Assembly: GCA_947561395.2 (NCBI GenBank)
Contig: OX387184.1
Coordinates: forward strand, 41,282,766 to 41,346,765
From: Buxus sempervirens
Taxonomy: Eukaryota > Streptophyta > Magnoliopsida > Buxales > Buxaceae
Direction: 5' to 3'
DNA: 64,000 nucleotides
A program made the position numbers and the translations under genes. Below the pieces are notes generated by a model that did not search any database, was not told the origin of the DNA, and saw only the letters and a program-made list of their open reading frames with translations. Of this stretch, positions 1 to 64,000 are shown piece after piece (the stretch's first letter is position 1; every line of letters starts with the position of its first letter).

Positions 1-1036
1 TAGGTCGTTTCAGGGTTAGTCGCTCGATAGATTGCTCAAGCGACTGTTCGGGTGACAATTCAATCTGGAAAATTGCTCTCGGGTTTTGAAAAATACGAAG
101 GGCGCTTGAGCGACTACTCAGGCGGCCGGTACGTAGAAAATCCGAAAATTTGCGAACTTCAATAAAAATTCCAAAACTCAATATCCAATGCATCAAATCC
201 ATTCTAAATCATTCTAAAACACTTTATAAACATGTTATAACAATTTCCAACAATTAAAACATCATAAATCACGCAAACAACTCATCAAACCACCGAATAA
301 CCATGCATATCGAATAAACACGAATTACTTTTTGTGCAAGTTTAAAGGGACTACTTACCTGTTTTTGGGAACTAAAACCTCTCCTAAAAGCTCTAAGATA
401 TCACCACAAATATGCTCCAACAAATCTCAGAAAGCCTTGATCTCGTCTGGTTCAAAAATCACTCTTTTAGAACTCTTAAACATACTTAAACTCACAAAAC
501 AGAAACTGATTTTTATCTTATCTCTTACCTGGGTTTCTGAACGAAAAATCCTCTCTTTTCCTTCTAAAAGATTTGCTCCAAAGGTTGTTTAAGGTTAGGT
601 TAAATCTCTGGGAAGTGAAGGAAGAATATGGGAGAATAGAGGAAGTTGGCGGCTGTTCTATTGGACTTGGACGTGAACAGCTGATGGGTTTTTAGGTTTA
701 TTTTATTTATTTCTCCCCTTTTACACAAATGCCCCCACTTCATTTAAATTAGCTCAAACCAGCCCAAATCAAACCATTCATGACCCAATTTAATCCCCAA
801 TTTCAGGTCAACCCACTCTCTTTGGGTTTGACCAACTCCTTTGTTGTTTAAATTTTTTAATAGCTCTTTACTATAACAAATCTGAATATTTATTGTTAAA
901 CTTCTCCTTAGTTTAAACTAAAATTCTCACCTTAAATTAGCTTTCCAAGTTCTCCTCCGGGTTGAACCTATATCTCATCTCCTGCATATTATTAACTCAA
1001 TTAGTTTATTTAATACTAAAATCTGGGATTTTACAT
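1..1036 (-). repeat. LTR-like edge of an unidentified older element (partial)
   Basis: AT-rich non-coding sequence without a supported gene. Read on the minus strand it begins at about 1036 with TGTAAAATCCCAGATTTT, which resembles the TG start of a plant gypsy LTR, and it abuts the DUF4216 remnant at 1042. Bases 1-130 hold repeated GTCGCT/AGCGAC half-sites in opposite orientations. The second LTR and any target duplication lie outside the window, so this is a tentative call. Confidence 0.3.
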
Positions 1037-1041
1037 TCCCT

Positions 1042-1272
1042 TTATTGATCATTGACGACTTCTCTCACATCGAACAAGTCCCTATGCTTGGTCTTTACAA
1101 CAACATTCCATTCTTCATTGACTGGATCTGGTGCATAAAAAACTTGCTCAGCTTGAGTTGCAAACACAAATGGATCATCCGTAACTTGCTGACCCGTATT
1201 CAATAAGCGCTTGTAATTCACCAGACATAGAGAAAAGACTGAAAAATACGGACAAGGGGATGATGATTTCAA
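1042..1272 (-). pseudogene. CACTA transposase remnant (DUF4216 C-terminal piece)
   Basis: A 76-codon open stretch whose second half matches the C-terminal pattern of DUF4216, a domain found with plant CACTA (En/Spm) transposases: VNYKRLLNTG, then DPFVFATQAEQVFYAPDP, then a W-x-VVV segment and RDLFDV. Only this end of the domain is present, and no TIR or tnp2 core is seen next to it. The first residues before VNYKRL do not fit the family and probably belong to another frame or a junction. I regard it as a broken relic. Confidence 0.6.
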
Positions 1273-1284
1273 GAGGTTTTTGTA

Positions 1285-1527
1285 TTGCTTGCATTGGGCT
1301 CATTTGTATGCCCTCAAGCTAAACTGGAGGCAAGTCTCAAGTTCTTAAATCTCCTAAGAGATACGGACAAAATCCTCAGTTATAATTGGTCAAAGTTTGT
1401 TCTTGATTGGCTTGTGGGCTCAATCTATCGCTTTAAGGAGAAAAACCAAAAATATGTCGGTGGTTGTTTGCTATTTTTACAGATAAGTTATTGTTATATA
1501 CAAATTTCATTTATTTCGTATTCTTAA
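1285..1527 (+). pseudogene. Fragment of a plant repeat-associated protein (YNW...GGCLLFLQ type)
   Basis: An 80-codon plus-strand stretch holding AFVCP-like LGSFVCPQAKLEAS, then LLRDTDKILSYNWSKFV, LDWLVGSIYRFKEK and YVGGCLLFLQ. This pattern is familiar to me from plant multigene and transposon-derived proteins that often precede a Ulp1-like peptidase, but I cannot name the family with certainty. After FLQ the sequence becomes AT-rich and non-coding, as at an exon end, although the next bases (ATAAG) are not a canonical GT donor. It lies antisense to its neighbours, so it is probably a captured or inserted fragment. Confidence 0.3.
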
Positions 1528-1550
1528 ATTTTAGTGCAACACGTGTTTAT

Positions 1551-1949
1551 TCAATTGTTGAGGTTCTCTACAATATCCAGACCAAGATTCTCAAAAATGA
1601 GCTCTCTAGATAAATCAAATGCCTTTCCCCTCACCCAAGCAGATACCTTTCCCTCATTGCTAAGATGAATATCGTGAAGGTTGGAGTAAAACTCTTTGAC
1701 GAGTTCTACATACACAAACCCATCGATATTGGAAAAATTTTTCCACCCCTGGTACGAAAATATGTTAGCAATGGGCGTATCCTCAAATAAATCAGGATTG
1801 ACTCTTTTCTTTGCAAGAATAGGTCTCCGACCAAAGTAAGTACCATAATCACTTTCTCCAGTGCCTCGAAAGTGACCAGAGGAGGATGAAGTGCTTGAGG
1901 GTCCAGCCTGAGATGAATAAGATATTCTTTGCTTCTTCTTTGGAGCCAT
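1551..1949 (-). CDS. Transposon-encoded ORF, first part (putative plant transposon protein domain)
   Basis: 132 codons from a good ATG. The N-terminus MAPKKKQR is basic and NLS-like, followed by a Ser-rich linker (GPSSTSSSSG). From about residue 55 comes a domain of the 'putative plant transposon protein' type: an F..QGW segment, VYVELVKEFYSNL, then WVRGKAFDLS. The ORF stops at 1551, far short of the usual domain length, so it is truncated or its first exon ends here. Upstream on the same strand lie a TATA box (2314-2323) and a palindromic cluster (2390-2675), the same arrangement seen before the antisense genes of elements A and B. I infer that it is an antisense gene of another Tat-type element. 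Confidence 0.5.
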   Translation of the reverse strand: MAPKKKQRISYSSQAGPSSTSSSSGHFRGTGESDYGTYFGRRPILAKKRVNPDLFEDTPIANIFSYQGWKNFSNIDGFVYVELVKEFYSNLHDIHLSNEGKVSAWVRGKAFDLSRELIFENLGLDIVENLNN

Positions 1950-2313
1950 GAAACTAGGGCTTTGTACGCTTCAAAATGATAAATGGTGTAGGGCTTTCTA
2001 AGCTTCTAAGAATCTGGTAAATGGGGAGAATAAAAGATAAAAAAAATAAAACACAAGACACACAAAGATGCAAGAATTAAACACGTGATTAAAAACAAGA
2101 AAGCATAAAGAACCCCACAAATGAACAGGAAAACATGGGATAAAAAATGTGAAAACATGAAACAATTAAATAAGCACTCACCGCCGCTGCTTAATGAAGA
2201 TAAAGAAGACCCTCATATCCCCTAACTCCAAAGGGGATGGAAGCACACAAACCCTAGGCGCAGGCAGGAGAAGAATAGTACGCAAGCTGAATGAAAGAGG
2301 CGAAGGTGCGCCT

Positions 2314-2323
2314 CTATTTATAG
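2314..2323 (-). promoter_or_regulatory. TATA box of the minus-strand ORF at 1949
   Basis: CTATAAATAG on the minus strand, about 365 bases upstream of the ATG at 1949 and about 70 bases downstream of the palindromic cluster. The motif and its context match the LTR TATA boxes of elements A and B. Confidence 0.5.
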
Positions 2324-2389
2324 GTGACCACCGCAGGCAGCGCGCACTCGTGCACATCCTACGGTTGGTGGAAAAAATTGACGGTGGCA

Positions 2390-2675
2390 AGGCGCAGCCC
2401 GCGTGTAGGCTTGACGCTGCCCATGTCTTTGCACTATCTTTCTATTTCTTGTGCACAGTGAAGACAGTGCCTACCCAGGCACTATGTTTAGGTTATTTTT
2501 TCACAGAAAAAACGGTGCCAAGGCATGGGTAGCATCAAGCCTACGCACGGGCTCAACGTTGCCCACGCAGAGGCACTATTTTTTCTGTTACTTTTGGATG
2601 GTAAAGGCAGTGCCAAGGTGAGGGTAGCGTCGAGCCCGTACATTGGCTTGATGCAGCCCGCGCCTTGGCACTGTT
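2390..2675. repeat. Cluster of long imperfect palindromes
   Basis: Two clear dyads and a weaker third. One has outer arms CAGTGCCAAGG and CCTTGGCACTG (about 2608-2672) with inner arms GGTAGCGTCGAGCC and GGCTTGATGCAGCC. The other is centred on TACGCAC (about 2514-2577) with arms GGTAGCATCAAGCC and GGGCTCAACGTTGCC. A weaker copy covers 2390-2450. GC content is well above the surroundings. It sits directly upstream (minus strand) of the TATA box at 2314. Confidence 0.55.
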
Positions 2676-2949
2676 TCTTTTTTTTTTTTGGTATTTTTTT
2701 TAAGTGTATACATTGTATGTCTTTTGTATTTTTGCATTTTGGTATGTTTGCACATGCTTGACACTGGCATTGGCTACACTTTAAGACATTGAGAAATGTG
2801 CACACTTGATTTCCGATTAGGATGCATGCAATGGTTAGCACGCGTGCAGGCTCTATGCGGGCCGCAGCAATCTAAAGTTTTGTACTCCTGTTTGAACAGT
2901 TAAGGCAGGAGTTGTAGAACACATGTAATGACGCTTTTAACGGCATAAA
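2676..2949. other. Non-coding spacer
   Basis: A homopolymer T tract near 2680-2700 followed by sequence of mixed composition. No supported gene. Somewhere in 2920-2970 lies the outer edge of element B's 3' LTR; I cannot fix it because the partner end is not in the window. Confidence 0.4.
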
Positions 2950-4437
2950 TTGCTTCATCAGAAAATAGTAAGTCAATGTGACTTTCCGGTCATCACACGG
3001 GATTCTAAAAAATGGGAGAGTCGCCACCATTCCTTTTAGGTGTGAATGAACACCAAAATCATCAAAATAAACAAAAAGGCAAAACTAGAGTAAAAATAAC
3101 TCTACTTGAAAATAAAATCTAGAGATGGGTAAGGGGATTAGATTATGAATAGGGGAAGGTGTTAGGCACCCCCATTCACCCACACAAGGTGGTTTCCAAG
3201 TGTTGTTCATGCTCAAAATAAAGAAAGCTTGCTAAAATGATAAAAAAGGCTTAAAAAAGATTAAGTATATGTATGATCCCTCCACATGAGAAGTCCAATT
3301 AATCTTAGACTTTCTTTTATGGAAGTGTCACTTCTAGGACATCACCATGAAATGGAAATCAAAGCAAAACTTGAACACAAACGAGTTAAGACAAATTCGG
3401 AAAATTCGGTAAAAGATGGAGCCATTTGACCATAAATCATTCAAATCAAATTCAAATTGAATCAAAGCAAATCCATTTGAACGATTATGATAAATAGAAG
3501 ACTCAAGAAAATTTTCAATTAAATCCGGTTAAAATCCTAAGAGTTATGCTCATTTGAAATCTGCTGTTGTAAGCCGATAAAAGTAACGAGTGGGCAACTT
3601 TGGAAATTCATTTTGGAAAATTGGCTCCATATAAATCCGTGAAAATTTGCATGAATGAAGTATGTATTGCCATCTTTCAAATTAAATAGATCTCACACCA
3701 AACTCCATTCGGATGTGATTTGTGTGACCTCACGAACATGCCCAGAGGATCACAGATCAACACAGAATTGTGCAATAGGGCAGTTCTGAGTAAATCAGTC
3801 ACACAGGACACAAATGAAATCAAACAATTATGAAACCAATTGTATTTGAAAGTAGACTCATAAAGGAAAGCACCGAAATCAAAATCACTCAAATCGGACT
3901 TAAAACGAACAGATGGTGCTCATTCGAAGTGATAGGTTCAGCAATCTGGTCTGAACTGACCTGTCAACTTCGACTGAATTGTGTCAAAAATCCACTACAT
4001 AAAAATGGTTGAAATTTTACAGACATAAACTAGACAGTCTCACCTTTTGACATGTCTTTAGAATCACTCCAAAATTCATCCGGACGATGAAGTTATGAGT
4101 GTCCGAAGTTAGGGTACAAATGCTGTCCAATTTTGCCATTTTTAAGTAAAATTAACCCAAAACAGTGATCAAGTGTGTGTAATCCGTGCAATCTAAGTCC
4201 AAATCATTTAAAATAGTGTTTAAAAACCTCTAGGAGGAAATAGGGCCCAAGCTTGGCTCACCATTCTCTTTGATTGGAGAGAATATGTCAAAAACCCTAA
4301 AATGGGGCGAAAATGCCCAAAACCGGGAGGTTAGACCATGAGGTCTTCAATGCTCAAAGATAACTTGCTTGAAATCATTTTGAAAATCATTAGGAGATAT
4401 CTCCAAACTGCTTAGGGCCATTTATTTCAGATCTATC
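2950..4437 (-). repeat. Element B 3' LTR, distal part (U5 side)
   Basis: Carries the hallmarks of the LTR ends in this family, read on the plus strand as the reverse complement: GAGTCGCCACCATT near 3020, AGGTGTGAATG, GGGGAAGGTGTTAGGCACCC near 3152, and the ACACAAGGTGG string. Element A's 3' LTR has the matching U5 segment in the other orientation. The sequence breaks at 4437 with CTATC, where element A begins, and resumes at 28911. The outer edge is uncertain by about 40 bases. Confidence 0.75.
4433..4437. repeat. Target site duplication of element A (left copy, CTATC)
   Basis: CTATC directly precedes the TG of A's 5' LTR and recurs at 28906-28910 directly after the CA of its 3' LTR. A 5 bp duplication is what Ty3/gypsy integrases produce. 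Confidence 0.95.
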
Positions 4438-4542
4438 TGTAGACACCCCAAATTGCACTACAGAATAAGAAAGTAATAAAAACATGTAATTAAAGCTTAA
4501 AACATGTCAAAAATGCATAAAAATTGACAAATCAGGCTTTTC

Positions 4543-4642
4543 CCGTATTTCATTCACGGGCCGGTCGCGCCCGAAATATCTCTACGGTCAGGCGTGCCCG
4601 TATTGGAAATACGGGCACCATTGGACCGTAACTCATTTACGG
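4543..4642. promoter_or_regulatory. Dyad array in the 5' LTR of A (4 units)
   Basis: Four 17 bp dyads of the form CCGTA-N7-TACGG start at 4543, 4571, 4598 and 4626, a period of 28, 27 and 28 bp. The central 7 nt and the 10-11 nt spacers differ between units while the arms hold (one arm is degenerate in units 1 and 2). It lies in U3, upstream of the TATA box. Confidence 0.85.
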
Positions 4643-4844
4643 TCACTAAAGACTCGTGCGAGTTTTATTTTTCTCTCGATTTCCGAGCTTTATCTTTAGT
4701 CCAATATATCTTTAAATGAGCGAATTACTCCTTTTATTCACTGAAGCCACCTTGGTTGGCTAAGGATGGGCATGATCTTGTGTTTAACTCAAACTGAAAC
4801 TCTATCTTGCCAAACTATGGACCAGCCTTGCCCCTGTGCTTGCC

Positions 4845-4853
4845 TATAAATAG
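4845..4853 (+). promoter_or_regulatory. TATA box of element A 5' LTR
   Basis: TATAAATAG preceded by GCC and followed by AGGTGAG. It is the only strong TATA motif in the LTR. The identical motif occurs in the 3' LTR at 24166-24174 and, on the minus strand, in the related solo LTR at 62453-62461. Confidence 0.8.
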
Positions 4854-6258
4854 AGGTGAGATTCTCAAGCTGAGGGCCACGAAATTTTGAAGTCGAAGGA
4901 ACTCCAAAGAACTCAAAGAGAAGAGAGGAACCCCAGCTGCCTTGCTTGCTCAATCCAGGTAAGTCCCTTTTCCCTTTTATGTTCTGTCTTCAATTCTAGA
5001 AGTAATAGGATCATCTCTATTGCTGTAGAATAATGCCATATTTTGTATCTAGTATTCCTAAACTTGCCTCCAAGTACCTTAAGAGTCTCTCTAGCCGTAA
5101 AACGTGAAGAGAGAGCTAGGGGAAAAGAGAACAGGTGGATCCCTAGAATAGAACCCCATATCTGTTTTTCTCCTTTTTTCTAGAATAAAGCCTCTGATTG
5201 TATTTGTATACCCAAACCTATCTCCAAGTACCTCAAGAATCCTCTCTAGCAGTAAAACGTGAAGAGAGAGCTAGGGGAAAAGAGAACAGGTGGATCCGTA
5301 TGGTAGACCCCCATGTGCTCTAATCTGTGAGATGTGGCTGCTTTAGATATCATGATCATGTTTTAATGGTTTTTATGATGAATCTGGATGAATAACATGA
5401 ATCTATGATGTTTATAGCATGAGATCCCCACTTTTTGATAAAATTTGAATTTTTGCCACTTTTGCACCTACAGCACTGTTTTCGTGATTTTTGTGATTTT
5501 AGGCTAAGATCTTAGATTTATCATGATCAATATGGTAGATCTGAATCCAGAAGCCTGAAAATAAATTCTAGGGTTTCATGATGTGGTTTTTAAATCATTT
5601 GTCATTATTGAGGGAAGACCCTACGGTCTAAATTCTCCCCTGTTGGTGTTTTTCATCAACGTGGGTATTTTTGATTTTGATTTTTTGATTTAATGTGAAA
5701 TTTGGGCTATATCTATGTCCTGGAATGTTCAAGTTCAATTTGAAATATTTTATAAAAATCATATTTTTCTAGATTTCTAGAATTTAACTTGAAGCCAGAT
5801 TTTTGGATTTTTCACTTTAAATTGATTTTATTTGATTTCATCTCAATTTTATTTTGATCATGAAACCCTAGGAATGTTATGATCATATTTGAAAGTTCTG
5901 GATCAATCAGACAATTCATATGAAAAAACCATATATTTTTGTCTTTTTTGTGATTCTTCCTGATTTTTATAGTAAGCCTTTCTTCTTTGTAAAACATGAA
6001 CAATACCTGGCAACCACCTTGTGTGGATGAATAGGGGTGACTAACACCTTCCCCTGCTCATAACTTAATCCCCTTACCCATCTCTGGTTGTTTTTTAAGG
6101 AGGGTTATTTTTACCCTAAAATTGCCTTTTGTGCTTATTTAATATCTTGGTGTCCATTCACACCTAAATTGAATGGTGGCGACTCTTTGTTTAATTTAAT
6201 CCCGCGTGATGATTGAGGAAGTCATTGGATTTTCTGATTTTTTCCCATGTCTCACAAC

Positions 6259-6276
6259 TGGCGACTCTGCTGGGGA
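6259..6276 (+). promoter_or_regulatory. Primer binding site of A (tRNA-Arg-like)
   Basis: TGGCGACTCTGCTGGGGA begins two bases after the LTR's terminal CA. It matches the complement of the 3' end of plant tRNA-Arg (CCA end plus T arm) except at two central positions, judged from memory of the tRNA. tRNA-Arg priming is known for some Tat/Ogre elements. Confidence 0.8.
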
Positions 6277-7479
6277 CTTGTGGATTTGAGCATTTTGGTG
6301 TTTGTTCATGTTTTTGATTTTTTGATTTGCTTGCTATTTTGTGTTCTTAAGCATGTTGGGTATGTTTTAAATCTGAATTATTGCTTAAGAATTCATGGGG
6401 GTAGAAACATGTTTAATTTTGATTTATAGGATTGTTTCTACAAACATGCGTAGGGGAGGTTCGTTTTGCTGAACCATGTTTATTTCTTGCTATATTTTTA
6501 TGATAGCATGTTTTAATTTTCAGCATGATCTCCATGATGATTTTTGGTGTATAACATGATCATATGTTTGCATGATTAGATGATTTTTTATGAGCATGTT
6601 TTAGGTGCTATAGGATTGTTTGTGTATTTGTTTACTTTAAATATGCTTTCCTATTATGCCTTGGTTTGTTTATGCATGGCTACGAAAATAGTGGCAAGGG
6701 TTTGAGACGTTGTGAATGCACCCTATTTTTACAATACACTGTGCACATTTTATTTTTTTACACAGTCTACCCTTAACCTATAGGAAGTTGAACCCGAATG
6801 TGTGTAGCTTGGCGCAACGAGGTCGATACTTCGGAAAGCGAAAGTGAAAACATTCACCTTAGAACTTTGAGCTAATGATGTGATGATAACGTAGATCTGG
6901 AATTCTGGTCATCACTAGGCTTGAGTGCTAAGTTGCCATTAAGCCAAAACCCAAAACCCCTATGCTTGAAGGTGGAGTTACACGTTTTTGGCTAAAATAC
7001 ACAATTACGTGGGAATATGGGTTTGTATGATTGTGGGAAGGCCGTGTGAATGAACTACAAACCAGGGCATAATGCGGATGCCATATTGAAGGTAAACAAG
7101 GTAACAAAGTAATCCTATTGTTTTGCATTATTCTCATGTCATAGGGGTGTCATGGTGCCCATTGGTTTGGGATAAAATTGGTCCCAAAATATGCATGTTT
7201 TTTAAATTGGTGCAGCCCATAGGAAGAGTTTCTAACTCTGTTTAGAATGGATCCTACCCTATGTTCACACAAGAGGCAACAAAAGGGTGCCAAACTCTTG
7301 AGTATGATGTCAATTTGGAGGGTACATGTGCCCTCCTAAACATGTGTTTTAGCAAAAAGGTCAAAGTCCACTTTGGGACAGTTTAGAAGCCCTGCACTGG
7401 GTGAACCGTATGTTTGGATGAGCAATTAAAGTGATCAAACCGTGAAAAAACTGAGAAAACATAAAAGAGCTCCGTAAAA
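6277..7479 (+). other. Element A leader, first part, no gene
   Basis: About 1.2 kb of AT-rich leader without a credible ORF. Unlike Ogre elements, no ORF1 is present between the primer site and gag. Confidence 0.6.
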
Positions 7480-7608
7480 CCGTAGTTGATACACGGACTG
7501 GGCTCGTCCGTATTAGTTATACGGGCTGGGCTCGCCCGTGGTTTCCATACGGTCACAGCTCACTCGTAATTTAAATACGGGCAGGGCTAGACCATACTGT
7601 GTATACGG
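7480..7608. promoter_or_regulatory. Dyad array in the leader of A (5 units, exact 28 bp period)
   Basis: Units start at 7480, 7508, 7536, 7564 and 7592, each 17 bp (CCGTA-N7-TACGG or a one- or two-base variant) plus an 11 bp spacer. Spacers such as ACTGGGCTCGT and GCTGGGCTCGC resemble each other, while the central 7 nt are unrelated. This is the same dyad as in the LTR, 1.2 kb downstream of the primer site and 1.15 kb upstream of the gag ATG. Confidence 0.85.
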
Positions 7609-7763
7609 TTTTCGCAGAAAATTCAATTTTAATCAGTTTTTCCCACTGAATCTTATTCCTTTAACCTTTAAATAATGATAAAGGGAAATAGGTTTGAATA
7701 AAATGCTTCAAAAATAATAATAATAATAAATAAATAAATAAAAGTGTGAAGAGAAAATCCTTT

Positions 7764-8520
7764 GGGCCTCTGAAAGCCTTTGAATTTCAGACTTTTTCTC
7801 AAAAACTCCTTCGGGCCTCTGAAAGCCTTTGAATTTCAGACTTTTTCTCAAAAACTCCTTGGGCCTCTGAAAGCCTTTGAATTTCAGACTTTTATCAAAA
7901 ATCCCCGGGCCTCTGAAAGCCTTTGAATTTCAGACCTTTTTCTCAAAATATCCTTGGGCCTCTGAAAGCCTTTGAATTTCAGATCATTTGGGCCTTTGAA
8001 AGCCTTTGAATTTCAGACCTTTTTCTTTTGGGCCTCTGAAAGCCTTTGAATTTCAAACCTTTTTCTTTTGGGCCTATGAAAGCCTTTGAATTTCAAATCT
8101 TTTGGGACTCTGAAAGCCTTTGAATTTCAGACCTTTTTCTTTTGGGCCTCTGAAAGCCTTTGAATTTCAGACCTTTTCTTTTAGGCCTCTGAAAGCCTTT
8201 GAATTTCAGATCTTTTGGGCCTCTAAAAGCCTTTGAATTTCATACCTTTTTCTTTTGGGCCTCTGAAAGCCTTTGAATTTCAGATCCTTGGGCCTCTGAA
8301 AGCCTTTGAATTTCAGATTCTTTTCTCAAAAACTCTTTGGGCCTCTGAAAGCCTTTGAATTTCAGACTTTTACCAAAAATCCTCGGGCCTCTGAAAGCCT
8401 TTGAATTTCAGACTTTTTCTCAAAATATCCCTGGGCCTTTGAAAGCCTTTGAATTTCAAACCTTTTCGAAACCCCACCCCCCCCCCCCCCCGGGCCTCTG
8501 AAAGCCTTTGAATTTCAAAT
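7764..8520 (+). repeat. Tandem array of about 18 palindromic units in the leader of A
   Basis: The unit core GGGCCTCTGAAAGCC followed by TTTGAATTTCAGA recurs about 18 times with variable spacers (unit lengths roughly 33-58 bp). Each unit holds an inverted repeat, TCTGAAA and TTTCAGA, around 9 nt. A run of 15 C lies at 8477-8491. It ends about 240 bases before gag. No coding potential. Confidence 0.9.
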
Positions 8521-8761
8521 CTTTCTCTTTTTTTTTTGTGGGACCTGTTGGAAGCCCTAGAATATTCCAACAATTCACTTCAAAAAAAAAAAAAAAAGAA
8601 GCAAATAAAGAAAAAATCCAAACTCGTGTTCACCCAGCTTGCACATAGGCATTCCTAGGCATGTGAATGAGATTAATTGGGCACTGATTTTTTTTATTTT
8701 GTGACCAGGTACTAATACACTTGCAATCATAGCTCCTGTAACCAGATCAAGAGCTCGCGCC

Positions 8762-11700
8762 ATGAATTCCATTGAAGACGAAGCTGATGCTCCTCATCCA
8801 GATGTTGTCCTACTCCAAGAACAAGTAGCAGGACTAGCCCGAATGCTAGAGAACGTATTGTCCGTACAGGCCCAACAAATGCAGGCCCAGAACCAAGCAT
8901 CCACTTCCAACCCAGCACCTCCACCCCAAATCAATATTCCACCTCCAGTGCAACCAACTCATGAATCCGTCTGTGAACCCACCCCTGAACCTATACTAAC
9001 CAGGGATGAGACAGCTGAGTCAAACAAGGCTAAGGAAAAGGAAAGGATAAGGGAAGAGGTTGAAAGAAAGTTCCTGCACAAACTGGAAATAATCCAAGAT
9101 GTACTTAGAGAAGTAAAAGGGGTGAGCAACTTCGGGGGCACCAACTTTGAGGACTTATGCTTATACCCCAACGTTAACCTGCCGGCTAAGTTCAAGTGCC
9201 CAAACCTAGACAAATATGATGGCACTGGCTGCCCCATGAGCCATCTGAAGTTGTACTATGGTGCCTTATGCCAGTTTGGTCGAGATGAGGGTGTTCTGAT
9301 TCAGCTCTTCCAAAGGAGCCTGACTGGAACCGCATTAAGGTGGTTCACTACTCTAGACCATGGAAAGATTAGAAGATGGAAGGACCTAGCAGATGCCTTC
9401 CTAGCTCAGTATCGGTTCAATTCAGAGATCGTGCCAAATAGGTACGACGTAATGAGAATGAGCAAGGGAAGAGACGAATCTGTGAGACAGTATGCCAAGA
9501 GATGGAGGGAGATAGCCTCTCAAGTTAGGCCACCCATGCTAGAGCAGGAGATGATTTCCACCTTCATCAGTACATTGGGTCAGCCATTCTACAGCCACCT
9601 GGTGGGTCAGACCACCACTAATTTTGCGGCTTTAGTACAAGTAGCCGATCGAATCGAAGACGGAATTAGGTCGGGTAAAATAATTGACCACTCTGCTATG
9701 GTCAGTCAGCAAGACCCCAATGTGAAGAAAGGAAGCGGGATGAAGAAAAATGGAAACAAGAAAGAAGGGGAGGTAAACATGGTGCAGCCACCATCAGGCC
9801 CTAACAAGCCCATACAAATCAACATACCTGCTCATTTTCCTACTCCATCTCCATCTACCCAGGCCCCTATGAGGGTTAATGTTCCAGCAGCACCTTCAGA
9901 CCAAAAAAGGGTTTTTACTAAGGAGGAAAAGGATGCTTATTTTGCAACAAGGAGAAATAGGGTTTTCACCCCTATTCCAATGACTCCTTCTTAGTTGCTG
10001 CCCACCTTATTGCAAGCAGGGTATATCACCTTAAGAGAACCCAATCCGAATGCACCCAAGGGGAGAAATTTTGACCCCTCCACCACTTGTGATTACCACA
10101 TGGGTGCACCTGGGCACCCTACTGACAAGTGCTGGCCTTTGAAACATGCCATTCAGGATTTACTGGACCAGAATACCCTGTCTTTCAATACAGGGGCTCC
10201 CAATCCTCCTAGAACAGATATTGGACAGAACCCTCTGCCCCAGCATCATGGGGCAGCTCCATCTAATGTTATAGGTGTCGTCTCTTCTAATAAAATAACC
10301 TTTGATCCATCCCAGTTAATTGCTCCAATAGGGACAAGGGTCAAGGTTTATTTTAACAGAATAAATAAGGAAAAAGAAATAAATGTAATTTCAAAGGGGA
10401 ATGATAGTGCTGCAAAGAACATTAGCTCATCTCTGGACCGGGTCGTGTCCCTCATGGCCCAAATTAACATTGCAAAACCACCATTGGTCATCAATTGCAG
10501 TCCATCCACCTTTACTTCACCCATTCATTCCAAACCACCATTGGTCATAAACTGTGACCATCTTAGTGCATCCGTCACTTCTGCAACCCCCCAACCAAAA
10601 CAACTTCCACCATTGGTTGTTAATGTCCCCCTTGCTTAGACTTCCACAGCCAAGTCTAAACTTCCTCCCTTGGTGATAAATGTCCCCAAGCCTTCCTACT
10701 CCGAATCGGCCGTACCATGGAACTACAGTAAAGCTTTTACCACTACATGCCCTGCAGCTGAAAGCAAGGAAGAAGTGAACCTCATGATGAGGTCGGGAAA
10801 ATGTGTAGGAGTGGAAGAAAAACAAAAGGAAACAGAGAAGGAGAAAGAAGAAAAAAATAAAGGAAAGACCAAGGTAGGGGAAGATGCCCCTCAGGTAACT
10901 AACAGTGAGGCTGCAGACCTCATTAAGGTAATAAAAAAGAGTGAGTTCAATGTTGTCGAACAGTTGAACAAAGTCCCTGCCCAGATCTCAATTCTGGGAT
11001 TATTGTTAAATTCTGAAAAACATAGGGATTCCTTGTTAAGGATACTCCAGGGGGCCCATGTGCCTAAAAACATTGAACCAGACCAACTAGGCCGGATGGT
11101 TGGGCAAATATTATCCCACAATGTCATAACTTTTTCTGAGACCGAGATCAGCCCAGCAGGGTACCATTATGTAGACCCATTGCACATAGTTGTACTCAGT
11201 AAGGGCTGCATGATAGCCCGGGTCTTGATTGATAATGGGTCGGCTCTCAATGTCTGCCCACTGATAACCTTTGTTAAGCTCGGTCTGGAGCAAAACAAAA
11301 TAAAGCATAACGGAAGAATCATAAGAGCATTTGACAGCTCTAAAACACACTCCCTAGGGGAGGTTGAACTACCGGTCACAATTGGACCGTATATTTTCAA
11401 CATCACATTTGAAGTGATGGATATACCTGCAGCCTTCAACCTACTCCTAGGAAGGCCGTGGATTCATACAGCTAGGGCTATACCATCTACCCTCCACCAA
11501 AGAGTCAAGTATATCAGAGGGCAAAAGGTGATTACTGTCCTAGCCGAAAATTTGGTTCCCCCCATGTGGTCCCCTGATGTACCCTACATAAACATGGAAA
11601 TGACTGCTGATAAGATGGCATTTCACTCTTTCCAATTTGAAACTGTTAATTTCATACTTGGGGGGTATCAGGAAAAAGAAGGAAAGTTGACCTGTACTGA

Positions 11701-12376
11701 GAAGATGGTCAAGAATGTGCTAGAAAAGTACAACTTTCACCTGGGAAAAGGTCTGGGGGTTAACCTGCAAGGAAGGATAGAACCGATAAAAGTTAAGAAG
11801 ATGGTTCATAGAGCAGGATTGGGGTCCAAGCCAAGGAAATGGAGAAGTCAGAAGGAAATAGAAGACATAAAAATCCCGCACATCAGGGAAACTTTTCCTA
11901 AGCTTTCTCACATGATTCAGCTGTCTCCTCCTGAGGATCAGTCCAAACCCCTATACTATAACATCAATCCATTCCAGAAACCCAAGTCCTCAACCGTGCA
12001 ACCATATGTTCCACCTCCACCTCCACAAGCATTGGGTGGGCCTGGGCCACATACTGAACAGAAGCAGGACTTTTTTGAGGACGTGGGAGCATTCTTTGCC
12101 ATGACAGAAGGCAACCAAGAAGAAGTAGCAGAGGAGCTACCTTTTATTGATTAGGCTGCAGTAGAAGTCCCATCTGGGACAAGCCCTACAGAAGAAGCAG
12201 GCGATGCAACTCACCCAGTATTGGTGATTTCAGATGCAGACCCCGAGCTTGAGGAGCAGGCTTGTATCCCTACCCCAGATTCTTTTATTTTGAATAATTG
12301 GGAGGAAACTCCTCTTATTTTTGAAGCCGCGTTTGTTTGGCAAACAGACATGGCTTCCAAAAAAAAACTCCATTAG
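8762..12376 (+). pseudogene. gag-pro: Element A gag-pro ORF
   Basis: One reading frame from ATG 8762 to TAG 12374-12376, broken by three in-frame TAGs (9992, 10637, 12152). Element B has sense codons at the first and third of these. The retrotransposon gag domain lies around residues 140-300 (LKLYYGALCQFGRDEG, LTGTALRWF, YRFNSEIVP). It is followed by a zinc-knuckle-like CDYHMGAPGHPTDKC (C-x2-H-x5-H-x4-C) coded near 10090. The aspartic protease follows, with VLIDNGSALNV (DNG in place of DTG/DSG, as in other Tat elements) and LLLGRPWIH. After it comes a G-patch-like GKGLGVNLQG stretch. The product would form the particle and process the polyprotein. The RT frame overlaps its last codons at a nine-A run. 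Confidence 0.92.
12359..12367 (+). other. Candidate -1 ribosomal frameshift site (A9) between pro and RT
   Basis: A run of nine A directly after TTCC. The gag-pro frame ends three codons later (CTC CAT TAG), while the pol frame is open through the run and is reached by a -1 shift. Element B has the same run (41298-41306), the same frame relation and the same CAT TAG end, with one extra codon between. Confidence 0.55.
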
Positions 12377-15300
12377 TGGAATGCCCTTTTCCTGAAGGTT
12401 TTAATGAGCCTTCGTCTTCAGGGAAAGATTTTGTAGAAGGCTCTCAAAAAACACAAAAAGATTTTTCAATTTTTTCTAGAAAAGATAAAGTTTTCAAAAA
12501 GGTCCAAACCATTTATGAACCATATAAGCAAACGGAATTGAATCAGGATGGGTATGACTTCGACCTTGAGCTCGACTTTGACCTAATGGGGGTTGAAGAA
12601 GAGACCGAGGACGAAGAAGACGACCCCCCAAAAGAAATCACATATCAATTGGAGCGTCATGAAAAGGGGGTCCAACCCAATATTGAAGAGACCATATCAG
12701 TAAACCTAGGGACCAAAGATGACCCAAAAATAGTAAAGATTGGGGTATGCCTATCTGAGGTACAGCGTGATGAAATGATACGGTTCTTAGCTGATTATGA
12801 AGATGTATTTGCATGGTCGTATCGGGATATACCAGGGTTAGACACGGACATGGTTGTGCACAGGCTACCCATTCTACCAGATGTTAAGCCAGTTAAGCAG
12901 AAATTGGGAAGGTTGAAACCAGAGTGGACATTGAAGGTCAAAGATGAAGTGGTCAAGCAATTCCAAGCCGGATTCTTAGCAGTCTCCACGTACCCTGAAT
13001 GGCTTGCAAATATAGTGCCAGTACCAAAGAAGGATGGAAAGGTCAGAATGTGTGTAGACTACAGAGATTTGAATAAGGCAAGTCCAAAGGATGATTTTCC
13101 ACTTCCACACATAGACATCTTAGTGGACAACACTGCTGTACATAGTCTGTTCTCATTCATGGACGGGTTTTCTGGGTACAATCAAATTAAGATGGCTAAG
13201 GAAGACCAAGAGAAGACAGCCTTCATCACCCCTTGGGGTACCTTCCATTACACTATCATGCCCTTTGGACTTAAGAATGCCGGGGCAACCTACCAACGGG
13301 CCATGACAGCCTTATTCCATGATATGATCCATAAGGAGATGGAGGTCTATGTGGATGATATGATAGCCAAATCATATGAAGAAGAAGACCACTTGATCAA
13401 TTTGAAGAAGGTGTTTGACCGGCTCAGGAAATATAGTCTAAGGCTTAACCCTGCGAAATGCGTCTTTGGGGCTATATCAGGAAAATTATTAGGCTTTATA
13501 GTAAGCAGGAAGGGAATTGAGATTGACCCAGTTAAAGCCAGAGCAATCATTGAAATGCCATCACCTAGAACGGAGAAGGAAGTTCATGGTTTTCTTGGAA
13601 GGATTCAGTACATAAGCCGGTTCATAGCACAGCTCACCGCTATCTGTGAACCAATTTTCAAACTTCTAAGAAAGAATAACCCGACAGTCTGGAATGACGA
13701 TTGCCAAGAAGCCTTCGACACAATAAAGGTGTTTATTGAACCCACCTGTGCTAGTACCGCCAACTCCAGGAAGACCATTGATTTTATACCTGTCAGTTTT
13801 GGAGACATCAATGGGGTGTGTCTTGGGACAGTATGACGATACAGGCAGAAAGGAGAGGACAATTTACTACCTAAGCAAGAAATTTACAGAATATGAAGCA
13901 AAGTACTCTCCTTTAGAAAAGACTTGTTGTGCCTTAGTGTGGGCAACTCAGAGGCTGAGGCATTATTTTCTTAGTCATTCCACCTTATTGATATCTCGAA
14001 TGGACCCTTTAAAGTATCTATTTGAGAAACCAGCTTTAACTGGCAGAACAGCGAAGTGGCAGTTATTACTCTCTGAATTTGACCTCACCTATATCACACA
14101 GAAAGCCATTGCTGATCACTTAGCTGCACACCCTTTACCAGAATACCAACCTTTGAAGACTAATTTCCCTGATGAGGCAATCCTATTTACAGAAGAAGAA
14201 GAAGGAGAAAGCTCTTGGCAAATGTTTTTTGATGGGGCTGCCAATATGAATGGAAATGGAATAGGGGCTTTTTTGATCAAGCCAGATGGGGCACACATCC
14301 CAATTGCAGTGAAGTTAAGGTTCCAATGTACAAACAATATAGCAGAGTATGAAGCATGCATAATTGGGTTGCAAGCTGCCTTGGACCATGAAGTAAAGGA
14401 ACTTGACGTATATGGGGATTCGAGTCTTATCATCTTCCAAACAACTGGTGAATGGAAAACCAAGGATCACAAATTGATCCCCTATCACCAGTATTTGGAA
14501 GATATAAGCACTAAATTTACTCGAATTTCCTTCAATTATATGCCAAGGGCCAAAAACCAGTTTGCGGATGCTCTAGCAACATTGGCTTCAATGGTCAGTA
14601 TGCCAGAAGGTGTTGATATTAGACCACTGGAAATTGAAGTTAGAAACGAACCAGCTTATTGTCTTGTTCTAGAAGAAACCCTAGAAGAAGAAGTACCATG
14701 GTTTCAAGATATTAAGAACTTCCTAAATAATCGGAGTTTGCCAGAAAATATCACTTCTACAGAGAAAAGAACAATACAGAAGTTGGCAGGACAGTTCTTA
14801 CTAAGTGGTGGTCAGTTGTACAAAAGATCACACAATGATATACTACTTAGATGTGTTGCAAAGACCGAGTCAGAAAGGGTAGTTGAAACGGTACATGGAG
14901 GAGTGTGTGGACCCCATATGAATGGGCACATGCTTGCTAAGAAGATTGTGCGATTGGGATATTACTGGTCGACTATGGAGCATGATTACTATATACATGT
15001 CAAAAGGTGTCATTTATGCCAAGTGTATGCGGATAACAAGAATGCACCCCCAAGTGAATTACACAACATGACATCTCCGTGGCCCTTCTCCATGTGGGGT
15101 ATAGACGTCATTGGGATGATCTCTCCAAAGGCATCAAATGGACACAGGTTTATACTTGTAGCAATCGATTACTTCACCAAGTGGGTAGAGGCAGCTTCAT
15201 ATGCAAACATTACAAGTAGCCACGTTTTGAAATTCTTGAAGCACAATATCATTTGTCGCTACGGTTTGCCAAGTGCCATAGTATCAGACAATGCTTCAAA

Positions 15301-15946
15301 CCTTAAGAACAAGGACATGAGAAAGATGTGTGAACAATTTCACATCACCCACCATATGTCAGCTCCGTATAGACCAAAGATGAATGGGGCAGTGGAAGCA
15401 GCAAATAAGAATATAAAGAAGATCATTCAGAAAATGGTAGTGAGTTTCAAAGATTGGCATGAAATGCTGCCACTTGCTCTACATGCTTACAGAACCTCAA
15501 TCTGGACTTCTACAGGGGCAACCCCGTACTCTTTAGTATATGGAATGGAAGCAGTTTTACCAGTGGAAGTGGAAATACCATCACTAAGAGTGCTAATGGA
15601 AGCTGAATTAGAAGAAGCTGAATGGATACAATCAAGACATGATCAACTCAATCTAATAGAGGAAAAGCGATTAAAAGCGCTTTGTCATGGCCAATTGTAT
15701 CAGAAGAGAATGGCCAGGGCTTACAATAAGAAGGTGAAGCCCAGAACTTTCCAAGAAGGAAATTTGGTATTAAAGAAAATTTTACCCTTTTTGGAAGATC
15801 CTCGTGGAAAATTCAAACCAAATTGGGAAGGACCTTACGTTATCAAGAAGGTCCTATCAGGGGGTGCTCTCATCTTAACAGAAATGGATGGGAAGGATTT
15901 TCCTGAGCCAATTAACTCTGATGCAGTAAAGAGATATTTTCCATAA
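12359..15946 (+). pseudogene. pol: Element A pol: RT, gypsy RNase H, plant-type RNase H, integrase
   Basis: RT spans about 12800-13480 with FSFMDGFSGYNQIKM and an intact YVDD (coded at 13348-13359). A one-base deletion near 13737 moves the frame; the rest is open to TAA 15946. Gypsy RNase H covers 13760-14120 with a decayed first catalytic position (LYLSVLE). The second, plant-type RNase H lies at about 14220-14580: MFFDGAANMNGNG, AEYEACIIGLQAA, DVYGDSSLI and NQFADALATL. The integrase follows, with its HHCC finger (HGGVCGPH ... CHLCQ) and D, D, E in WGIDVIGM, VSDNASN and GAVEAANKN, then a C-terminal GPYVIKKV segment. The double RNase H marks the Tat lineage. B's pol aligns along the whole length. 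Confidence 0.93.
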
Positions 15947-16883
15947 ATGAATATTACTAGGAAATGATCTGAGGCCATTTTTCCTTATATCCCAAAATTT
16001 GCATCCCTAGTCAAGCCAATTTGAGCCTGTTCATTTTTTTTTGTCAAACCTAAATTGGACTTACAGTCTTATACTGGGGCAAGGCCAATAAGGGCAAAGC
16101 CAATAGGGGCAAAAAGAAATAAAATGAGAAAAAAAAAGAGAAAAAAATAGGGGCAAATGGAAGCCAAATACAAAAGAAGGGGAATGGGATTGAATTCACC
16201 ATGACTGTAAGTCCGGTTGACCCATTTTTCACACTTAGAAAATTTTGAGCCTTTAATACCTTTTCTTTCATAAACCATGCTTAGCCTTTGTTTCGTCCTA
16301 TTATTAAGCCATCGGTGATTTTAGTATATTCATTCAACTTTCAGAGTAAGATTGGTGATGACGGAATGCAGAAGCCAACCCTAGTGAAAACCGTAATTGG
16401 CACTAGGGGCAAGAAGGGCAAAAAGAAAAAAATAGAAAAAGAAAAAAAAGAAAAAAAATCAAGGGTTGAATTGATCATGTGGTCCAAATGTAATCAGCAT
16501 AAGTACTGGAAACTGAGCAGATTAGCAGGGTCAATCATGAAGGTAAAGCCATTAGGGGATGATTCTAAAGGTCACGGGGTAGACAAATTTGGTCTCTCCC
16601 TATTGCTTGGACTACCCTTTTCATTATTCAACCTGATTTTAATTCCTTTAATTATATGTGATTAAGTGTTTTGGATCAGCTTTCAAAAAAAAAAAACTAT
16701 ACTTTGGCCAGTGATGAGAAATCAAATACTTTTCCATGAAACTTCTATTTTTACAAGCATCTGAGAATTCTGAGGTGAATAATATAAAACCTATTTTTGA
16801 ATTAAATCTATTATCTTTCCACTAATGGAGTTTGCTTTTGTATAAAAGTATGAAAAAAAAGAAAAAAAAAAAGATAAAAGAAT
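15947..16883. other. Convergent 3' region between pol and aORF2 of A
   Basis: Non-coding. Sense pol transcription and antisense aORF2 transcription meet here. Contains repeats of a GGGGCAAGGCCAATA-like string near 16075-16110 and purine runs near 16410-16460. B has the homologous stretch at 36784-37719, including the TAATATTCATT/AATGAATATTA string right after integrase. Confidence 0.6.
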
Positions 16884-18630
16884 CTAATCCCTACTCCCTA
16901 ACTGCTCCTCAAGCTCCCTAATCCTAGCTGCCTGATTTGCAATGATTCCAGAAGCTCCCTCTGCATCAGGATCACTCAAAAAGGAGATGACTTCCTCTGA
17001 AAAAGAATGCTTGATCTTCAACGCCCTAAGGTCGGCCAAGGAATCCTGATATTTCTTCCGCATCACTCGGACTTCAAAGCGACGAGCTTGACTTTGTTCT
17101 TCAAGTTTCTTCTCCATGGCAATGCGGCTAGACTTCTGCTCTTCAAGTTTCCTCTCCAGATCAATGACTTTTATCCTAAGTTCTTGAGCCTCTCGTACCC
17201 ATATTTGTTGAAGCCGCTTATAGGTTGCCCTTTCAGACTCCAGAATGTCCTCATAGGTAGGAGAAAGAACTACAGGACGATCCTCTGGAACTGGGGCATG
17301 ACTCTGCACCTGCTCTTTGATCCAAAAGTGATAGTCCTTCACATGGGACTCAGAAAAGACAGGACCCCGCAGAAAGCGAACATAGGACCACTCATTCATT
17401 AATTGATCATTTAGCCCCATGGTAGCTGATGTAAGTGGTCCTACAAGGCTCTCATAGCCAGTTGGGATCATAATTCTCTGGGTCACTCCAAACTGCCGAA
17501 GAACCCTCAAAGGAAGATAGAGAACAGCAGATTTCAAGCCTGCTAGAACCAGAAAGTTCTTATCTCTGAAGCTGATCACTGTCTCTGGAACAGGCTGATA
17601 AGTGCCAGGCCATCTCACTTGATCATCCTGGAGAGTACCCAAGAAATTGAACCATCCCTACTTGCCGCCTTGGAAAGAAGCGGCGAGTTATCTCTTCAAC
17701 CTTGGAAAGAAGCGGCGAGTTATCTCTTCAACTTGGCTCGGGTGGTCAAGCAACCAAAGCTGTAGAAAAGGGGATTATTTCAATTTATTTCCAAAAAGAA
17801 AAAAAAAGAAAAAAAAGAGAAGAAAAAAGAAAAAAAAAGAAGGAAAAGAAAAAGAGAAGAAGAAGAAGAAAAGAAAAAAAAAAGAAAAAGAAAAAGAAAA
17901 GAAAAAATATATATATATGTATATTTTTTACCTGTAGGATAGGGGCGCAGGCAAGGAAGCGCTTCTTCTTTCTGAAATAGCAGTCAGTAAGGGCCTGGTA
18001 TATCTCTGCTAAGATCATAGGGGCCAACCTCTCACGTTCCCTAACCTGGCAGATAACTGAGATGAGAGCCAAGTCAACCTGGTCATCACCCCGTGGAAAA
18101 AGCAACTGATTGACCACTATCAGAGTCAATGCATTAAACCTGGCATCCTTGTCCCCACTCCTTAGAAGTTTTTCAGTCAAAAAGGTCTTGGACAAGGTCA
18201 ATAGTGTATCAGAATTTCCCAAGTCTTTTTTCTCTATACCCAAGAAAGTGGAAGCCTCCTTTTTGTAACTAGGCTTTAGGGGTGGGTTCACAACTTTTTC
18301 AGAAAATCTTAGGCCAAGGATGGTTTCAATTTCTTCTATGGTAGGAGTCATCTCTTTATCATCAAAGCGGAAGAGATTCAGTTCAGGTACCCAGTGTCCA
18401 ATCAAAGCTTCAATGATTTCCCACTTAAAGGGAATTTTAGGGAGGTGTAGGATATGCCCTAAGTGGATGGAATCCCAACGAATCTCCTCGTCAAGGGTCA
18501 TGGAGTTAACCCATCTATCGTAGAAGGAGTCCACAATATTGTACCTGGTAAGATTAGGAGGTTTTGATCTAACAGGGTGTCTTGCAGGAGGAGATTCAAG
18601 GGCAGGAGAAAGCGGCGTAGGGGAAGCCAT
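16884..18630 (-). pseudogene. Element A antisense gene 2 (aORF2): DUF7745-like protein with coiled coil
   Basis: Exon 1 runs 18630-17932 and ends CAG/GTAAAA; exon 2 runs 17759-16884. The intron (17760-17931) is polypyrimidine-rich on this strand. Exon 1 holds the DUF7745-type pattern known from plant transposon-derived proteins: RWVNSMTLDEEIRWDSIHLG, then WVPELNLFRF and MTPTIEEIETILGLRF. Exon 2 has the VRWPGTYQ, FLRGPVFSESHVKDY and YEDILESERA segments, then a long charged coiled coil to LEEQLGSRD. A 32 bp tandem duplication and a deletion at the start of exon 2 break the frame. A TATA box and a dyad array lie just upstream. Its function is unknown. The same gene with the same splice sites occurs in B at 35103-36783. 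Confidence 0.8.
17669..17732. repeat. 32 bp tandem duplication inside aORF2 of A
   Basis: Two identical 32-base copies (17669-17700 and 17701-17732) beginning CTTGGAAAGAAGCGG. B has a single copy and, next to it, about 50 bases that A lacks. The change disrupts exon 2 of aORF2. Confidence 0.9.
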
Positions 18631-18720
18631 GGAAGCGCCAAAGAAGACAAGGAAAGCAGAAAACGGAAGGCTCAGGGAGTTTTCAAACTTTTAAAAGTGT
18701 CACAATGACGCTCCCCATGA

Positions 18721-18730
18721 GTTTATATAG
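18721..18730 (-). promoter_or_regulatory. TATA box of aORF2 in A
   Basis: CTATATAAAC on the minus strand, about 90 bases upstream of the ATG at 18630 and 25 bases downstream of the dyad array. B has GCTATAAAAG in the same relative place (34986). Confidence 0.7.
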
Positions 18731-18754
18731 AAAAAATCGTTAAGGCAATAAAAT

Positions 18755-18883
18755 CCGTAAATAGAATACGGGCATATCGCGCCCGTATAAAAAATACGGA
18801 CAGATTGTGACCGTGAAAAATTTACGGGCACAGTGCGCCCGTGTTCATATTACGGGCACAGCTTGCTCGTAGTCTAAGTACGG
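18755..18883. promoter_or_regulatory. Dyad array upstream of aORF2 in A (5 units, exact 28 bp period)
   Basis: Units start at 18755, 18783, 18811, 18839 and 18867. Each is CCGTA (or CCGTG/TCGTA), 7 variable nt, TACGG, then an 11 bp spacer that often reads GCACA..TGCGC. It is the same motif and period as in the LTR and leader, here serving a minus-strand gene. Confidence 0.88.
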
Positions 18884-19096
18884 TTACTTCCGAAAAATGC
18901 AAAAAATTGGGCAGTTTCAATTTCTTTGTTTTCCTAAGCTTCACCTGTCCCTGTTTTAACATTCATCATGTAATAAAAACTGAAAAGAAAGAAGGAAAGA
19001 GCACAAATGAATGAATATCAAACTTCTATTATATATATGAATGTGTACATCTGTTTGTCAAAATACATATACATCAAAAATCCTAATCTACTGTGT

Positions 19097-21936
19097 CTAT
19101 GCAGGTCCATCTCCTCTGCCACGGCCTCTACCTCGAGATCGTCGACGCCCAAAGACTATCGGCACTTTATCGCGAGCAGAGATACGCTCCCTCCTGCAGC
19201 CCAAATGGATTGAATGTCATGCAAATGCAAGAATAGAAGTCAAGTGCATAGAAGAAACATACCTAGAGTCAGCTGAAGAAGCAGGGGCAGACCCCGGGAG
19301 ATCTACGTCCCTAGCAGACTCAAGATCAGTGGCAGCAGGCGTCTCCTCTGTAGGCTCCATGGCAAGACCAGCAGGAACAGATGTCCCAGGTACATCAGCA
19401 TCAGGACCAGGCTCTACAGGATCAGCTGTAGCCTCCTCCATCACCACGGCCTCCACGGTAGGCTCTACCACAGCGGCGTCCATAGCCGAATCCATATCTA
19501 CATCCGCAGATGCATCAGGAGCAGTCTTAGCTACTGGGGCAGACTCTGGCACATCCTCAGCAGCAGGTGCAATATCAGCCTCGATCTCAGGCTCTGCTGC
19601 AGGTACCTCTACCGGGCTGGGAAAAGTCACGAACTCCACCCGTGCCACAGAAAAAACCTCACCACGAAGATGCATGGGCACGGGTGAAGCAGGTGAAGAA
19701 GGGCCGGCCATGTCCTCCTGAAACTAAGAGAAGAAATTTCAATCAGAACAAGACAAACTAATGCAAGAGCAGGAATGGAAATAAAAGATGAAATTAACCT
19801 GAGTATAAGATGGACCCGCCTGGTCCTGTGCATCAGATGGACCCTCCTGGCCCTGTGCTCTGGCTAGCTGCCCCTGAAGGTCTGAGATCGTGATATAGAG
19901 GGCGTCCCGCTCAGCAATCGCAGCATCTCGCTGGCGCTCTAGATCAGCATATCAAGACCGGATCTCTGCCAACTGAGCCTCCTGAAATAGAAAAGAAAGG
20001 GTCAGAAAATGTCAAGATCAAATGAAAATAGAAAGGTGAAAAGGAAGAAGGCATATCGTAGTGTCATAAGCCCTAATCACTACCCCTCCAATCTCAGTGA
20101 CTCCGCCACAGACAGGCATATGTGGCATGAGGCACCCAATTGAAGCTCGCTTGAACCAGGCATCATAGTCACCCTTCTCTAATAATGTCTCTGCCTCAGT
20201 CCAATCTAGGAACTGGGCAGGATCAACAGGCATAGGAGGGTAGGAAGGAGTAGTATCTGGCGGGATGGCAGGAATCCGCGGCTCTCCCACATGCTGAAAG
20301 AAGAAGCGCTCGCCGCAGTACCAAATGCTGCCCATCTGACCAATAAAGAACTGGTATCTCTGTCGTCTCTGGTCAGGGACGAAAGCATCATCTCTGGCTG
20401 CATGCAGGGCCAGTACCTCATGAATGTCCTCCATCCTGGGGACAAATAGCTGAAAAACAGAGTGGGATATTAGATATGTGATTCGGGAAGAAAAGGAAAG
20501 AAGAAAGAAGAGGAATTAAAATAGATTACCTCAGACCGGTACAACCTGTCCAAGTGGGCCCGGGCGGACCTAGGACGACTCTTTTCAGAGTCGTGCTCTA
20601 CATGACACCATCTACGTGCCATGGGATACGTCTCCTCAGACACCGTAGAGGTAGGGCGGAAATAGGGTATATAAACCCTAGCAAAGAACTGCAGAAAGAA
20701 GAAAAGATCAGAAGAATAGAAAAAGAGAAAAAAAAGAAAGAGAAAGAAAGAGAAGAGAAATAGATATTTCACCTGCAGAAAGGGCCAGAAGAATCGGCAC
20801 CCAACTCCAGCCCATCTGGAAGTAGAGAGGTCGCTCACTGATCGGCAAAGGCCGGCCAAAATAGTACCAAAAATGAGCGGGCCCCAGGCGTACCTCCTTG
20901 CTCGTTGCAGATCCCCCAGTAAGCTCAGAAAATAAGGACTAACCGAAGTCGTGTCCTCTGGGAAGAAGCAAGATCCCATCATGTACAGAAAAAGGAATCG
21001 AAAGGCATACGGGAAAACGTGGTCACTAGCAGCAAGCTGGCCAAACTGCCTCCTCCTGAAAGTCTCTCTCAACTATGTCAGAGACAATCTCGCTCTCCCC
21101 CTTTCCCATGCCTCTGGAGGCAGCACGATGTATCCAAGATAAGCAGCGACCTCATCAGTCTCCAGCATCACCATCTCAGGAATAATGTCACCAGTCATCC
21201 TAATCCCGGTGATAAGGGTGAAGTCAGAAGGCCGGATCCCGATCTCAATATCTGGGAAATGGAAGCTCAATGTCTCAGGGAAAAACCTCTCCAGCAGTAC
21301 AGCAATGAGGGCCCGATCCAGGTGCACGTCCGGAATGGTAATAAACATGCCAAAGCCATATAAGCCTAACTCCCGACGGTAGGCCGAACTACAGGCTCCC
21401 AAGAATCTAATAAAACTGGCCCAGCTCCCTCTATAGTGGGACATAGGATACTCCAAAGAGATATCCGCCCTAATACATGCTGAGGGATAAGTCCTCAAGC
21501 CATGTAAAAGATCGGTATCCCTAATCTGGGCAGCCACCTCCTCAGGGACCTCAACCCTGGTCCTGGCCTCATCTCTGCCACGGCCCCCTCTGCGGCCTCC
21601 TCTACAGCCCTCATCATGGCCTCTATCTCTGCCTCCACCTCGGCGCCTGCTACGGCTCCTATCTCTGCCCGAAGCCTCAACAGCCGGCTAAAGAAACAAT
21701 GGGAAGGAAGAAGGAATCAGGAGGATGTATTTTGTGAAAGAATATTGAAATTCAGAAAGGTTAGAATATACCTCTGGGGTCGCCTCACGCGAATCCCCAA
21801 AAGGGAGATCTGGGATATCAGAATCTGAATCCCTCTCGGCCCTCGAAGACGAGGCCACATCAGCAGGATCACGCCTAACCCTCGAAGAGGAAGGTTCATC
21901 TGCAGGATCCCTGGAAGCTGATCGAAGGCGGGCCAT
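19097..21936 (-). pseudogene. Element A antisense gene 1 (aORF1): seven-exon PMD-like protein
   Basis: Coding exons: 21936-21772, 21687-20773, 20688-20530, 20449-20060, 19981-19799, 19717-19263 and 19193-19097. Introns are GT-AG except intron 4, whose donor reads AC. Exon 2 opens with an RG/RD-rich stretch, then a plant mobile domain-like region: CIRADISLEYP, WASFIRFLGACSS, VLLERFFPETLSFHFPD, IEIGIRPSDFTLITGI, FLYMMGSCFF and YAWGPLIFGTILAGL. Exon 4 carries RYQFFIGQMGS and an LFLDWTEAE-like segment, exon 5 a coiled coil, exon 6 an acidic Pro/Ala-rich tract, and exon 7 ends RGRGRGRGDGPA. In-frame stops occur at about 21073 (TAG for Trp) and in exon 5 (TGA). A splice acceptor sits directly before the ATG, so the 5' UTR has an intron. 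PMD proteins (MAIN/MAIL1) act in silencing in Arabidopsis; the role here is unknown. Confidence 0.82.
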
Positions 21937-23307
21937 CTACGGTTCAAAACAGGGAGTTGGTTAATTATTCTTGTTAAAATTTTTAATTGCTTAATCTTTA
22001 TTTTAACCAAGTTTAATTGATTGGCAGGAAAAAGAAAAATGGAGAATGGAAGAAAGTGCTTCAGAAACTCTCGATCAAATCAAAGAATTAACTGGAGGAG
22101 TTTATATTTTTCTAAAAATATTTTGTTTGCCTTCGCTTTAAAAATTATATAGAGAAACTGTATAAGAAGTATATGCTTCTTATAGGTTCTCTTTATATGA
22201 AAAAAATGTTTGTGGATGTTTTAATTTATTCCTTGGTATGTCCTAAAGATATCTAATCATTTATCTTACTTGGTTTCAGGACAATCAAAGCATGCTCAAA
22301 ATGGCACGAAAATTATCTATTCCATGCCAAGATGTTTAAATATCGTGTGAATCAAGGATCGATTCATGCCAGGTCATTAAGTATTCCGCTTCAGGGAATA
22401 AAATCCAAGTCTAAACAAGTATGGCAGCACCACAGGCCAAAAGCCAAGATGGAGATAGCACAATTGCACTCAAGACTTGGAAATGAAGATGCTCTAGCAG
22501 TTCATAGAGTAGCATTCAAGAACAGATTCAAAAAAAAAGAAGTCACTAAGGCTGATGTGACAAAACAACTCAAGCAAAGTATGGTTCATACATATTGGCA
22601 GAAGCAATTCCCAGAACTATCACAAATCAGATGATTAGTGCAATAATGACCAGTGGTTAGATACAACAAGTCTAAGCCAGTATTCTGTTGGACAAAACAG
22701 AAAACTGCATGGGACAGCCTCTTGCTTCAAAAGCATGAGCAAGTCTCGGCCAAATGAATAGATAGAATCAATTCTGGTAAAAAATGAGAACCAATACAGG
22801 CAAAATAATCATGGAAGTGTTCAAGGTATTAAACAGTTACAATCTTAGTCATATTCGGATGCTCAGAGAAATTGCAAGGCTTAGTCGAAAAAAAAAAATC
22901 ATGGTTATAATTTGTTAAGGAATACAAGAAGAATGAAAAGATTCTTTGGCATACCTGTTTATGTCGAAAAGAGAACTCAGCAAAGAAAAAAATGGAAACT
23001 TCAAGCTCACCCACAATGGATGCTCGAAACAACAATGAGGAGGCTCAACAGTAGCTCGAAATGAAGAGGACTCGCAGGGGAAACAGGGATTCGCCGGAAG
23101 AGAACAGTGGTCGTTGGAAAATGAGAATGGCCAGAGATAGCAAATGCCGCCGGAGAAGAACAGTCGTCGCCGGAGAAGATGGTCGCGTCACTGTTGGAGA
23201 AGAAGAAGAATGACCGAAGAAAAGGATACGGTCGCAGAGGATTTAGGGCTTGAATGCGAGCAGAAGAGAAAAAGTCGCGGTCGCGGTCTTAAGAAGGAGA
23301 GTAAAAT
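21937..23307 (-). other. 5' leader and leader intron of aORF1 in A
   Basis: Read on the minus strand, 23290-23000 is CT-rich with short TTCTTC runs, like a plant 5' UTR. It is followed by AT-rich intron-like sequence ending in CCGTAG directly before the ATG at 21936. B has the same plan (30520-31725, ending TATAG before its ATG). No other gene is supported here. Confidence 0.55.
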
Positions 23308-23407
23308 CCGTAAAATCAGTACGGGCATCAGATGCCCGTGAAAGCAATACGGTCCCGTTCGCCCGTGAACAACCTACGGGTAGCATCTATCCGTAAGCCA
23401 AATACGG
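23308..23407. promoter_or_regulatory. Dyad array upstream of aORF1 in A (4 units)
   Basis: Units CCGTA or CCGTG, 7 nt, TACGG start at 23308, 23336, 23363 and 23391 (28, 27 and 28 bp). It lies upstream of the CT-rich leader of aORF1 on the minus strand and about 350 bases before the 3' LTR. No clear TATA box is seen next to it. Confidence 0.85.
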
Positions 23408-23745
23408 GCGAAGCCAAAAATTGCATATTTTATTATTTTCTCCACACTTATCAAAAGATCAATGTTTATATTAGTTGTAAGTTGCAAGGATTACCACCTT
23501 ACCCACTTTTGTTTAAAAATTTTGTCTCAAATCTCACTTCATAGCCACGAGAGCTCAGTGAGAGGAGAGAGGAGGATTTGGCCCTTAAGCTGAGGGACTT
23601 CTTAGCAAATCTTCCACAATCAATTCTTTTTTCCAAAAATCATCCATTTAATCCTTGCAAAGTGCAATTGATTAAACAAAAATCTCAGAAAGTGCAATTG
23701 GTGGGTCTTTTTGCTCTCTGCTTGTAATTGGTTTCAATTACCAGC

Positions 23746-23758
23746 AAAGAGGGGCAGC
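23746..23758 (+). promoter_or_regulatory. Polypurine tract of A
   Basis: AAAGAGGGGCAGC immediately before the TG of the 3' LTR; this primes plus-strand DNA synthesis. B has the near-identical tract on the other strand at 29886-29897. Confidence 0.9.
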
Positions 23759-23863
23759 TGTAGACACCCTAAATTGCACTACAGAATGAGAAAGTAATAA
23801 AAACATGTAATTAAAGCTTAAAACAGGTCAAAAATGCATAAAAATTGACAAAGCAGGCTTTGC

Positions 23864-23963
23864 CCGTATTTCATTCACGGGTCAGTCGCGCCCGAAATAT
23901 CTCTACGGTCAGGCGCGCCCGTATTGGAAATACGGGCACCATTGGACCGTAACTCATTTACGG
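23864..23963. promoter_or_regulatory. Dyad array in the 3' LTR of A (4 units)
   Basis: Copy of the array at 4543-4642, with the same four units and only a few base changes. The arm of unit 1 and the spacers have changed while the TACGG arms are unchanged. Confidence 0.85.
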
Positions 23964-24248
23964 TCACTAAAGACTCGTGTGAGTTTTATTTTTCTCTCGA
24001 TTTCCGAGCTTTATATTTAGTCCAATATATCTTTAAATGAGCGAATTACACCTTTCATTCACTGAAGCCACCTTGGTTGGCTAAGGATGGGCATGATCTT
24101 GTGTTTAACTCAAACTGAAACTCTATCTTGCCAAACTCTGGACCAGCCTTGCCCCTGTGCTTGCCTATAAATAGAGGTGAGATTCTCAAGCTGAGGGCCA
24201 CGAAATTTTGAAGTCCAAGGAACTCCAAAGAACTCCAAGAGAAGAGAG

Positions 24249-24253
24249 GAACC
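24249..24253. repeat. Target site duplication of solo LTR D (GAACC)
   Basis: GAACC at 24249-24253 and again at 27592-27596; A's 5' LTR has the uninterrupted sequence GAGGAACCCC at the same place. Confidence 0.93.
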
Positions 24254-25263
24254 TGTGGACATGGTCGCACGGGTAGGCACGCCTCCTAAAGGGTAATTCG
24301 GGAATGTTGGAGTCACCACTGCCTGATGGAGTGCAGGCAGACACCTGGGTGCCTAGGTTTTTCTATTAGGCGGTCTGCGGCTTGAGATTCTAGGCAGGGT
24401 CTTGGTTACGGTCCGGGGAAGTCCGTAGACACCCCGGTCCGCCCCGTCGGATGACGGGTCCCACGGGTTTCCTGGTTTTGAGTCAACTTGGTCTTGGTCT
24501 ATTCACCCAATTCCTAAGTCAAAGCATGCACATTTGGTTTAAGTCTGGTGGGACCACCTGAGTGGTGTGGGTCCCTTTACTTGATTTTATCTTGTTTGGT
24601 TAAGTGGTCTTAGTCTGATTGGGTGGGCCCCATTGGAAGGCCCACGAATCCCTTGGTGGGCCTCGATCTAAGCCTGGGAGGCCCTTTGGGCTTTGGTTTA
24701 GTGAGTTGATTTTATTTCAAGTTCAAGTTGGGAGTTAAATTGAATTTCATGCAAAAGTGAGCCTGATGGGTTTGTGGGCCCCTTAGATGGGGCCCGCAAT
24801 GGTGGCCAAGTGATTTGACTCATCCTGTTTTAGTTGTGCCAAAGTGGGCTAGGCATGGGCTTGGGGCCCATAACCTAGATTTGGGCTTGAAAGCCCAAGG
24901 CATTAGAGTTGGGGTAGTGGATCCCCTCCTTATTTGGTTAATGGGCTTGGCGGGCCCGATAGACCCTGGCCCACAGTCTCGGCCAAACCACACCTAGGCT
25001 ATCCAACATGCTACAAATTGGGCTTTGGTGGGCCTCCAATGGTGTGGCCCACTCGATTGATTTAATTTGTTTATTTGAAACAAAGTGAGTTGGTTGGGCT
25101 TGGTGGGCCCCATTGGAAGGCCCACAAGTGAATCCAATTAGACCAGAGTGGTCCAAGTTCCATTTTGGGTGACCCAGAAACCCTACTGGTTCACCCGGTT
25201 TGATTAAAAGATCATAAAAATAACATAAAACAAAGAACATACAAAAAATGACATTTCCACAGT

Positions 25264-25405
25264 GTAGCCGACCTGAGTTGTCGGCTACACACAAAAGCCC
25301 ATGTAGTCGGCCTGGAGTGTCGGCTACACACAGAAATACATGTAGCCGACCACCAAGGTTGGCTACAAACAAAAATCTACTGATCCGACTTGAGTTGTCG
25401 GATCA
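25264..25405. promoter_or_regulatory. Dyad array of D (4 units, exact 39 bp period)
   Basis: 25 bp dyads start at 25264, 25303, 25342 and 25381. The consensus is GTAGCCGAC, 7 nt, GTCGGCTAC, then a 14 nt A-rich spacer. Unit 4 reads TGATCCGAC and GTCGGATCA: its outer bases changed in both arms together, keeping the symmetry. GCCGAC equals the CRT/DRE core known from cold- and drought-responsive plant promoters. Confidence 0.88.
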
Positions 25406-26540
25406 GTCTAAAAGTGGTCTTTTTTGAGATTTTTTCAAGTGGGCTAGCTTTTGGGGCTTCCCAACTCCCTGGCAGCAAGCAAGTGAAGCAAATAAAGTTC
25501 ATCTAAGCAACAAACAAGATGCATGCTTTAGATCCTAGTGAGTATGTGCATGTGCACGTGCATGACCATACTTTATATGAACAAAGTTGTAGCCAAGGAA
25601 GATGGGGATCCTTGCAGGGGGCTAATGCACATAAACATGCTTGGTGTGTGTTTGTGAGGAAAAGTGAAAAAGGGGGGTAGGTCACTATTCCAGCAGCAAC
25701 TAAAACAGGTCACAATGGGTGGTATGGGAAAAAAAACATGCTTCCAAGATACATGTTAATAAAAAACCTAAATCTGAACAAGTAACCATGATGCAAAATG
25801 ACATACTTAAACACACATGAAACCAAGATGCAAAGCCAAACAAGAGAAGGGATGAGAGGAGGAGTTAATGGGGTACAAAGGAATAGAAAATGAAGGGAAC
25901 AAACTCCCCATTCGAATGGGATAAATCAGTAGCAAAATAGGACTCTAAAAACCACTAAGAACATATGCAAGGTGATCCTCTTCCTCCCTTGAGGCCGGCC
26001 ATGTGTCTTCCCCTTACCATGGGATTTTTCTTGTGCAAAATGGAGAAGAAAAAGTAGAGGAGAAAGACATTAACATGCTAGGAGAAGAAGAAAATAACAT
26101 GCTAAAAATGGAGGACACTCCAACTTGGTTAGAACATGCTCATTCCAACTTATGATGTACAAAATACCAGTGAAAGCATTACCTTGGGGGCTAAGAGCCC
26201 TTTTGAGATGTGGTTGAGGATCCTTTGGGGTGTGGACAGCAGCCGTACACCCCCTTGCTCCTTGCACCACCAAGCTTCTCCTAGCTCCAAATGAAGAAGA
26301 AGAGAAGAGGAGGGGATCAAGAGAGGTTTGATTGAAGGAGGTTCAAGTGTGGGAGAGGTGGTTAATAGGAGGGAGCTTGGAGATGGAGAAGGGCTTGTGG
26401 GAGAGATCTTGGGAGAAGAAGAATGGAGTGAGCCACCAAAATGAGCTCCTTCCATACGTATGGGGCTCCATGGGGCTTTTATTATGTTGATTATGATGGG
26501 TGAATGCATATGATGCATGCATGGGGAAAAGTGTTTGGAG

Positions 26541-26683
26541 GAGAGAGAGAGAGAGAGAGAGAGAAGGATGCATGAGGTGGTGCATGCATGGATGATGCAT
26601 AGGGGATGCACATGGGGAACACTAATCATGAGGGAGAGAGAGAGAGAGGAGCATGCATGATGCATGCATGGGTGATCATGGGG

Positions 26684-26724
<41 letters not shown>

Positions 26725-26752
26725 GTATGCATGATGCATGCATGGATACTCA

Positions 26753-26804
<52 letters not shown>

Positions 26805-26856
26805 GCTTGCATGCATGATGCATGGGGATGCACATGGGGAACAAGAATTTATGAAG

Positions 26857-26887
<31 letters not shown>

Positions 26888-26950
26888 GATGTGGTGGGGA
26901 ATTAAGCATGTGGGGGATGAGTTATGGACGAGAGAGAGGGAGAGAAAGAT
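26541..26950. repeat. GA microsatellites in D
   Basis: Several (GA)n tracts at about 26541-26562, 26633-26648, 26688-26722, 26756-26802 and 26857-26881, separated by strings built from GCATGATGCATGCATG. Long ORFs across these tracts are repeat artefacts. Confidence 0.9.
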
Positions 26951-29465
26951 GTGGTAGGGAATTAAGCATGTGGGGGTGATTTTCTTGGTAATTGTAGATT
27001 AGTCCTAGAGCTATTTTAACATCAACTTGCTATTCACATATTTGCCCCTAGATAATTACAGATATGCCATCAGATATTTTTGACTGTCCTGATTATTTAC
27101 GGCTTTGCCCCCAGACACCTTTTTCTGCTGTTTTCTCTGCCGTTTTTGCCACATGGGCAGTTTTTAGGCTTTATTGTTTTGCTTATAACTTATTATCCGG
27201 AACTCCGATTCGAGCAAACTCAGTTGCATTGGAATCGTGTCAGGATGACTTGTCCACTGGGATAAGTTTGGGTAGCTGTTCTGGGGTTTAGCAGAAAGTC
27301 AACTTCTGCTCCCCCTCAAGTTTGACCGGCCTGCAGAACCTTCATCCGGACTCCGATTCCAGCAAACTCAGTTGCGTTGGAACCGTGTCGGGATTCTCTA
27401 TCCATTGAGATAAAGCAAGGTGGCTAAATTGCACTTGATCAAAAAGTCAACTTTTGCCCCCTTAGGGTTTGACTTTTCAGCTAGGGTTTTGAACTGTTTT
27501 GTTGTCTTTTAGCACATTTTTTGTTTTCTTATTTTCTTTTCTTTTCTTTTCTTTTTCCTTTTTTGGTTTGATCAAAATTTGGGTGCTTACAGAACCCCCG
27601 CTGCCTTGCTTGCTCAATCCAGGTCAGTCCTTTTTCCCTTTTATGTTCTGTCTTCAATTCTAGAAGTAATAGGATCATCTCTATTGCTGTAGAATAAGGC
27701 CATATTTTGTATCTAGTATTCCTAAACTTGCCTCCAAGTACCTCAAGAGTCTCTCTAGCCGTAAAACGTGAAGAGAGAGCTAGGTGGATCCCTAGAATAG
27801 AACCCCATATCTGTTTTTCTCCTTTTTTCTAGAATAAAGCCTCTTATTGTGTTTGTATACCCAAACCTATCTCCAAGTACCTCAAGAATCCTCTCTAGCC
27901 GTAAAACGTGAAGAGAGAGCTAGGGGAAAAGAGAACAGGTGGATCTATAGGGTAGACCCCCATGTGCTCTAATCTGTGAGATGTGGCTGCTTTAGATATC
28001 ATGATCATGTTTTAATGGTTTTTATGATGAATCTGGATGAATAAAATGAATCTATGATGTTTATAGCATGAGATCCCCACTTTTTGATAAAATTTGGATT
28101 TTTGCCACTTTTGCACCTACAACACTGTTTTCGTGATTTTTGTGATTTTAGGCTAAGATCTTGGATTTATCATGATCAATATGGTAGATCTGAATCCAGA
28201 AGCCTGAAAATAAATTCTAGGGTTTCATGATGTGGTTTTTAAATCGTTTGTCATTATTGAGAGAAGACCTTACGGTCTAAATTCTCCCCTATTGGTGTTT
28301 TTCATCAACGTGGGTATTTTTGATTTTTATTTTTTGATTTAATGTGAAATTTGGGCTATATCTATGTCCTGGAATGTTCAAGTTCAATTTTGAAATATTT
28401 TATAAAAATCATATATCTAGATTTCTAGAATTTAACTTGAAGCCAGATTTTTGGATTTTTCACTTTAAATTGATTTTATTTGATTTCATCTCAATTTTAT
28501 TTTGATCATGAAACCCTAGGAATGGTATGATCATATTTGAAAGTTCTGGATCAATCAGACTATTCATATGAAAAAACCATATATTTTTGTCTTTTTTGTG
28601 ATTCTTCCTGATTTTTATAGTAAGCCTTTCTTCTTTGTAAAACATGAACAATACCTGGCAACCACCTTGTGTGGATGAATAGGGGTGCCTAACACCTTCC
28701 CCTGCTCATAACTTAATCCCCTTACCCATCTCTGGTTGTTTTTTTAGGAGGGTTATTTTTACCCTAAAATTGCCTTTTTTGCTTATTTAATATCTTGGTG
28801 TCCATTCACACCTAAATTGAATGGTGGTGACTCTTTGTTTAATTTAATCCCGCGTGATGATTGAGGAAGTCATTGGATTTTCTGATTTTTTTCCCATGTC
28901 TCACACTATCACAATGAATACGATAGATCCGAAATACAAGCCGATTCCGACAAAATGAGTGCGATGTGTGCATGTGTAAAAATAATTTCAACACATCATG
29001 ACATATAGCATTCAAAGCATATCAATTAAATGGGGGTTCTAAAAACTAGGGTTCCATTCAATTCTCATTTCCCCTAGTTCTCTCTCCCCGTTTTACGGTT
29101 TCGAGATAGTCTTGGAATACTTTGAGTATGAAACGGTTTTCACAGAACAAAAGGCCATTCAAGAGGGTTCTATAACTAAGGATCAATTCCCAGTCCCGTT
29201 TCCCCTTCATGTTTTACTGCTAGAGGGAGTCTCGAGGTACTTTGAGTAGGGAAAGGGGTTGCATATACAAAGAGTAGGCCATTATTCTACAAAAAGGTAG
29301 AAGAAAGATCTAACCCTAGAATGTAAAGACATAAAAATAAAGAAGTTCTAGGCTTACCTGGGTTTCTGGAAGCAATGCGGCAGCGGTTCCCTTCTTCACT
29401 CGGAGCTTTCCAATCTCCAACTTCTGGCTCTATAATTCTTCACCATTTGCTTGAGGAGGAACCTC

Positions 29466-29474
29466 CTATTTATA
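29466..29474 (-). promoter_or_regulatory. TATA box of element B LTR
   Basis: TATAAATAG on the minus strand with GCC before it, identical to the motif of A's LTR and downstream of the dyad array. Confidence 0.75.
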
Positions 29475-29641
29475 GGCAAAGGTTAGGGTAAAGGGGAACC
29501 ATAATGGTAGACACAAGGAAGTGTCTAGCATCCCCACACTTAACCCTAAGGCTATTTCCGAGATTTCCACCCCTTAAACAAAGGATATGATGGTAAAAAG
29601 TGAAAACTTTCGGAAAACCTTAATTTTGAGCAAAAACCTTG

Positions 29642-29781
29642 TATCCGACAACTCAGGTCGGATATAAAGGAACATATTTGTATCCGACACATATCGTCGG
29701 ATACAATAATACTTGCTTGTATCCGATGACTTGTGTCGGATATAAAAAAGCTTGCTTGTATCCGATGACTTGTGTCGGATA
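29642..29781. promoter_or_regulatory. Dyad array in the LTR of B (4 units, exact 39 bp period)
   Basis: Units at 29642, 29681, 29720 and 29759: TATCCGAC (or TATCCGAT), 7 nt, GTCGGATA, then a 16 nt spacer that tends to end TTGCTTG. Central 7-mers vary between units (AACTCAG, ACATATC, GACTTGT). Confidence 0.88.
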
Positions 29782-29885
29782 CAATAAAGAATGTTTAAAT
29801 CTGAATTTTTGTACTAGTTACAAAGGAAAGAATGATTTTCACCAATTATTCATCATTTTCGTGGTGAAATTTGGGGTGTCTACAA

Positions 29886-29897
29886 CTACCCCTCTTT
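29886..29897 (-). promoter_or_regulatory. Polypurine tract of B
   Basis: Minus-strand AAAGAGGGGTAG next to the start of the 3' LTR; near-identical to A's tract. It fixes the minus orientation of B. Confidence 0.85.
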
Positions 29898-30450
29898 GCG
29901 GGAATTGCAGAGCAATGATCTGCAAAGATTAGACAAGCCCAAATTGTGCTTCCTTGACCATGATTTGCTTGGTTCAATTTAATTTTGCAAAATAATTTTG
30001 GGTGAAGATTTGCCAAAAAGCCCTAACTTTGAGGGGGCATTTCTCCAAGTTGTCTTAAATTCCACTAAGCTCTCGTGGCTATGAAGTGGATTTTAAGCCC
30101 AAAATAAGTTTTTTTGAAAAACTGATTTTTCATCAAACCATATTTAAAATTGAATGAATATTTTCTTTCTGACAAACACATTTCTCCAAGTTGTCTTAAA
30201 TTCCACTGAGCTCTCGTGGCTATGAAGTGGATTTTAAGCCCAAAATAGGTTTTTTGAAAATAGCAGATTTTGCAGCAAACCATGTTTAAAATTTTGACTA
30301 AATATTTCCTTTTTGACCAACACACATTTTTCCCCTTTTTTCTTTTTTTTTTTCTTCCCTTTTTTCTTTTTTTCTCTTTTCCTCTTTTTTTTCTTTTTTT
30401 TCTTTTCTTTTTCTCTTTTTCTTCTCCTTCTTTTTTCTGTTTTTCTTTTG
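29898..30450. other. B: spacer between the 3' LTR and the aORF1 promoter
   Basis: Non-coding. A roughly 65-base segment containing CTCTCGTGGCTATGAAGTGG occurs twice (about 30060-30125 and 30198-30265), and a long pyrimidine tract covers 30325-30440. The string CACGAGAGCTCAGTG also occurs in A near 23545, so the segment belongs to the family. Confidence 0.6.
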
Positions 30451-30512
30451 TACCCGATGTATTTGGTCGGATAAGAAAACCTTCATTTGTATCCGACGTA
30501 AGTTGTCAGATA
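30451..30512. promoter_or_regulatory. Dyad array upstream of aORF1 in B (2 units, 39 bp apart)
   Basis: TACCCGAT, 7 nt, GTCGGATA at 30451 and TATCCGAC, 7 nt, GTCAGATA at 30490, with a 16 nt spacer. It lies just before the CT-rich leader of the plus-strand gene, as in A. TTATATGAG at 30521 could act as a weak TATA. Confidence 0.8.
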
Positions 30513-31725
30513 CATTAGGTTATATGAGTCGCGTGCGTGACCTCGACCTTTCTCATTTCTCTTCTTCTTCGATTGATAAAAGCGGACACAAACTCTTCTT
30601 CCACGACGAGAGCTCGATCTCTCCTTCCTCCGGTGACTTCTTTGAGCTCCGGCGACTCCTATTTACACTGGCGACCGTTCTCAACTTTGGCAACTTACCT
30701 TGACTCCAGCATTTGCTTATTGCTAAGCCCTAGCCCGGTTTTTTTCTCAAATTTCCGGTGATTCCACAGCCCGCCACCTTGGTGTTGACCTCCGGTGGTA
30801 TTTTATTTGTGTTCCGGCTACCTAGGCGACGTTCCCCGCACATAAGATTGTCACTAGTCGCCCATCTCTCCACTGTTCTTGCCGAAATTGACAGTGAGTG
30901 GCTTATTTGTTCCACGTTTGTTCCCAATTTCCGGTAACCTTTTATCTCTTCATTCTTGAATTTATGCAAGACTTGAGTTTGAATGTTTTTGGTGAGTATG
31001 AATTCACTGAATCTTGCAATTGCTTGTATCTGATTGTTATAACCATATAATGTCATACTCTTTCCCAAAATTTTTAGATAATCCTTGTTTGCCTTTTTTA
31101 CTACTGCCTTTTGATGATTGTCAAAGCAAGCTTGCCTTCTGATGCATCTTTATTAATTTCTATGCTTAACTTGATTTGCATTTTAGAATTCTTTTGAGAT
31201 GCAATTCTTGTTTCGATCATTGAGCCACTATAACTTCTTTATGCAATATTCACTTTGCTCTTGCTGTTACATGTTTACTTTGTCTCCTTGAGTGTACCCA
31301 TGCTGTGGTTTGCTTTTCTAATTTGCCAATTCCTTGAGTCTAATTGCCGGTGACATTTTCCCACTGAGTTGCATGATTTTCCAATGTTTTTGAATTTCCG
31401 GTGGTGAAAAATTGTCTCTTCGAGTGCCAAGCTATGATCTGTTCTTCCTTAATCTGATTTTAGCATGCTTTTGACCAAAGTGGTGCTTCGACTGCCAGAA
31501 CTTTTCCCTACTTGGCCCTTGGGTTCCACAGTTTATTTTGATCTTTGATTAGCTAAGACCCTTTTGCTTTTGCATCACTGTCCTGCTTTCATGTAGGAGT
31601 CCTATAGTAAATTAGTAGATATTAAGCCTTGTAGAGATCTTTAAGACAAAATGCTTTAGAACCAGAATTTAGCACAAAATTTGTTAGTTAGACAGAAATA
31701 TCAAACACTTCCTTGTTTCCTATAG
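30513..31725 (+). other. 5' leader and leader intron of aORF1 in B
   Basis: CT-rich leader (30540-30700, TTCTTC-type runs) followed by about 1 kb of T-rich intron-like sequence ending TTTCCTATAG directly before ATG 31726. No ORF here is convincing. Confidence 0.55.
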
Positions 31726-34637
31726 ATGGCTAGAGGTTGCTCTTGTGTGCGAGAGGAGGTTGATCCTGCTGATCAGAGTGCCACCTTGTCCGAGCCATTA
31801 GATGATTCCAGAGAGAGCTCTGGAGAGGGCTCTGCTGAGGTAGGCTTCCCAATATTTTCTTTTCCCTCCTATTTTTTTCTACACAAACCTTCATACTTTA
31901 CACTTTTGAATTTTAGCCCGTTGTGGTTCCTGCTCGAGGTCATGGGAGAGACCGAGGTCGAGGCCGAGATGGAGATCAGGCAGAGGAGGCCGTTAGAGGT
32001 AGAGGACGAGGCCGAGGTAGGGGCCGAGTTCAGGATCAGGCCCTTGAGGGTGAGGAAGGCCGTGGCAGAGGCCGAGGACGTAGCAGGGCCAAAGGTGCGG
32101 TTCAGGATCAGGCCTCTGGAGGTGATGCTAGGGGGTTCCAGTTAGTCTTTCATGTGGAGTTGCGAGCATCTGTTTAGGACACTGAGCTTCTCAGTGGGTT
32201 GGATCATCATCCATCGATGTGTGTCCGAGCAGATCTTCCTCTTCAGTATCCTCCCTCTCATCTCCGAGGTAGTTGGGGGAGGTTCTATGAGTTGTATCAG
32301 ACCCTTTCTCCCGGACTCAGATGGGAGTTTCGTAGATGCCGCTTTGATCATTTTCTACTCATCCCGTCGTTCCGAGCGGACCTCCCTCTTATCTTTGCCA
32401 TGCTGGAGCGATACTTTCCTGACACACAGTCCTTCCATCTGCCGGATGTTGAGCTGGGGATTCATCCTTCAAATTTTGTTATGCTCACTAGCATCCCCTT
32501 GACGGGTAGGACTATTGAGATGGAGCGTCCTTCAGCTGTGGATATTTGCACCTTGTTAGGGTATGACGATCTTTCTGAGGCTGCTTGGGATGACAGGAGT
32601 GGTCGGATCTCTATCAGCTGGTTACGTGGCAGCATTATCGATCACACTGACCGGAGGCATGCGACTATGGCTGAGGATCATGAAGGCTTCGTCCCTCTAT
32701 TCCGATGGGTCTTTCTGTTGATGCTGGGTAGCTGCTTCTTCCAGGAGGATACGACATCGGTCAGCCCTGTCTTTTTGGATGTCCTGAGAGATCTTCGGCA
32801 GACCAGGTGGTTAGCATGGGGCCGGTTGATATATGGGACTATATTAGCCGGACTGAGTCGAGTCATCCGCGATCTGGCTGCTCTGAGAGGGGATGGTATT
32901 AGCTGCTGATTTTTCTGGAAGATTTTACAGGTAAGGAATATTTTTGCTTAATTTCTTTTAAAAATTCTTTTATCTCCTTCTAACTTGTTTTCTTTCCTTG
33001 CCAGATATTCATGTATATACACATGACATATTTCCGCCCTTCTCCTGTGCTTGGTGCCACAGAGTTCCCCGTAGCTATACTGTGGTCTGTTCTTGAGAGG
33101 GACGCGGATAGGAGCCAGCCACGATCTGCCCGGGTGCACTTAGACCGCTCTCGCCATTTTGATGTAAACTTTCCTCACCCTTCAATCTTCTGTTTTCCTC
33201 AAAACTACCTTTGTATCTGACACTCTTTATTTTGATTGCAGCTCATACTGGCCCGCCAGGACGTGGATGACGAGGTTGCTTGTTAGGAGATGGTACAGGA
33301 TGCCTTTGAGCGAGATGTGCGACGCCAGTCCTACCAGTGTTTCATCGAGAGACTTGGCAGGATTATGTATTTAGGCGAGCGCCTATACTTTCAGCATATG
33401 AGCGTCCCTCGCATTCCTGTTTATCCACCTCCCGTTGGTCCTACCATCCTCCTACCTGGATTTGATGTTGCCCAGTTTGATCAGTGGGAGGATGCGGAGG
33501 CGCTTATAGTAGCCGGGGATTATGAGGAGTTGATTTAGAGAGTATCCATCGGCTATCTGATGGACCGGTCCACCCATGCCGAGGTGACTGAGATAGGCGG
33601 GATTTTTATCCAGGTTCATGATGACACTGTAAGTTACCTTCTCCTTTCTTATTTCCTTCAGTTCTGTATTTGTGCCTCTAATCCCCTTCTTGTTGATAGG
33701 TAGAGGAGTTGAATGCTCTTCGGGACCGGTTCCAGAGTCAGCGAGCCACTATTGATGATATGATCACCGAGCATGATGCGACCGTGGCCCAGAGAAATGC
33801 CTGAATCAGAGAGCTGGAGGCTTTGGTTGCTGAGCTTAGGGCTAGACAGGTATCTAGTTCTTTATAACTCTATCTCTTTCCTTTCTAATATTTCCCTGTT
33901 TTTTTGAAATGAAATGTTTGACTTTTGCAGGATCCAGTCCCAGATCATGGTGTTGCCTTTGAGCCAGACCTTCCTGTTCCTAGTCCATCTCCGGTTTGGA
34001 CTGTTGATCCCGAGGACACCTCAGCTGCTGACCCGATTGTATCTCCTGTTTCTGCTACTCTTGTGGATCCTGTTGGCACCTTATCTCCAGTGATGGTTCC
34101 TGATCCAAAGGACATCCCGGCCGCCGACCCGGTTGTATCTCCTGTTTCTACTACTCCTGCGGATCCTGTTGGCACCTCATCTCCAATGATGGTTCCTGCT
34201 CCTGATGTCCCTAGTAAGCCTTCTTCAGCGTCATCTCTTAGGTTCATTTTTGTACTTCAATTTTTGACTTCATTTCCATTAATCCAGCTATTTCTGTTCC
34301 TGATCCTCCTTCCGCTGCTGCCGAGACTTCTGGAGCTGTGCAAGTGGAGACTACTGTGGCTGAGGACCCAGTTGAGCCCGAGGCGGCTATCCTTCAAGCC
34401 AAGCCTGCTCCTGCTGAGCCAAAGGCTTCCTCATCAGATTCTGTTCCTACTGGCCCATATCCTGACAATTCGGCCTACTATCTGAAGTATCAGATTCAGT
34501 CCTTTTTGGGCCGGAGACCACGCTATCTTGCCGAGCGCCTTCTGACACGTGTCTTTAGGCATCGACCATCTCGAGGTAGAGGCCGTAGAGGAGCGCGTGA
34601 CAAAGGACGCGAGGATGATCCTGCACAGGAGCAGTAG
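31726..34637 (+). pseudogene. Element B antisense gene 1 (aORF1): seven-exon PMD-like protein
   Basis: Exons: 31726-31839, 31917-32930, 33005-33163, 33242-33628, 33700-33849, 33931-34213 and 34288-34637. All introns are GT-AG and 73-81 bp long. All phases are consistent, and exon 3 has the same length as in A (159). Exon 2 starts with a strongly RG-rich stretch (RGRGRGRGRGR). The PMD-like region follows: CVRADLPLQYP, GRFYELYQTLSPG, MLERYFPDTQSFHLPD, VELGIHPSNFVMLTSI, LLMLGSCFFQEDTTSV and LAWGRLIYGTILAGL. Exon 5 is a coiled coil, exon 6 has repeated Pro/Val/Asp-rich modules (VSPVSTTPADPVGTSSP), and exon 7 ends in a basic RG tail. In-frame stops lie near 32175, 32908, 33284, 33536 and 33802, so it is dead. 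It is sited between integrase and the 3' LTR, opposite to pol. Confidence 0.83.
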
Positions 34638-34832
34638 ATTAGGATTTTTATGTATTTATATCATCCTTGTACGAACGAGACTTGCATATATATGAAAAAA
34701 AAACTTTTTATTCATTCTCTCTTGTTTTGCTCTCTTTTTCTTCTCATTTTTGTGCAATTATAACTTGTAAACAGGTAAAAAATTTGAATTTTTCTTCATT
34801 CTCTTTTTTTTTTTTTTTGCTCTTTTTCCTTG

Positions 34833-34972
34833 TATCCAATATATCAGATCGGATACAATAACATGTTTTTGTATCCGACAAGAAATGTCGTATATAAGCA
34901 ATTTCTTTTGTATCCGACAGTTTTCGTCGGATATGAACAAAACCTTTTGTATCCGATCTAATATGTCGGATA
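34833..34972. promoter_or_regulatory. Dyad array upstream of aORF2 in B (4 units, exact 39 bp period)
   Basis: Units at 34833, 34872, 34911 and 34950, 23 bp each (TATCCGAC, 7 nt, GTCGGATA and variants) with 16 nt spacers ending TTTTG. It ends 14 bases before the TATA box. Confidence 0.88.
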
Positions 34973-34985
34973 CATTAAAACATGC

Positions 34986-34993
34986 TATAAAAG
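34986..34993 (+). promoter_or_regulatory. TATA box of aORF2 in B
   Basis: TATAAAAG, 110 bases before the ATG at 35103, directly downstream of the dyad array. Confidence 0.72.
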
Positions 34994-35102
34994 CAATTGG
35001 CCTCGGGATTTGAGTCATTTTTACGAGTTTTTGAGTTTAGAAAACCCCATTTTCGCCTCTTTCCTCCTCCCATTGATTCTTAGCAAGCTCCAATCATCCC
35101 TA

Positions 35103-36783
35103 ATGGCTTCCGGATCATCTTCTGCCCCATTATTGTCTGTCAACGCAGCCTCCCCTGCAAAACAACCTTTTAGAACAAACCCCCTAATCTCACTAGGTAC
35201 AACCCTGTAGATTCATTCTATACTCGGTGGGTTAACTCTATGACCCTTGACGAAGAGATTAGATGGGATTCTATTCACCTAGGTCACACCTTGCTCATCC
35301 CTTCCATCACGTTTAAGTGAGAGATTATTGAGGCTATGATTGGTCACTGGGTATCTGACTTGAATCTTTTTCGGTTTGGAGACAAAGAGATGACCCCAAC
35401 CATTGAAGAGGTTGAAACCATCCTTGGCTTTGAGCTTTGTAGAGAAAGTAGTGAACCCGCCCCTCAGGCCTAGCTACAAGAAAGAGGCTTCTACTTTTCT
35501 GGGTATAAGGAAAAAGGATTTAGGGGATTCTGACCCACTTTTGACTTTATCCAAGTCTTTTCTGACTAAGAAGCTCTTTAGGGGGGAAAACAAGGAAGCT
35601 AGATTTAATGCCCTGGCCCTAATAGTGGTCAATCAACTACTTTTCTCACAGGATGATGATGAAGTTGACTTGGCCCTGATCTCAGTCATCTGTCAGGTTA
35701 GGGAGCAGAAGAGATTGACCCCTATGATTTTTGCAAGGATGTACCAAGCCTTGACCGGCTGCTATCACAGGAAGAAGAAGCGCTTCCTGTCATGTGCCCC
35801 TATCCTGCAGGTAAAATTCCTTCTCTTTTTTTTTTTCTCTTTTCTTTTTTTTTTTTATAATACATTGACATATCCCTTCCCTTCTGCAGCTTTGGTTACT
35901 TGACCACTTGAGTAAAATTGAAGAGATTAATCGGCATTTCTTTCCAAGCTTGAAAGTTCCAGTCTTGATGAGCAACCGAGGGTGTCCTGACATCCCAGGA
36001 GGCAAGCAGGGTTGGTTTCCTTTCTTGGCTACACTCCAAGATGATCAGGTGAGGTGGCCTGGCACTTATCAACCCAATGCAGAGACCGTGATCAGTTTCA
36101 GAGACAGCAAATTCTTGGTTCTAGCGGCCTTGAGACATGCTGTGCTCTACCTCCCTTTGCAAGTTCTTCGGCAGTTCAGAGCGACCCAGGGGATTATATT
36201 CCCAAGTGGATACAAGGACTACCTTGGGCCACTTTCACCAACTACCATGAGGCTAAATGCTTGGTTGATGAGGGAGTGGTCCTATGTTCGTTTCATGCGA
36301 GGCCCAGTCTTCTCAGAGTCCCATGTGAAGGACTACCTCTTCTGGATCAAAGAGCAAATTCAAAGTCAGGCCCTAGTACTCGAGGATCCTCCTGCAGTTT
36401 TAGCTCCCACTTATGAAGACATTTTGGAGTCCGAAAGAGCATCTCACCGGCAACTTCAGCAGATATGGGTACAAGAAGCCCAAGAGCTTAGGATACAAGG
36501 CCTTGATCTGGAGAGGCAACTTGAAGAGCAGGTATCCCGCCGTCTTACTATGGAAAATCAACTTGAGGAGCAAAGGCAAGCTCGCTGCTTTGAAGTCCGA
36601 GTACTGCGGCAGAAGCACCAGGATGCTTTAGCCAACCTTAGAGGCATGAGGATTAGGCAGGCACTTTCAGATGAGGTTATCTCCTTTTTTAGCGATCCGG
36701 ATGCAGAGGGGGCTTCTGGGGTTATTGCAGCTCAGACAGCTCGGATTCGGGAGCTTGAGGAGCGGCTAGGGGATAGAGACTAG
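35103..36783 (+). pseudogene. Element B antisense gene 2 (aORF2): DUF7745-like protein with coiled coil
   Basis: Exon 1 runs 35103-35810 (ends CTGCAG/GTAAAA); exon 2 runs 35890-36783. The ATG at 35103 is supported by the aligned start in A (MASPTPLS versus MASGSSSA). The DUF7745-like region is present but broken by a frameshift near 35190, a TGA near 35319 (TGG in A) and a further frameshift near 35430. Exon 2 is intact: QDDQVRWPGTYQPNAET, FMRGPVFSESHVKDY, YEDILESERASHRQLQ, then a coiled coil to LEERLGDRD. Function unknown. Exon boundaries are the same as in A. Confidence 0.8.
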
Positions 36784-37719
36784 CCTTTCTTTTTTTTTTT
36801 GCACTTTTAGTTTTTTCATACCTTTGTATCAAAGCAAACTCCAATAGTGGAAAGACAAGGGATTTTATTCAAAAATAACTTTTTATACTATTGGCCTCAA
36901 AATTCTCAGATGCTTGTAAAAACAAAGGTTTTATGAAAAGTATTTGATTTCTCATCACTGGCCAAAATATAATTTTTTTGCTTTTTTGTCTTTTATTATT
37001 TTTTTGAATTTTTGTCCAAAACACTTAATCACACACAATTAAAAGAATTGAAATCAAGTGAATAATGAAAGGGGTAACCCAAGCAATAGGGAGAGATCAA
37101 ATCCGTCTGTCCCGTGACCTTTAGAATCATCCCCAAATGGCTTTTCCTACATTTTCAATCCCGTTATTCTCAATCTGCTCAGTCTCGGTACTCGTGCTGA
37201 TTTCTCTTGGATAACATGATCAACTCAACCTCTGATTTTTCTTTTTTTTTTCTTCGTTTTTTTCTTTTTGCCAATATTGCCCCTAGTGCTAGTTACGGTT
37301 TTCACTAAGGCTGGCTTTTGCATTCCTTCATCACCAATCTTACTCTGAAATTTGAATGAATATACTAAAATCACCGAGGGCTTAAGAATAGGATGAAACA
37401 AAGGCTAGGCTCGGTTTATGAAAAAAAGGGTGTTAAAGGCTCAAAAATTTTCAACCATGAAAATAGGTCAACTGGACTTATAGTCATGATGTATATAACC
37501 TTGATTCCCCAAATTTTGCTTTCATTTGATATTTCTCTTTTTTCTTTTTTTCTTTCTGTCTTTTGTTTTTGCCCCAATTGGCCTTGCCCTAGTATGCAAC
37601 TGTAAGTCCCAGTTTAGGTTTATCAAAGAAACGAACAGGCTTGACTTGGTTAAACTAAGGATTAAAATTTTTGGGAAATAAAGAAAAATTGCCCCGGATC
37701 ATTTCCTAGTAATATTCAT
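36784..37719. other. Convergent 3' region between aORF2 and pol of B
   Basis: Non-coding, homologous to 15947-16883 in A in inverted orientation. The 3' ends of sense and antisense transcripts would meet or overlap here. Confidence 0.6.
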
Positions 37720-40700
37720 TCAAGGAAAATACCTCTTTACTGCATCAAAGTTAATTGGCTCAGGAAAATCCTTTCCATCCATTTCTGTTAAGATGAGTGC
37801 ACCCCCTGACAGGACCTTCTTAACAACATAAGGCCCTTCCCAATTTGGCTTGAACTTCCCTCGAAGATCTTCCAAAAATGGTAAGATTTTCTTTAGTACC
37901 AAGTTTCCTTCTTGAAAAGTTCTAGGCTTCACCTTCTTATTGTAAGCCCGGGCCATTCTCTTCTGGTACAATTGGCTATGACAAAGCGCCTTCAAACGCT
38001 TTTCTTCTATCAGATTAAGTTGATCATGTCTTGACTGTATCCATTCAGCTTCCATGAGCACTCTCAGTGATGGGATTTCAACTTCCACGGGTAAAACTGC
38101 TTCCATTCCATAAACCAAGGAGTAAGGGGTTACCCCAGTAGAAGTCCGGATCGAAGTCCTGTAGGCATGTAGAGCAAGTGGTAGCATTTCGTGCCAATCT
38201 CTGTAACTCACCACCATTTTCTGAATGATTTTCTTTATATTTTTGTTTGCTGCTTCTACTGCCTCGTTCATCTTTGGTCTGTACAGAGCGGACTTGTGAT
38301 GGGTAATCTGGAATTGCTCACACAACTTCTTCATATACTCGTTCTTAATATTTGAAGCGTTGTCTGATACTATGGCACTTGTCAGTCCATAGCGACAAAT
38401 AATTTTGTGCTTCAAAAACTTAAGAACATGGCTACTTGTGATATTCCCATATGAAGCCGCCTTTACCCACTTGGTGAAATAGTCGATTGCCACCAAGATA
38501 AATCTGTGCCCATTTGATGCCTTAGGGGAAATCATGCCAATGACGTCGATGCCCCACATGGAGAAGGGGTCATGGTGAGGTCATGTTATGCAACTCACTT
38601 GGGGGTGCATGCTTGTTATCTGCATATATTTGACATTGATGACACCTCTTGACATGTACACAGCAATTATGCTCCATCGTTAACCAATAGTATCCCAATC
38701 TCAGAATCTTCTTTGAAAGCATGTGTCCGTTCATATGGGGTCCACAGACTCCTCCATGTACAGTCTCAATCAACCTTTCTGACTCAGCCTTAGCAACACA
38801 TCTAAGCAGAATGTCATTATATGATCTCTTGTACAAATGTCCACCACTTAGTAGGAATTGACCGGCCAATCTTTGTATTGTCCTTTTCTCAGTGGAAGTG
38901 ACATTTTTTGGCAAACTCCAACCGTTCAAGAAATTTTTGATGTCTTGAAACCATAGTGCTTCCTCTTCTGGTGCTCCCTCTAGAACAAGACAATAAGCCG
39001 GTTCATCTCTGACCTCAATTTCCAGAGGTTTAATATCTACCCCTTCTGGCATGCTGACCATTGAAGCCAATGTTGCTAGGGCATCCGTGAACAGATTCTT
39101 GGCCCTTGGCCTATAGTTGAAGGAAATTCGAGTAAATTTTGTGCTTATTTCTTCCAAATACTAGTGATAGGGGATCAATTTGTGATCCTTGGTTTTCCAT
39201 TCACCCGTTGTTTGGAAGATGATAAGACTCAAATCTCCGTATACGTCAAGTTCCTCCACTTGGTCTATGGCGGCTTGCAACCCAATTATGCACGCTTCAT
39301 ACTCCACAATATTATTTGTGCACTGGAATCTCAATTTTACTGCGATCGGGATATGTGACCCATCTGGCTTGACCAATACTGCCCCACTTCCATTTCCGTT
39401 CATGTTGGCGGCCCCATCAAAGAACATTTGCCAAGAACTTTCACTCTCCTCTTCTTCAGTAAACAGAATTGCCTCATCGAGAAAGTCTTCAAAGGTTGGT
39501 ATTCTGGTAGAGGATGTGCAGCCAAGTGATCAGCAATGGCTTGACCCTTAATCACCTTCTGAGTGATGTACGTGAGGTCAAACTCGGATAGTAACAGCTG
39601 CCACTTTGCCGTTCTACTAGTTAGTGCCGGTTTCTCAAATAAGTACTTCAAAGGATCCATCCGAGATATCAATAAAGTGGAATGACTAAGGAAGTAATGC
39701 CTTAGTCTTTGAGTAGCCCATACTAGAGTGTAACAGGTTTTTTCCAACGGTGAGTACTTGGCTTCATATTCTGTGAATTTTTTACACAGATAGTAAATTG
39801 CCCTTTCCTTTCTGCCGGTCTCATCATACTGCCCCAAGACACATCCCATCGATGCTTCCAACACTGATAAGTACAGAATCAATGGTCTTCATGGAGTTGG
39901 TGGCACTAGCACAGGTGGATTCAGTAAATACTCCTTTATTGTATCAAAGGCCTGCTGGCAATCCTCATTCCAAATCGTCGAGTTATCCTTTCTTAGAAGC
40001 TTGAAAATTGGTTCACAGATAGCAGTGAGTTGTACTATGAACCGACTTATGTACTAAATTCTTCCAAGAAAACCACGAACCTCCTTCTCCGTTCTGGGTG
40101 ATGGCATCTCAATTATGGCCTTGGCTATAGTCAGGTCGATCTCAATTCCTCTTCGGCTTACTATAAATCCCAGCAATTTCCTTAATATAGCCCCAAAGAC
40201 GCATTTAGTCAGGTTAAGCCGTAGACTATACTTCCTGAGTCGATCAAACAACTTCTTCAGATTGATCAAATGGACCTCTTCTTTACATGATTTGGCAATC
40301 ATATCATCCACATAGACCTCCATTTCCTTATGGATCATATCATGGAATAGCGCTGTCATGACCCGCTGGTAGGTTGCCCCAGCGTTCTTAAGCCCAAACG
40401 GCATGACCGTGTAGTGAAAAGTACCCCAAGGTGTGATGAATGCTGTTTTTTCCTGATCTTCCTTAGCCATCTTGATCTGATTGTACCCAGAGAAGCCGTC
40501 CATAAATGAGAACAGGTTATGTACCACAGTATTATCAACCAGAATGTCGATGTGTGGAACTGGAAAATCATCCTTTGGGCTTGCCTTGTTCAAATCTCTA
40601 TAGTCCACGCACATTCTGACTTTCCCATCCTTCTTTGGTATTGGCACTATATTTACGAGCCACTCGAGGTATGTGGAGACTGCAAAAAATCCTGCTTGGA

Positions 40701-41306
40701 ATTGCTTGACCACTTCGTCCTTGACCTTCAGGGTCCATTCAGGTTTCAATCTTTTTAGCTTCTGCTTAATTGGCTTGACCCCTGGCAAAATTGGTAACTT
40801 GTGCACCACCATGTCAGTGTCCAACCTCGGCATGTCTCAATACGACCATGCGAATACATCTTTGTAGTCTGCCAAAAACCATGACATTTCATTACATTCC
40901 ACCTCAGTTAGGCATGCCCCAATCTTCACTATTTTTGGGTCATCTTCGGTCCCCAGATTTATTGAAATGGTCTCCCCAATATTAGGTTACACACCCCATT
41001 CATGACGTTTCAATTGATATTCAATTTCTTTTGGAAGGTCTTCTTCTTCGACCTCAGTCTCTTCTTCGATCCCCATGAGATCAAAGTCGAGCTCAAGGTT
41101 GAAGTCATATTCAACCTGGTCTAATTCTGTTTGCTTATACGGTTCATAAATGGTTTGGACCTTTTCGAAAAAATTAAATTTTCTAGAAAAAATAGAAAAA
41201 TCTTTTTGGGTTTTTTGTGAGCCTCCTACAAAAACTTCCCTTGAAGACAAAGGCTCATTAGGACCTTCAGGGAAATGGAATTCCACTAATGGAGTTCTTT
41301 TTTTTT
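37720..41306 (-). pseudogene. pol: Element B pol: RT, two RNase H domains, integrase
   Basis: Fragments in order: 41328-40987 (pre-RT), 40833-40054 (RT with FSFMDGFSGYNQIKM and YVDDMIAKS intact), 39882-39400 (gypsy RNase H, LYLSVLEASMG), 39427-39161 and 39157-38570 (plant-type RNase H with MFFDGAANMNGNG and DVYGDLSLI, then the integrase finger) and 38559-37720 (integrase WGIDVIGM, VSDNASN, EAVEAANKN, ending RYFP). The DDE residues are retained. A TGA (for Arg, near 40840), other stops and frameshifts at about 39420 and 38565 disable it. It aligns end to end with A's pol. Confidence 0.92.
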
Positions 41307-44300
41307 GGAAGCTGCGTCTGTTTGCCAAACAAACGCTGCTTCAAAGGTAAGGGGAGTTTCCTCCCAATTGTTCAAAATAAATTTTTTAGGAGCAGGGGAA
41401 ATGGTGCAAGCCTGCTCCTCAAACTTTGAATCCGATGCCATCATCACCGGATAAGTTGTACTGCCCTTTTTCTGCTGTGGGGCTCAATCCAGATATAACC
41501 TCATCTAGAATCTGTACTGCTGCCCAATCAATGAAAGGCAGCTGCTTATCATCTTCTGTTTTATCGCCCTCAGTCATGGCAAAGAAAGCCCCAACATCTT
41601 CGGAGAAGTCCGTCCGTTGCTCTGGTTGTGGCCCAGGCTCGCCTACTGTTTCAATTTTAGCAAGTGGATTATAAGGTTGCAGGGTCGGATACGAAGGCTT
41701 TTGGAATGGATTGACATTTCAGTACGGGGGTTTGGACTGATCCATGGGAGGAGACAGTTGGATCGTATAGAAAGGTTTAGGAAAATTTTCCCTTAAATGA
41801 GGGAATTTTCCTCTGCTTCTCTTCTCTCCTTCTTCCTGCTTCATCCTTCTCCATCCTCGAGGTTTAAATCCCAACCCTACTTTAGGGACCAGCTTCTTTG
41901 CCTTTATTGGCTCCAACATCCCTTGCAAATTTATCCCCAGACCTTTCTCTGGGTGGAAATGATATTTTTCCATCACTTTCCTCACCATCTTCTTAGCAGT
42001 AGTTCCTTTTTCTTCTTTTTTCTCACACCCCTCAGGTATAAAATTGACAATTTCAAATTGAAACGAGTGGAACGCAATCTTGTCGACAGTTAAATCCACA
42101 TTGATGAAGGGTACGTCAGGTGACACAATGGGAGGTACCAAATTCTCAGCTAAGACAGTTATCACCCTTTGTCCTCTTATGTACTTCACCCTTTGGTGAT
42201 GTGTGGATGGTATTGCCCTAGCTGAGTGTATCCATAGCCTCCCTAGGAGCAGATTGAAAGTTGCAGGGATATCCATCACTTCAAATGTGATGTTGAAAAT
42301 ATTCGGTCCAATTTTGACTAGCAGTTCAATCTCCCCTAGGGAGTGTGTCTTAGAGCTATCAAAAGCCCTCACAATCCTCCCATTCTGCTTGATCTTTGAT
42401 TGATCCAGACCAAGTTTGGAAAAAGTGATTAATGGGCAGACATTTAAAGCCAACCCATTGTCAATCAAAACCCGTGCCATCATACTGCCCTTACAAAGCA
42501 CAGTGATGTGCAAATGGTCAACATGGTAACACCCACCTGGGCATATTTCACCTTCAAAAAAACATATCACATTGTGTGATAAGATTTAACCAACCATTTT
42601 GCCTAGTTGATCCGGATCAATAGTCTGAGACACGTGTGCACTCTGAAGCACCCTTAATAATGCGTCCCTGTGCTTTTCTAAATTCAGCAAAAGGCCCAGT
42701 ATTGAAATCTGGGCCAGGACTTTATTTAGCTGATCGAAAAGATTAAATTCACTTTTCTTTATTATTTTTATGAGGTCTGCTGCCTCATTTCCTGCATCCT
42801 GGGGGATGTCTTCTCCTACTTTGGTTTTTCCCTTCATTTTTCTTTTTTCTTCTGTTTCTTTTCTTTCCTTCTCCACTTCTGTTTTTTTTCTTTCCTTCTC
42901 CACTTCTGTTTCTTTTTCTTTTTCTACTCCTTCTATACATCTTCCTGGCCTCGTCATGAGGTTCACCTCTTCCTGGTTCTGGTTCATGATCATTCCCCCA
43001 CTGTAATTCCATGGCACAGCTGACTCAAAATAGGCAAGTTTTGGGACATGGATCACCAGCGGTTGGCGCTTGGACTAGGGTGTAGGAGTTGGTTTTTGAA
43101 TATTACAGATAGATGGAACATTTACCACCAAAGGTAGAAGCTGCTTGGAATTTGTTGGAACAGAAGGACTAACGGATACAGTGGTGGGGTCACATTGGAT
43201 GGTCAAGGGAGATTTTGATGTTTGGGATGGAGAACAAGTGGATGAATTGCAATTAAAGACCAAAGGAGGTCTTGCAATGTTTATTTGAGCCATAAGAGAG
43301 GAGACCCGGTTCAAGGAGGAGCTAATATCATCAGCAGCATGATCATTTTTCTGGAAGATGACATTAATTTCATCCTCCCCTTTCTCTTGGAAGAAACGGA
43401 CCTTGACCGAGGTCCCCACGGGAGCTATCAATTGAGATGGGTCAAAGACCCTTCTCTTGGAGGATATGGCAGTGATGGAGTTGGACGGGCCTGCCCCATT
43501 GTGATAAGGCAGAGGGTTTTGCCCAATATCATTTCCTAACGGGGCAGGTGCAGCAGTATTAAAGACTAGGGCTTTCTGATCCAACAGGTCCTGAACCGCA
43601 TGCTTCAGAACCCAACAATTGTCTGTGGAGTGCCCTGGTGCACCCATGTGGAAGTCACAAGTGATTGCTGGATCAAAATTCCTCCCCTTCAAGGCATTTG
43701 GGTTAGGCTCCTTCAAGGTCACGTACTCCCCTTTCAGCGGAGTTGGTAACAGTTGGTAAAGAGACACTGGAAGGCGGGTAAAAACTCTGCTCCTCCTTGC
43801 TGCCATCCAGGCATCCTTCTCTTCCTTAGTGAAAGCTTCCTCTAATTTGCAAGCATGGAGGGGGAGAAATTGACATTGAGTGGGGTCTGGTATGACTGCT
43901 GGGCCTGCTAGGATTACTAGGGTGCAGAAATATTGACGTGGAGGAGTTTCTTGGGAGGAGGAGCCTGTACCAGGTTTACTTCTCCTTCTTTTCTTGCCCC
44001 GTTCTTCTTGAACCCAGTTCCCTTCTTCTGTGCCATGGAAGTGGAGGAATCCGATTGTCCGGCCAAAGTAAAGTAGTTAATGAGTTTTCCTAACCTGACC
44101 CCCTCCTCGATCCAGTCAGCCACCTGTACAAAGGCTTTAAAATTGGTGGTAATCTGACCCACCAAATGGTTGTAGAAGGGTTGCCCCAGTGTACCCACGA
44201 ACGTTGAGATCATCTCAGGCTCCAACATAGGCGGCCTGACTTGGGAGGTAGCCTCTCTCCACCTCTTGGCATATTGCCGTACAGATTCCTCTTTTCCCTT

Positions 44301-44755
44301 ACTAATCCTCATCATGTCATACCGACCTGGCACGATCTCTGAGTTGAACTTGTACTGGTCCAGAAAAGCGTCGACCAAGTCCTTCCACCTTCTGATCCTT
44401 CCATGGTCCACCGTGGCAAACCACCTCAGTGTCGATCCTGTCAAACTCCTCTGGAAGAGTTGGATTAGTATGCCGTCATCCCGGCCAAACTGACACAAAA
44501 CCCCGCAGTATAACTTTAGATGGCTCATTGGGCAGCCTGTGCATCATATTTGTCAAAGTCTGGGCATTTGAATTTTGCCGGTAGGCATACATCCAGGTAT
44601 ATGCACAGGTCGTCAAAGGTGGTGCCTCCATAACTGTTTCCTCCCTTCACCTCCTTGAGTTCTTCTTGGATCCTCTCTATCTTGTGTAGCAGTTTCCTTT
44701 CCATCTCCTCCCTGGCTCTTTCCTTTTCCATCTCTTTCGCCACCAATAAAATCAT
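41286..44755 (-). pseudogene. gag-pro: Element B gag-pro, 5' truncated
   Basis: Segments: 44755-44525 and 44528-43917 (gag: LKLYCGVLCQFGRDDG, LTGSTLRWF), 43806-43075 (CDFHMGAPGHSTDNC zinc-knuckle-like), 43056-42586 (charged linker with EK repeats), 42570-41719 (protease VLIDNGLALNV, LLLGRLWIH, G-patch-like GKGLGINLQG), then a stretch to CAT TAG at 41286. The first ~90 gag residues present in A are missing: similarity stops at 44755, where CACTA-like sequence begins. A TGA replaces a Tyr codon at 41719. The T9 tract (41298-41306, A9 on the coding strand) repeats the frameshift site of A. Confidence 0.9.
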
Positions 44756-44799
44756 GACCGATGGGAGAACACAGTGTCGCTGGCAATGCGGTCGCTGTT

Positions 44800-45180
44800 T
44801 GAATTAGCGGCAGAAATAGTGGTGGTAACTCATAACCGACGGAATTGATTGCGAAAGGACGACGATCGAGATTTTCTGCCGCAAAATGACGAGCTTTAAC
44901 GACGGTAAATATCTACCACCGCTTATTATTTAGTCTTTACTGGCGGTAAGTGTTTACCACCGCCTTAATTTTTTCACAATACTAGCAGTAACACCTACCG
45001 CCGGTAAATACAGTATAACCTATTACCCACTCCTTTCCGCCTTTGAAACTCAACCTTTTTGCCGGCGGTAGTGGCTTACCACTGGTAAAAGGTCATTCAT
45101 CGACACTAAGATTTTTTTAGCGTCAGCTATTTATTCATGTTTTTAGCAGCGGTAATAGTTACCACCGCTAAAAGTAACAC
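44800..45180. repeat. Subterminal palindromes of the CACTA fragment
   Basis: Repeated CGGTAA-type words in both orientations, for example GGCGGTAAGTG with TTTACCACCGCC near 44943, and GCGGTAATAG with TTACCACCGC near 45150. CACTA transposases bind such subterminal motifs. Confidence 0.7.
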
Positions 45181-45713
45181 CTGCAGAAAAACAAAAATTC
45201 TTTAGTTCTTATCCATTCCATTAATTACAAATGCACCTGTAGTAACATGTGAGCAATAAAGAAATTTCCCTACAATAAATAAATCTGTAAAAAGCAAAAC
45301 CTAAATAACAAAAAGTAATCCAACTATATACAAATCTAAAAATAAAAAACACAAAATATAAATATCATCCAAATTTAACACAATCAACATGTCCAATTGG
45401 GCACATCATATGGCATTCCTGCATGAAATAGAAAATTCATTAGTATTTAATCATACTTTGAATTTACACACCTTAAAAACACTAAATGAAAAAAAGAATA
45501 AAAGATAAACATTCAATTTACTAGTTACAAACCTTAAATAACAACATCTAGCAATCATCAGGAGGGTTGTCTGGCATTTGGTGTGGAGTATTTTCAGCTT
45601 CAGATGATTATCCAGCCTATAGTACAAGTAACAAAGATTCATCATTAAATGTACATATTAAGATAATGTAAAAAAGTGAAAACTATTTTAATTATTGTAT
45701 GCATACTACCTAC

Positions 45714-46013
45714 CCCGCAAATGAATAGAATAAATGTCTAAGCTCTGCTATCTCTCTATTAGCCTGCTCCATCTCTCTATTAGCCCACTCCCCTTGTTCC
45801 TCTCATAGTCTCCTTTCCTCTTCCAATTGTTCCCTCAGTCTATTTAGTTCTTGCAAATCAGCTCCTAGACGGCTTGAGGAGGAGCCCCACATTTTAGTGG
45901 GATTGACGCCTATCCCACAACATCTTACCCGACCATGGGTGTCAGGTCCCATGACCTGTGTGTAGATGTCGTCAAGAGAGATACCATCTAGCACGCCATC
46001 CAACCGCAACAGC
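45714..46013 (-). pseudogene. CACTA-associated transposase fragment (Ptta/En/Spm type)
   Basis: The coding strand reads LDDIYTQVMGPDTHGRVRC then CGIGVNPTKMWG, the signature of the plant transposase (Ptta/En/Spm) family, followed by a coiled coil of the QLEEERRL, EEQGEW and NREMEQANREIAELR type. One in-frame TGA interrupts it near 45803. It ends with GGGGTAGGT, a possible splice donor. The upstream part is missing because element C abuts at 46013/46014. Confidence 0.65.
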
Positions 46014-46631
46014 TGCTCGAGATTCTGTAGCCGTGATCGGGGTACAGAACTGCGAGTCAGGGGCGGCCTCAACTTACTCTCCGGAGGCAGGGTTCTAGAG
46101 TCAATCAGAGTAAACAAGGGTCTAAGGTGTCACTACGATTGGAAGCAGTGAGAGAAGTCCTAGTTTATCCTTCTGGCTACAGTGTAGGAGACGGGATAAA
46201 GATCACGGGTGATCGAAATAACATTATGATAACCGGTTGGGGTTGGATGGATTGTGTCCTCAAGCTCTTCAAGTTTGTGCATTTTATAGCCAACCTTTGA
46301 CAGTTGCTCAACATCCCACTCTTGCACGATCTTCATGGACGCTGATCATCCGCAGTCTTCTATTCATGAAAGATAACCGTCCAGCCACGATCTCAAAGTA
46401 GTTGTTTATTCTCTAAGGACCGGTGATATGATCCTTTGAACAACATGAAGATGGTTCATCGTATTGGCTTGCGTGGCTTTAACTAAAATCTCGACCTATA
46501 TGTATGCTGAGGTAGCCTATCCGAATGAATAAGGCCTACGTGTGCTTATGACATGGCTTTTCTGTTTGAAGTAGGCCATGTAGATACCACGTGGCCTTCT
46601 CTTATTTGTCAGTCTATACAGGGAGTAAACA
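46014..46631 (-). repeat. Element C 3' LTR
   Basis: On the minus strand it runs from TGTTTACTCCC at 46631 to CGAGCA at 46014. TATAAAA lies at 46282-46288 and a G-box core CACGTG lies near 46591, in the U3 part. It is very similar to 63197-63814 with scattered substitutions. Confidence 0.88.
46282..46288 (-). promoter_or_regulatory. TATA box of C 3' LTR
   Basis: TATAAAA on the minus strand within GGCTATAAAATG; the copy in the other LTR is at 63475-63481. Confidence 0.7.
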
Positions 46632-46644
46632 TTGCCCCCTACTT
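46632..46644 (-). promoter_or_regulatory. Polypurine tract of C
   Basis: Minus-strand AAGTAGGGGGCAA directly before the TG of the 3' LTR. It fixes the orientation of C. Confidence 0.8.
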
Positions 46645-46682
46645 ACTTATCACGCCGTCATCGGCCGGTGTGATGAGTAAGT
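46641..46682. repeat. 42 bp imperfect palindrome next to the polypurine tract of C
   Basis: Left arm ACTTACTTATCACGCCG and right arm CGGCCGGTGTGATGAGTAAGT (written in two parts: CGGCCGGTGTGATG and AGTAAGT) around a short centre. A second dyad, CATCATTTC with GAAATGATG, lies at about 46736-46762. No gene lies between 46683 and 47199. Confidence 0.7.
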
Positions 46683-47199
46683 ATTTTTAGTTTTTCAAAA
46701 GTATTTCTGTCCGTTACTTGATACGGAAGGTCTGCCATCATTTCACCACGATCGAAATGATGAGATCTTCTGGGCTTCGTCTTCCGGCTTGTTTATAAAA
46801 TACCGCAGAAGAATTTTACTTTCCTTGTTTCTTTTAGCTATTGTCTTTTCTTTCTCCTTTTCCTTCAACGGCGGGCAATATCATACATTACCCTTTTCCG
46901 GTCAAATCTTTTAACGGCTCGCTATCCGTCGGTCCTTTCCTTTGCTCCCGTGATGCTCCTTTGGATGTCCCCGACTGCAGAAGTGAGGGGCCCCTTACTT
47001 TTTACTGATGGAAATAACCTCAGTAAATCTTTCTGTTGCCGGAGCTGACCGACCGTTCATTCTAAATGGGTAGCTTGGGTCGACCGAATGAAGGAGTGTT
47101 TTGTCATTACTTGGTGCAAAACCGGTATCCATGACATGATTCAAATTTCTTGTCATCAGATTCCCTTTCATCGCGACCTTCTCTACATAGTTAGTCTGT

Positions 47200-47269
47200 T
47201 TTAGAACGACCGAAATCCTCTCCACCGAACGGTCTTTCAAATGGTCGTTCGAATGCTCAGCACGCGTCC
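47200..47269. repeat. Left arm of an inverted repeat flanking the tandem array of C
   Basis: Matches 48506-48583 in inverted orientation with several mismatches. Shared words include GGACGCGTG, GACCATTTGAA and TTCGGTGGAGAGGATTTCG (as read on the plus strand of the right arm). The short minus-strand ORF at 47240-46995 starts inside this arm and has no recognised domain. Confidence 0.75.
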
Positions 47270-47499
47270 AACATACTTTTCTCTCACGTAAGCAAACCCA
47301 ACGGCCGTCTTCCTCTTCTCGTTAGTTTTCATTCTTCTCCCCAATCCGTCCCTTCCCTCCTGTTCCGCTAAAACAAATAAAATACAAAATTAATATTTGT
47401 AGCCTACAGGATTTTTTGAAAAGGAACCCAATCAAAAGTGCTCACTATCATTTGGGAAACACGGTAACAAAAAAAAGTTCAACAATACCAATTATATAT

Positions 47500-48375
47500 T
47501 ACAAGTCCTACCATGCCTGTTACAAGTCCCACCATGCCCGGTTACAAGTCGCACCATGCCTGTTACAAGTCTTACCATGCCCCATTACAAGTCCCACCAT
47601 GCCCCGTTACAAGTCCAACCATGCCTGTTACAAGTCTTATCATGCATGGTTACAAGTCCTACCATGCCCCGTTACAAGTCCAACCATGCCAGTTACAAGT
47701 CTTACCATGCATGGTTACAAGTCCCACCATGCTCCGTTATAAGTCCTACTATGCCTGGTTATAAGTCCCGCCATGCCCCGTTACAAGTCCAACTATGCCT
47801 GGTTACAAGTCCCATAATGCCTATTACAAGTCCTACCATGCATGGTTACAAGTCCTACCATGCATGGTTACAAGTCCCACCATGCATGTTACAAGTCCCA
47901 CCATGCCCGGTTACAAGTCCCACTATGCCTGGTTACAAGTCCCACCATGCCCCGTTACAAGTCCTACCATGCCCTGTTACAAGTCCTACCATGGCTGGTT
48001 ACAAGTCCCACCATGCATGGTTACAAGTCCCACCATGCCCTGATACAAGTCCTACCATGCTCGGTTACAAGTCTCACGATGCCTGGTTACAAGTCCTACC
48101 ATGCCCGATTACAAGTCCTACCATGCCTGGTTACAAGTCCCACCATGCCCCGTTACAAGTCCTACCATGCCTGGTTACAAGTCCTACCATGCCGGGGTTA
48201 CAAGTCCCACCATGCATGGTTACAAGTCCCACTATGCCCCATTACAAGTCCCACCATGCTCGGTTACAAATCCCACCATGCATGGTTACAAGTCCCACCA
48301 TGCCCCGTTACAAGTCCCACCATGCTTGGTTATAAGTCCTACAATGCCTGGTTACAAGTCCCACTATGGCCAGTC
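47500..48375 (+). repeat. Tandem array of about 39 copies of a 22 bp unit
   Basis: The unit is close to TTACAAGTCCCACCATGCCCGG, with 21-23 bp variants. The ACCATGCATGGT versions are perfect 12 bp palindromes. It lies between the 3' LTR and the first antisense gene of C. The unit length is not a multiple of three, and the open frames across it arise only because the unit lacks stops; I do not take them as genes. Confidence 0.95.
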
Positions 48376-48455
48376 CTTAAATTTTTAAATATTGCAAAAT
48401 TACACCAAATGTGACGATTTCGGGGCGATTTTCCCACGCTCAAGCATGAGGTTCC

Positions 48456-48482
48456 AACGGATGGAACACCATTCCATCCGTT
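48456..48482. repeat. Perfect 11-5-11 palindrome upstream of C aORF1
   Basis: AACGGATGGAA, CACCA, TTCCATCCGTT: perfect arms of 11 nt around 5 nt, placed between the tandem array and the first antisense gene. Confidence 0.85.
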
Positions 48483-48505
48483 CGCTCAGGAGAGAGGAAA
48501 ATGGG

Positions 48506-48583
48506 GGACGCGTGTCGTGTTTAGGTTGTTCGAATGACCATTTGAACGACCATTCGGTGGAGAGGATTTCGTCTCATTTTAGA
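48506..48583. repeat. Right arm of the inverted repeat flanking the tandem array
   Basis: Partner of 47200-47269. It overlaps the presumed 5' part of the antisense gene (coding for HSVERISSHF). Confidence 0.75.
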
Positions 48584-51150
48584 ATGCCCAAACCAAGACT
48601 TTCAGCTTTCCATGTGGGCCAATGACTCCTACCGTTATGGATGTTTGCTTTATCACTGGCTTCTTCGCAACTGGTCATGAAGTCCTGCTTGGTATGATAG
48701 AGCTTGAAATCTTCAAACACTTACCGTTTCCAGAGGTGGAAAAGAAAGAAGAAGCCCCTTCAGAGAAGATGAAACAACCCCAAAAGAAAGGGACAAAACC
48801 TTCGAAGAAGGGGATAACATTCCGGCAAAAGAAAAAGGCACTGTTGGAGAACAAAGGGGATGGACCACCACCGGCGAAGAAGATCCGGAACTCTTATCGG
48901 TCCTATATTGAGGACTGCGAACAATTCCAATCTTCGGATTATGAGGACGTTGTGGAACATTTCTATTTCCTTCGTTATTTTTTCTGTAATTTCATCTTCT
49001 GCCCTAAATCTGAAGATGTTACCAGGTAATACAGTGCACTAGCCAAGCTTATTATGGGGGAATATGAAGTCGCACTCGCTCCTTACTTCTTATCGGTTTT
49101 ATACCGTTCGCTTCAAGAATTGGTCCATGGCAACCTTCAGAATCCTTGGGGTCCCTTGTGGTTTCTGAAATTCTGGATTTACCATTATTTCCCATCCTAG
49201 TTTTTCACTCAGGTGGAGCGTCCCATACCCGCCGAGTTCGGTGGCTATACCTGTTTGAAGGCGGCTCCTGTTGAATACTCTATTTCCGAATGCTTCCATT
49301 TCTTTTTCAATCTTCAACACTTCGCTAATCCTCCTTTTAAAATTTCCTCTCAAGCCCCTGGTTTCCTTCCTATGATAGATGAGATAAACGATGATCAGCA
49401 TCTTGTCTAGGCTAGCTTTTTGTTGGCTCGAAATTTGAATTTTTTTGTAACGGCCTTCAACAAGAAGCCAGGATTTGAAGTTTACTTGCCGAATTGCGTA
49501 AGCAGGCAATTTCATTGTACTCAAAGGATACCCTATCTTGATGTGGAGGGTATGTTTACCATTGACACCAACTCCATTGAGTGGCATACTACCACTATAG
49601 ACGATGCTGCTCTAATTGAAAGCAGATATCGTGCAGAGGCGGCCGATTTTCGTCTTCCCTTCCTTCCCTCTAATGCCGGTTGTCAATTTGATTTTTATGT
49701 ATGACGGGATTCTATCTGGAAGGACATCTACCGCCATTTGGCAGATTATTATCTTCAGAGGTTAGGTCTACTCCAGCCTTTGCCTGTGCCGATCCGAAAA
49801 GGTACATTCTCCTCTTTCTTGTTTCAAATTGTCCCATATTGAATTCATTTTCCTGTAGGTAAGGCGAAGATTCTTCCTTCTTTGGCTGTGGATGTCTCAC
49901 CCCTTGTCTCCCCGAGGGATCCGGCTATAGATCCTAATGACGTTCCATTACAAAAACGCCCTCATCGGGCGTTGAGGCAGGAAAACTTCTCATTATTTAT
50001 CCTTCTTCTTTCATTTTCCTCTTAACGTTCTGTATTTCTAGGGAGTGAGCTCCTCAGGCCCAACCAGTGCTACGGGATCTTCTTCGGATTTAGTTCCTCT
50101 TACCATCGATCTCATGTCTTCCCTGAGTCCAACCGGTTCTGTCGATCCTATTATACCGATGGATTCTCTTGAGAATGCCACTGGTGATGCTCCAATAGTG
50201 CCTTCAGAAGATCAGGAATCCCTTTCACCTTCCAGAGGTTCTTTAGAAAGGGATTATTCCCCGGATATACCTCCTGGATATGAACTAGAACTTGTATCTT
50301 CGGTTGCTGAAACAACTGCATCTCCTGCCTCTATTGGGACTGTGGGAGCGGAAGAATGTACTGACCAATTGAGGCAAATGGCCGATGAAGCAGGGAATAC
50401 CAGTTCATCTCTCCCTTCAAAATCTGCTCCTAACGCAGAACCTCTTTCTGATGACCATTTTAGGCGGTTGGATGACATATTGAATGATATTCGGTCCAAT
50501 TTCTTACCAGGCAATTCTCCTGCTCCCTCCTCCTTATCTCCAAGCTGTATTCGGTCTGAGATTATCCAACTTCTGGCTCCAAGCATAATTGGAATTTTAT
50601 ACGCGACTCTTGATCGTGTGATTGCATTGGCAACAGAGCTTCAACGTATTCCTTCGGTGTCTTCTGAAGTAAAATTGGTGTTCTCTCGGCTTTTTCTCTT
50701 TTATTCCTTCAAAGTTGTCTTCGACCGTTGTTCGATCGAGATAGAAGAAATAACTTATGACGTTGAATCTGTTTTTGGTCGATATCAGCTTTTCGAACAA
50801 CTGAAAAGAGAGACCGAGATGTTTGTGAACATCAATATGTCGAAGCGGTCCGTCACTTGAAAACCATCAATGATAATATTGCGGATATTGACCATCAGAT
50901 TGCAGAGCTACAGACTGTGAAATCTGTACTTGTAAATCAACGGGAGGAATTCATCCGTACTAATCCTATTGACGAAGATACCATGATGGAAAAAACCCAC
51001 CAATGCAACGAAGTTGCTCGTGAGCTGGAATCGGAGGTAGAATCTGTCCGGGTTTCATTGCTACGTCGATCCGGTTTGTTAGAAGGAAAACGGTCTACCC
51101 AAGAGTCCTTTGACCGATTGTATTTCAAAATTGTAAACATTTCATTGTGA
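48540..51150 (+). pseudogene. Element C antisense gene (first): PMD-like protein, broken
   Basis: Plus-strand, opposite to pol. PMD-type opening: a LSAFHVGP segment, then MTPTVMDVCFITGF (frameshift at the overlap near 48622). A Lys-rich insert follows (KKGTKPSKKGITFRQKKK), then VALAPYFLSVLYRSLQE, WGPLWFLKFWIYHYFPS and LPNCVSRQFHCTQR. An intron with GTACAT donor and TGTAG acceptor lies at about 49801-49858. A second, with an apparently mutated donor (GA for GT), lies at about 49980-50040. The C-terminal part is Ser/Pro-rich and then coiled coil (50857-51150). Stops at 49027, 49196, 49408 and 49704 and a frameshift near 50857 kill it. The true start is unclear. The PMD family includes Arabidopsis MAIN/MAIL1 and many transposon copies. 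Confidence 0.75.
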
Positions 51151-51289
51151 ACATGTTTAATGAACTCGTATAATTTTTGAAATCCATGTGCCAACTGTCA
51201 TGGCCGTCAGAATCGGCCCCTTTCTTGTCAAAATTCATCTTTTAAAAATCGACTCGTCCGTATGATTTTTACTTTTAAAACGCTTTAAT

Positions 51290-51405
51290 TGAGAAGATTT
51301 CGGGCCGTCATTTCGATTTTTTCGGGAAGGCAATCATCTTATCGATATTTTTACGAATTTTTCGGGAAGACAACCGTCTTATCGAAATCCTTCCCGATAG
51401 TGCAA
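51290..51405. promoter_or_regulatory. Repeated dyads upstream of the second antisense gene of C
   Basis: TTTTTCGGGAAG-type words followed by CATCTTATCGA or CGTCTTATCGA occur twice. They include AAGACAACCGTCTT (arms of 5 around 4) and outer TCGGGAAG with CTTCCCGA. They lie about 100-220 bases before ATG 51507. I see no clear TATA box. Confidence 0.5.
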
Positions 51406-51506
51406 ATCATTACGAATCCTTTCCCCTTCAGAACACGTTCTTTCTGCTGTGCTTTCTTCTTCCTCCCTTCTGCAAATTTTTTCTATCTCCTATCTTTTAT
51501 TGCAAA

Positions 51507-54055
51507 TGGCAAATGAAAACCTAATGATTTGAACCTGTTTGACGAGGGTGAAAATGGCACTGTTCTTGGTCCATGCACTGATACAGATAATGCAGATGTT
51601 CCTCCCGTTTTGGATTCTCTCTATCACTTGATCAGTACCAATGGGGATGTGAACTGGGGTTCCCTAATTAAGCTTCACCGTTCTTGGCCGAGGCATGCTT
51701 CTAACTGGAACAGGTGGGTAGCTAGGCTACGTCCACATTTCATGGAAGCATAGGTTAGACTTCGATTATCAGAGATAATCTTCTATTCCACCTTCTATAT
51801 TCTTTTCAACCCCATCCTGCTCGGCGTAGCTTCATTTTTCTGGTGCCGGGGTTCGAACACTTTTTCTTTCTATCATGGCCCCATGACTCCAACAATCTTG
51901 GATGTTTGTTGTATCACCGGTCTTTCGGTTCTTGGGGAAGAAATAGACCATCGTCTATCTTCGTTCTCTGCTTCTGTCTTTATTACCTTCTATGCCTCTT
52001 CGGCTTTTGGCACCTTTATTCGTGCCGAAAGCACCATGGATGTTGGAACCACTCCTTTTCAAAAGCATTGCTCTTTTCTGCTGATGTTTTTTTCCCGTTT
52101 TGTCTGCTGTGGCCCATCTGCTCAAATGGTGAAGGAGTTCGCTGGTATCGCGGTGGCCCTTGCTTAGGGTCGCCGTCTAGCTTTAGCTCCTTTCTTTCTC
52201 AGCCAAGTCTATCGTGGCTTGCATAGTTTATCTTCCGGCCGACTAGGAACTGCTAGTGGCCCTCTCTGGTTTTTACAGTTTTGATTTTATGATTACTTTC
52301 CCGACTTCTTCTGTGAGGTCGTGGACAATCCCCTTCCTGAGTTTTATTACGCCAGTCGTCGCTGGCTTACTGTGACACCCTGGCGTTTGCCTTTTGATGA
52401 TGTTCTTCATTTCTTTTTCGTGGGTATACAATAACATCATCAACCCTTATTCTATCGCTTTTCTTTGAAGGAATTTCATGGGTCCCCACTTTATGCTACT
52501 ATCAACTCTTCTCCCGAGACCCGTCAACATGCTATGGCCAGTTTCCTCATTGCCCGGGAGCTTCCCTTTGGCTTGCATAACCAAGATGCTCCTTCCACTT
52601 CCAGAAGAGAAGGAGTTGAAATCTATTTCCCGCATTTCGTTAGCAGGCAGCTTGGATATGGCCAAGGTATTCCCCTTATTTGATTCTCCTCTGTCAATGG
52701 CGATTCTCTGTCGGTCCTCAATCCCCACTATTTGTCTTTAGTCACCAGTCGATTTCGTGATCTCGCCGACCATTTTCGCAATTATCCTCCTCCCCGTGAA
52801 TCCTCGGCCGAGGTTCCGGCCTTGGTGGGCTCGAACTTACTCTGGCATTGTCAAGCTCGATTTTGCCTCGTATACTCAACTTTTTCGGCCAACTGATGCC
52901 GATATTGAGAGTATTGGCAAACTTCGTGAGTCTTATGAGACTCGGCTTTCAGGTAACTCTTCTTCATCACCGTTGAAGAAGTGAAGGATTAGTGAAGTAT
53001 CCGGGAGCCGACCTTACGCAACTCGTTCTAGCATGAGGTTTCGGGTTCGGCATCCGAGTGAGCGTATTATTGTTACTAACGATTCTTCGAATGAGGAAGA
53101 AGATACCGACCTATCTCGCTCTCCGTATGATCCTCTGGTTGGTTCTAGAGGTAGCGGCCGATTGTCTTCCATGCCAATTCCTCCTCGCTCGTTTGACTAT
53201 GTCACCCCTCCTTCACGCCTCTCAGCAGAGCCTATCACTACCTCAGCCAATCCTCCGTCTGGCTTGTTTAGGCAGGCCACTCCTATTCCTCGTCACGACT
53301 TTGATGATGCTGGTCCGTATACTCTCCCTGGCGATGTTTTATCAGATTCTTCCTCAGAAGAACTACCTTCTCCTCCACGTGATCCCCCTACCGTGGAAGA
53401 TGAACTTCAAGGTCTACCTAGCAGCTGTTTCAGATTTGTTCGAGGATGGTTGAAGGCAGTAGAGCCTTATCTCCAGTCTGCTGATTTTGAAATAGAACCT
53501 CGTCCGCGATTCCTTGCTGGTTTTACTAATCGTGATCGACTTCGTGCGTTAGTCCTCCGCCATCTTGATGACTTATCTGACAATGAAGTGGAAGAATTAT
53601 GATTCTTAATTTACAAAGCTATTGCAGCCAACGGAGATTCTTCAAAGTCGAGTCACCTGTTTTTTATGTTTGAATTCTATAGTGCCATCCCAAGGTTAAG
53701 GGAGGCCATTAGCTTTCTTCGTTCCATGGCGACTAGATGTTTTTAACTGGGTCAGGAGTTTAACATTGGCGTCCGTTGCTATAAACGGATCGAGAAACTG
53801 AGATACTCTCTTCGCAACCTTCCCTTCGAGCGAGCTTCAGCCTTATCCTCAGAAGCAGCATCTCGGCTAGAAGCCGAACAGGAAAAATTTTGGGCATCCA
53901 TCCGGACTGAAAGAGATCTGCTTAAGATAAATTCTTCTGGATTACGGACCCGGCTGTAAGGTGAAAGAGAGCTGGAGGTGCGTCGGGCGGAAGGGCAATG
54001 TCTATGGGAGAGGGCTGAGCATGATCATACGAGGTTCAAGTCTTGGTTACAAAGG
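51507..54055 (+). pseudogene. Element C antisense gene (second): PMD-like protein, broken
   Basis: ATG at 51507 (MANENLM), then a frameshift into NLFDEGENGTVLGP. PMD-type motifs follow in changing frames: WGSLIKLHRSWPRHASNW, a NTFSFYHGP segment, MTPTILDVCCITGL, FAGIAVALA, LALAPFFLSQVYRGLHSL, GPLWFLQF and VEIYFPHFVSRQLGYGQG. After about 53000 come a Ser/Pro-rich part (53033-53602) and a coiled coil (ASALSSEAASRLEAEQEKF) to about 54055, where GGTAAGC could be a donor. At least six stops are present, among them 51753, 52165 and 53600. It shares its plan with the first antisense gene, so one probably arose by duplication. B and A instead pair a PMD-like gene with a DUF7745-like gene. Confidence 0.75.
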
Positions 54056-54297
54056 TAAGCTTTTCTGCCAGAAATGGTTCGTAACAATATACCGTGTTTC
54101 AATATTTAACTCTTGGTGGTGCCATGTGTTTGGCATATTAACTTTTTATTTCTCAGCCGTTTGGTCGGCTTTTATTTTTATTTGAACGATAATTTTTGCA
54201 TGTTTTATGTGCATAACATACTCGCCGTTTTATTTATATCAACTGCTTGGTACATATTAAGACAAACTGAAACAAGAATAATCAAAATATATTTATT

Positions 54298-54696
54298 TCA
54301 ACATTGATCTTTTATACAACCAAAGCCAAGCTCTTCTGCCTCTTTCATACAACCAAGGCCAGATAATACAGCCGAGGCTAGAAGGTCCCTCATATTTCCT
54401 CTTCTGCCAATGGCCCCTCTAATGGTGTGAGCGAGGGCCAATTTAAGCAGAGGGACTAGAGAGGGAGGAATGGCTAAAATTTGACCGGCATAAATGTCGG
54501 TCGGAGAGTAGGGCTCTCATCCCTTCCCAGAACTCGGTGGTAGAAGACCTACCGTGATGGGGTCAGCGAGAGTAGAGCAGACCTTTCCAATTCTGCCCAT
54601 TCCTGCAGAGTCATCAGCTAGATCTGCTTCATCTTTTTCGATCATCTTCTCGGTCCGTGGTTGGCCTTTGGTCCTTCGCCATACTTCTTTCGTCAT
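54298..54696 (-). pseudogene. Small sense-strand ORF of C between integrase and the antisense genes
   Basis: From ATG 54696 the frame is open for 132 codons to TGA 54298, apart from one in-frame TGA (54517-54519). The N-terminal half is charged (MTKEVWRRTKGQPRTEK, then an acidic DEADLADDSAG). The C-terminal half is hydrophobic/helical (LLKLALAHTIRGAIG, LLASAVLSGLGC). Upstream in frame without a stop is a basic GKRRKV stretch with a TTG codon, which could hold an NLS if translation starts earlier. A TATA box lies 55 bases before the ATG. I do not recognise the protein; A and B have no equivalent in this position. Confidence 0.4.
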
Positions 54697-54750
54697 ACTA
54701 CTTACTTTTCTTCTCTTACCTATGACAAAGATGGCCAAAGCTAACCCTTG

Positions 54751-54760
54751 TATTTATAGA
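54751..54760 (-). promoter_or_regulatory. TATA box of the small ORF in C
   Basis: TCTATAAATA on the minus strand; a start 25-30 bases downstream would give a short leader before ATG 54696. GGTAAGAGAAG follows in the leader and could also be read as a splice donor. Confidence 0.5.
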
Positions 54761-54905
54761 GCAAATACTCAGAGGAAGATCAATGGGATCAAGCAAATCT
54801 CGAGAAAATCTTTTGTTCAGTTTAGTCTGCACCGTATATTGACGGTACTTCAATTTGATAATGCCATGATTTGGCTTTGCATATACCGAGCAGTCAAGAA
54901 TTAAT

Positions 54906-56878
54906 TTATTCCTGGTTTTCCTCTAGTTCGTTATCATTTTCGCGGCTTTCCCATATAGTGGGATAATACCGCTTCAAAAACTGGCCATTGATAATCTTCT
55001 TTCCTAGGCCATCTAACGACTGTATATGGTATGCCCACCGGGCAATACTTTGCTGACTTGCAGTGGTCCTTCCCATGTAGGTGACCACTTCCCATATAAG
55101 GGGTCCTTTTTCCCTATTGGCAGAAGGGTTTTCCAAACTAGGTCCCCTTGGGCGAATGACTTATGTTTTATTCGGCGGTTATAAGATCTAACTATTCTTT
55201 GTTTAAGTGCCATTTGTCAATCTAGGGCTAGCCTCCTCATTTCTCCCAAGTCTTCTAGTTCAATTAACATGGCTTCCGTGTATTCCTTAGGGATAAAATT
55301 ATTTTGAATAGCCACCCTTAAAGATTTGACCGTGAACTCTACTGGAATAACTGCCTCATGGCCGAAAGTTAGGGCAAAAGGGGTAGTCCCAATTGACATT
55401 TTGTAAGACGTACGATATGCCCACAAGGCTTCAGATAAAAGTTTGTGCCAACTTATTGGCTTATCTTCAATCATCTTCCTCAAAATGTTCTTCAATACCT
55501 TGTTGGTTGCTTCAGCCTGTCCATTTGCCTGTGCATAATAAGGCATCGATTGAATCATCCTTATGCCATATGTTTTGGCAAATTGAGTCACTTCCTCTCC
55601 TACGAAAATGGTACCGAAATCGGTCGTAATGGTCTCTGGGATGCCATATCTATGAATTATCTGCTCTTTGATAAACTCAATTACATCCGATTGTTCCACC
55701 TTTTTCAAAGGTTTGGCTTCTACCCATTTGGTGAAATAATCGGTAGCGACTATGATGAAATTATGTAGCCCAGATGAGGGAGGATATACCTTCCCAATTA
55801 AATCCATTGCCCATCCTCTAAAGGGCCATGGTTTAACTATTGATTGCAACTCAAACGCCGGTACCCTTTGAACGGGTCTATGTTTTTTGCACTCTTGGCA
55901 CCCAGTGGCAAATGTTTGGCAATCCTTTAAGATTGAAGGCCAATAATAACCATGCCGATGTAATAACCACCGCATCTTGATTCCAGCTTGGTGTTCCTCA
56001 TTCCAAATGAATTCTTCAGTATCCTTGATCTTCAGCAACAAAGATAGAACCCTAATCTTTCCAGCCAAGTTTGAAATGAATCTCCTTAAGAAGTTTACTT
56101 GGCCGAGCAATCGTTGTAGCTATTTCTTATTTACCGGTGGCTTGGCTTCTTTGACTGACTTCGCCTTATTTTTTTCAACTTCTATTCCTCTTTAGTGTAC
56201 AAGAAAGCCTAGGAAATTTCCGACTGATACACCAAAAGCACATTTTAATGGGTTCATCTTTAAACTATATTTTTGAAGTCGCTCAAAAACCCGCCTCAAA
56301 TGTTGCAAATGGTCCATTTCAGTCTGAGACTTTATTACCACATTGTCGATATAAACCTCAAGTATTTGACCAATCATATCGTGGAAGATAAGATTCATTG
56401 CCCTTTGATATGTTGCACCGGCATTTTTTAGCCCAAAGGGCATGACTACCCAACAATAAGTACCTAATGCTCCTGGACAATGAAATGTCGCTTTAGCTAC
56501 ATCATCCTTGGCAATAAAAATTTGATTATAACCGGAATGGCCATCCATAAATAATAAAAACTTATGCCGTGATGCATTATCTACTAGAAGATCAGCGATC
56601 GGCATAGGGTATTCGTCTTTAGGGGTTGTAGAATTCAGATTGCGGAAATCAATACATACCCTAATTTGACCATTCTTCTTAATTACAGGCACAATGTTTG
56701 AAAGCCAATCGGCATACCGGATCGGCCTAATGAACCCGGCTGCTAAAAGCCGTTCTATTTCTACCTTTACTTTACAGATTACATCATCACCCATCCTCTT
56801 AGAAGGCTGTCTGAATGGTCTAAATTCTGGCTTGATAGGGAGCCTGTGTTCTACCACTTTTCGATCCAACCCTGGCAT
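54906..56878 (-). pseudogene. pol: Element C pol: RT joined to integrase, RNase H deleted
   Basis: RT at 56878-56192: MDGHSGYNQIFIA and MPFGLKNAGATYQRAM are conserved, but the active site reads YIDN in place of YxDD, so it is catalytically dead. After a TAA the frame continues (LGQVNFLRRFI, EFIWNEEHQ) and at about 55980 jumps straight to MRWLLHRHGYYWPS, the start of the integrase finger. Both RNase H domains, present in A and B over some 1.25 kb, are absent, and the junction keeps the frame. Integrase has CQECKKHRP, WAMDLIGKVYP, TTDFGTIF and GQAEATNKVL (D, D, E intact). Frameshifts and stops near 55215 and 55013 precede the C-terminus (GLGKKIINGQFLKRYYP), which ends at 54906. Confidence 0.9.
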
Positions 56879-57007
56879 CTCCTAGTAGGTCCAAGCAAAA
56901 CAATCTAAGTATTCGGCTAACAACTGTTTCATTTCTTGCCTGACCGTGGGTGGCAGTAACTTGCTTATGAAAATAGGCTTCCGTTTCGCTTCCATTCCTA
57001 AGTTAAT

Positions 57008-60000
57008 CTACTCCAAGGGATCTTGGGTATCTACCTTCAAATCTGCTAGCTTGGCTGGTGCTGCTTGTAGATCGGCGAGAGTTATCTCATCCAGACCCTG
57101 TATCCCTTCAACACTTTGCTCATTGATGAATTCGGCCAAGTTTGCCATTATCTCACCGTTTCCCAGCCACTCATGATCCTTTTGAAATTCCCTCACCTTT
57201 TCCTCCTGCATATAAGCCGTCAACTTTCTCAAGACGGCTTTTGCAACTTTTGATGGTTCAACCATCATTGGGTAATTCTTTAAGTTCAGCGACTCCGGCT
57301 GTTTGTTCCTCTATGAGCCGTTGTTGCGCCGTTTTTAGCATAGCTGAACTTGAAGCAATCGGCTGCCCGTTCTTATCATACCCGACAAATGAAATTGGTT
57401 TTACCCCTTCTTTATAAAGGGATGCGTGTGCGGCATTAGAGTCTACGGTGAAAGGCCGCTTGTCGACTTTTACCTTTTCGATTTTGCCATCTTTCCAAAA
57501 AAGCAACGATTGGTGCAAAGAAGATGGTACACATCCATTCGAATGAATCCAATCTCTTCCCAGCAATGCGTTGTATCCGGCTGATGATTCAATAATGAAG
57601 AATGTCGTGAGAGATGGCTGCGCTCCAACCATTAATTCGATTGGGAGGATTCCTCTAGTTCCTGTAACACCACCTGCAAAGTTCGTAATGGTGATCTCGA
57701 AAGGAATTAAATCCGAGTAAGACTTACCTAACTTCTTCATTGTGGAGATCGGAATGAAATTAATTGCTGCCCCATTATCAATTAAAACTCTATTCATAGG
57801 AATCCCGTTCATATAAACCTTTATAAATAAAGGTTTCAGATGTTGGGTCATGGCTAAGGATGGTTTAGCAAAACATACCTCTCCAACCAGCCCGATCTGT
57901 TCGTTATCGGTCGGTTTTTTATTTCTTTATTTTTCCTCGACATGTTCCAGATTGATTACGTACAACGCTACTAGATCCCCTTCCTCACTGATTTCCTCTA
58001 CTCGTGGTAAATCAATGCTTGCCTCAAAAGTCATAGGTAGAGTGAGGACCATATGACAATCGAGTGGTATTGGGGGCATCCGGCCGAAACAAATTTCGGC
58101 TATTGACACATCAGCACTCAATGGTGGCTGACTCAGTGATTCACTAATCTCATCCTTCGAGGCTTCGAGAATTATTTCCTCGGTTACTTCTACCGTGGAG
58201 GGAGTCGACATCCTGCTATATTCAGTTAACAATTGTTCAACTAGTAACTATTCCCCTCCCCTCAGACAAAGTTATCTGTCAGATCGTCGTCAGACACCAG
58301 TCTTTCAGTTGCTGAAGTCACTGCATTGGAACTATGTTCTGGTGCAGTATCCAGAGCAGCTGATGAACTAGGTAACGGGCTCTTCTTGAGATTTTTTGGT
58401 TTTGGGATGCGTTTCTTGGCATTAAACCTAGACGACCAATATGGCTCGGAAGATTCGGTACTCTATTCCTGGTAGTGTCTCTTGGCTTGTTGTCACTGTC
58501 AGCATCGCTTTTGCGTTCTGGTCATTTCTGCGACATTTCCCTGCAAATAAAAAGGAAACTTAGGATGAGTCAATTTTTTCCAGCGACCATCTCGAATATT
58601 AGGGGGTTTTACCATCCTGGGCTTGACCCTATTTACCATCATGTATTGTTCATAAGTCATATAGCCGCTTTCCCAAGTTGAACTATATGGGGCCACCATC
58701 CTCGTCAGCGAGCGTACTTGTCTTCCAGAAGCCAAATAAAGTGGCCTCTTGCTCCCCTGAGTATGATTTGTACCTCCGTAATTTAGGGACTTCCCTTTGT
58801 TGCGCTGAGTACACTGGTATCCTGTTATCACTCTTCGTTTGCACTCATGACAAAGGTGATCCGGTGATACTTCTATTTTCACTGGGATTTTGCATAATAT
58901 ATCCTAATCAAAGGAAGAGTCTTCTGAGGGCCTTGCAACCGTTTTCGATTGTTTTGTGGTTGCAACTTGAGTGGCAGAGAACCCAGAGGAAACTGAAGTC
59001 AATCTCTTTTTTATCGTTTCATTAGGATCTCGCTTTCTGTTTTCTTCCATGTTGGGCTAGATTTCACCTCTCCTTTCCTGATGCCACGATCGGCCTTGTG
59101 TGGCCGGATACCTCCAATAGTTTTTTGGTCGCAAGTTCACCTGGTTCTGAACCGGTTGCGTTCTTTGTTCCAACTTTTCCGAAGAGGATCCACCCAAGTC
59201 GACTTTGATGGTCGGAGTGCGTTTCGGCAAACCAATGGTGACCATATTTGCTGATACCTCTTTAGGGAATGGTTGCATGTCCACCTGCATCTTCCTCTTG
59301 TCCGCCTCTGCAAACTTCAGGAGTCCTTTGTCAATATTTTCGTGTATCACATTACAAAGCACAGTACATTCATTAGTTTCATGAGTCTTCACTCCATGCC
59401 ATTTACATGTTTTACCCTTAGCAGCTACATTGGCCGGGATAAAGGGGTGGTCTTTGGTTAGTCTGAAAAATCCCTGTTTTAGAAGATATTCAAATATTTC
59501 GGCCGTTTTATTTATGTCAAAAGAATAATTTTGGCTAAAATTATTTGTTTCTTTTGTTTCTTCTGTATCCTTGGTTTTTCGGACAGGTAATTGATTGCTT
59601 TCCCACGACTTCTACCACTCCGTACTCAAAATTCGGGTCCCTGTAATAAGACCCATAAGATGAGGCTTTCTTTTCGTTGTCTTCCTGTAAGAGCCATTCA
59701 TATTTGGCAGCTCTAGTAGACAACTCGAATAAGTCTTCAAACTGTTTACCTTCGAATTTCTTTTGAAGTTCAAAGTGTAGTCCGTTTAAGGCTAGATTTG
59801 CAAATTCAAATTCTAGTAAAAGAATTCGGCATTTGTTTTTCATATATTTGAATCGAGCAATGTACTTATCGGCCGATTCCCCTAGTTGTTGTCTTAACCG
59901 AGCAAAATCAACCATGGTTACTTCAGGTTCCGTTCGATAAAATTGGGAATTGAATTTTTCTTCCATCATTGCCCAATTTGTAACGGAATTAACCGGTAAT

Positions 60001-60822
60001 GTAATGTACCATGTAAAGGCCTGTCCGGTTAATGAATTTCCAAATAGTCTGAGTCTGAGGAAGTCATTACCGGACGCCTCTCCACATTGAACCGTAAATT
60101 GGCCAATATGTTCAATGGTAGATTGCTGGCCTTCTCCTGAGAACAAGGTGAATTTAGGAATTTTTATCCCCTAGAAAATTCAAATTGCTGGTCAATCCAG
60201 ACTGGGTAAGGTTTCCGATACACTGGCCTAGTCATTCGTCAGTGATATTGATCTCCGATCATTTCTTGAATTACATTCTGGATGTAATTCCGATTCATGA
60301 CCATATTTCTTACACCAATATCTTCCCTATGGTTCTCCTGTGCCTTCCTTTGCCCCCTAGGCGTGCCTCGACCGGAGGCACATTAGGAGGAACTGGGATA
60401 CTAGGAGGTATTTCTCCCCTAACAGCAGCAACGTTGGCCGGTTCATTTCGGCCCTTACCGCCCAAGTTTATGGATGGTGGTTGCTCTAGGATATTCATCC
60501 TACCATGAGCATTTGAACTAACAGCCGATGTCTCGGCTCGTTCGGCCATTATGGCCGGTCTTGCCATTGTGGAGAATCCTTCCTGCAACACTGCTAGGAT
60601 TTTACCATTATCAAAAGAAATTTTATTAATACCCTGACCAAATCCTACCATTTGCTGGCTAAGACCTTGTATGGCCCGGATAAGTCATTCATTAAGATCT
60701 GGCTGTGAACTTGAAGGTCCTTCTTCCGGAACTTCTGAAACATAAAAAGGGTTTACCTGAGATTCGGTAGGTTCCTCTGGCATTACGTTTTCAGCATGCC
60801 GAGTACTTCTTCTTCCCGCCAT
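57008..60822 (-). pseudogene. gag-pro: Element C gag-pro, with stops and frameshifts
   Basis: Start ATG 60822 (MAGRRSTRHAENVMPEEP). A TGA for Trp follows at about residue 46. Central gag at 60146-59541: STIEHIGQFTVQCGEA, LRLFGNSLTGQAFTWYI, FYRTEPEVTMVDFARL. Next come HETNECTVLCNVIHENI (59392-59057, zinc-finger-like His/Cys context) and LCHECKRRVITGYQC (58882-58499), a linker (58232-57927) and the protease (57851-57258) with VLIDNGAAINF and YNALLGRDWIHSNG. A segment at 57268-57008 links to RT. Gag differs clearly from that of A and B, so C is a separate family of the same lineage. Confidence 0.88.
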
Positions 60823-61061
60823 TAGTGCTCTTTCAAAGACTAGGGTTCCCACCGGTCGTGCCAAAAAAGGATGTTCCTTAGAAATTTAGCCGATGTGGAC
60901 ACGTGGCAATGTTGATGATGTGTTTATGCGCGGGCGTGCCAGTATCGATTTATACAAATATTTCGGGTTGGGTCCTGACCCCGGGCACCTGTTCCGAATC
61001 TAAACCGAAGTCGGTTTAGCCGTATTGCAAGTCACCTGTAATAAAATCGGTCAGGTGATAG
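60823..61061 (-). other. Element C leader, gag-proximal part
   Basis: No gene. Contains the palindromic AAACCGAAGTCGGTTT near 61003-61018. It ends with GATAG, the target duplication of the solo LTR. Confidence 0.55.
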
Positions 61062-62867
61062 TGTGAGACATGGGAAAAAATCAAATTCAATGACTTCCTC
61101 ATCATCACACGGGTTTGAATAAAACAAAGAGTCACCACCATTCAATTTAGGTGTGAATGGACACCAAAATATCAAATAAACTCAAAAGGCAATCTTTAGG
61201 GTAAAAATAACCCTCCTAAAAAAACAACCAGACATGGGTAAGGGGATTAGGTTATGAACAGGGGAAGGTGTTAGGCACCCTTATTCATCCACACAAGGTG
61301 GTTGCCAGGTATTGTTCATGTTTTTCAAAGGAAAAAATGCTTGCTATAAAATTCATGAAAAATCACAAAAAAGACAAAATTGTATAGTTTTTTCATACGA
61401 ATAGCCTGATTGATCCAGAACTTTCAAATATGATCATACCATTCCTAGGGTTTCATGATCAAAACAAAATTAAGATAAAATCAAATAAAACCAATTTAAA
61501 GTGAAAAATCCAAAAATCTGGCTTCAAGTTAAATTCTAGAAATCTAGAAAAATTTGATTTTTATAAAATATTTCAAAATTGAACTTGAATAGTCCAGGAC
61601 ATAGATATAGCCCAAATTTCACCTTAAATCAAGAAATCAAATTCAAAAATACCCACGTTGATGAAGAACATCAAAAGGGGAGAACTTAGACCGTAGGGTC
61701 TTCTATCAATAATGAAAAACAATTCAAAAACCACATCATGAAACCCTAGAATTTATTTTCAGGCTTCTGGATCCAGATCTACCATATTGATCATGATGGA
61801 TCCAAGATCCTAGCCTAAAATCCCAAAAATCACGAAAACAGTGCTGTAGGTGCAAATATGCGAAAAATCCAAATTTTATCAAAAAGTGGGGATCTCATGC
61901 TATAAACATCATGGATTCATGTGATTCATTCAGATTCAACATAAAAACCATTAAAACATGATCAGGATATCCAAAGCAGCTATATCTCACAGATTAGAGC
62001 ACATTGGGGTCTACCCTACGGATCCACCTGTTCTCTTTTCCCCTAGCTCTCTCTTCGCGTTTTACGGCTAGAGAGACTCTTGAGGTACTTGGAGATAGGT
62101 TTGGTGATACAAACACAATCAAAGGCCTTATTCTAGAAAAAAGGAGAAAAACAGATATGGGGGTTCTATTCTAGGGATCCACCTGTTCCCCTTTCCCCTA
62201 GCTCTCTCTTCACGTTTTATGGCTAGAGAGACTCTTGAGGTACTTAGAGACAAGTTTAGGAATACAAGATAAAAAAGATGGCCTTATTCTATAAAAAAGG
62301 AGAAAATCCTATTACTTCTAGAATTGAAGACAGAAAATAAAAGGGAAGAGGGACTTACCTGGATTGAGCAAGCAAGCAGCAGGGATTCCTCTCTTCTCTT
62401 GGAGCTCCTTGGACATCAAATTTTCGTGGCCTTTTGCTTGAGGAAAGGCCCTCTATTTATAGGCAAACACAGGGTATGGTTGGTCCAAGGTTTGGCAAGA
62501 TAGAGTTTCAGTTTGAGTTAAACACAAGATCATGCCCATCCTTTATCCACAAAGATATTTCGCACGAATAAAATATATAATTCGCTCATTTAAAGGGATA
62601 TTGGACTAAAGATAAGGCTCAAAAATCGAGAGAAGAATAAAACTCGCACGAGTCTAATGTGCCAGTAAATGATTTACGGTCCAATAGTGTCCGTATATGT
62701 ATTACGGGCACTGCGTGCCTGTATATTAAATTCGGGTGCACTTAACCCGTAGATACAATACGAAAAAAGCTCAAATTATTGATTTTCATGCATTTTTGGC
62801 TTGTTTTAAATTCCAATTAATGTTTTCATTATTTTCTCATTTTGTAGTGCAATTTGGGGTGTCTACA
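61062..62867 (-). mobile_element. Solo LTR of the A family inside element C
   Basis: 1806 bp, minus strand, from TGTAGACACCCC (62867) to CATGTCTCACA (61062), flanked by GATAG at 61057-61061 and 62868-62872. It matches A's LTR along its whole length, including the dyad array (62663-62763) and TATAAATAG (62453-62461), with scattered differences. It has no internal sequence, so it arose by LTR-LTR recombination of an inserted A-type element. Confidence 0.95.
62663..62763. promoter_or_regulatory. Dyad array in the solo A-type LTR (4 units, exact 28 bp period)
   Basis: Units at 62663, 62691, 62719 and 62747. The arms are partly decayed (CAGTA, CTGTA, ATACGA) but the 28 bp spacing is exact. Confidence 0.8.
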
Positions 62868-63196
62868 GATAGAATGAAGACTAGGGGTTCGGTCTTCTTT
62901 TAGGTTCTTTTATGTGTTTGAAACTCAAAGCAGTTGATGGCAAGTCCCTTTATTATAAAATCGGCCGATGGCCGTAAGTTACAACAGATAATCCCCAAAA
63001 GGAAATAAAAACAAGAAGAAAACTGACAAGGCTTGCAGGACCGGCCTATCCTAATCTTATAGCCATAATCAAAGTATAAGAACAGGAGGAAGGGGGCGGC
63101 TGCAAACAAAGCCAATTCGGGGATTCACCTAGGATTGCTATTTAACCGAAAGTACGCAAGTCACCTGGTTTGATCAAAGTGAGTCTCGGGACCAGC
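62868..63196 (-). other. Element C leader next to the 5' LTR, with an unusual primer site
   Basis: Non-coding. Two bases after the LTR's terminal CA the minus strand reads TGGTCCCGAGACTCAC (63194-63179). The position fits a primer binding site, but I cannot match it to a tRNA 3' end from memory. Confidence 0.4.
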
Positions 63197-63814
63197 TGCT
63201 CAAAATTCTGTAGCCGTGATCGGGGTACAGAACTGCGAGTCAGGGGTGGCCTCAACTTACTCTCCGGTGGCAAGGTTCTGGCGTCAATCGGAGTAAACAG
63301 GGGTCTAAGGTGTCATTGCGACTGAAAGCAGTGAGAGAAGTCCTAGTTTATCCCTCTGGCTACAATGTAGGAGACGGGATAAAGATCACGAGTGATTGAA
63401 ATAACATTATGATAACCGGTTGCGGTTGGATGGATTGTGTCCTCGAGCTCTTCGAGTTTGTACCTTTTATAGCCAACCTTTGACGGTTGCTCAACGTCCC
63501 ACTCTTGCACGATCTTCATGGAGACTAGTCATCCGCTATCTTCTATTCATGAAAGATAACCGTCCAGCCACGATCTCAAAGTAGTTGTTTATTCTCTAAC
63601 GACCGGTGATATGATCCTTTGAACAACATGAAGATGGTTCATCGTATTGGCTTGCGTGGCTTTAACTGAAATCTCGGCCTATATGTATGCTGAGGTAGTC
63701 TATCCGAATAAATAAGTCCTACGTGTGCTTATGACATGGCCTTTTTGTTTGAAGTAGGCCATGTAGATACCACGTGGCCTTCTCTTATTTGTCGGTCTGT
63801 ACAGGGTGTAAACA
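63197..63814 (-). repeat. Element C 5' LTR
   Basis: 618 bp, from TGTTTACACCC (63814) to TTGAGCA (63197) on the minus strand, the same length as the 3' LTR. TATAAAA lies at 63475-63481 and CACGTG near 63774. Confidence 0.88.
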
Positions 63815-64000
63815 CTGATATATGGTAATATTTTAGGAGTAGTTTGTCTTTTTATTTATATAAAAAAGAATCTAAGGAGAACTTAAAACTAAACTAAAAA
63901 ATCCTGAGCATGGGTATAAATATTATAATAGAGGCCCAATTATGTGATTATATGTACAATTAAAAGGGATGAAATGGAAATTGCCCAAATTCTCGATTAC
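63815..64000. other. Unassigned AT-rich flank
   Basis: No ORF or recognised repeat. If C inserted into the CACTA fragment, this should be the continuation of that transposon. Read on the minus strand it is AT-rich and ends TATATCAG next to C, so it could be intron sequence, but this is not proven. Confidence 0.3.

Follow-up and report, generated by a model that had tools for sequence, protein, structure and literature searches.

Arrays of CCG-N11-CGG dyads in Tat-clade retrotransposons of Buxus sempervirens: candidate operators for a dimeric DNA-binding protein

Two described systems, the repeat boxes of the Sireviruses and the target arrays of the VANC proteins, are close precedents for the arrays reported here. 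The RM boxes of the Ty1/copia Sireviruses are palindromic, family-specific, present in high copy number and of unknown function (Bousios et al. 2010; PMC2829016). The parts of that paper available to us describe a CGG/CCG core and boxes that cluster in two places, ahead of the TATA box within the LTR and ahead of an additional gene that follows pol and precedes the 3' LTR; in all of this they resemble the arrays below. The Sirevirus core has the opposite orientation, however (CGG-N4-6-CCG, as counted from Table 3, against an outward CCG-N11-CGG at fixed distance here), the additional gene is env-like rather than an antisense plant mobile domain (PMD) gene, and those parts mention neither a 17-bp frame nor a period that is fixed. 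Sirevirus integrase also precedes RT, whereas in element A of our locus it follows RT and RNase H. VANC proteins, encoded by the VANDAL DNA transposons, read short motifs in tandem arrays (Hosaka et al. 2017, PMC5735166; Sasaki et al. 2023, PMC10398659). In the portions of these reports to hand, as at our locus, the motifs are family-specific, lie in the element's own non-coding DNA and differ between related families, but they are words of 8–9 nt rather than dyads of fixed distance, and binding and demethylation have been demonstrated there, whilst the present arrays are candidate sites identified from sequence.

Tat/Retand elements carry antisense ORFs between pol and the 3' LTR that are suspected DNA binders of unknown function (PMC11963269, PMC7264820). 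Tandem repeat arrays are common in them, as here, but the available text of these papers assigns the Retand antisense genes a TRP28 domain (PF04195) that the genes in our locus lack, and we found no description of dyad arrays or promoter sites there. Finally, the domesticated PMD proteins MAIN and MAIL1 are needed to express genes sharing a promoter motif, 'DOWN', with DNA contact left open in the sections available to us (PMC7156037, PMC9899485); like our candidate readers they are PMD proteins tied to a promoter motif, but they are host genes, and the sequence given for the motif with MORC1 (CATGCAGTTT) does not form a CCG dyad. The statement of the first-pass annotation that no such system had been described thus holds for Tat elements in the literature as far as it was searched and available, but not more widely, given the published Sirevirus boxes and VANC arrays.

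The window is a stretch of 64,000 nucleotides of B. sempervirens DNA (contig OX387184.1). Its features are as follows, with dyads located at no more than one mismatch:

4438..28905, + strand: element A, a Tat-clade Ty3/gypsy retrotransposon with an LTR pair, TGTAGACA start, CTATC target duplication and gag, RT, RNase H, second RNase H and integrase domains, split by solo LTR D (24254-27591)
4543..4642, unstranded: A array in the 5' LTR, 105 bp from the LTR start, four dyads (4543, 4571, 4598, 4626)
7480..7608, unstranded: A array in the 5' LTR-gag interval, period 28, five dyads (7480, 7508, 7536, 7564, 7592)
16884..18630, - strand: A aORF1, two exons, DUF7745/plant mobile domain (PF24924, 2.3e-21; PF10536, 1.2e-12); its C-terminal stretch looks heptad-like by eye
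18722..18729, - strand: TATA-like box of A aORF1 (TATATAAA), 25 bp past the last dyad
18755..18883, unstranded: A array upstream of antisense aORF1, period 28, five dyads (18755, 18783, 18811, 18839, 18867)
19217..21936, - strand: A aORF2, several open pieces with a plant mobile domain, bounds approximate, N-terminal stretch Arg/Gly-rich
23308..23407, unstranded: A array upstream of aORF2, about 350 bp outside the 3' LTR, four dyads (23308, 23336, 23363, 23391)
23864..23963, unstranded: A array in the 3' LTR, four dyads (23864, 23892, 23919, 23947)
24254..27591, - strand: D, a solo LTR with 5-bp target duplication GAACC, inside A's 3' LTR
25262..25407, unstranded: D array, period 39, four dyads (25264, 25303, 25342 and a fourth whose outer arms are changed yet mirrored)
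29642..29781, unstranded: B array in the 3' LTR of B, about 100 bp from the LTR start (~29884, reverse strand), four dyads (29642, 29681, 29720, 29759)
30451..30512, unstranded: B array outside the 3' LTR, upstream of B aORF2, two dyads (30451, 30490)
31726..34637, + strand: B aORF2 region, open pieces with a plant mobile domain, bounds approximate
34833..34972, unstranded: B array upstream of B aORF1, four dyads (34833, 34872, 34911, 34950)
34986..34993, + strand: TATA-like box of B aORF1 (TATAAAAG)
35103..36783, + strand: B aORF1, with DUF7745, in two exons; its start codon was placed by a hand count
61062..62867, - strand: A-family solo LTR, flanked by GATAG on either side, with a decayed A-type array (62663-62763)

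Element A is a Tat-clade Ty3/gypsy LTR retrotransposon. The order RVT_1, RT_RNaseH, RVT_3, rve at 12337-15946 is that of gypsy, with integrase preceded by an additional RNase H of archaeal type, a feature we take to mark the Tat clade, and aORF1 and aORF2 lie antisense to gag-pol between pol and the 3' LTR, as is typical of Tat. PF04195, the TRP28 mark of Retand, was not found among 10 window ORFs at E<=1, PMD and DUF7745 being found instead.

The dyad scan confirmed the array positions proposed for A, B and D in the first-pass annotation. The 39-bp period is exact in all three B arrays and in the first three D dyads, and the 28-bp period proposed for A describes most steps, three of the five A arrays containing a single step of 27. 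Across the window CCG-N11-CGG occurs 32 times against 2.4 expected (sd 1.6; 0/100 shuffles reach 32), a few of these sites lying outside arrays, and in the spectrum of CCG-Ng-CGG gaps from 0 to 38 every gap other than N11 has a count of 1–9; the count at N39 is 17. Several A spacers are dyads too (for example, ATACGGGC-N7-GCCCGTAT at 18766), so that half-sites alternate roughly every 14 bp, and CGG-N11-CCG also arises from some of these spacers. Flanks and period differ between families, as had been noted, with the spacing of the two triplets constant. The 7-nt centre of the originally proposed core, CCGnn-N7-nnCGG, is not invariant, however: another family, E, mirrors no more than CCG-N11-CGG and an outer AA/TT, with an inner arm that is not complementary, so that what is constant is the CCG-CGG distance. 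The common rule is therefore better written CCG-N11-CGG, a 17-bp frame.

For A- and B-type half-sites the same spacing dominates across the genome (676 Mb, one genome only). CCGTA-N7-TACGG occurs 28,303 times, or 92.7% of the 30,533 occurrences of CCGTA-N0-20-TACGG, and TATCCG-N0-22-CGGATA has 42,708 matches, whereas its reversed control has 379; N11 spacing is found in 85 of the 88 distinct matches listed. The E-type AACCG-N0-22-CGGTT shows little N11 preference genome-wide (6/78 among the matches listed). In segments upstream of aORF1, the share of CCG-Ng-CGG (g 0-30) with g=11 is 111/124 in A, 46/57 in B and 39/79 in E.

Copies were sampled by protein similarity. In this sample the arrays are not missing from most family members, the case that would have told against the first-pass reading: an array or core is present in 29/29 A copies used (the window copy itself and 28 others sharing the array slot upstream of aORF1), in 18/20 B-like segments (the strict core is missing in L069 and L078) and in 17/20 mixed segments (L087, L088 and L095 are without a core). 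Rate estimates excluded L069, L077, L078 and one A copy, L008. In a further sample of 30 loci, 26 have no array, 11 of these carrying one CCG-N11-CGG site, and the six that were placed in an aORF1 tree fall outside the array-bearing families. Many of the 26 have ORFs of 430-500 aa that lack an intron.

According to the available part of PMC11963269, Retand-type elements too frequently bear tandem arrays that are peculiar to a family and have no known function, and the present units are tandem with a fixed period, in A copies that are often young (aORF1 95-98% identical across 149 other scored matches). Such arrays could in principle be functionless duplications or a satellite seed, their register held by recent amplification. 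Within a single array, however, cores are identical whilst centres and spacers are unlike at most positions, and identical slots are filled in families with different units. Across the 29 A copies, core pi is 0.014, against 0.23 in the centre and 0.33 in the spacer (16-23 times lower), with 0.08-0.10 in the flanks and 0.112 at third codon positions of aORF1. On these values a duplication-only origin was rejected, in line with the first-pass annotation, and we regard it as the least probable of all the readings weighed here.

Constraint on the array core is clear in family A, as judged from sequence comparison. Relative to the flank, the CCG/CGG core evolves at 0.05-0.32, the centre at 2.4-3.2 and the spacer at 3.5-4.6, and CpG sites show a similar pattern (core 0.021, other non-coding CpG 0.186). 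The prediction that arms evolve more slowly than centres and spacers is thus borne out in A, where arms as fast as spacers were not seen, but not in E, whose core is distinguishable neither from the flanks (ratio 0.52-1.25, not significant) nor from centre plus spacer (2158/20000 permutations reach the difference) and whose CpG sites change at least as fast in the core as elsewhere (0.139 vs 0.133). The B core is not significantly slower than its flanks (0.52-1.09), with CpG at 0.157 in the core and 0.274 elsewhere in non-coding DNA. The centres and spacers of A, as letters that would not be recognised, diversify at 2-4 times the flank rate, possibly in escape from host small RNAs.

Half-sites can differ in concert between copies. 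In the related B-type copies L083 and L084, all 8/8 half-sites read TATCCGG where those of most relatives read TATCCGA, with G at position 4 of every half-site; several centres are still recognisable. The between-copy share of variance at that position is 0.67 (shuffled mean 0.19, maximum 0.44, in shuffles that ignore relatedness). As the two are sister copies (94/96 in the tree), the difference possibly reflects a single history. Some arm changes are mirrored, as the first-pass annotation had suggested might be found: there are 21 symmetric non-major changes against 15 asymmetric at A arm position 5, and 10 against 11 at B arm position 4. Core changes, in contrast, are almost all one-sided (symmetric in 0/31 deviations in A, 0/31 in B and 1/13 in E).

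These counts bear on a hairpin reading, in which the dyads would fold in RNA or in extruded DNA and serve packaging, small-RNA production or recombination, with pairing rather than particular letters under selection. Each dyad could form a stem of 5-11 bp, and both the mirrored changes and the fourth D dyad would suit such a role. Complementarity alone would suffice for a hairpin, though, yet every family seen has the CCG/CGG core, and the inner arm of E does not pair. The arrays of aORF1 lie upstream of its TATA-like box, and so outside the likely aORF1 mRNA. Mismatches in A arms lean towards pairing in the gag-pol strand (A/C vs G/T, 12 vs 3) but are uninformative, coming mostly from one homologous dyad in one subgroup. 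We rejected the hairpin reading on the one-sided core changes and consider it very unlikely.

As predicted for other Tat families, CCG-N11-CGG with other flanks is present upstream of aORF1 in E (13 copies), F (one copy) and G (one copy). In A, B, E, F and G a TATA-like box (a weak match in E and F) follows the end of the last dyad at a distance of about 15-25 bp. Arrays occupy slots upstream of this box, upstream of aORF2, near LTR starts and between LTR and gag, and the five slots of the window A element recur in four B-type elements, as judged from the spacing of exact sites alone. E-like arrays are present upstream of the F aORF1 (L112), where an aORF2 match is absent; none was found for F, nor was the E aORF2 found at its expected place (L114).

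A position beside a TATA-like box would suit any promoter factor, and the sites might instead be read by host transcription factors, as borrowed activators, or by host repressors, with the element's proteins uninvolved. B and D half-sites contain CCGAC, the core of plant DRE sites. Matches to plant stress-factor sites are reported for Sirevirus boxes in the accessible part of PMC2829016. Against this, flanks and period vary between families whose aORF1 proteins are 73-84% identical, whilst the CCG-N11-CGG spacing is constant, and the array difference accompanies aORF2 in the three elements compared. To our knowledge no single host half-site covers GCCCGTA, TATCCGA, TATCCGG, AACCG, TAACCGAA and CCGCA. 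Reading by host factors alone seems to us rather unlikely, though less so than either hairpins or duplication.

The comparison of the three elements A, G and B may point instead to an antisense gene, aORF2. Their periods (28, 28 and 39) and half-sites (CCGTA, CCGCA and TATCCGR) group them as aORF2 does, with identities of 64-77% for A-G against 37-50% with B (one element has stops in the compared piece); the identity intervals separate in 2/3 aORF2 segments. Between A and B, aORF2 has diverged further than any other gene (43-50% identity, against 82% in RT and 88% in RNase H-integrase), whilst aORF1 identity is alike in all A/B/G pairs and support for joining A with B in the aORF1 tree is only 86/81. 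As aORF1 divergence does not track the arrays, the reader is more likely to be aORF2, with its PMD and Arg/Gly-rich stretch, than aORF1. Searches of solved structures returned no significant relative for PMD/DUF7745.

Taken together, we think it probable that the arrays are operators for a dimeric DNA-binding protein, most likely an antisense product encoded by the element itself. In favour of this dimer-operator reading, already put forward in the first-pass annotation, are the fixed spacing, the placement at promoters and the half-sites that switch in concert, although the B and E cores are not clearly slower than their flanks. Each array would offer tandem sites at which a sequence-specific protein docks as a dimer. 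Its subunits would each recognise a CCG that never varies, set among letters peculiar to the family, and together would hold the two triplets in the 17-bp frame. From sites at the element's transcription units (aORF1, aORF2, the LTR start and the LTR-gag interval), the antisense product may control the element that encodes it, through auto-regulation or VANC-like anti-silencing. Protein binding, the dimer, the reader's identity and the regulatory effect are what we infer from sequence, spacing, position, constraint and the concerted half-site difference. More tentatively, and with somewhat more doubt than confidence, we suggest that these Tat elements carry a self-encoded, fast-diversifying operator code in which aORF2 would be the dimeric reader of the CCG-N11-CGG frame, with letters and period (28, 39, 28/41) specific to each family.

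Candidate sites number in the tens of thousands across the genome and follow an exact grammar. With a putative reader, and with families differing in letters and period, they open antisense-gene and PMD function to simple binding tests. Were the operator code real, LTR retrotransposons would have a counterpart of VANC and the plant mobile domain would be a sequence-specific DNA-binding domain; retrotransposons, like DNA transposons, would then evolve private regulator-operator codes in an arms race with the host.

Element A, a Tat-clade Ty3/gypsy retrotransposon, has LTRs that start with TGTAGACA and a target duplication of CTATC. Between pol and the 3' LTR lie two antisense genes, aORF1, with DUF7745/plant mobile domain content, and aORF2, with a plant mobile domain (PMD) and an Arg/Gly-rich stretch. 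Element B lies in reverse orientation and has the same gene set.

Elements of the window
4438-28905: element A, with gag, RT, two RNase H domains and integrase, arranged as in gypsy elements
24254-27591: solo LTR of family D, inserted within A's 3' LTR

The A ORF between gag and RT (10670-12154) contains a G-patch domain (PF01585, 1.3e-5). An A-family solo LTR (61062-62867) has GATAG on either side, the reverse complement of element A's CTATC, with the next flanking letters unlike by eye. At 47499-48368 a 22-bp unit is repeated about 40 times, and this minisatellite has two open frames, of 259 and 190 aa.

Re-scanning the window bore out the array coordinates that the first-pass annotation had given for mirrored sites with a 7-nt centre in three families. 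The core CCG-N11-CGG is present 32 times where 2.4 would be expected, N11 exceeding all other gaps in the range 0-38. Across the 676.5 Mb genome, of which the window is 64 kb (C4, 41282766-41346765), CCGTA-N7-TACGG is found at 28,303 places versus 1,785 for its reversed control, and widening the gap to 0-20 adds just 2,230 places (about 111 per other gap). TATCCG-N0-22-CGGATA matches 42,708 places versus 379 for the reversed pattern, with N11 in 85 of 88 distinct places among the matches listed. The bare core occurs 163,369 times versus 126,325 in the reversed control, and AACCG-N0-22-CGGTT 31,837 versus 19,526; since only 6 of 78 distinct places of the latter have N11 (among the matches listed), E-type sites are not dominant among them.

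The half-sites seen differ between families, E, F and G being array-bearing groups found outside the window. All 29 A copies used, from 30 loci cut including the window's own, have 4 or 5 dyads when at most one mismatch is allowed. At least one strict core is present in 18 of 20 B-like segments and in 17 of 20 mixed segments picked by protein only; by eye, the 17 comprise 10 E, 3 A, 2 B, 1 F and 1 G.

Half-site and spacing of dyads by family
A: GCCCGTR, period 28 (27)
B: TATCCGRY, period 39
D: GTAGCCGAC, period 39
E: AACCG, steps 28 and 41
F: TAACCGAA, steps 38 and 39
G: CCGCA, period 28

Among 30 loci found by DUF7745 profile (L035-L064), no array was seen in 26 (all except L038, L046, L053 and L057), 11 of which hold a single CCG-N11-CGG site. 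The aORF1 tree includes six of the 26, all placed apart from the array-bearing families, at 35-42% identity to A. The array-less loci are high-copy, and many of them have ORFs of 430-500 aa without an intron.

Dyads of other kinds also occur. Between LTR and gag, at 7754-8528, A has a second kind of dyad array, not of CCG type, with 12 exact copies of TCTGAAA-N9-TTTCAGA starting at 7769-8390 within a 33-49 bp tandem repeat. Segment L112, in reverse orientation, has four copies of the CCG-less CCATGT-N6-ACATGG at 792-960 (steps 38, 74, 38), and similar repeats are seen elsewhere in its translated ORFs. D's fourth dyad (25379-25407) has perfect 11-bp arms, its outer letters changed relative to its sisters alike on both sides, a mirrored change.

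The arrays of A occupy the start of each LTR, the LTR-gag interval and the regions upstream of aORF1 and aORF2, at offsets of 0, 2.9, 14.2, 18.8 and 19.3 kb. Exact B-type sites in the stretch of contig C1 that is listed first group into four sets, each repeating these five slots (0, 3.7-3.9, 15.0-15.6, 19.5-19.8 and 20.1-20.7 kb, among the matches listed). At the fourth slot every set has a single exact dyad, and at the second slot two of the sets have one dyad; the spacing of these exact sites suggests four whole elements. Upstream of aORF1 in A, B, E, F and G, the final dyad stops some 15-25 bp short of a TATA-like box, which in E and F is a weak match. The G element has four sites of period 28 near its LTR start (by eye, one exact and three with 1-2 mismatches) and a decayed dyad pair outside the LTR.

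Rates of change were compared in aORF1-upstream arrays, in mutually related copies selected by protein similarity, with ratios to flank bootstrapped over copies.

Diversity (pi) by array part
A: core 0.014, inner arm 0.064, outer arm 0.049, centre 0.230, spacer 0.327, flanks 0.097 and 0.077; aORF1 codon positions 0.025, 0.010, 0.112
B: core 0.136, outer arm 0.072, inner two 0.397, centre 0.225, spacer 0.390, flanks 0.173 and 0.140
E: core 0.093, outer arm 0.019, centre 0.155, spacer 0.137, flanks 0.112 and 0.096

The ratio of core to flank is 0.05-0.32 in A, 0.52-1.09 in B and 0.52-1.25 in E. With columns taken as independent, the difference between core and centre plus spacer was reached by 0 of 20000 permutations in A, 2 of 20000 in B and 2158 of 20000 in E. 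Arm constraint is thus strong in A; B shows it in part (outer arm and CpG comparison) and E only in the outer arm. Of 31 core deviations in B, 28 change a half-site letter from C to T or from G to A, as methylation decay does. Centres outpace flanks in all three families (lower bounds 2.41, 1.08 and 1.26 for A, B and E) and spacers do so in A and B. In the A arrays (L005-L034), centres (2.4-3.2) and spacers (3.5-4.6) change at 2.4-4.6 times the flank rate, which may stem from diversifying pressure or from exchange between arrays.

Two segments, L083 and L084, sisters in the aORF1 tree (94/96), have TATCCGG in 8 of 8 half-sites, where those of their relatives are mostly TATCCGA; L065 is intermediate (6 of 8), and the C1 B-type sites are also mostly TATCCGG (by eye, among the matches listed). 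In L084 the centre of dyad 1 matches the relatives' centre at the same place exactly and those of dyads 2 and 4 do so closely, and the L083 dyad 1 centre does not match; as several centres still match, re-amplification of a single unit is unlikely.

A candidate for a protein that would read the arrays is suggested by comparison of the elements. The window's A and B share 82% identity in RT, 88% in RNase H-integrase, 67% in gag and 72-73% in aORF1 (83-84% for aORF1 of other B-like copies), and only 43-47% in aORF2. A and G are 80% identical in aORF1 and 64-77% in aORF2, B being 37-50% identical to A or G in aORF2; the aORF2 identity intervals separate in two of three segments. A and G also have in common the period of 28 and a nearly identical half-site, from which B differs. 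Array grammar thus appears to go with aORF2, a pattern that, in three elements, is suggestive only. The second exon of aORF1 has a heptad-like end stretch, by eye, that could serve dimerisation.

Among the papers listed by searches of an open-licence library, no report of arrays of this type in Tat elements was found. The nearest known likeness is the Sirevirus RM boxes (PMC2829016), palindromic with a CGG-CCG signature, which in the LTR precede the TATA box and also lie ahead of an extra gene. The VANC systems exemplify the class of mechanism proposed here (PMC5735166, PMC10398659). The PMD proteins MAIN/MAIL1 have been linked to a promoter motif and may or may not contact DNA (PMC7156037, PMC9899485). 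The first-pass annotation had taken the arrays for operators of a dimeric protein: the mirrored sites are confirmed as real, their reading as putative operators is favoured and the reader stands as a candidate only.
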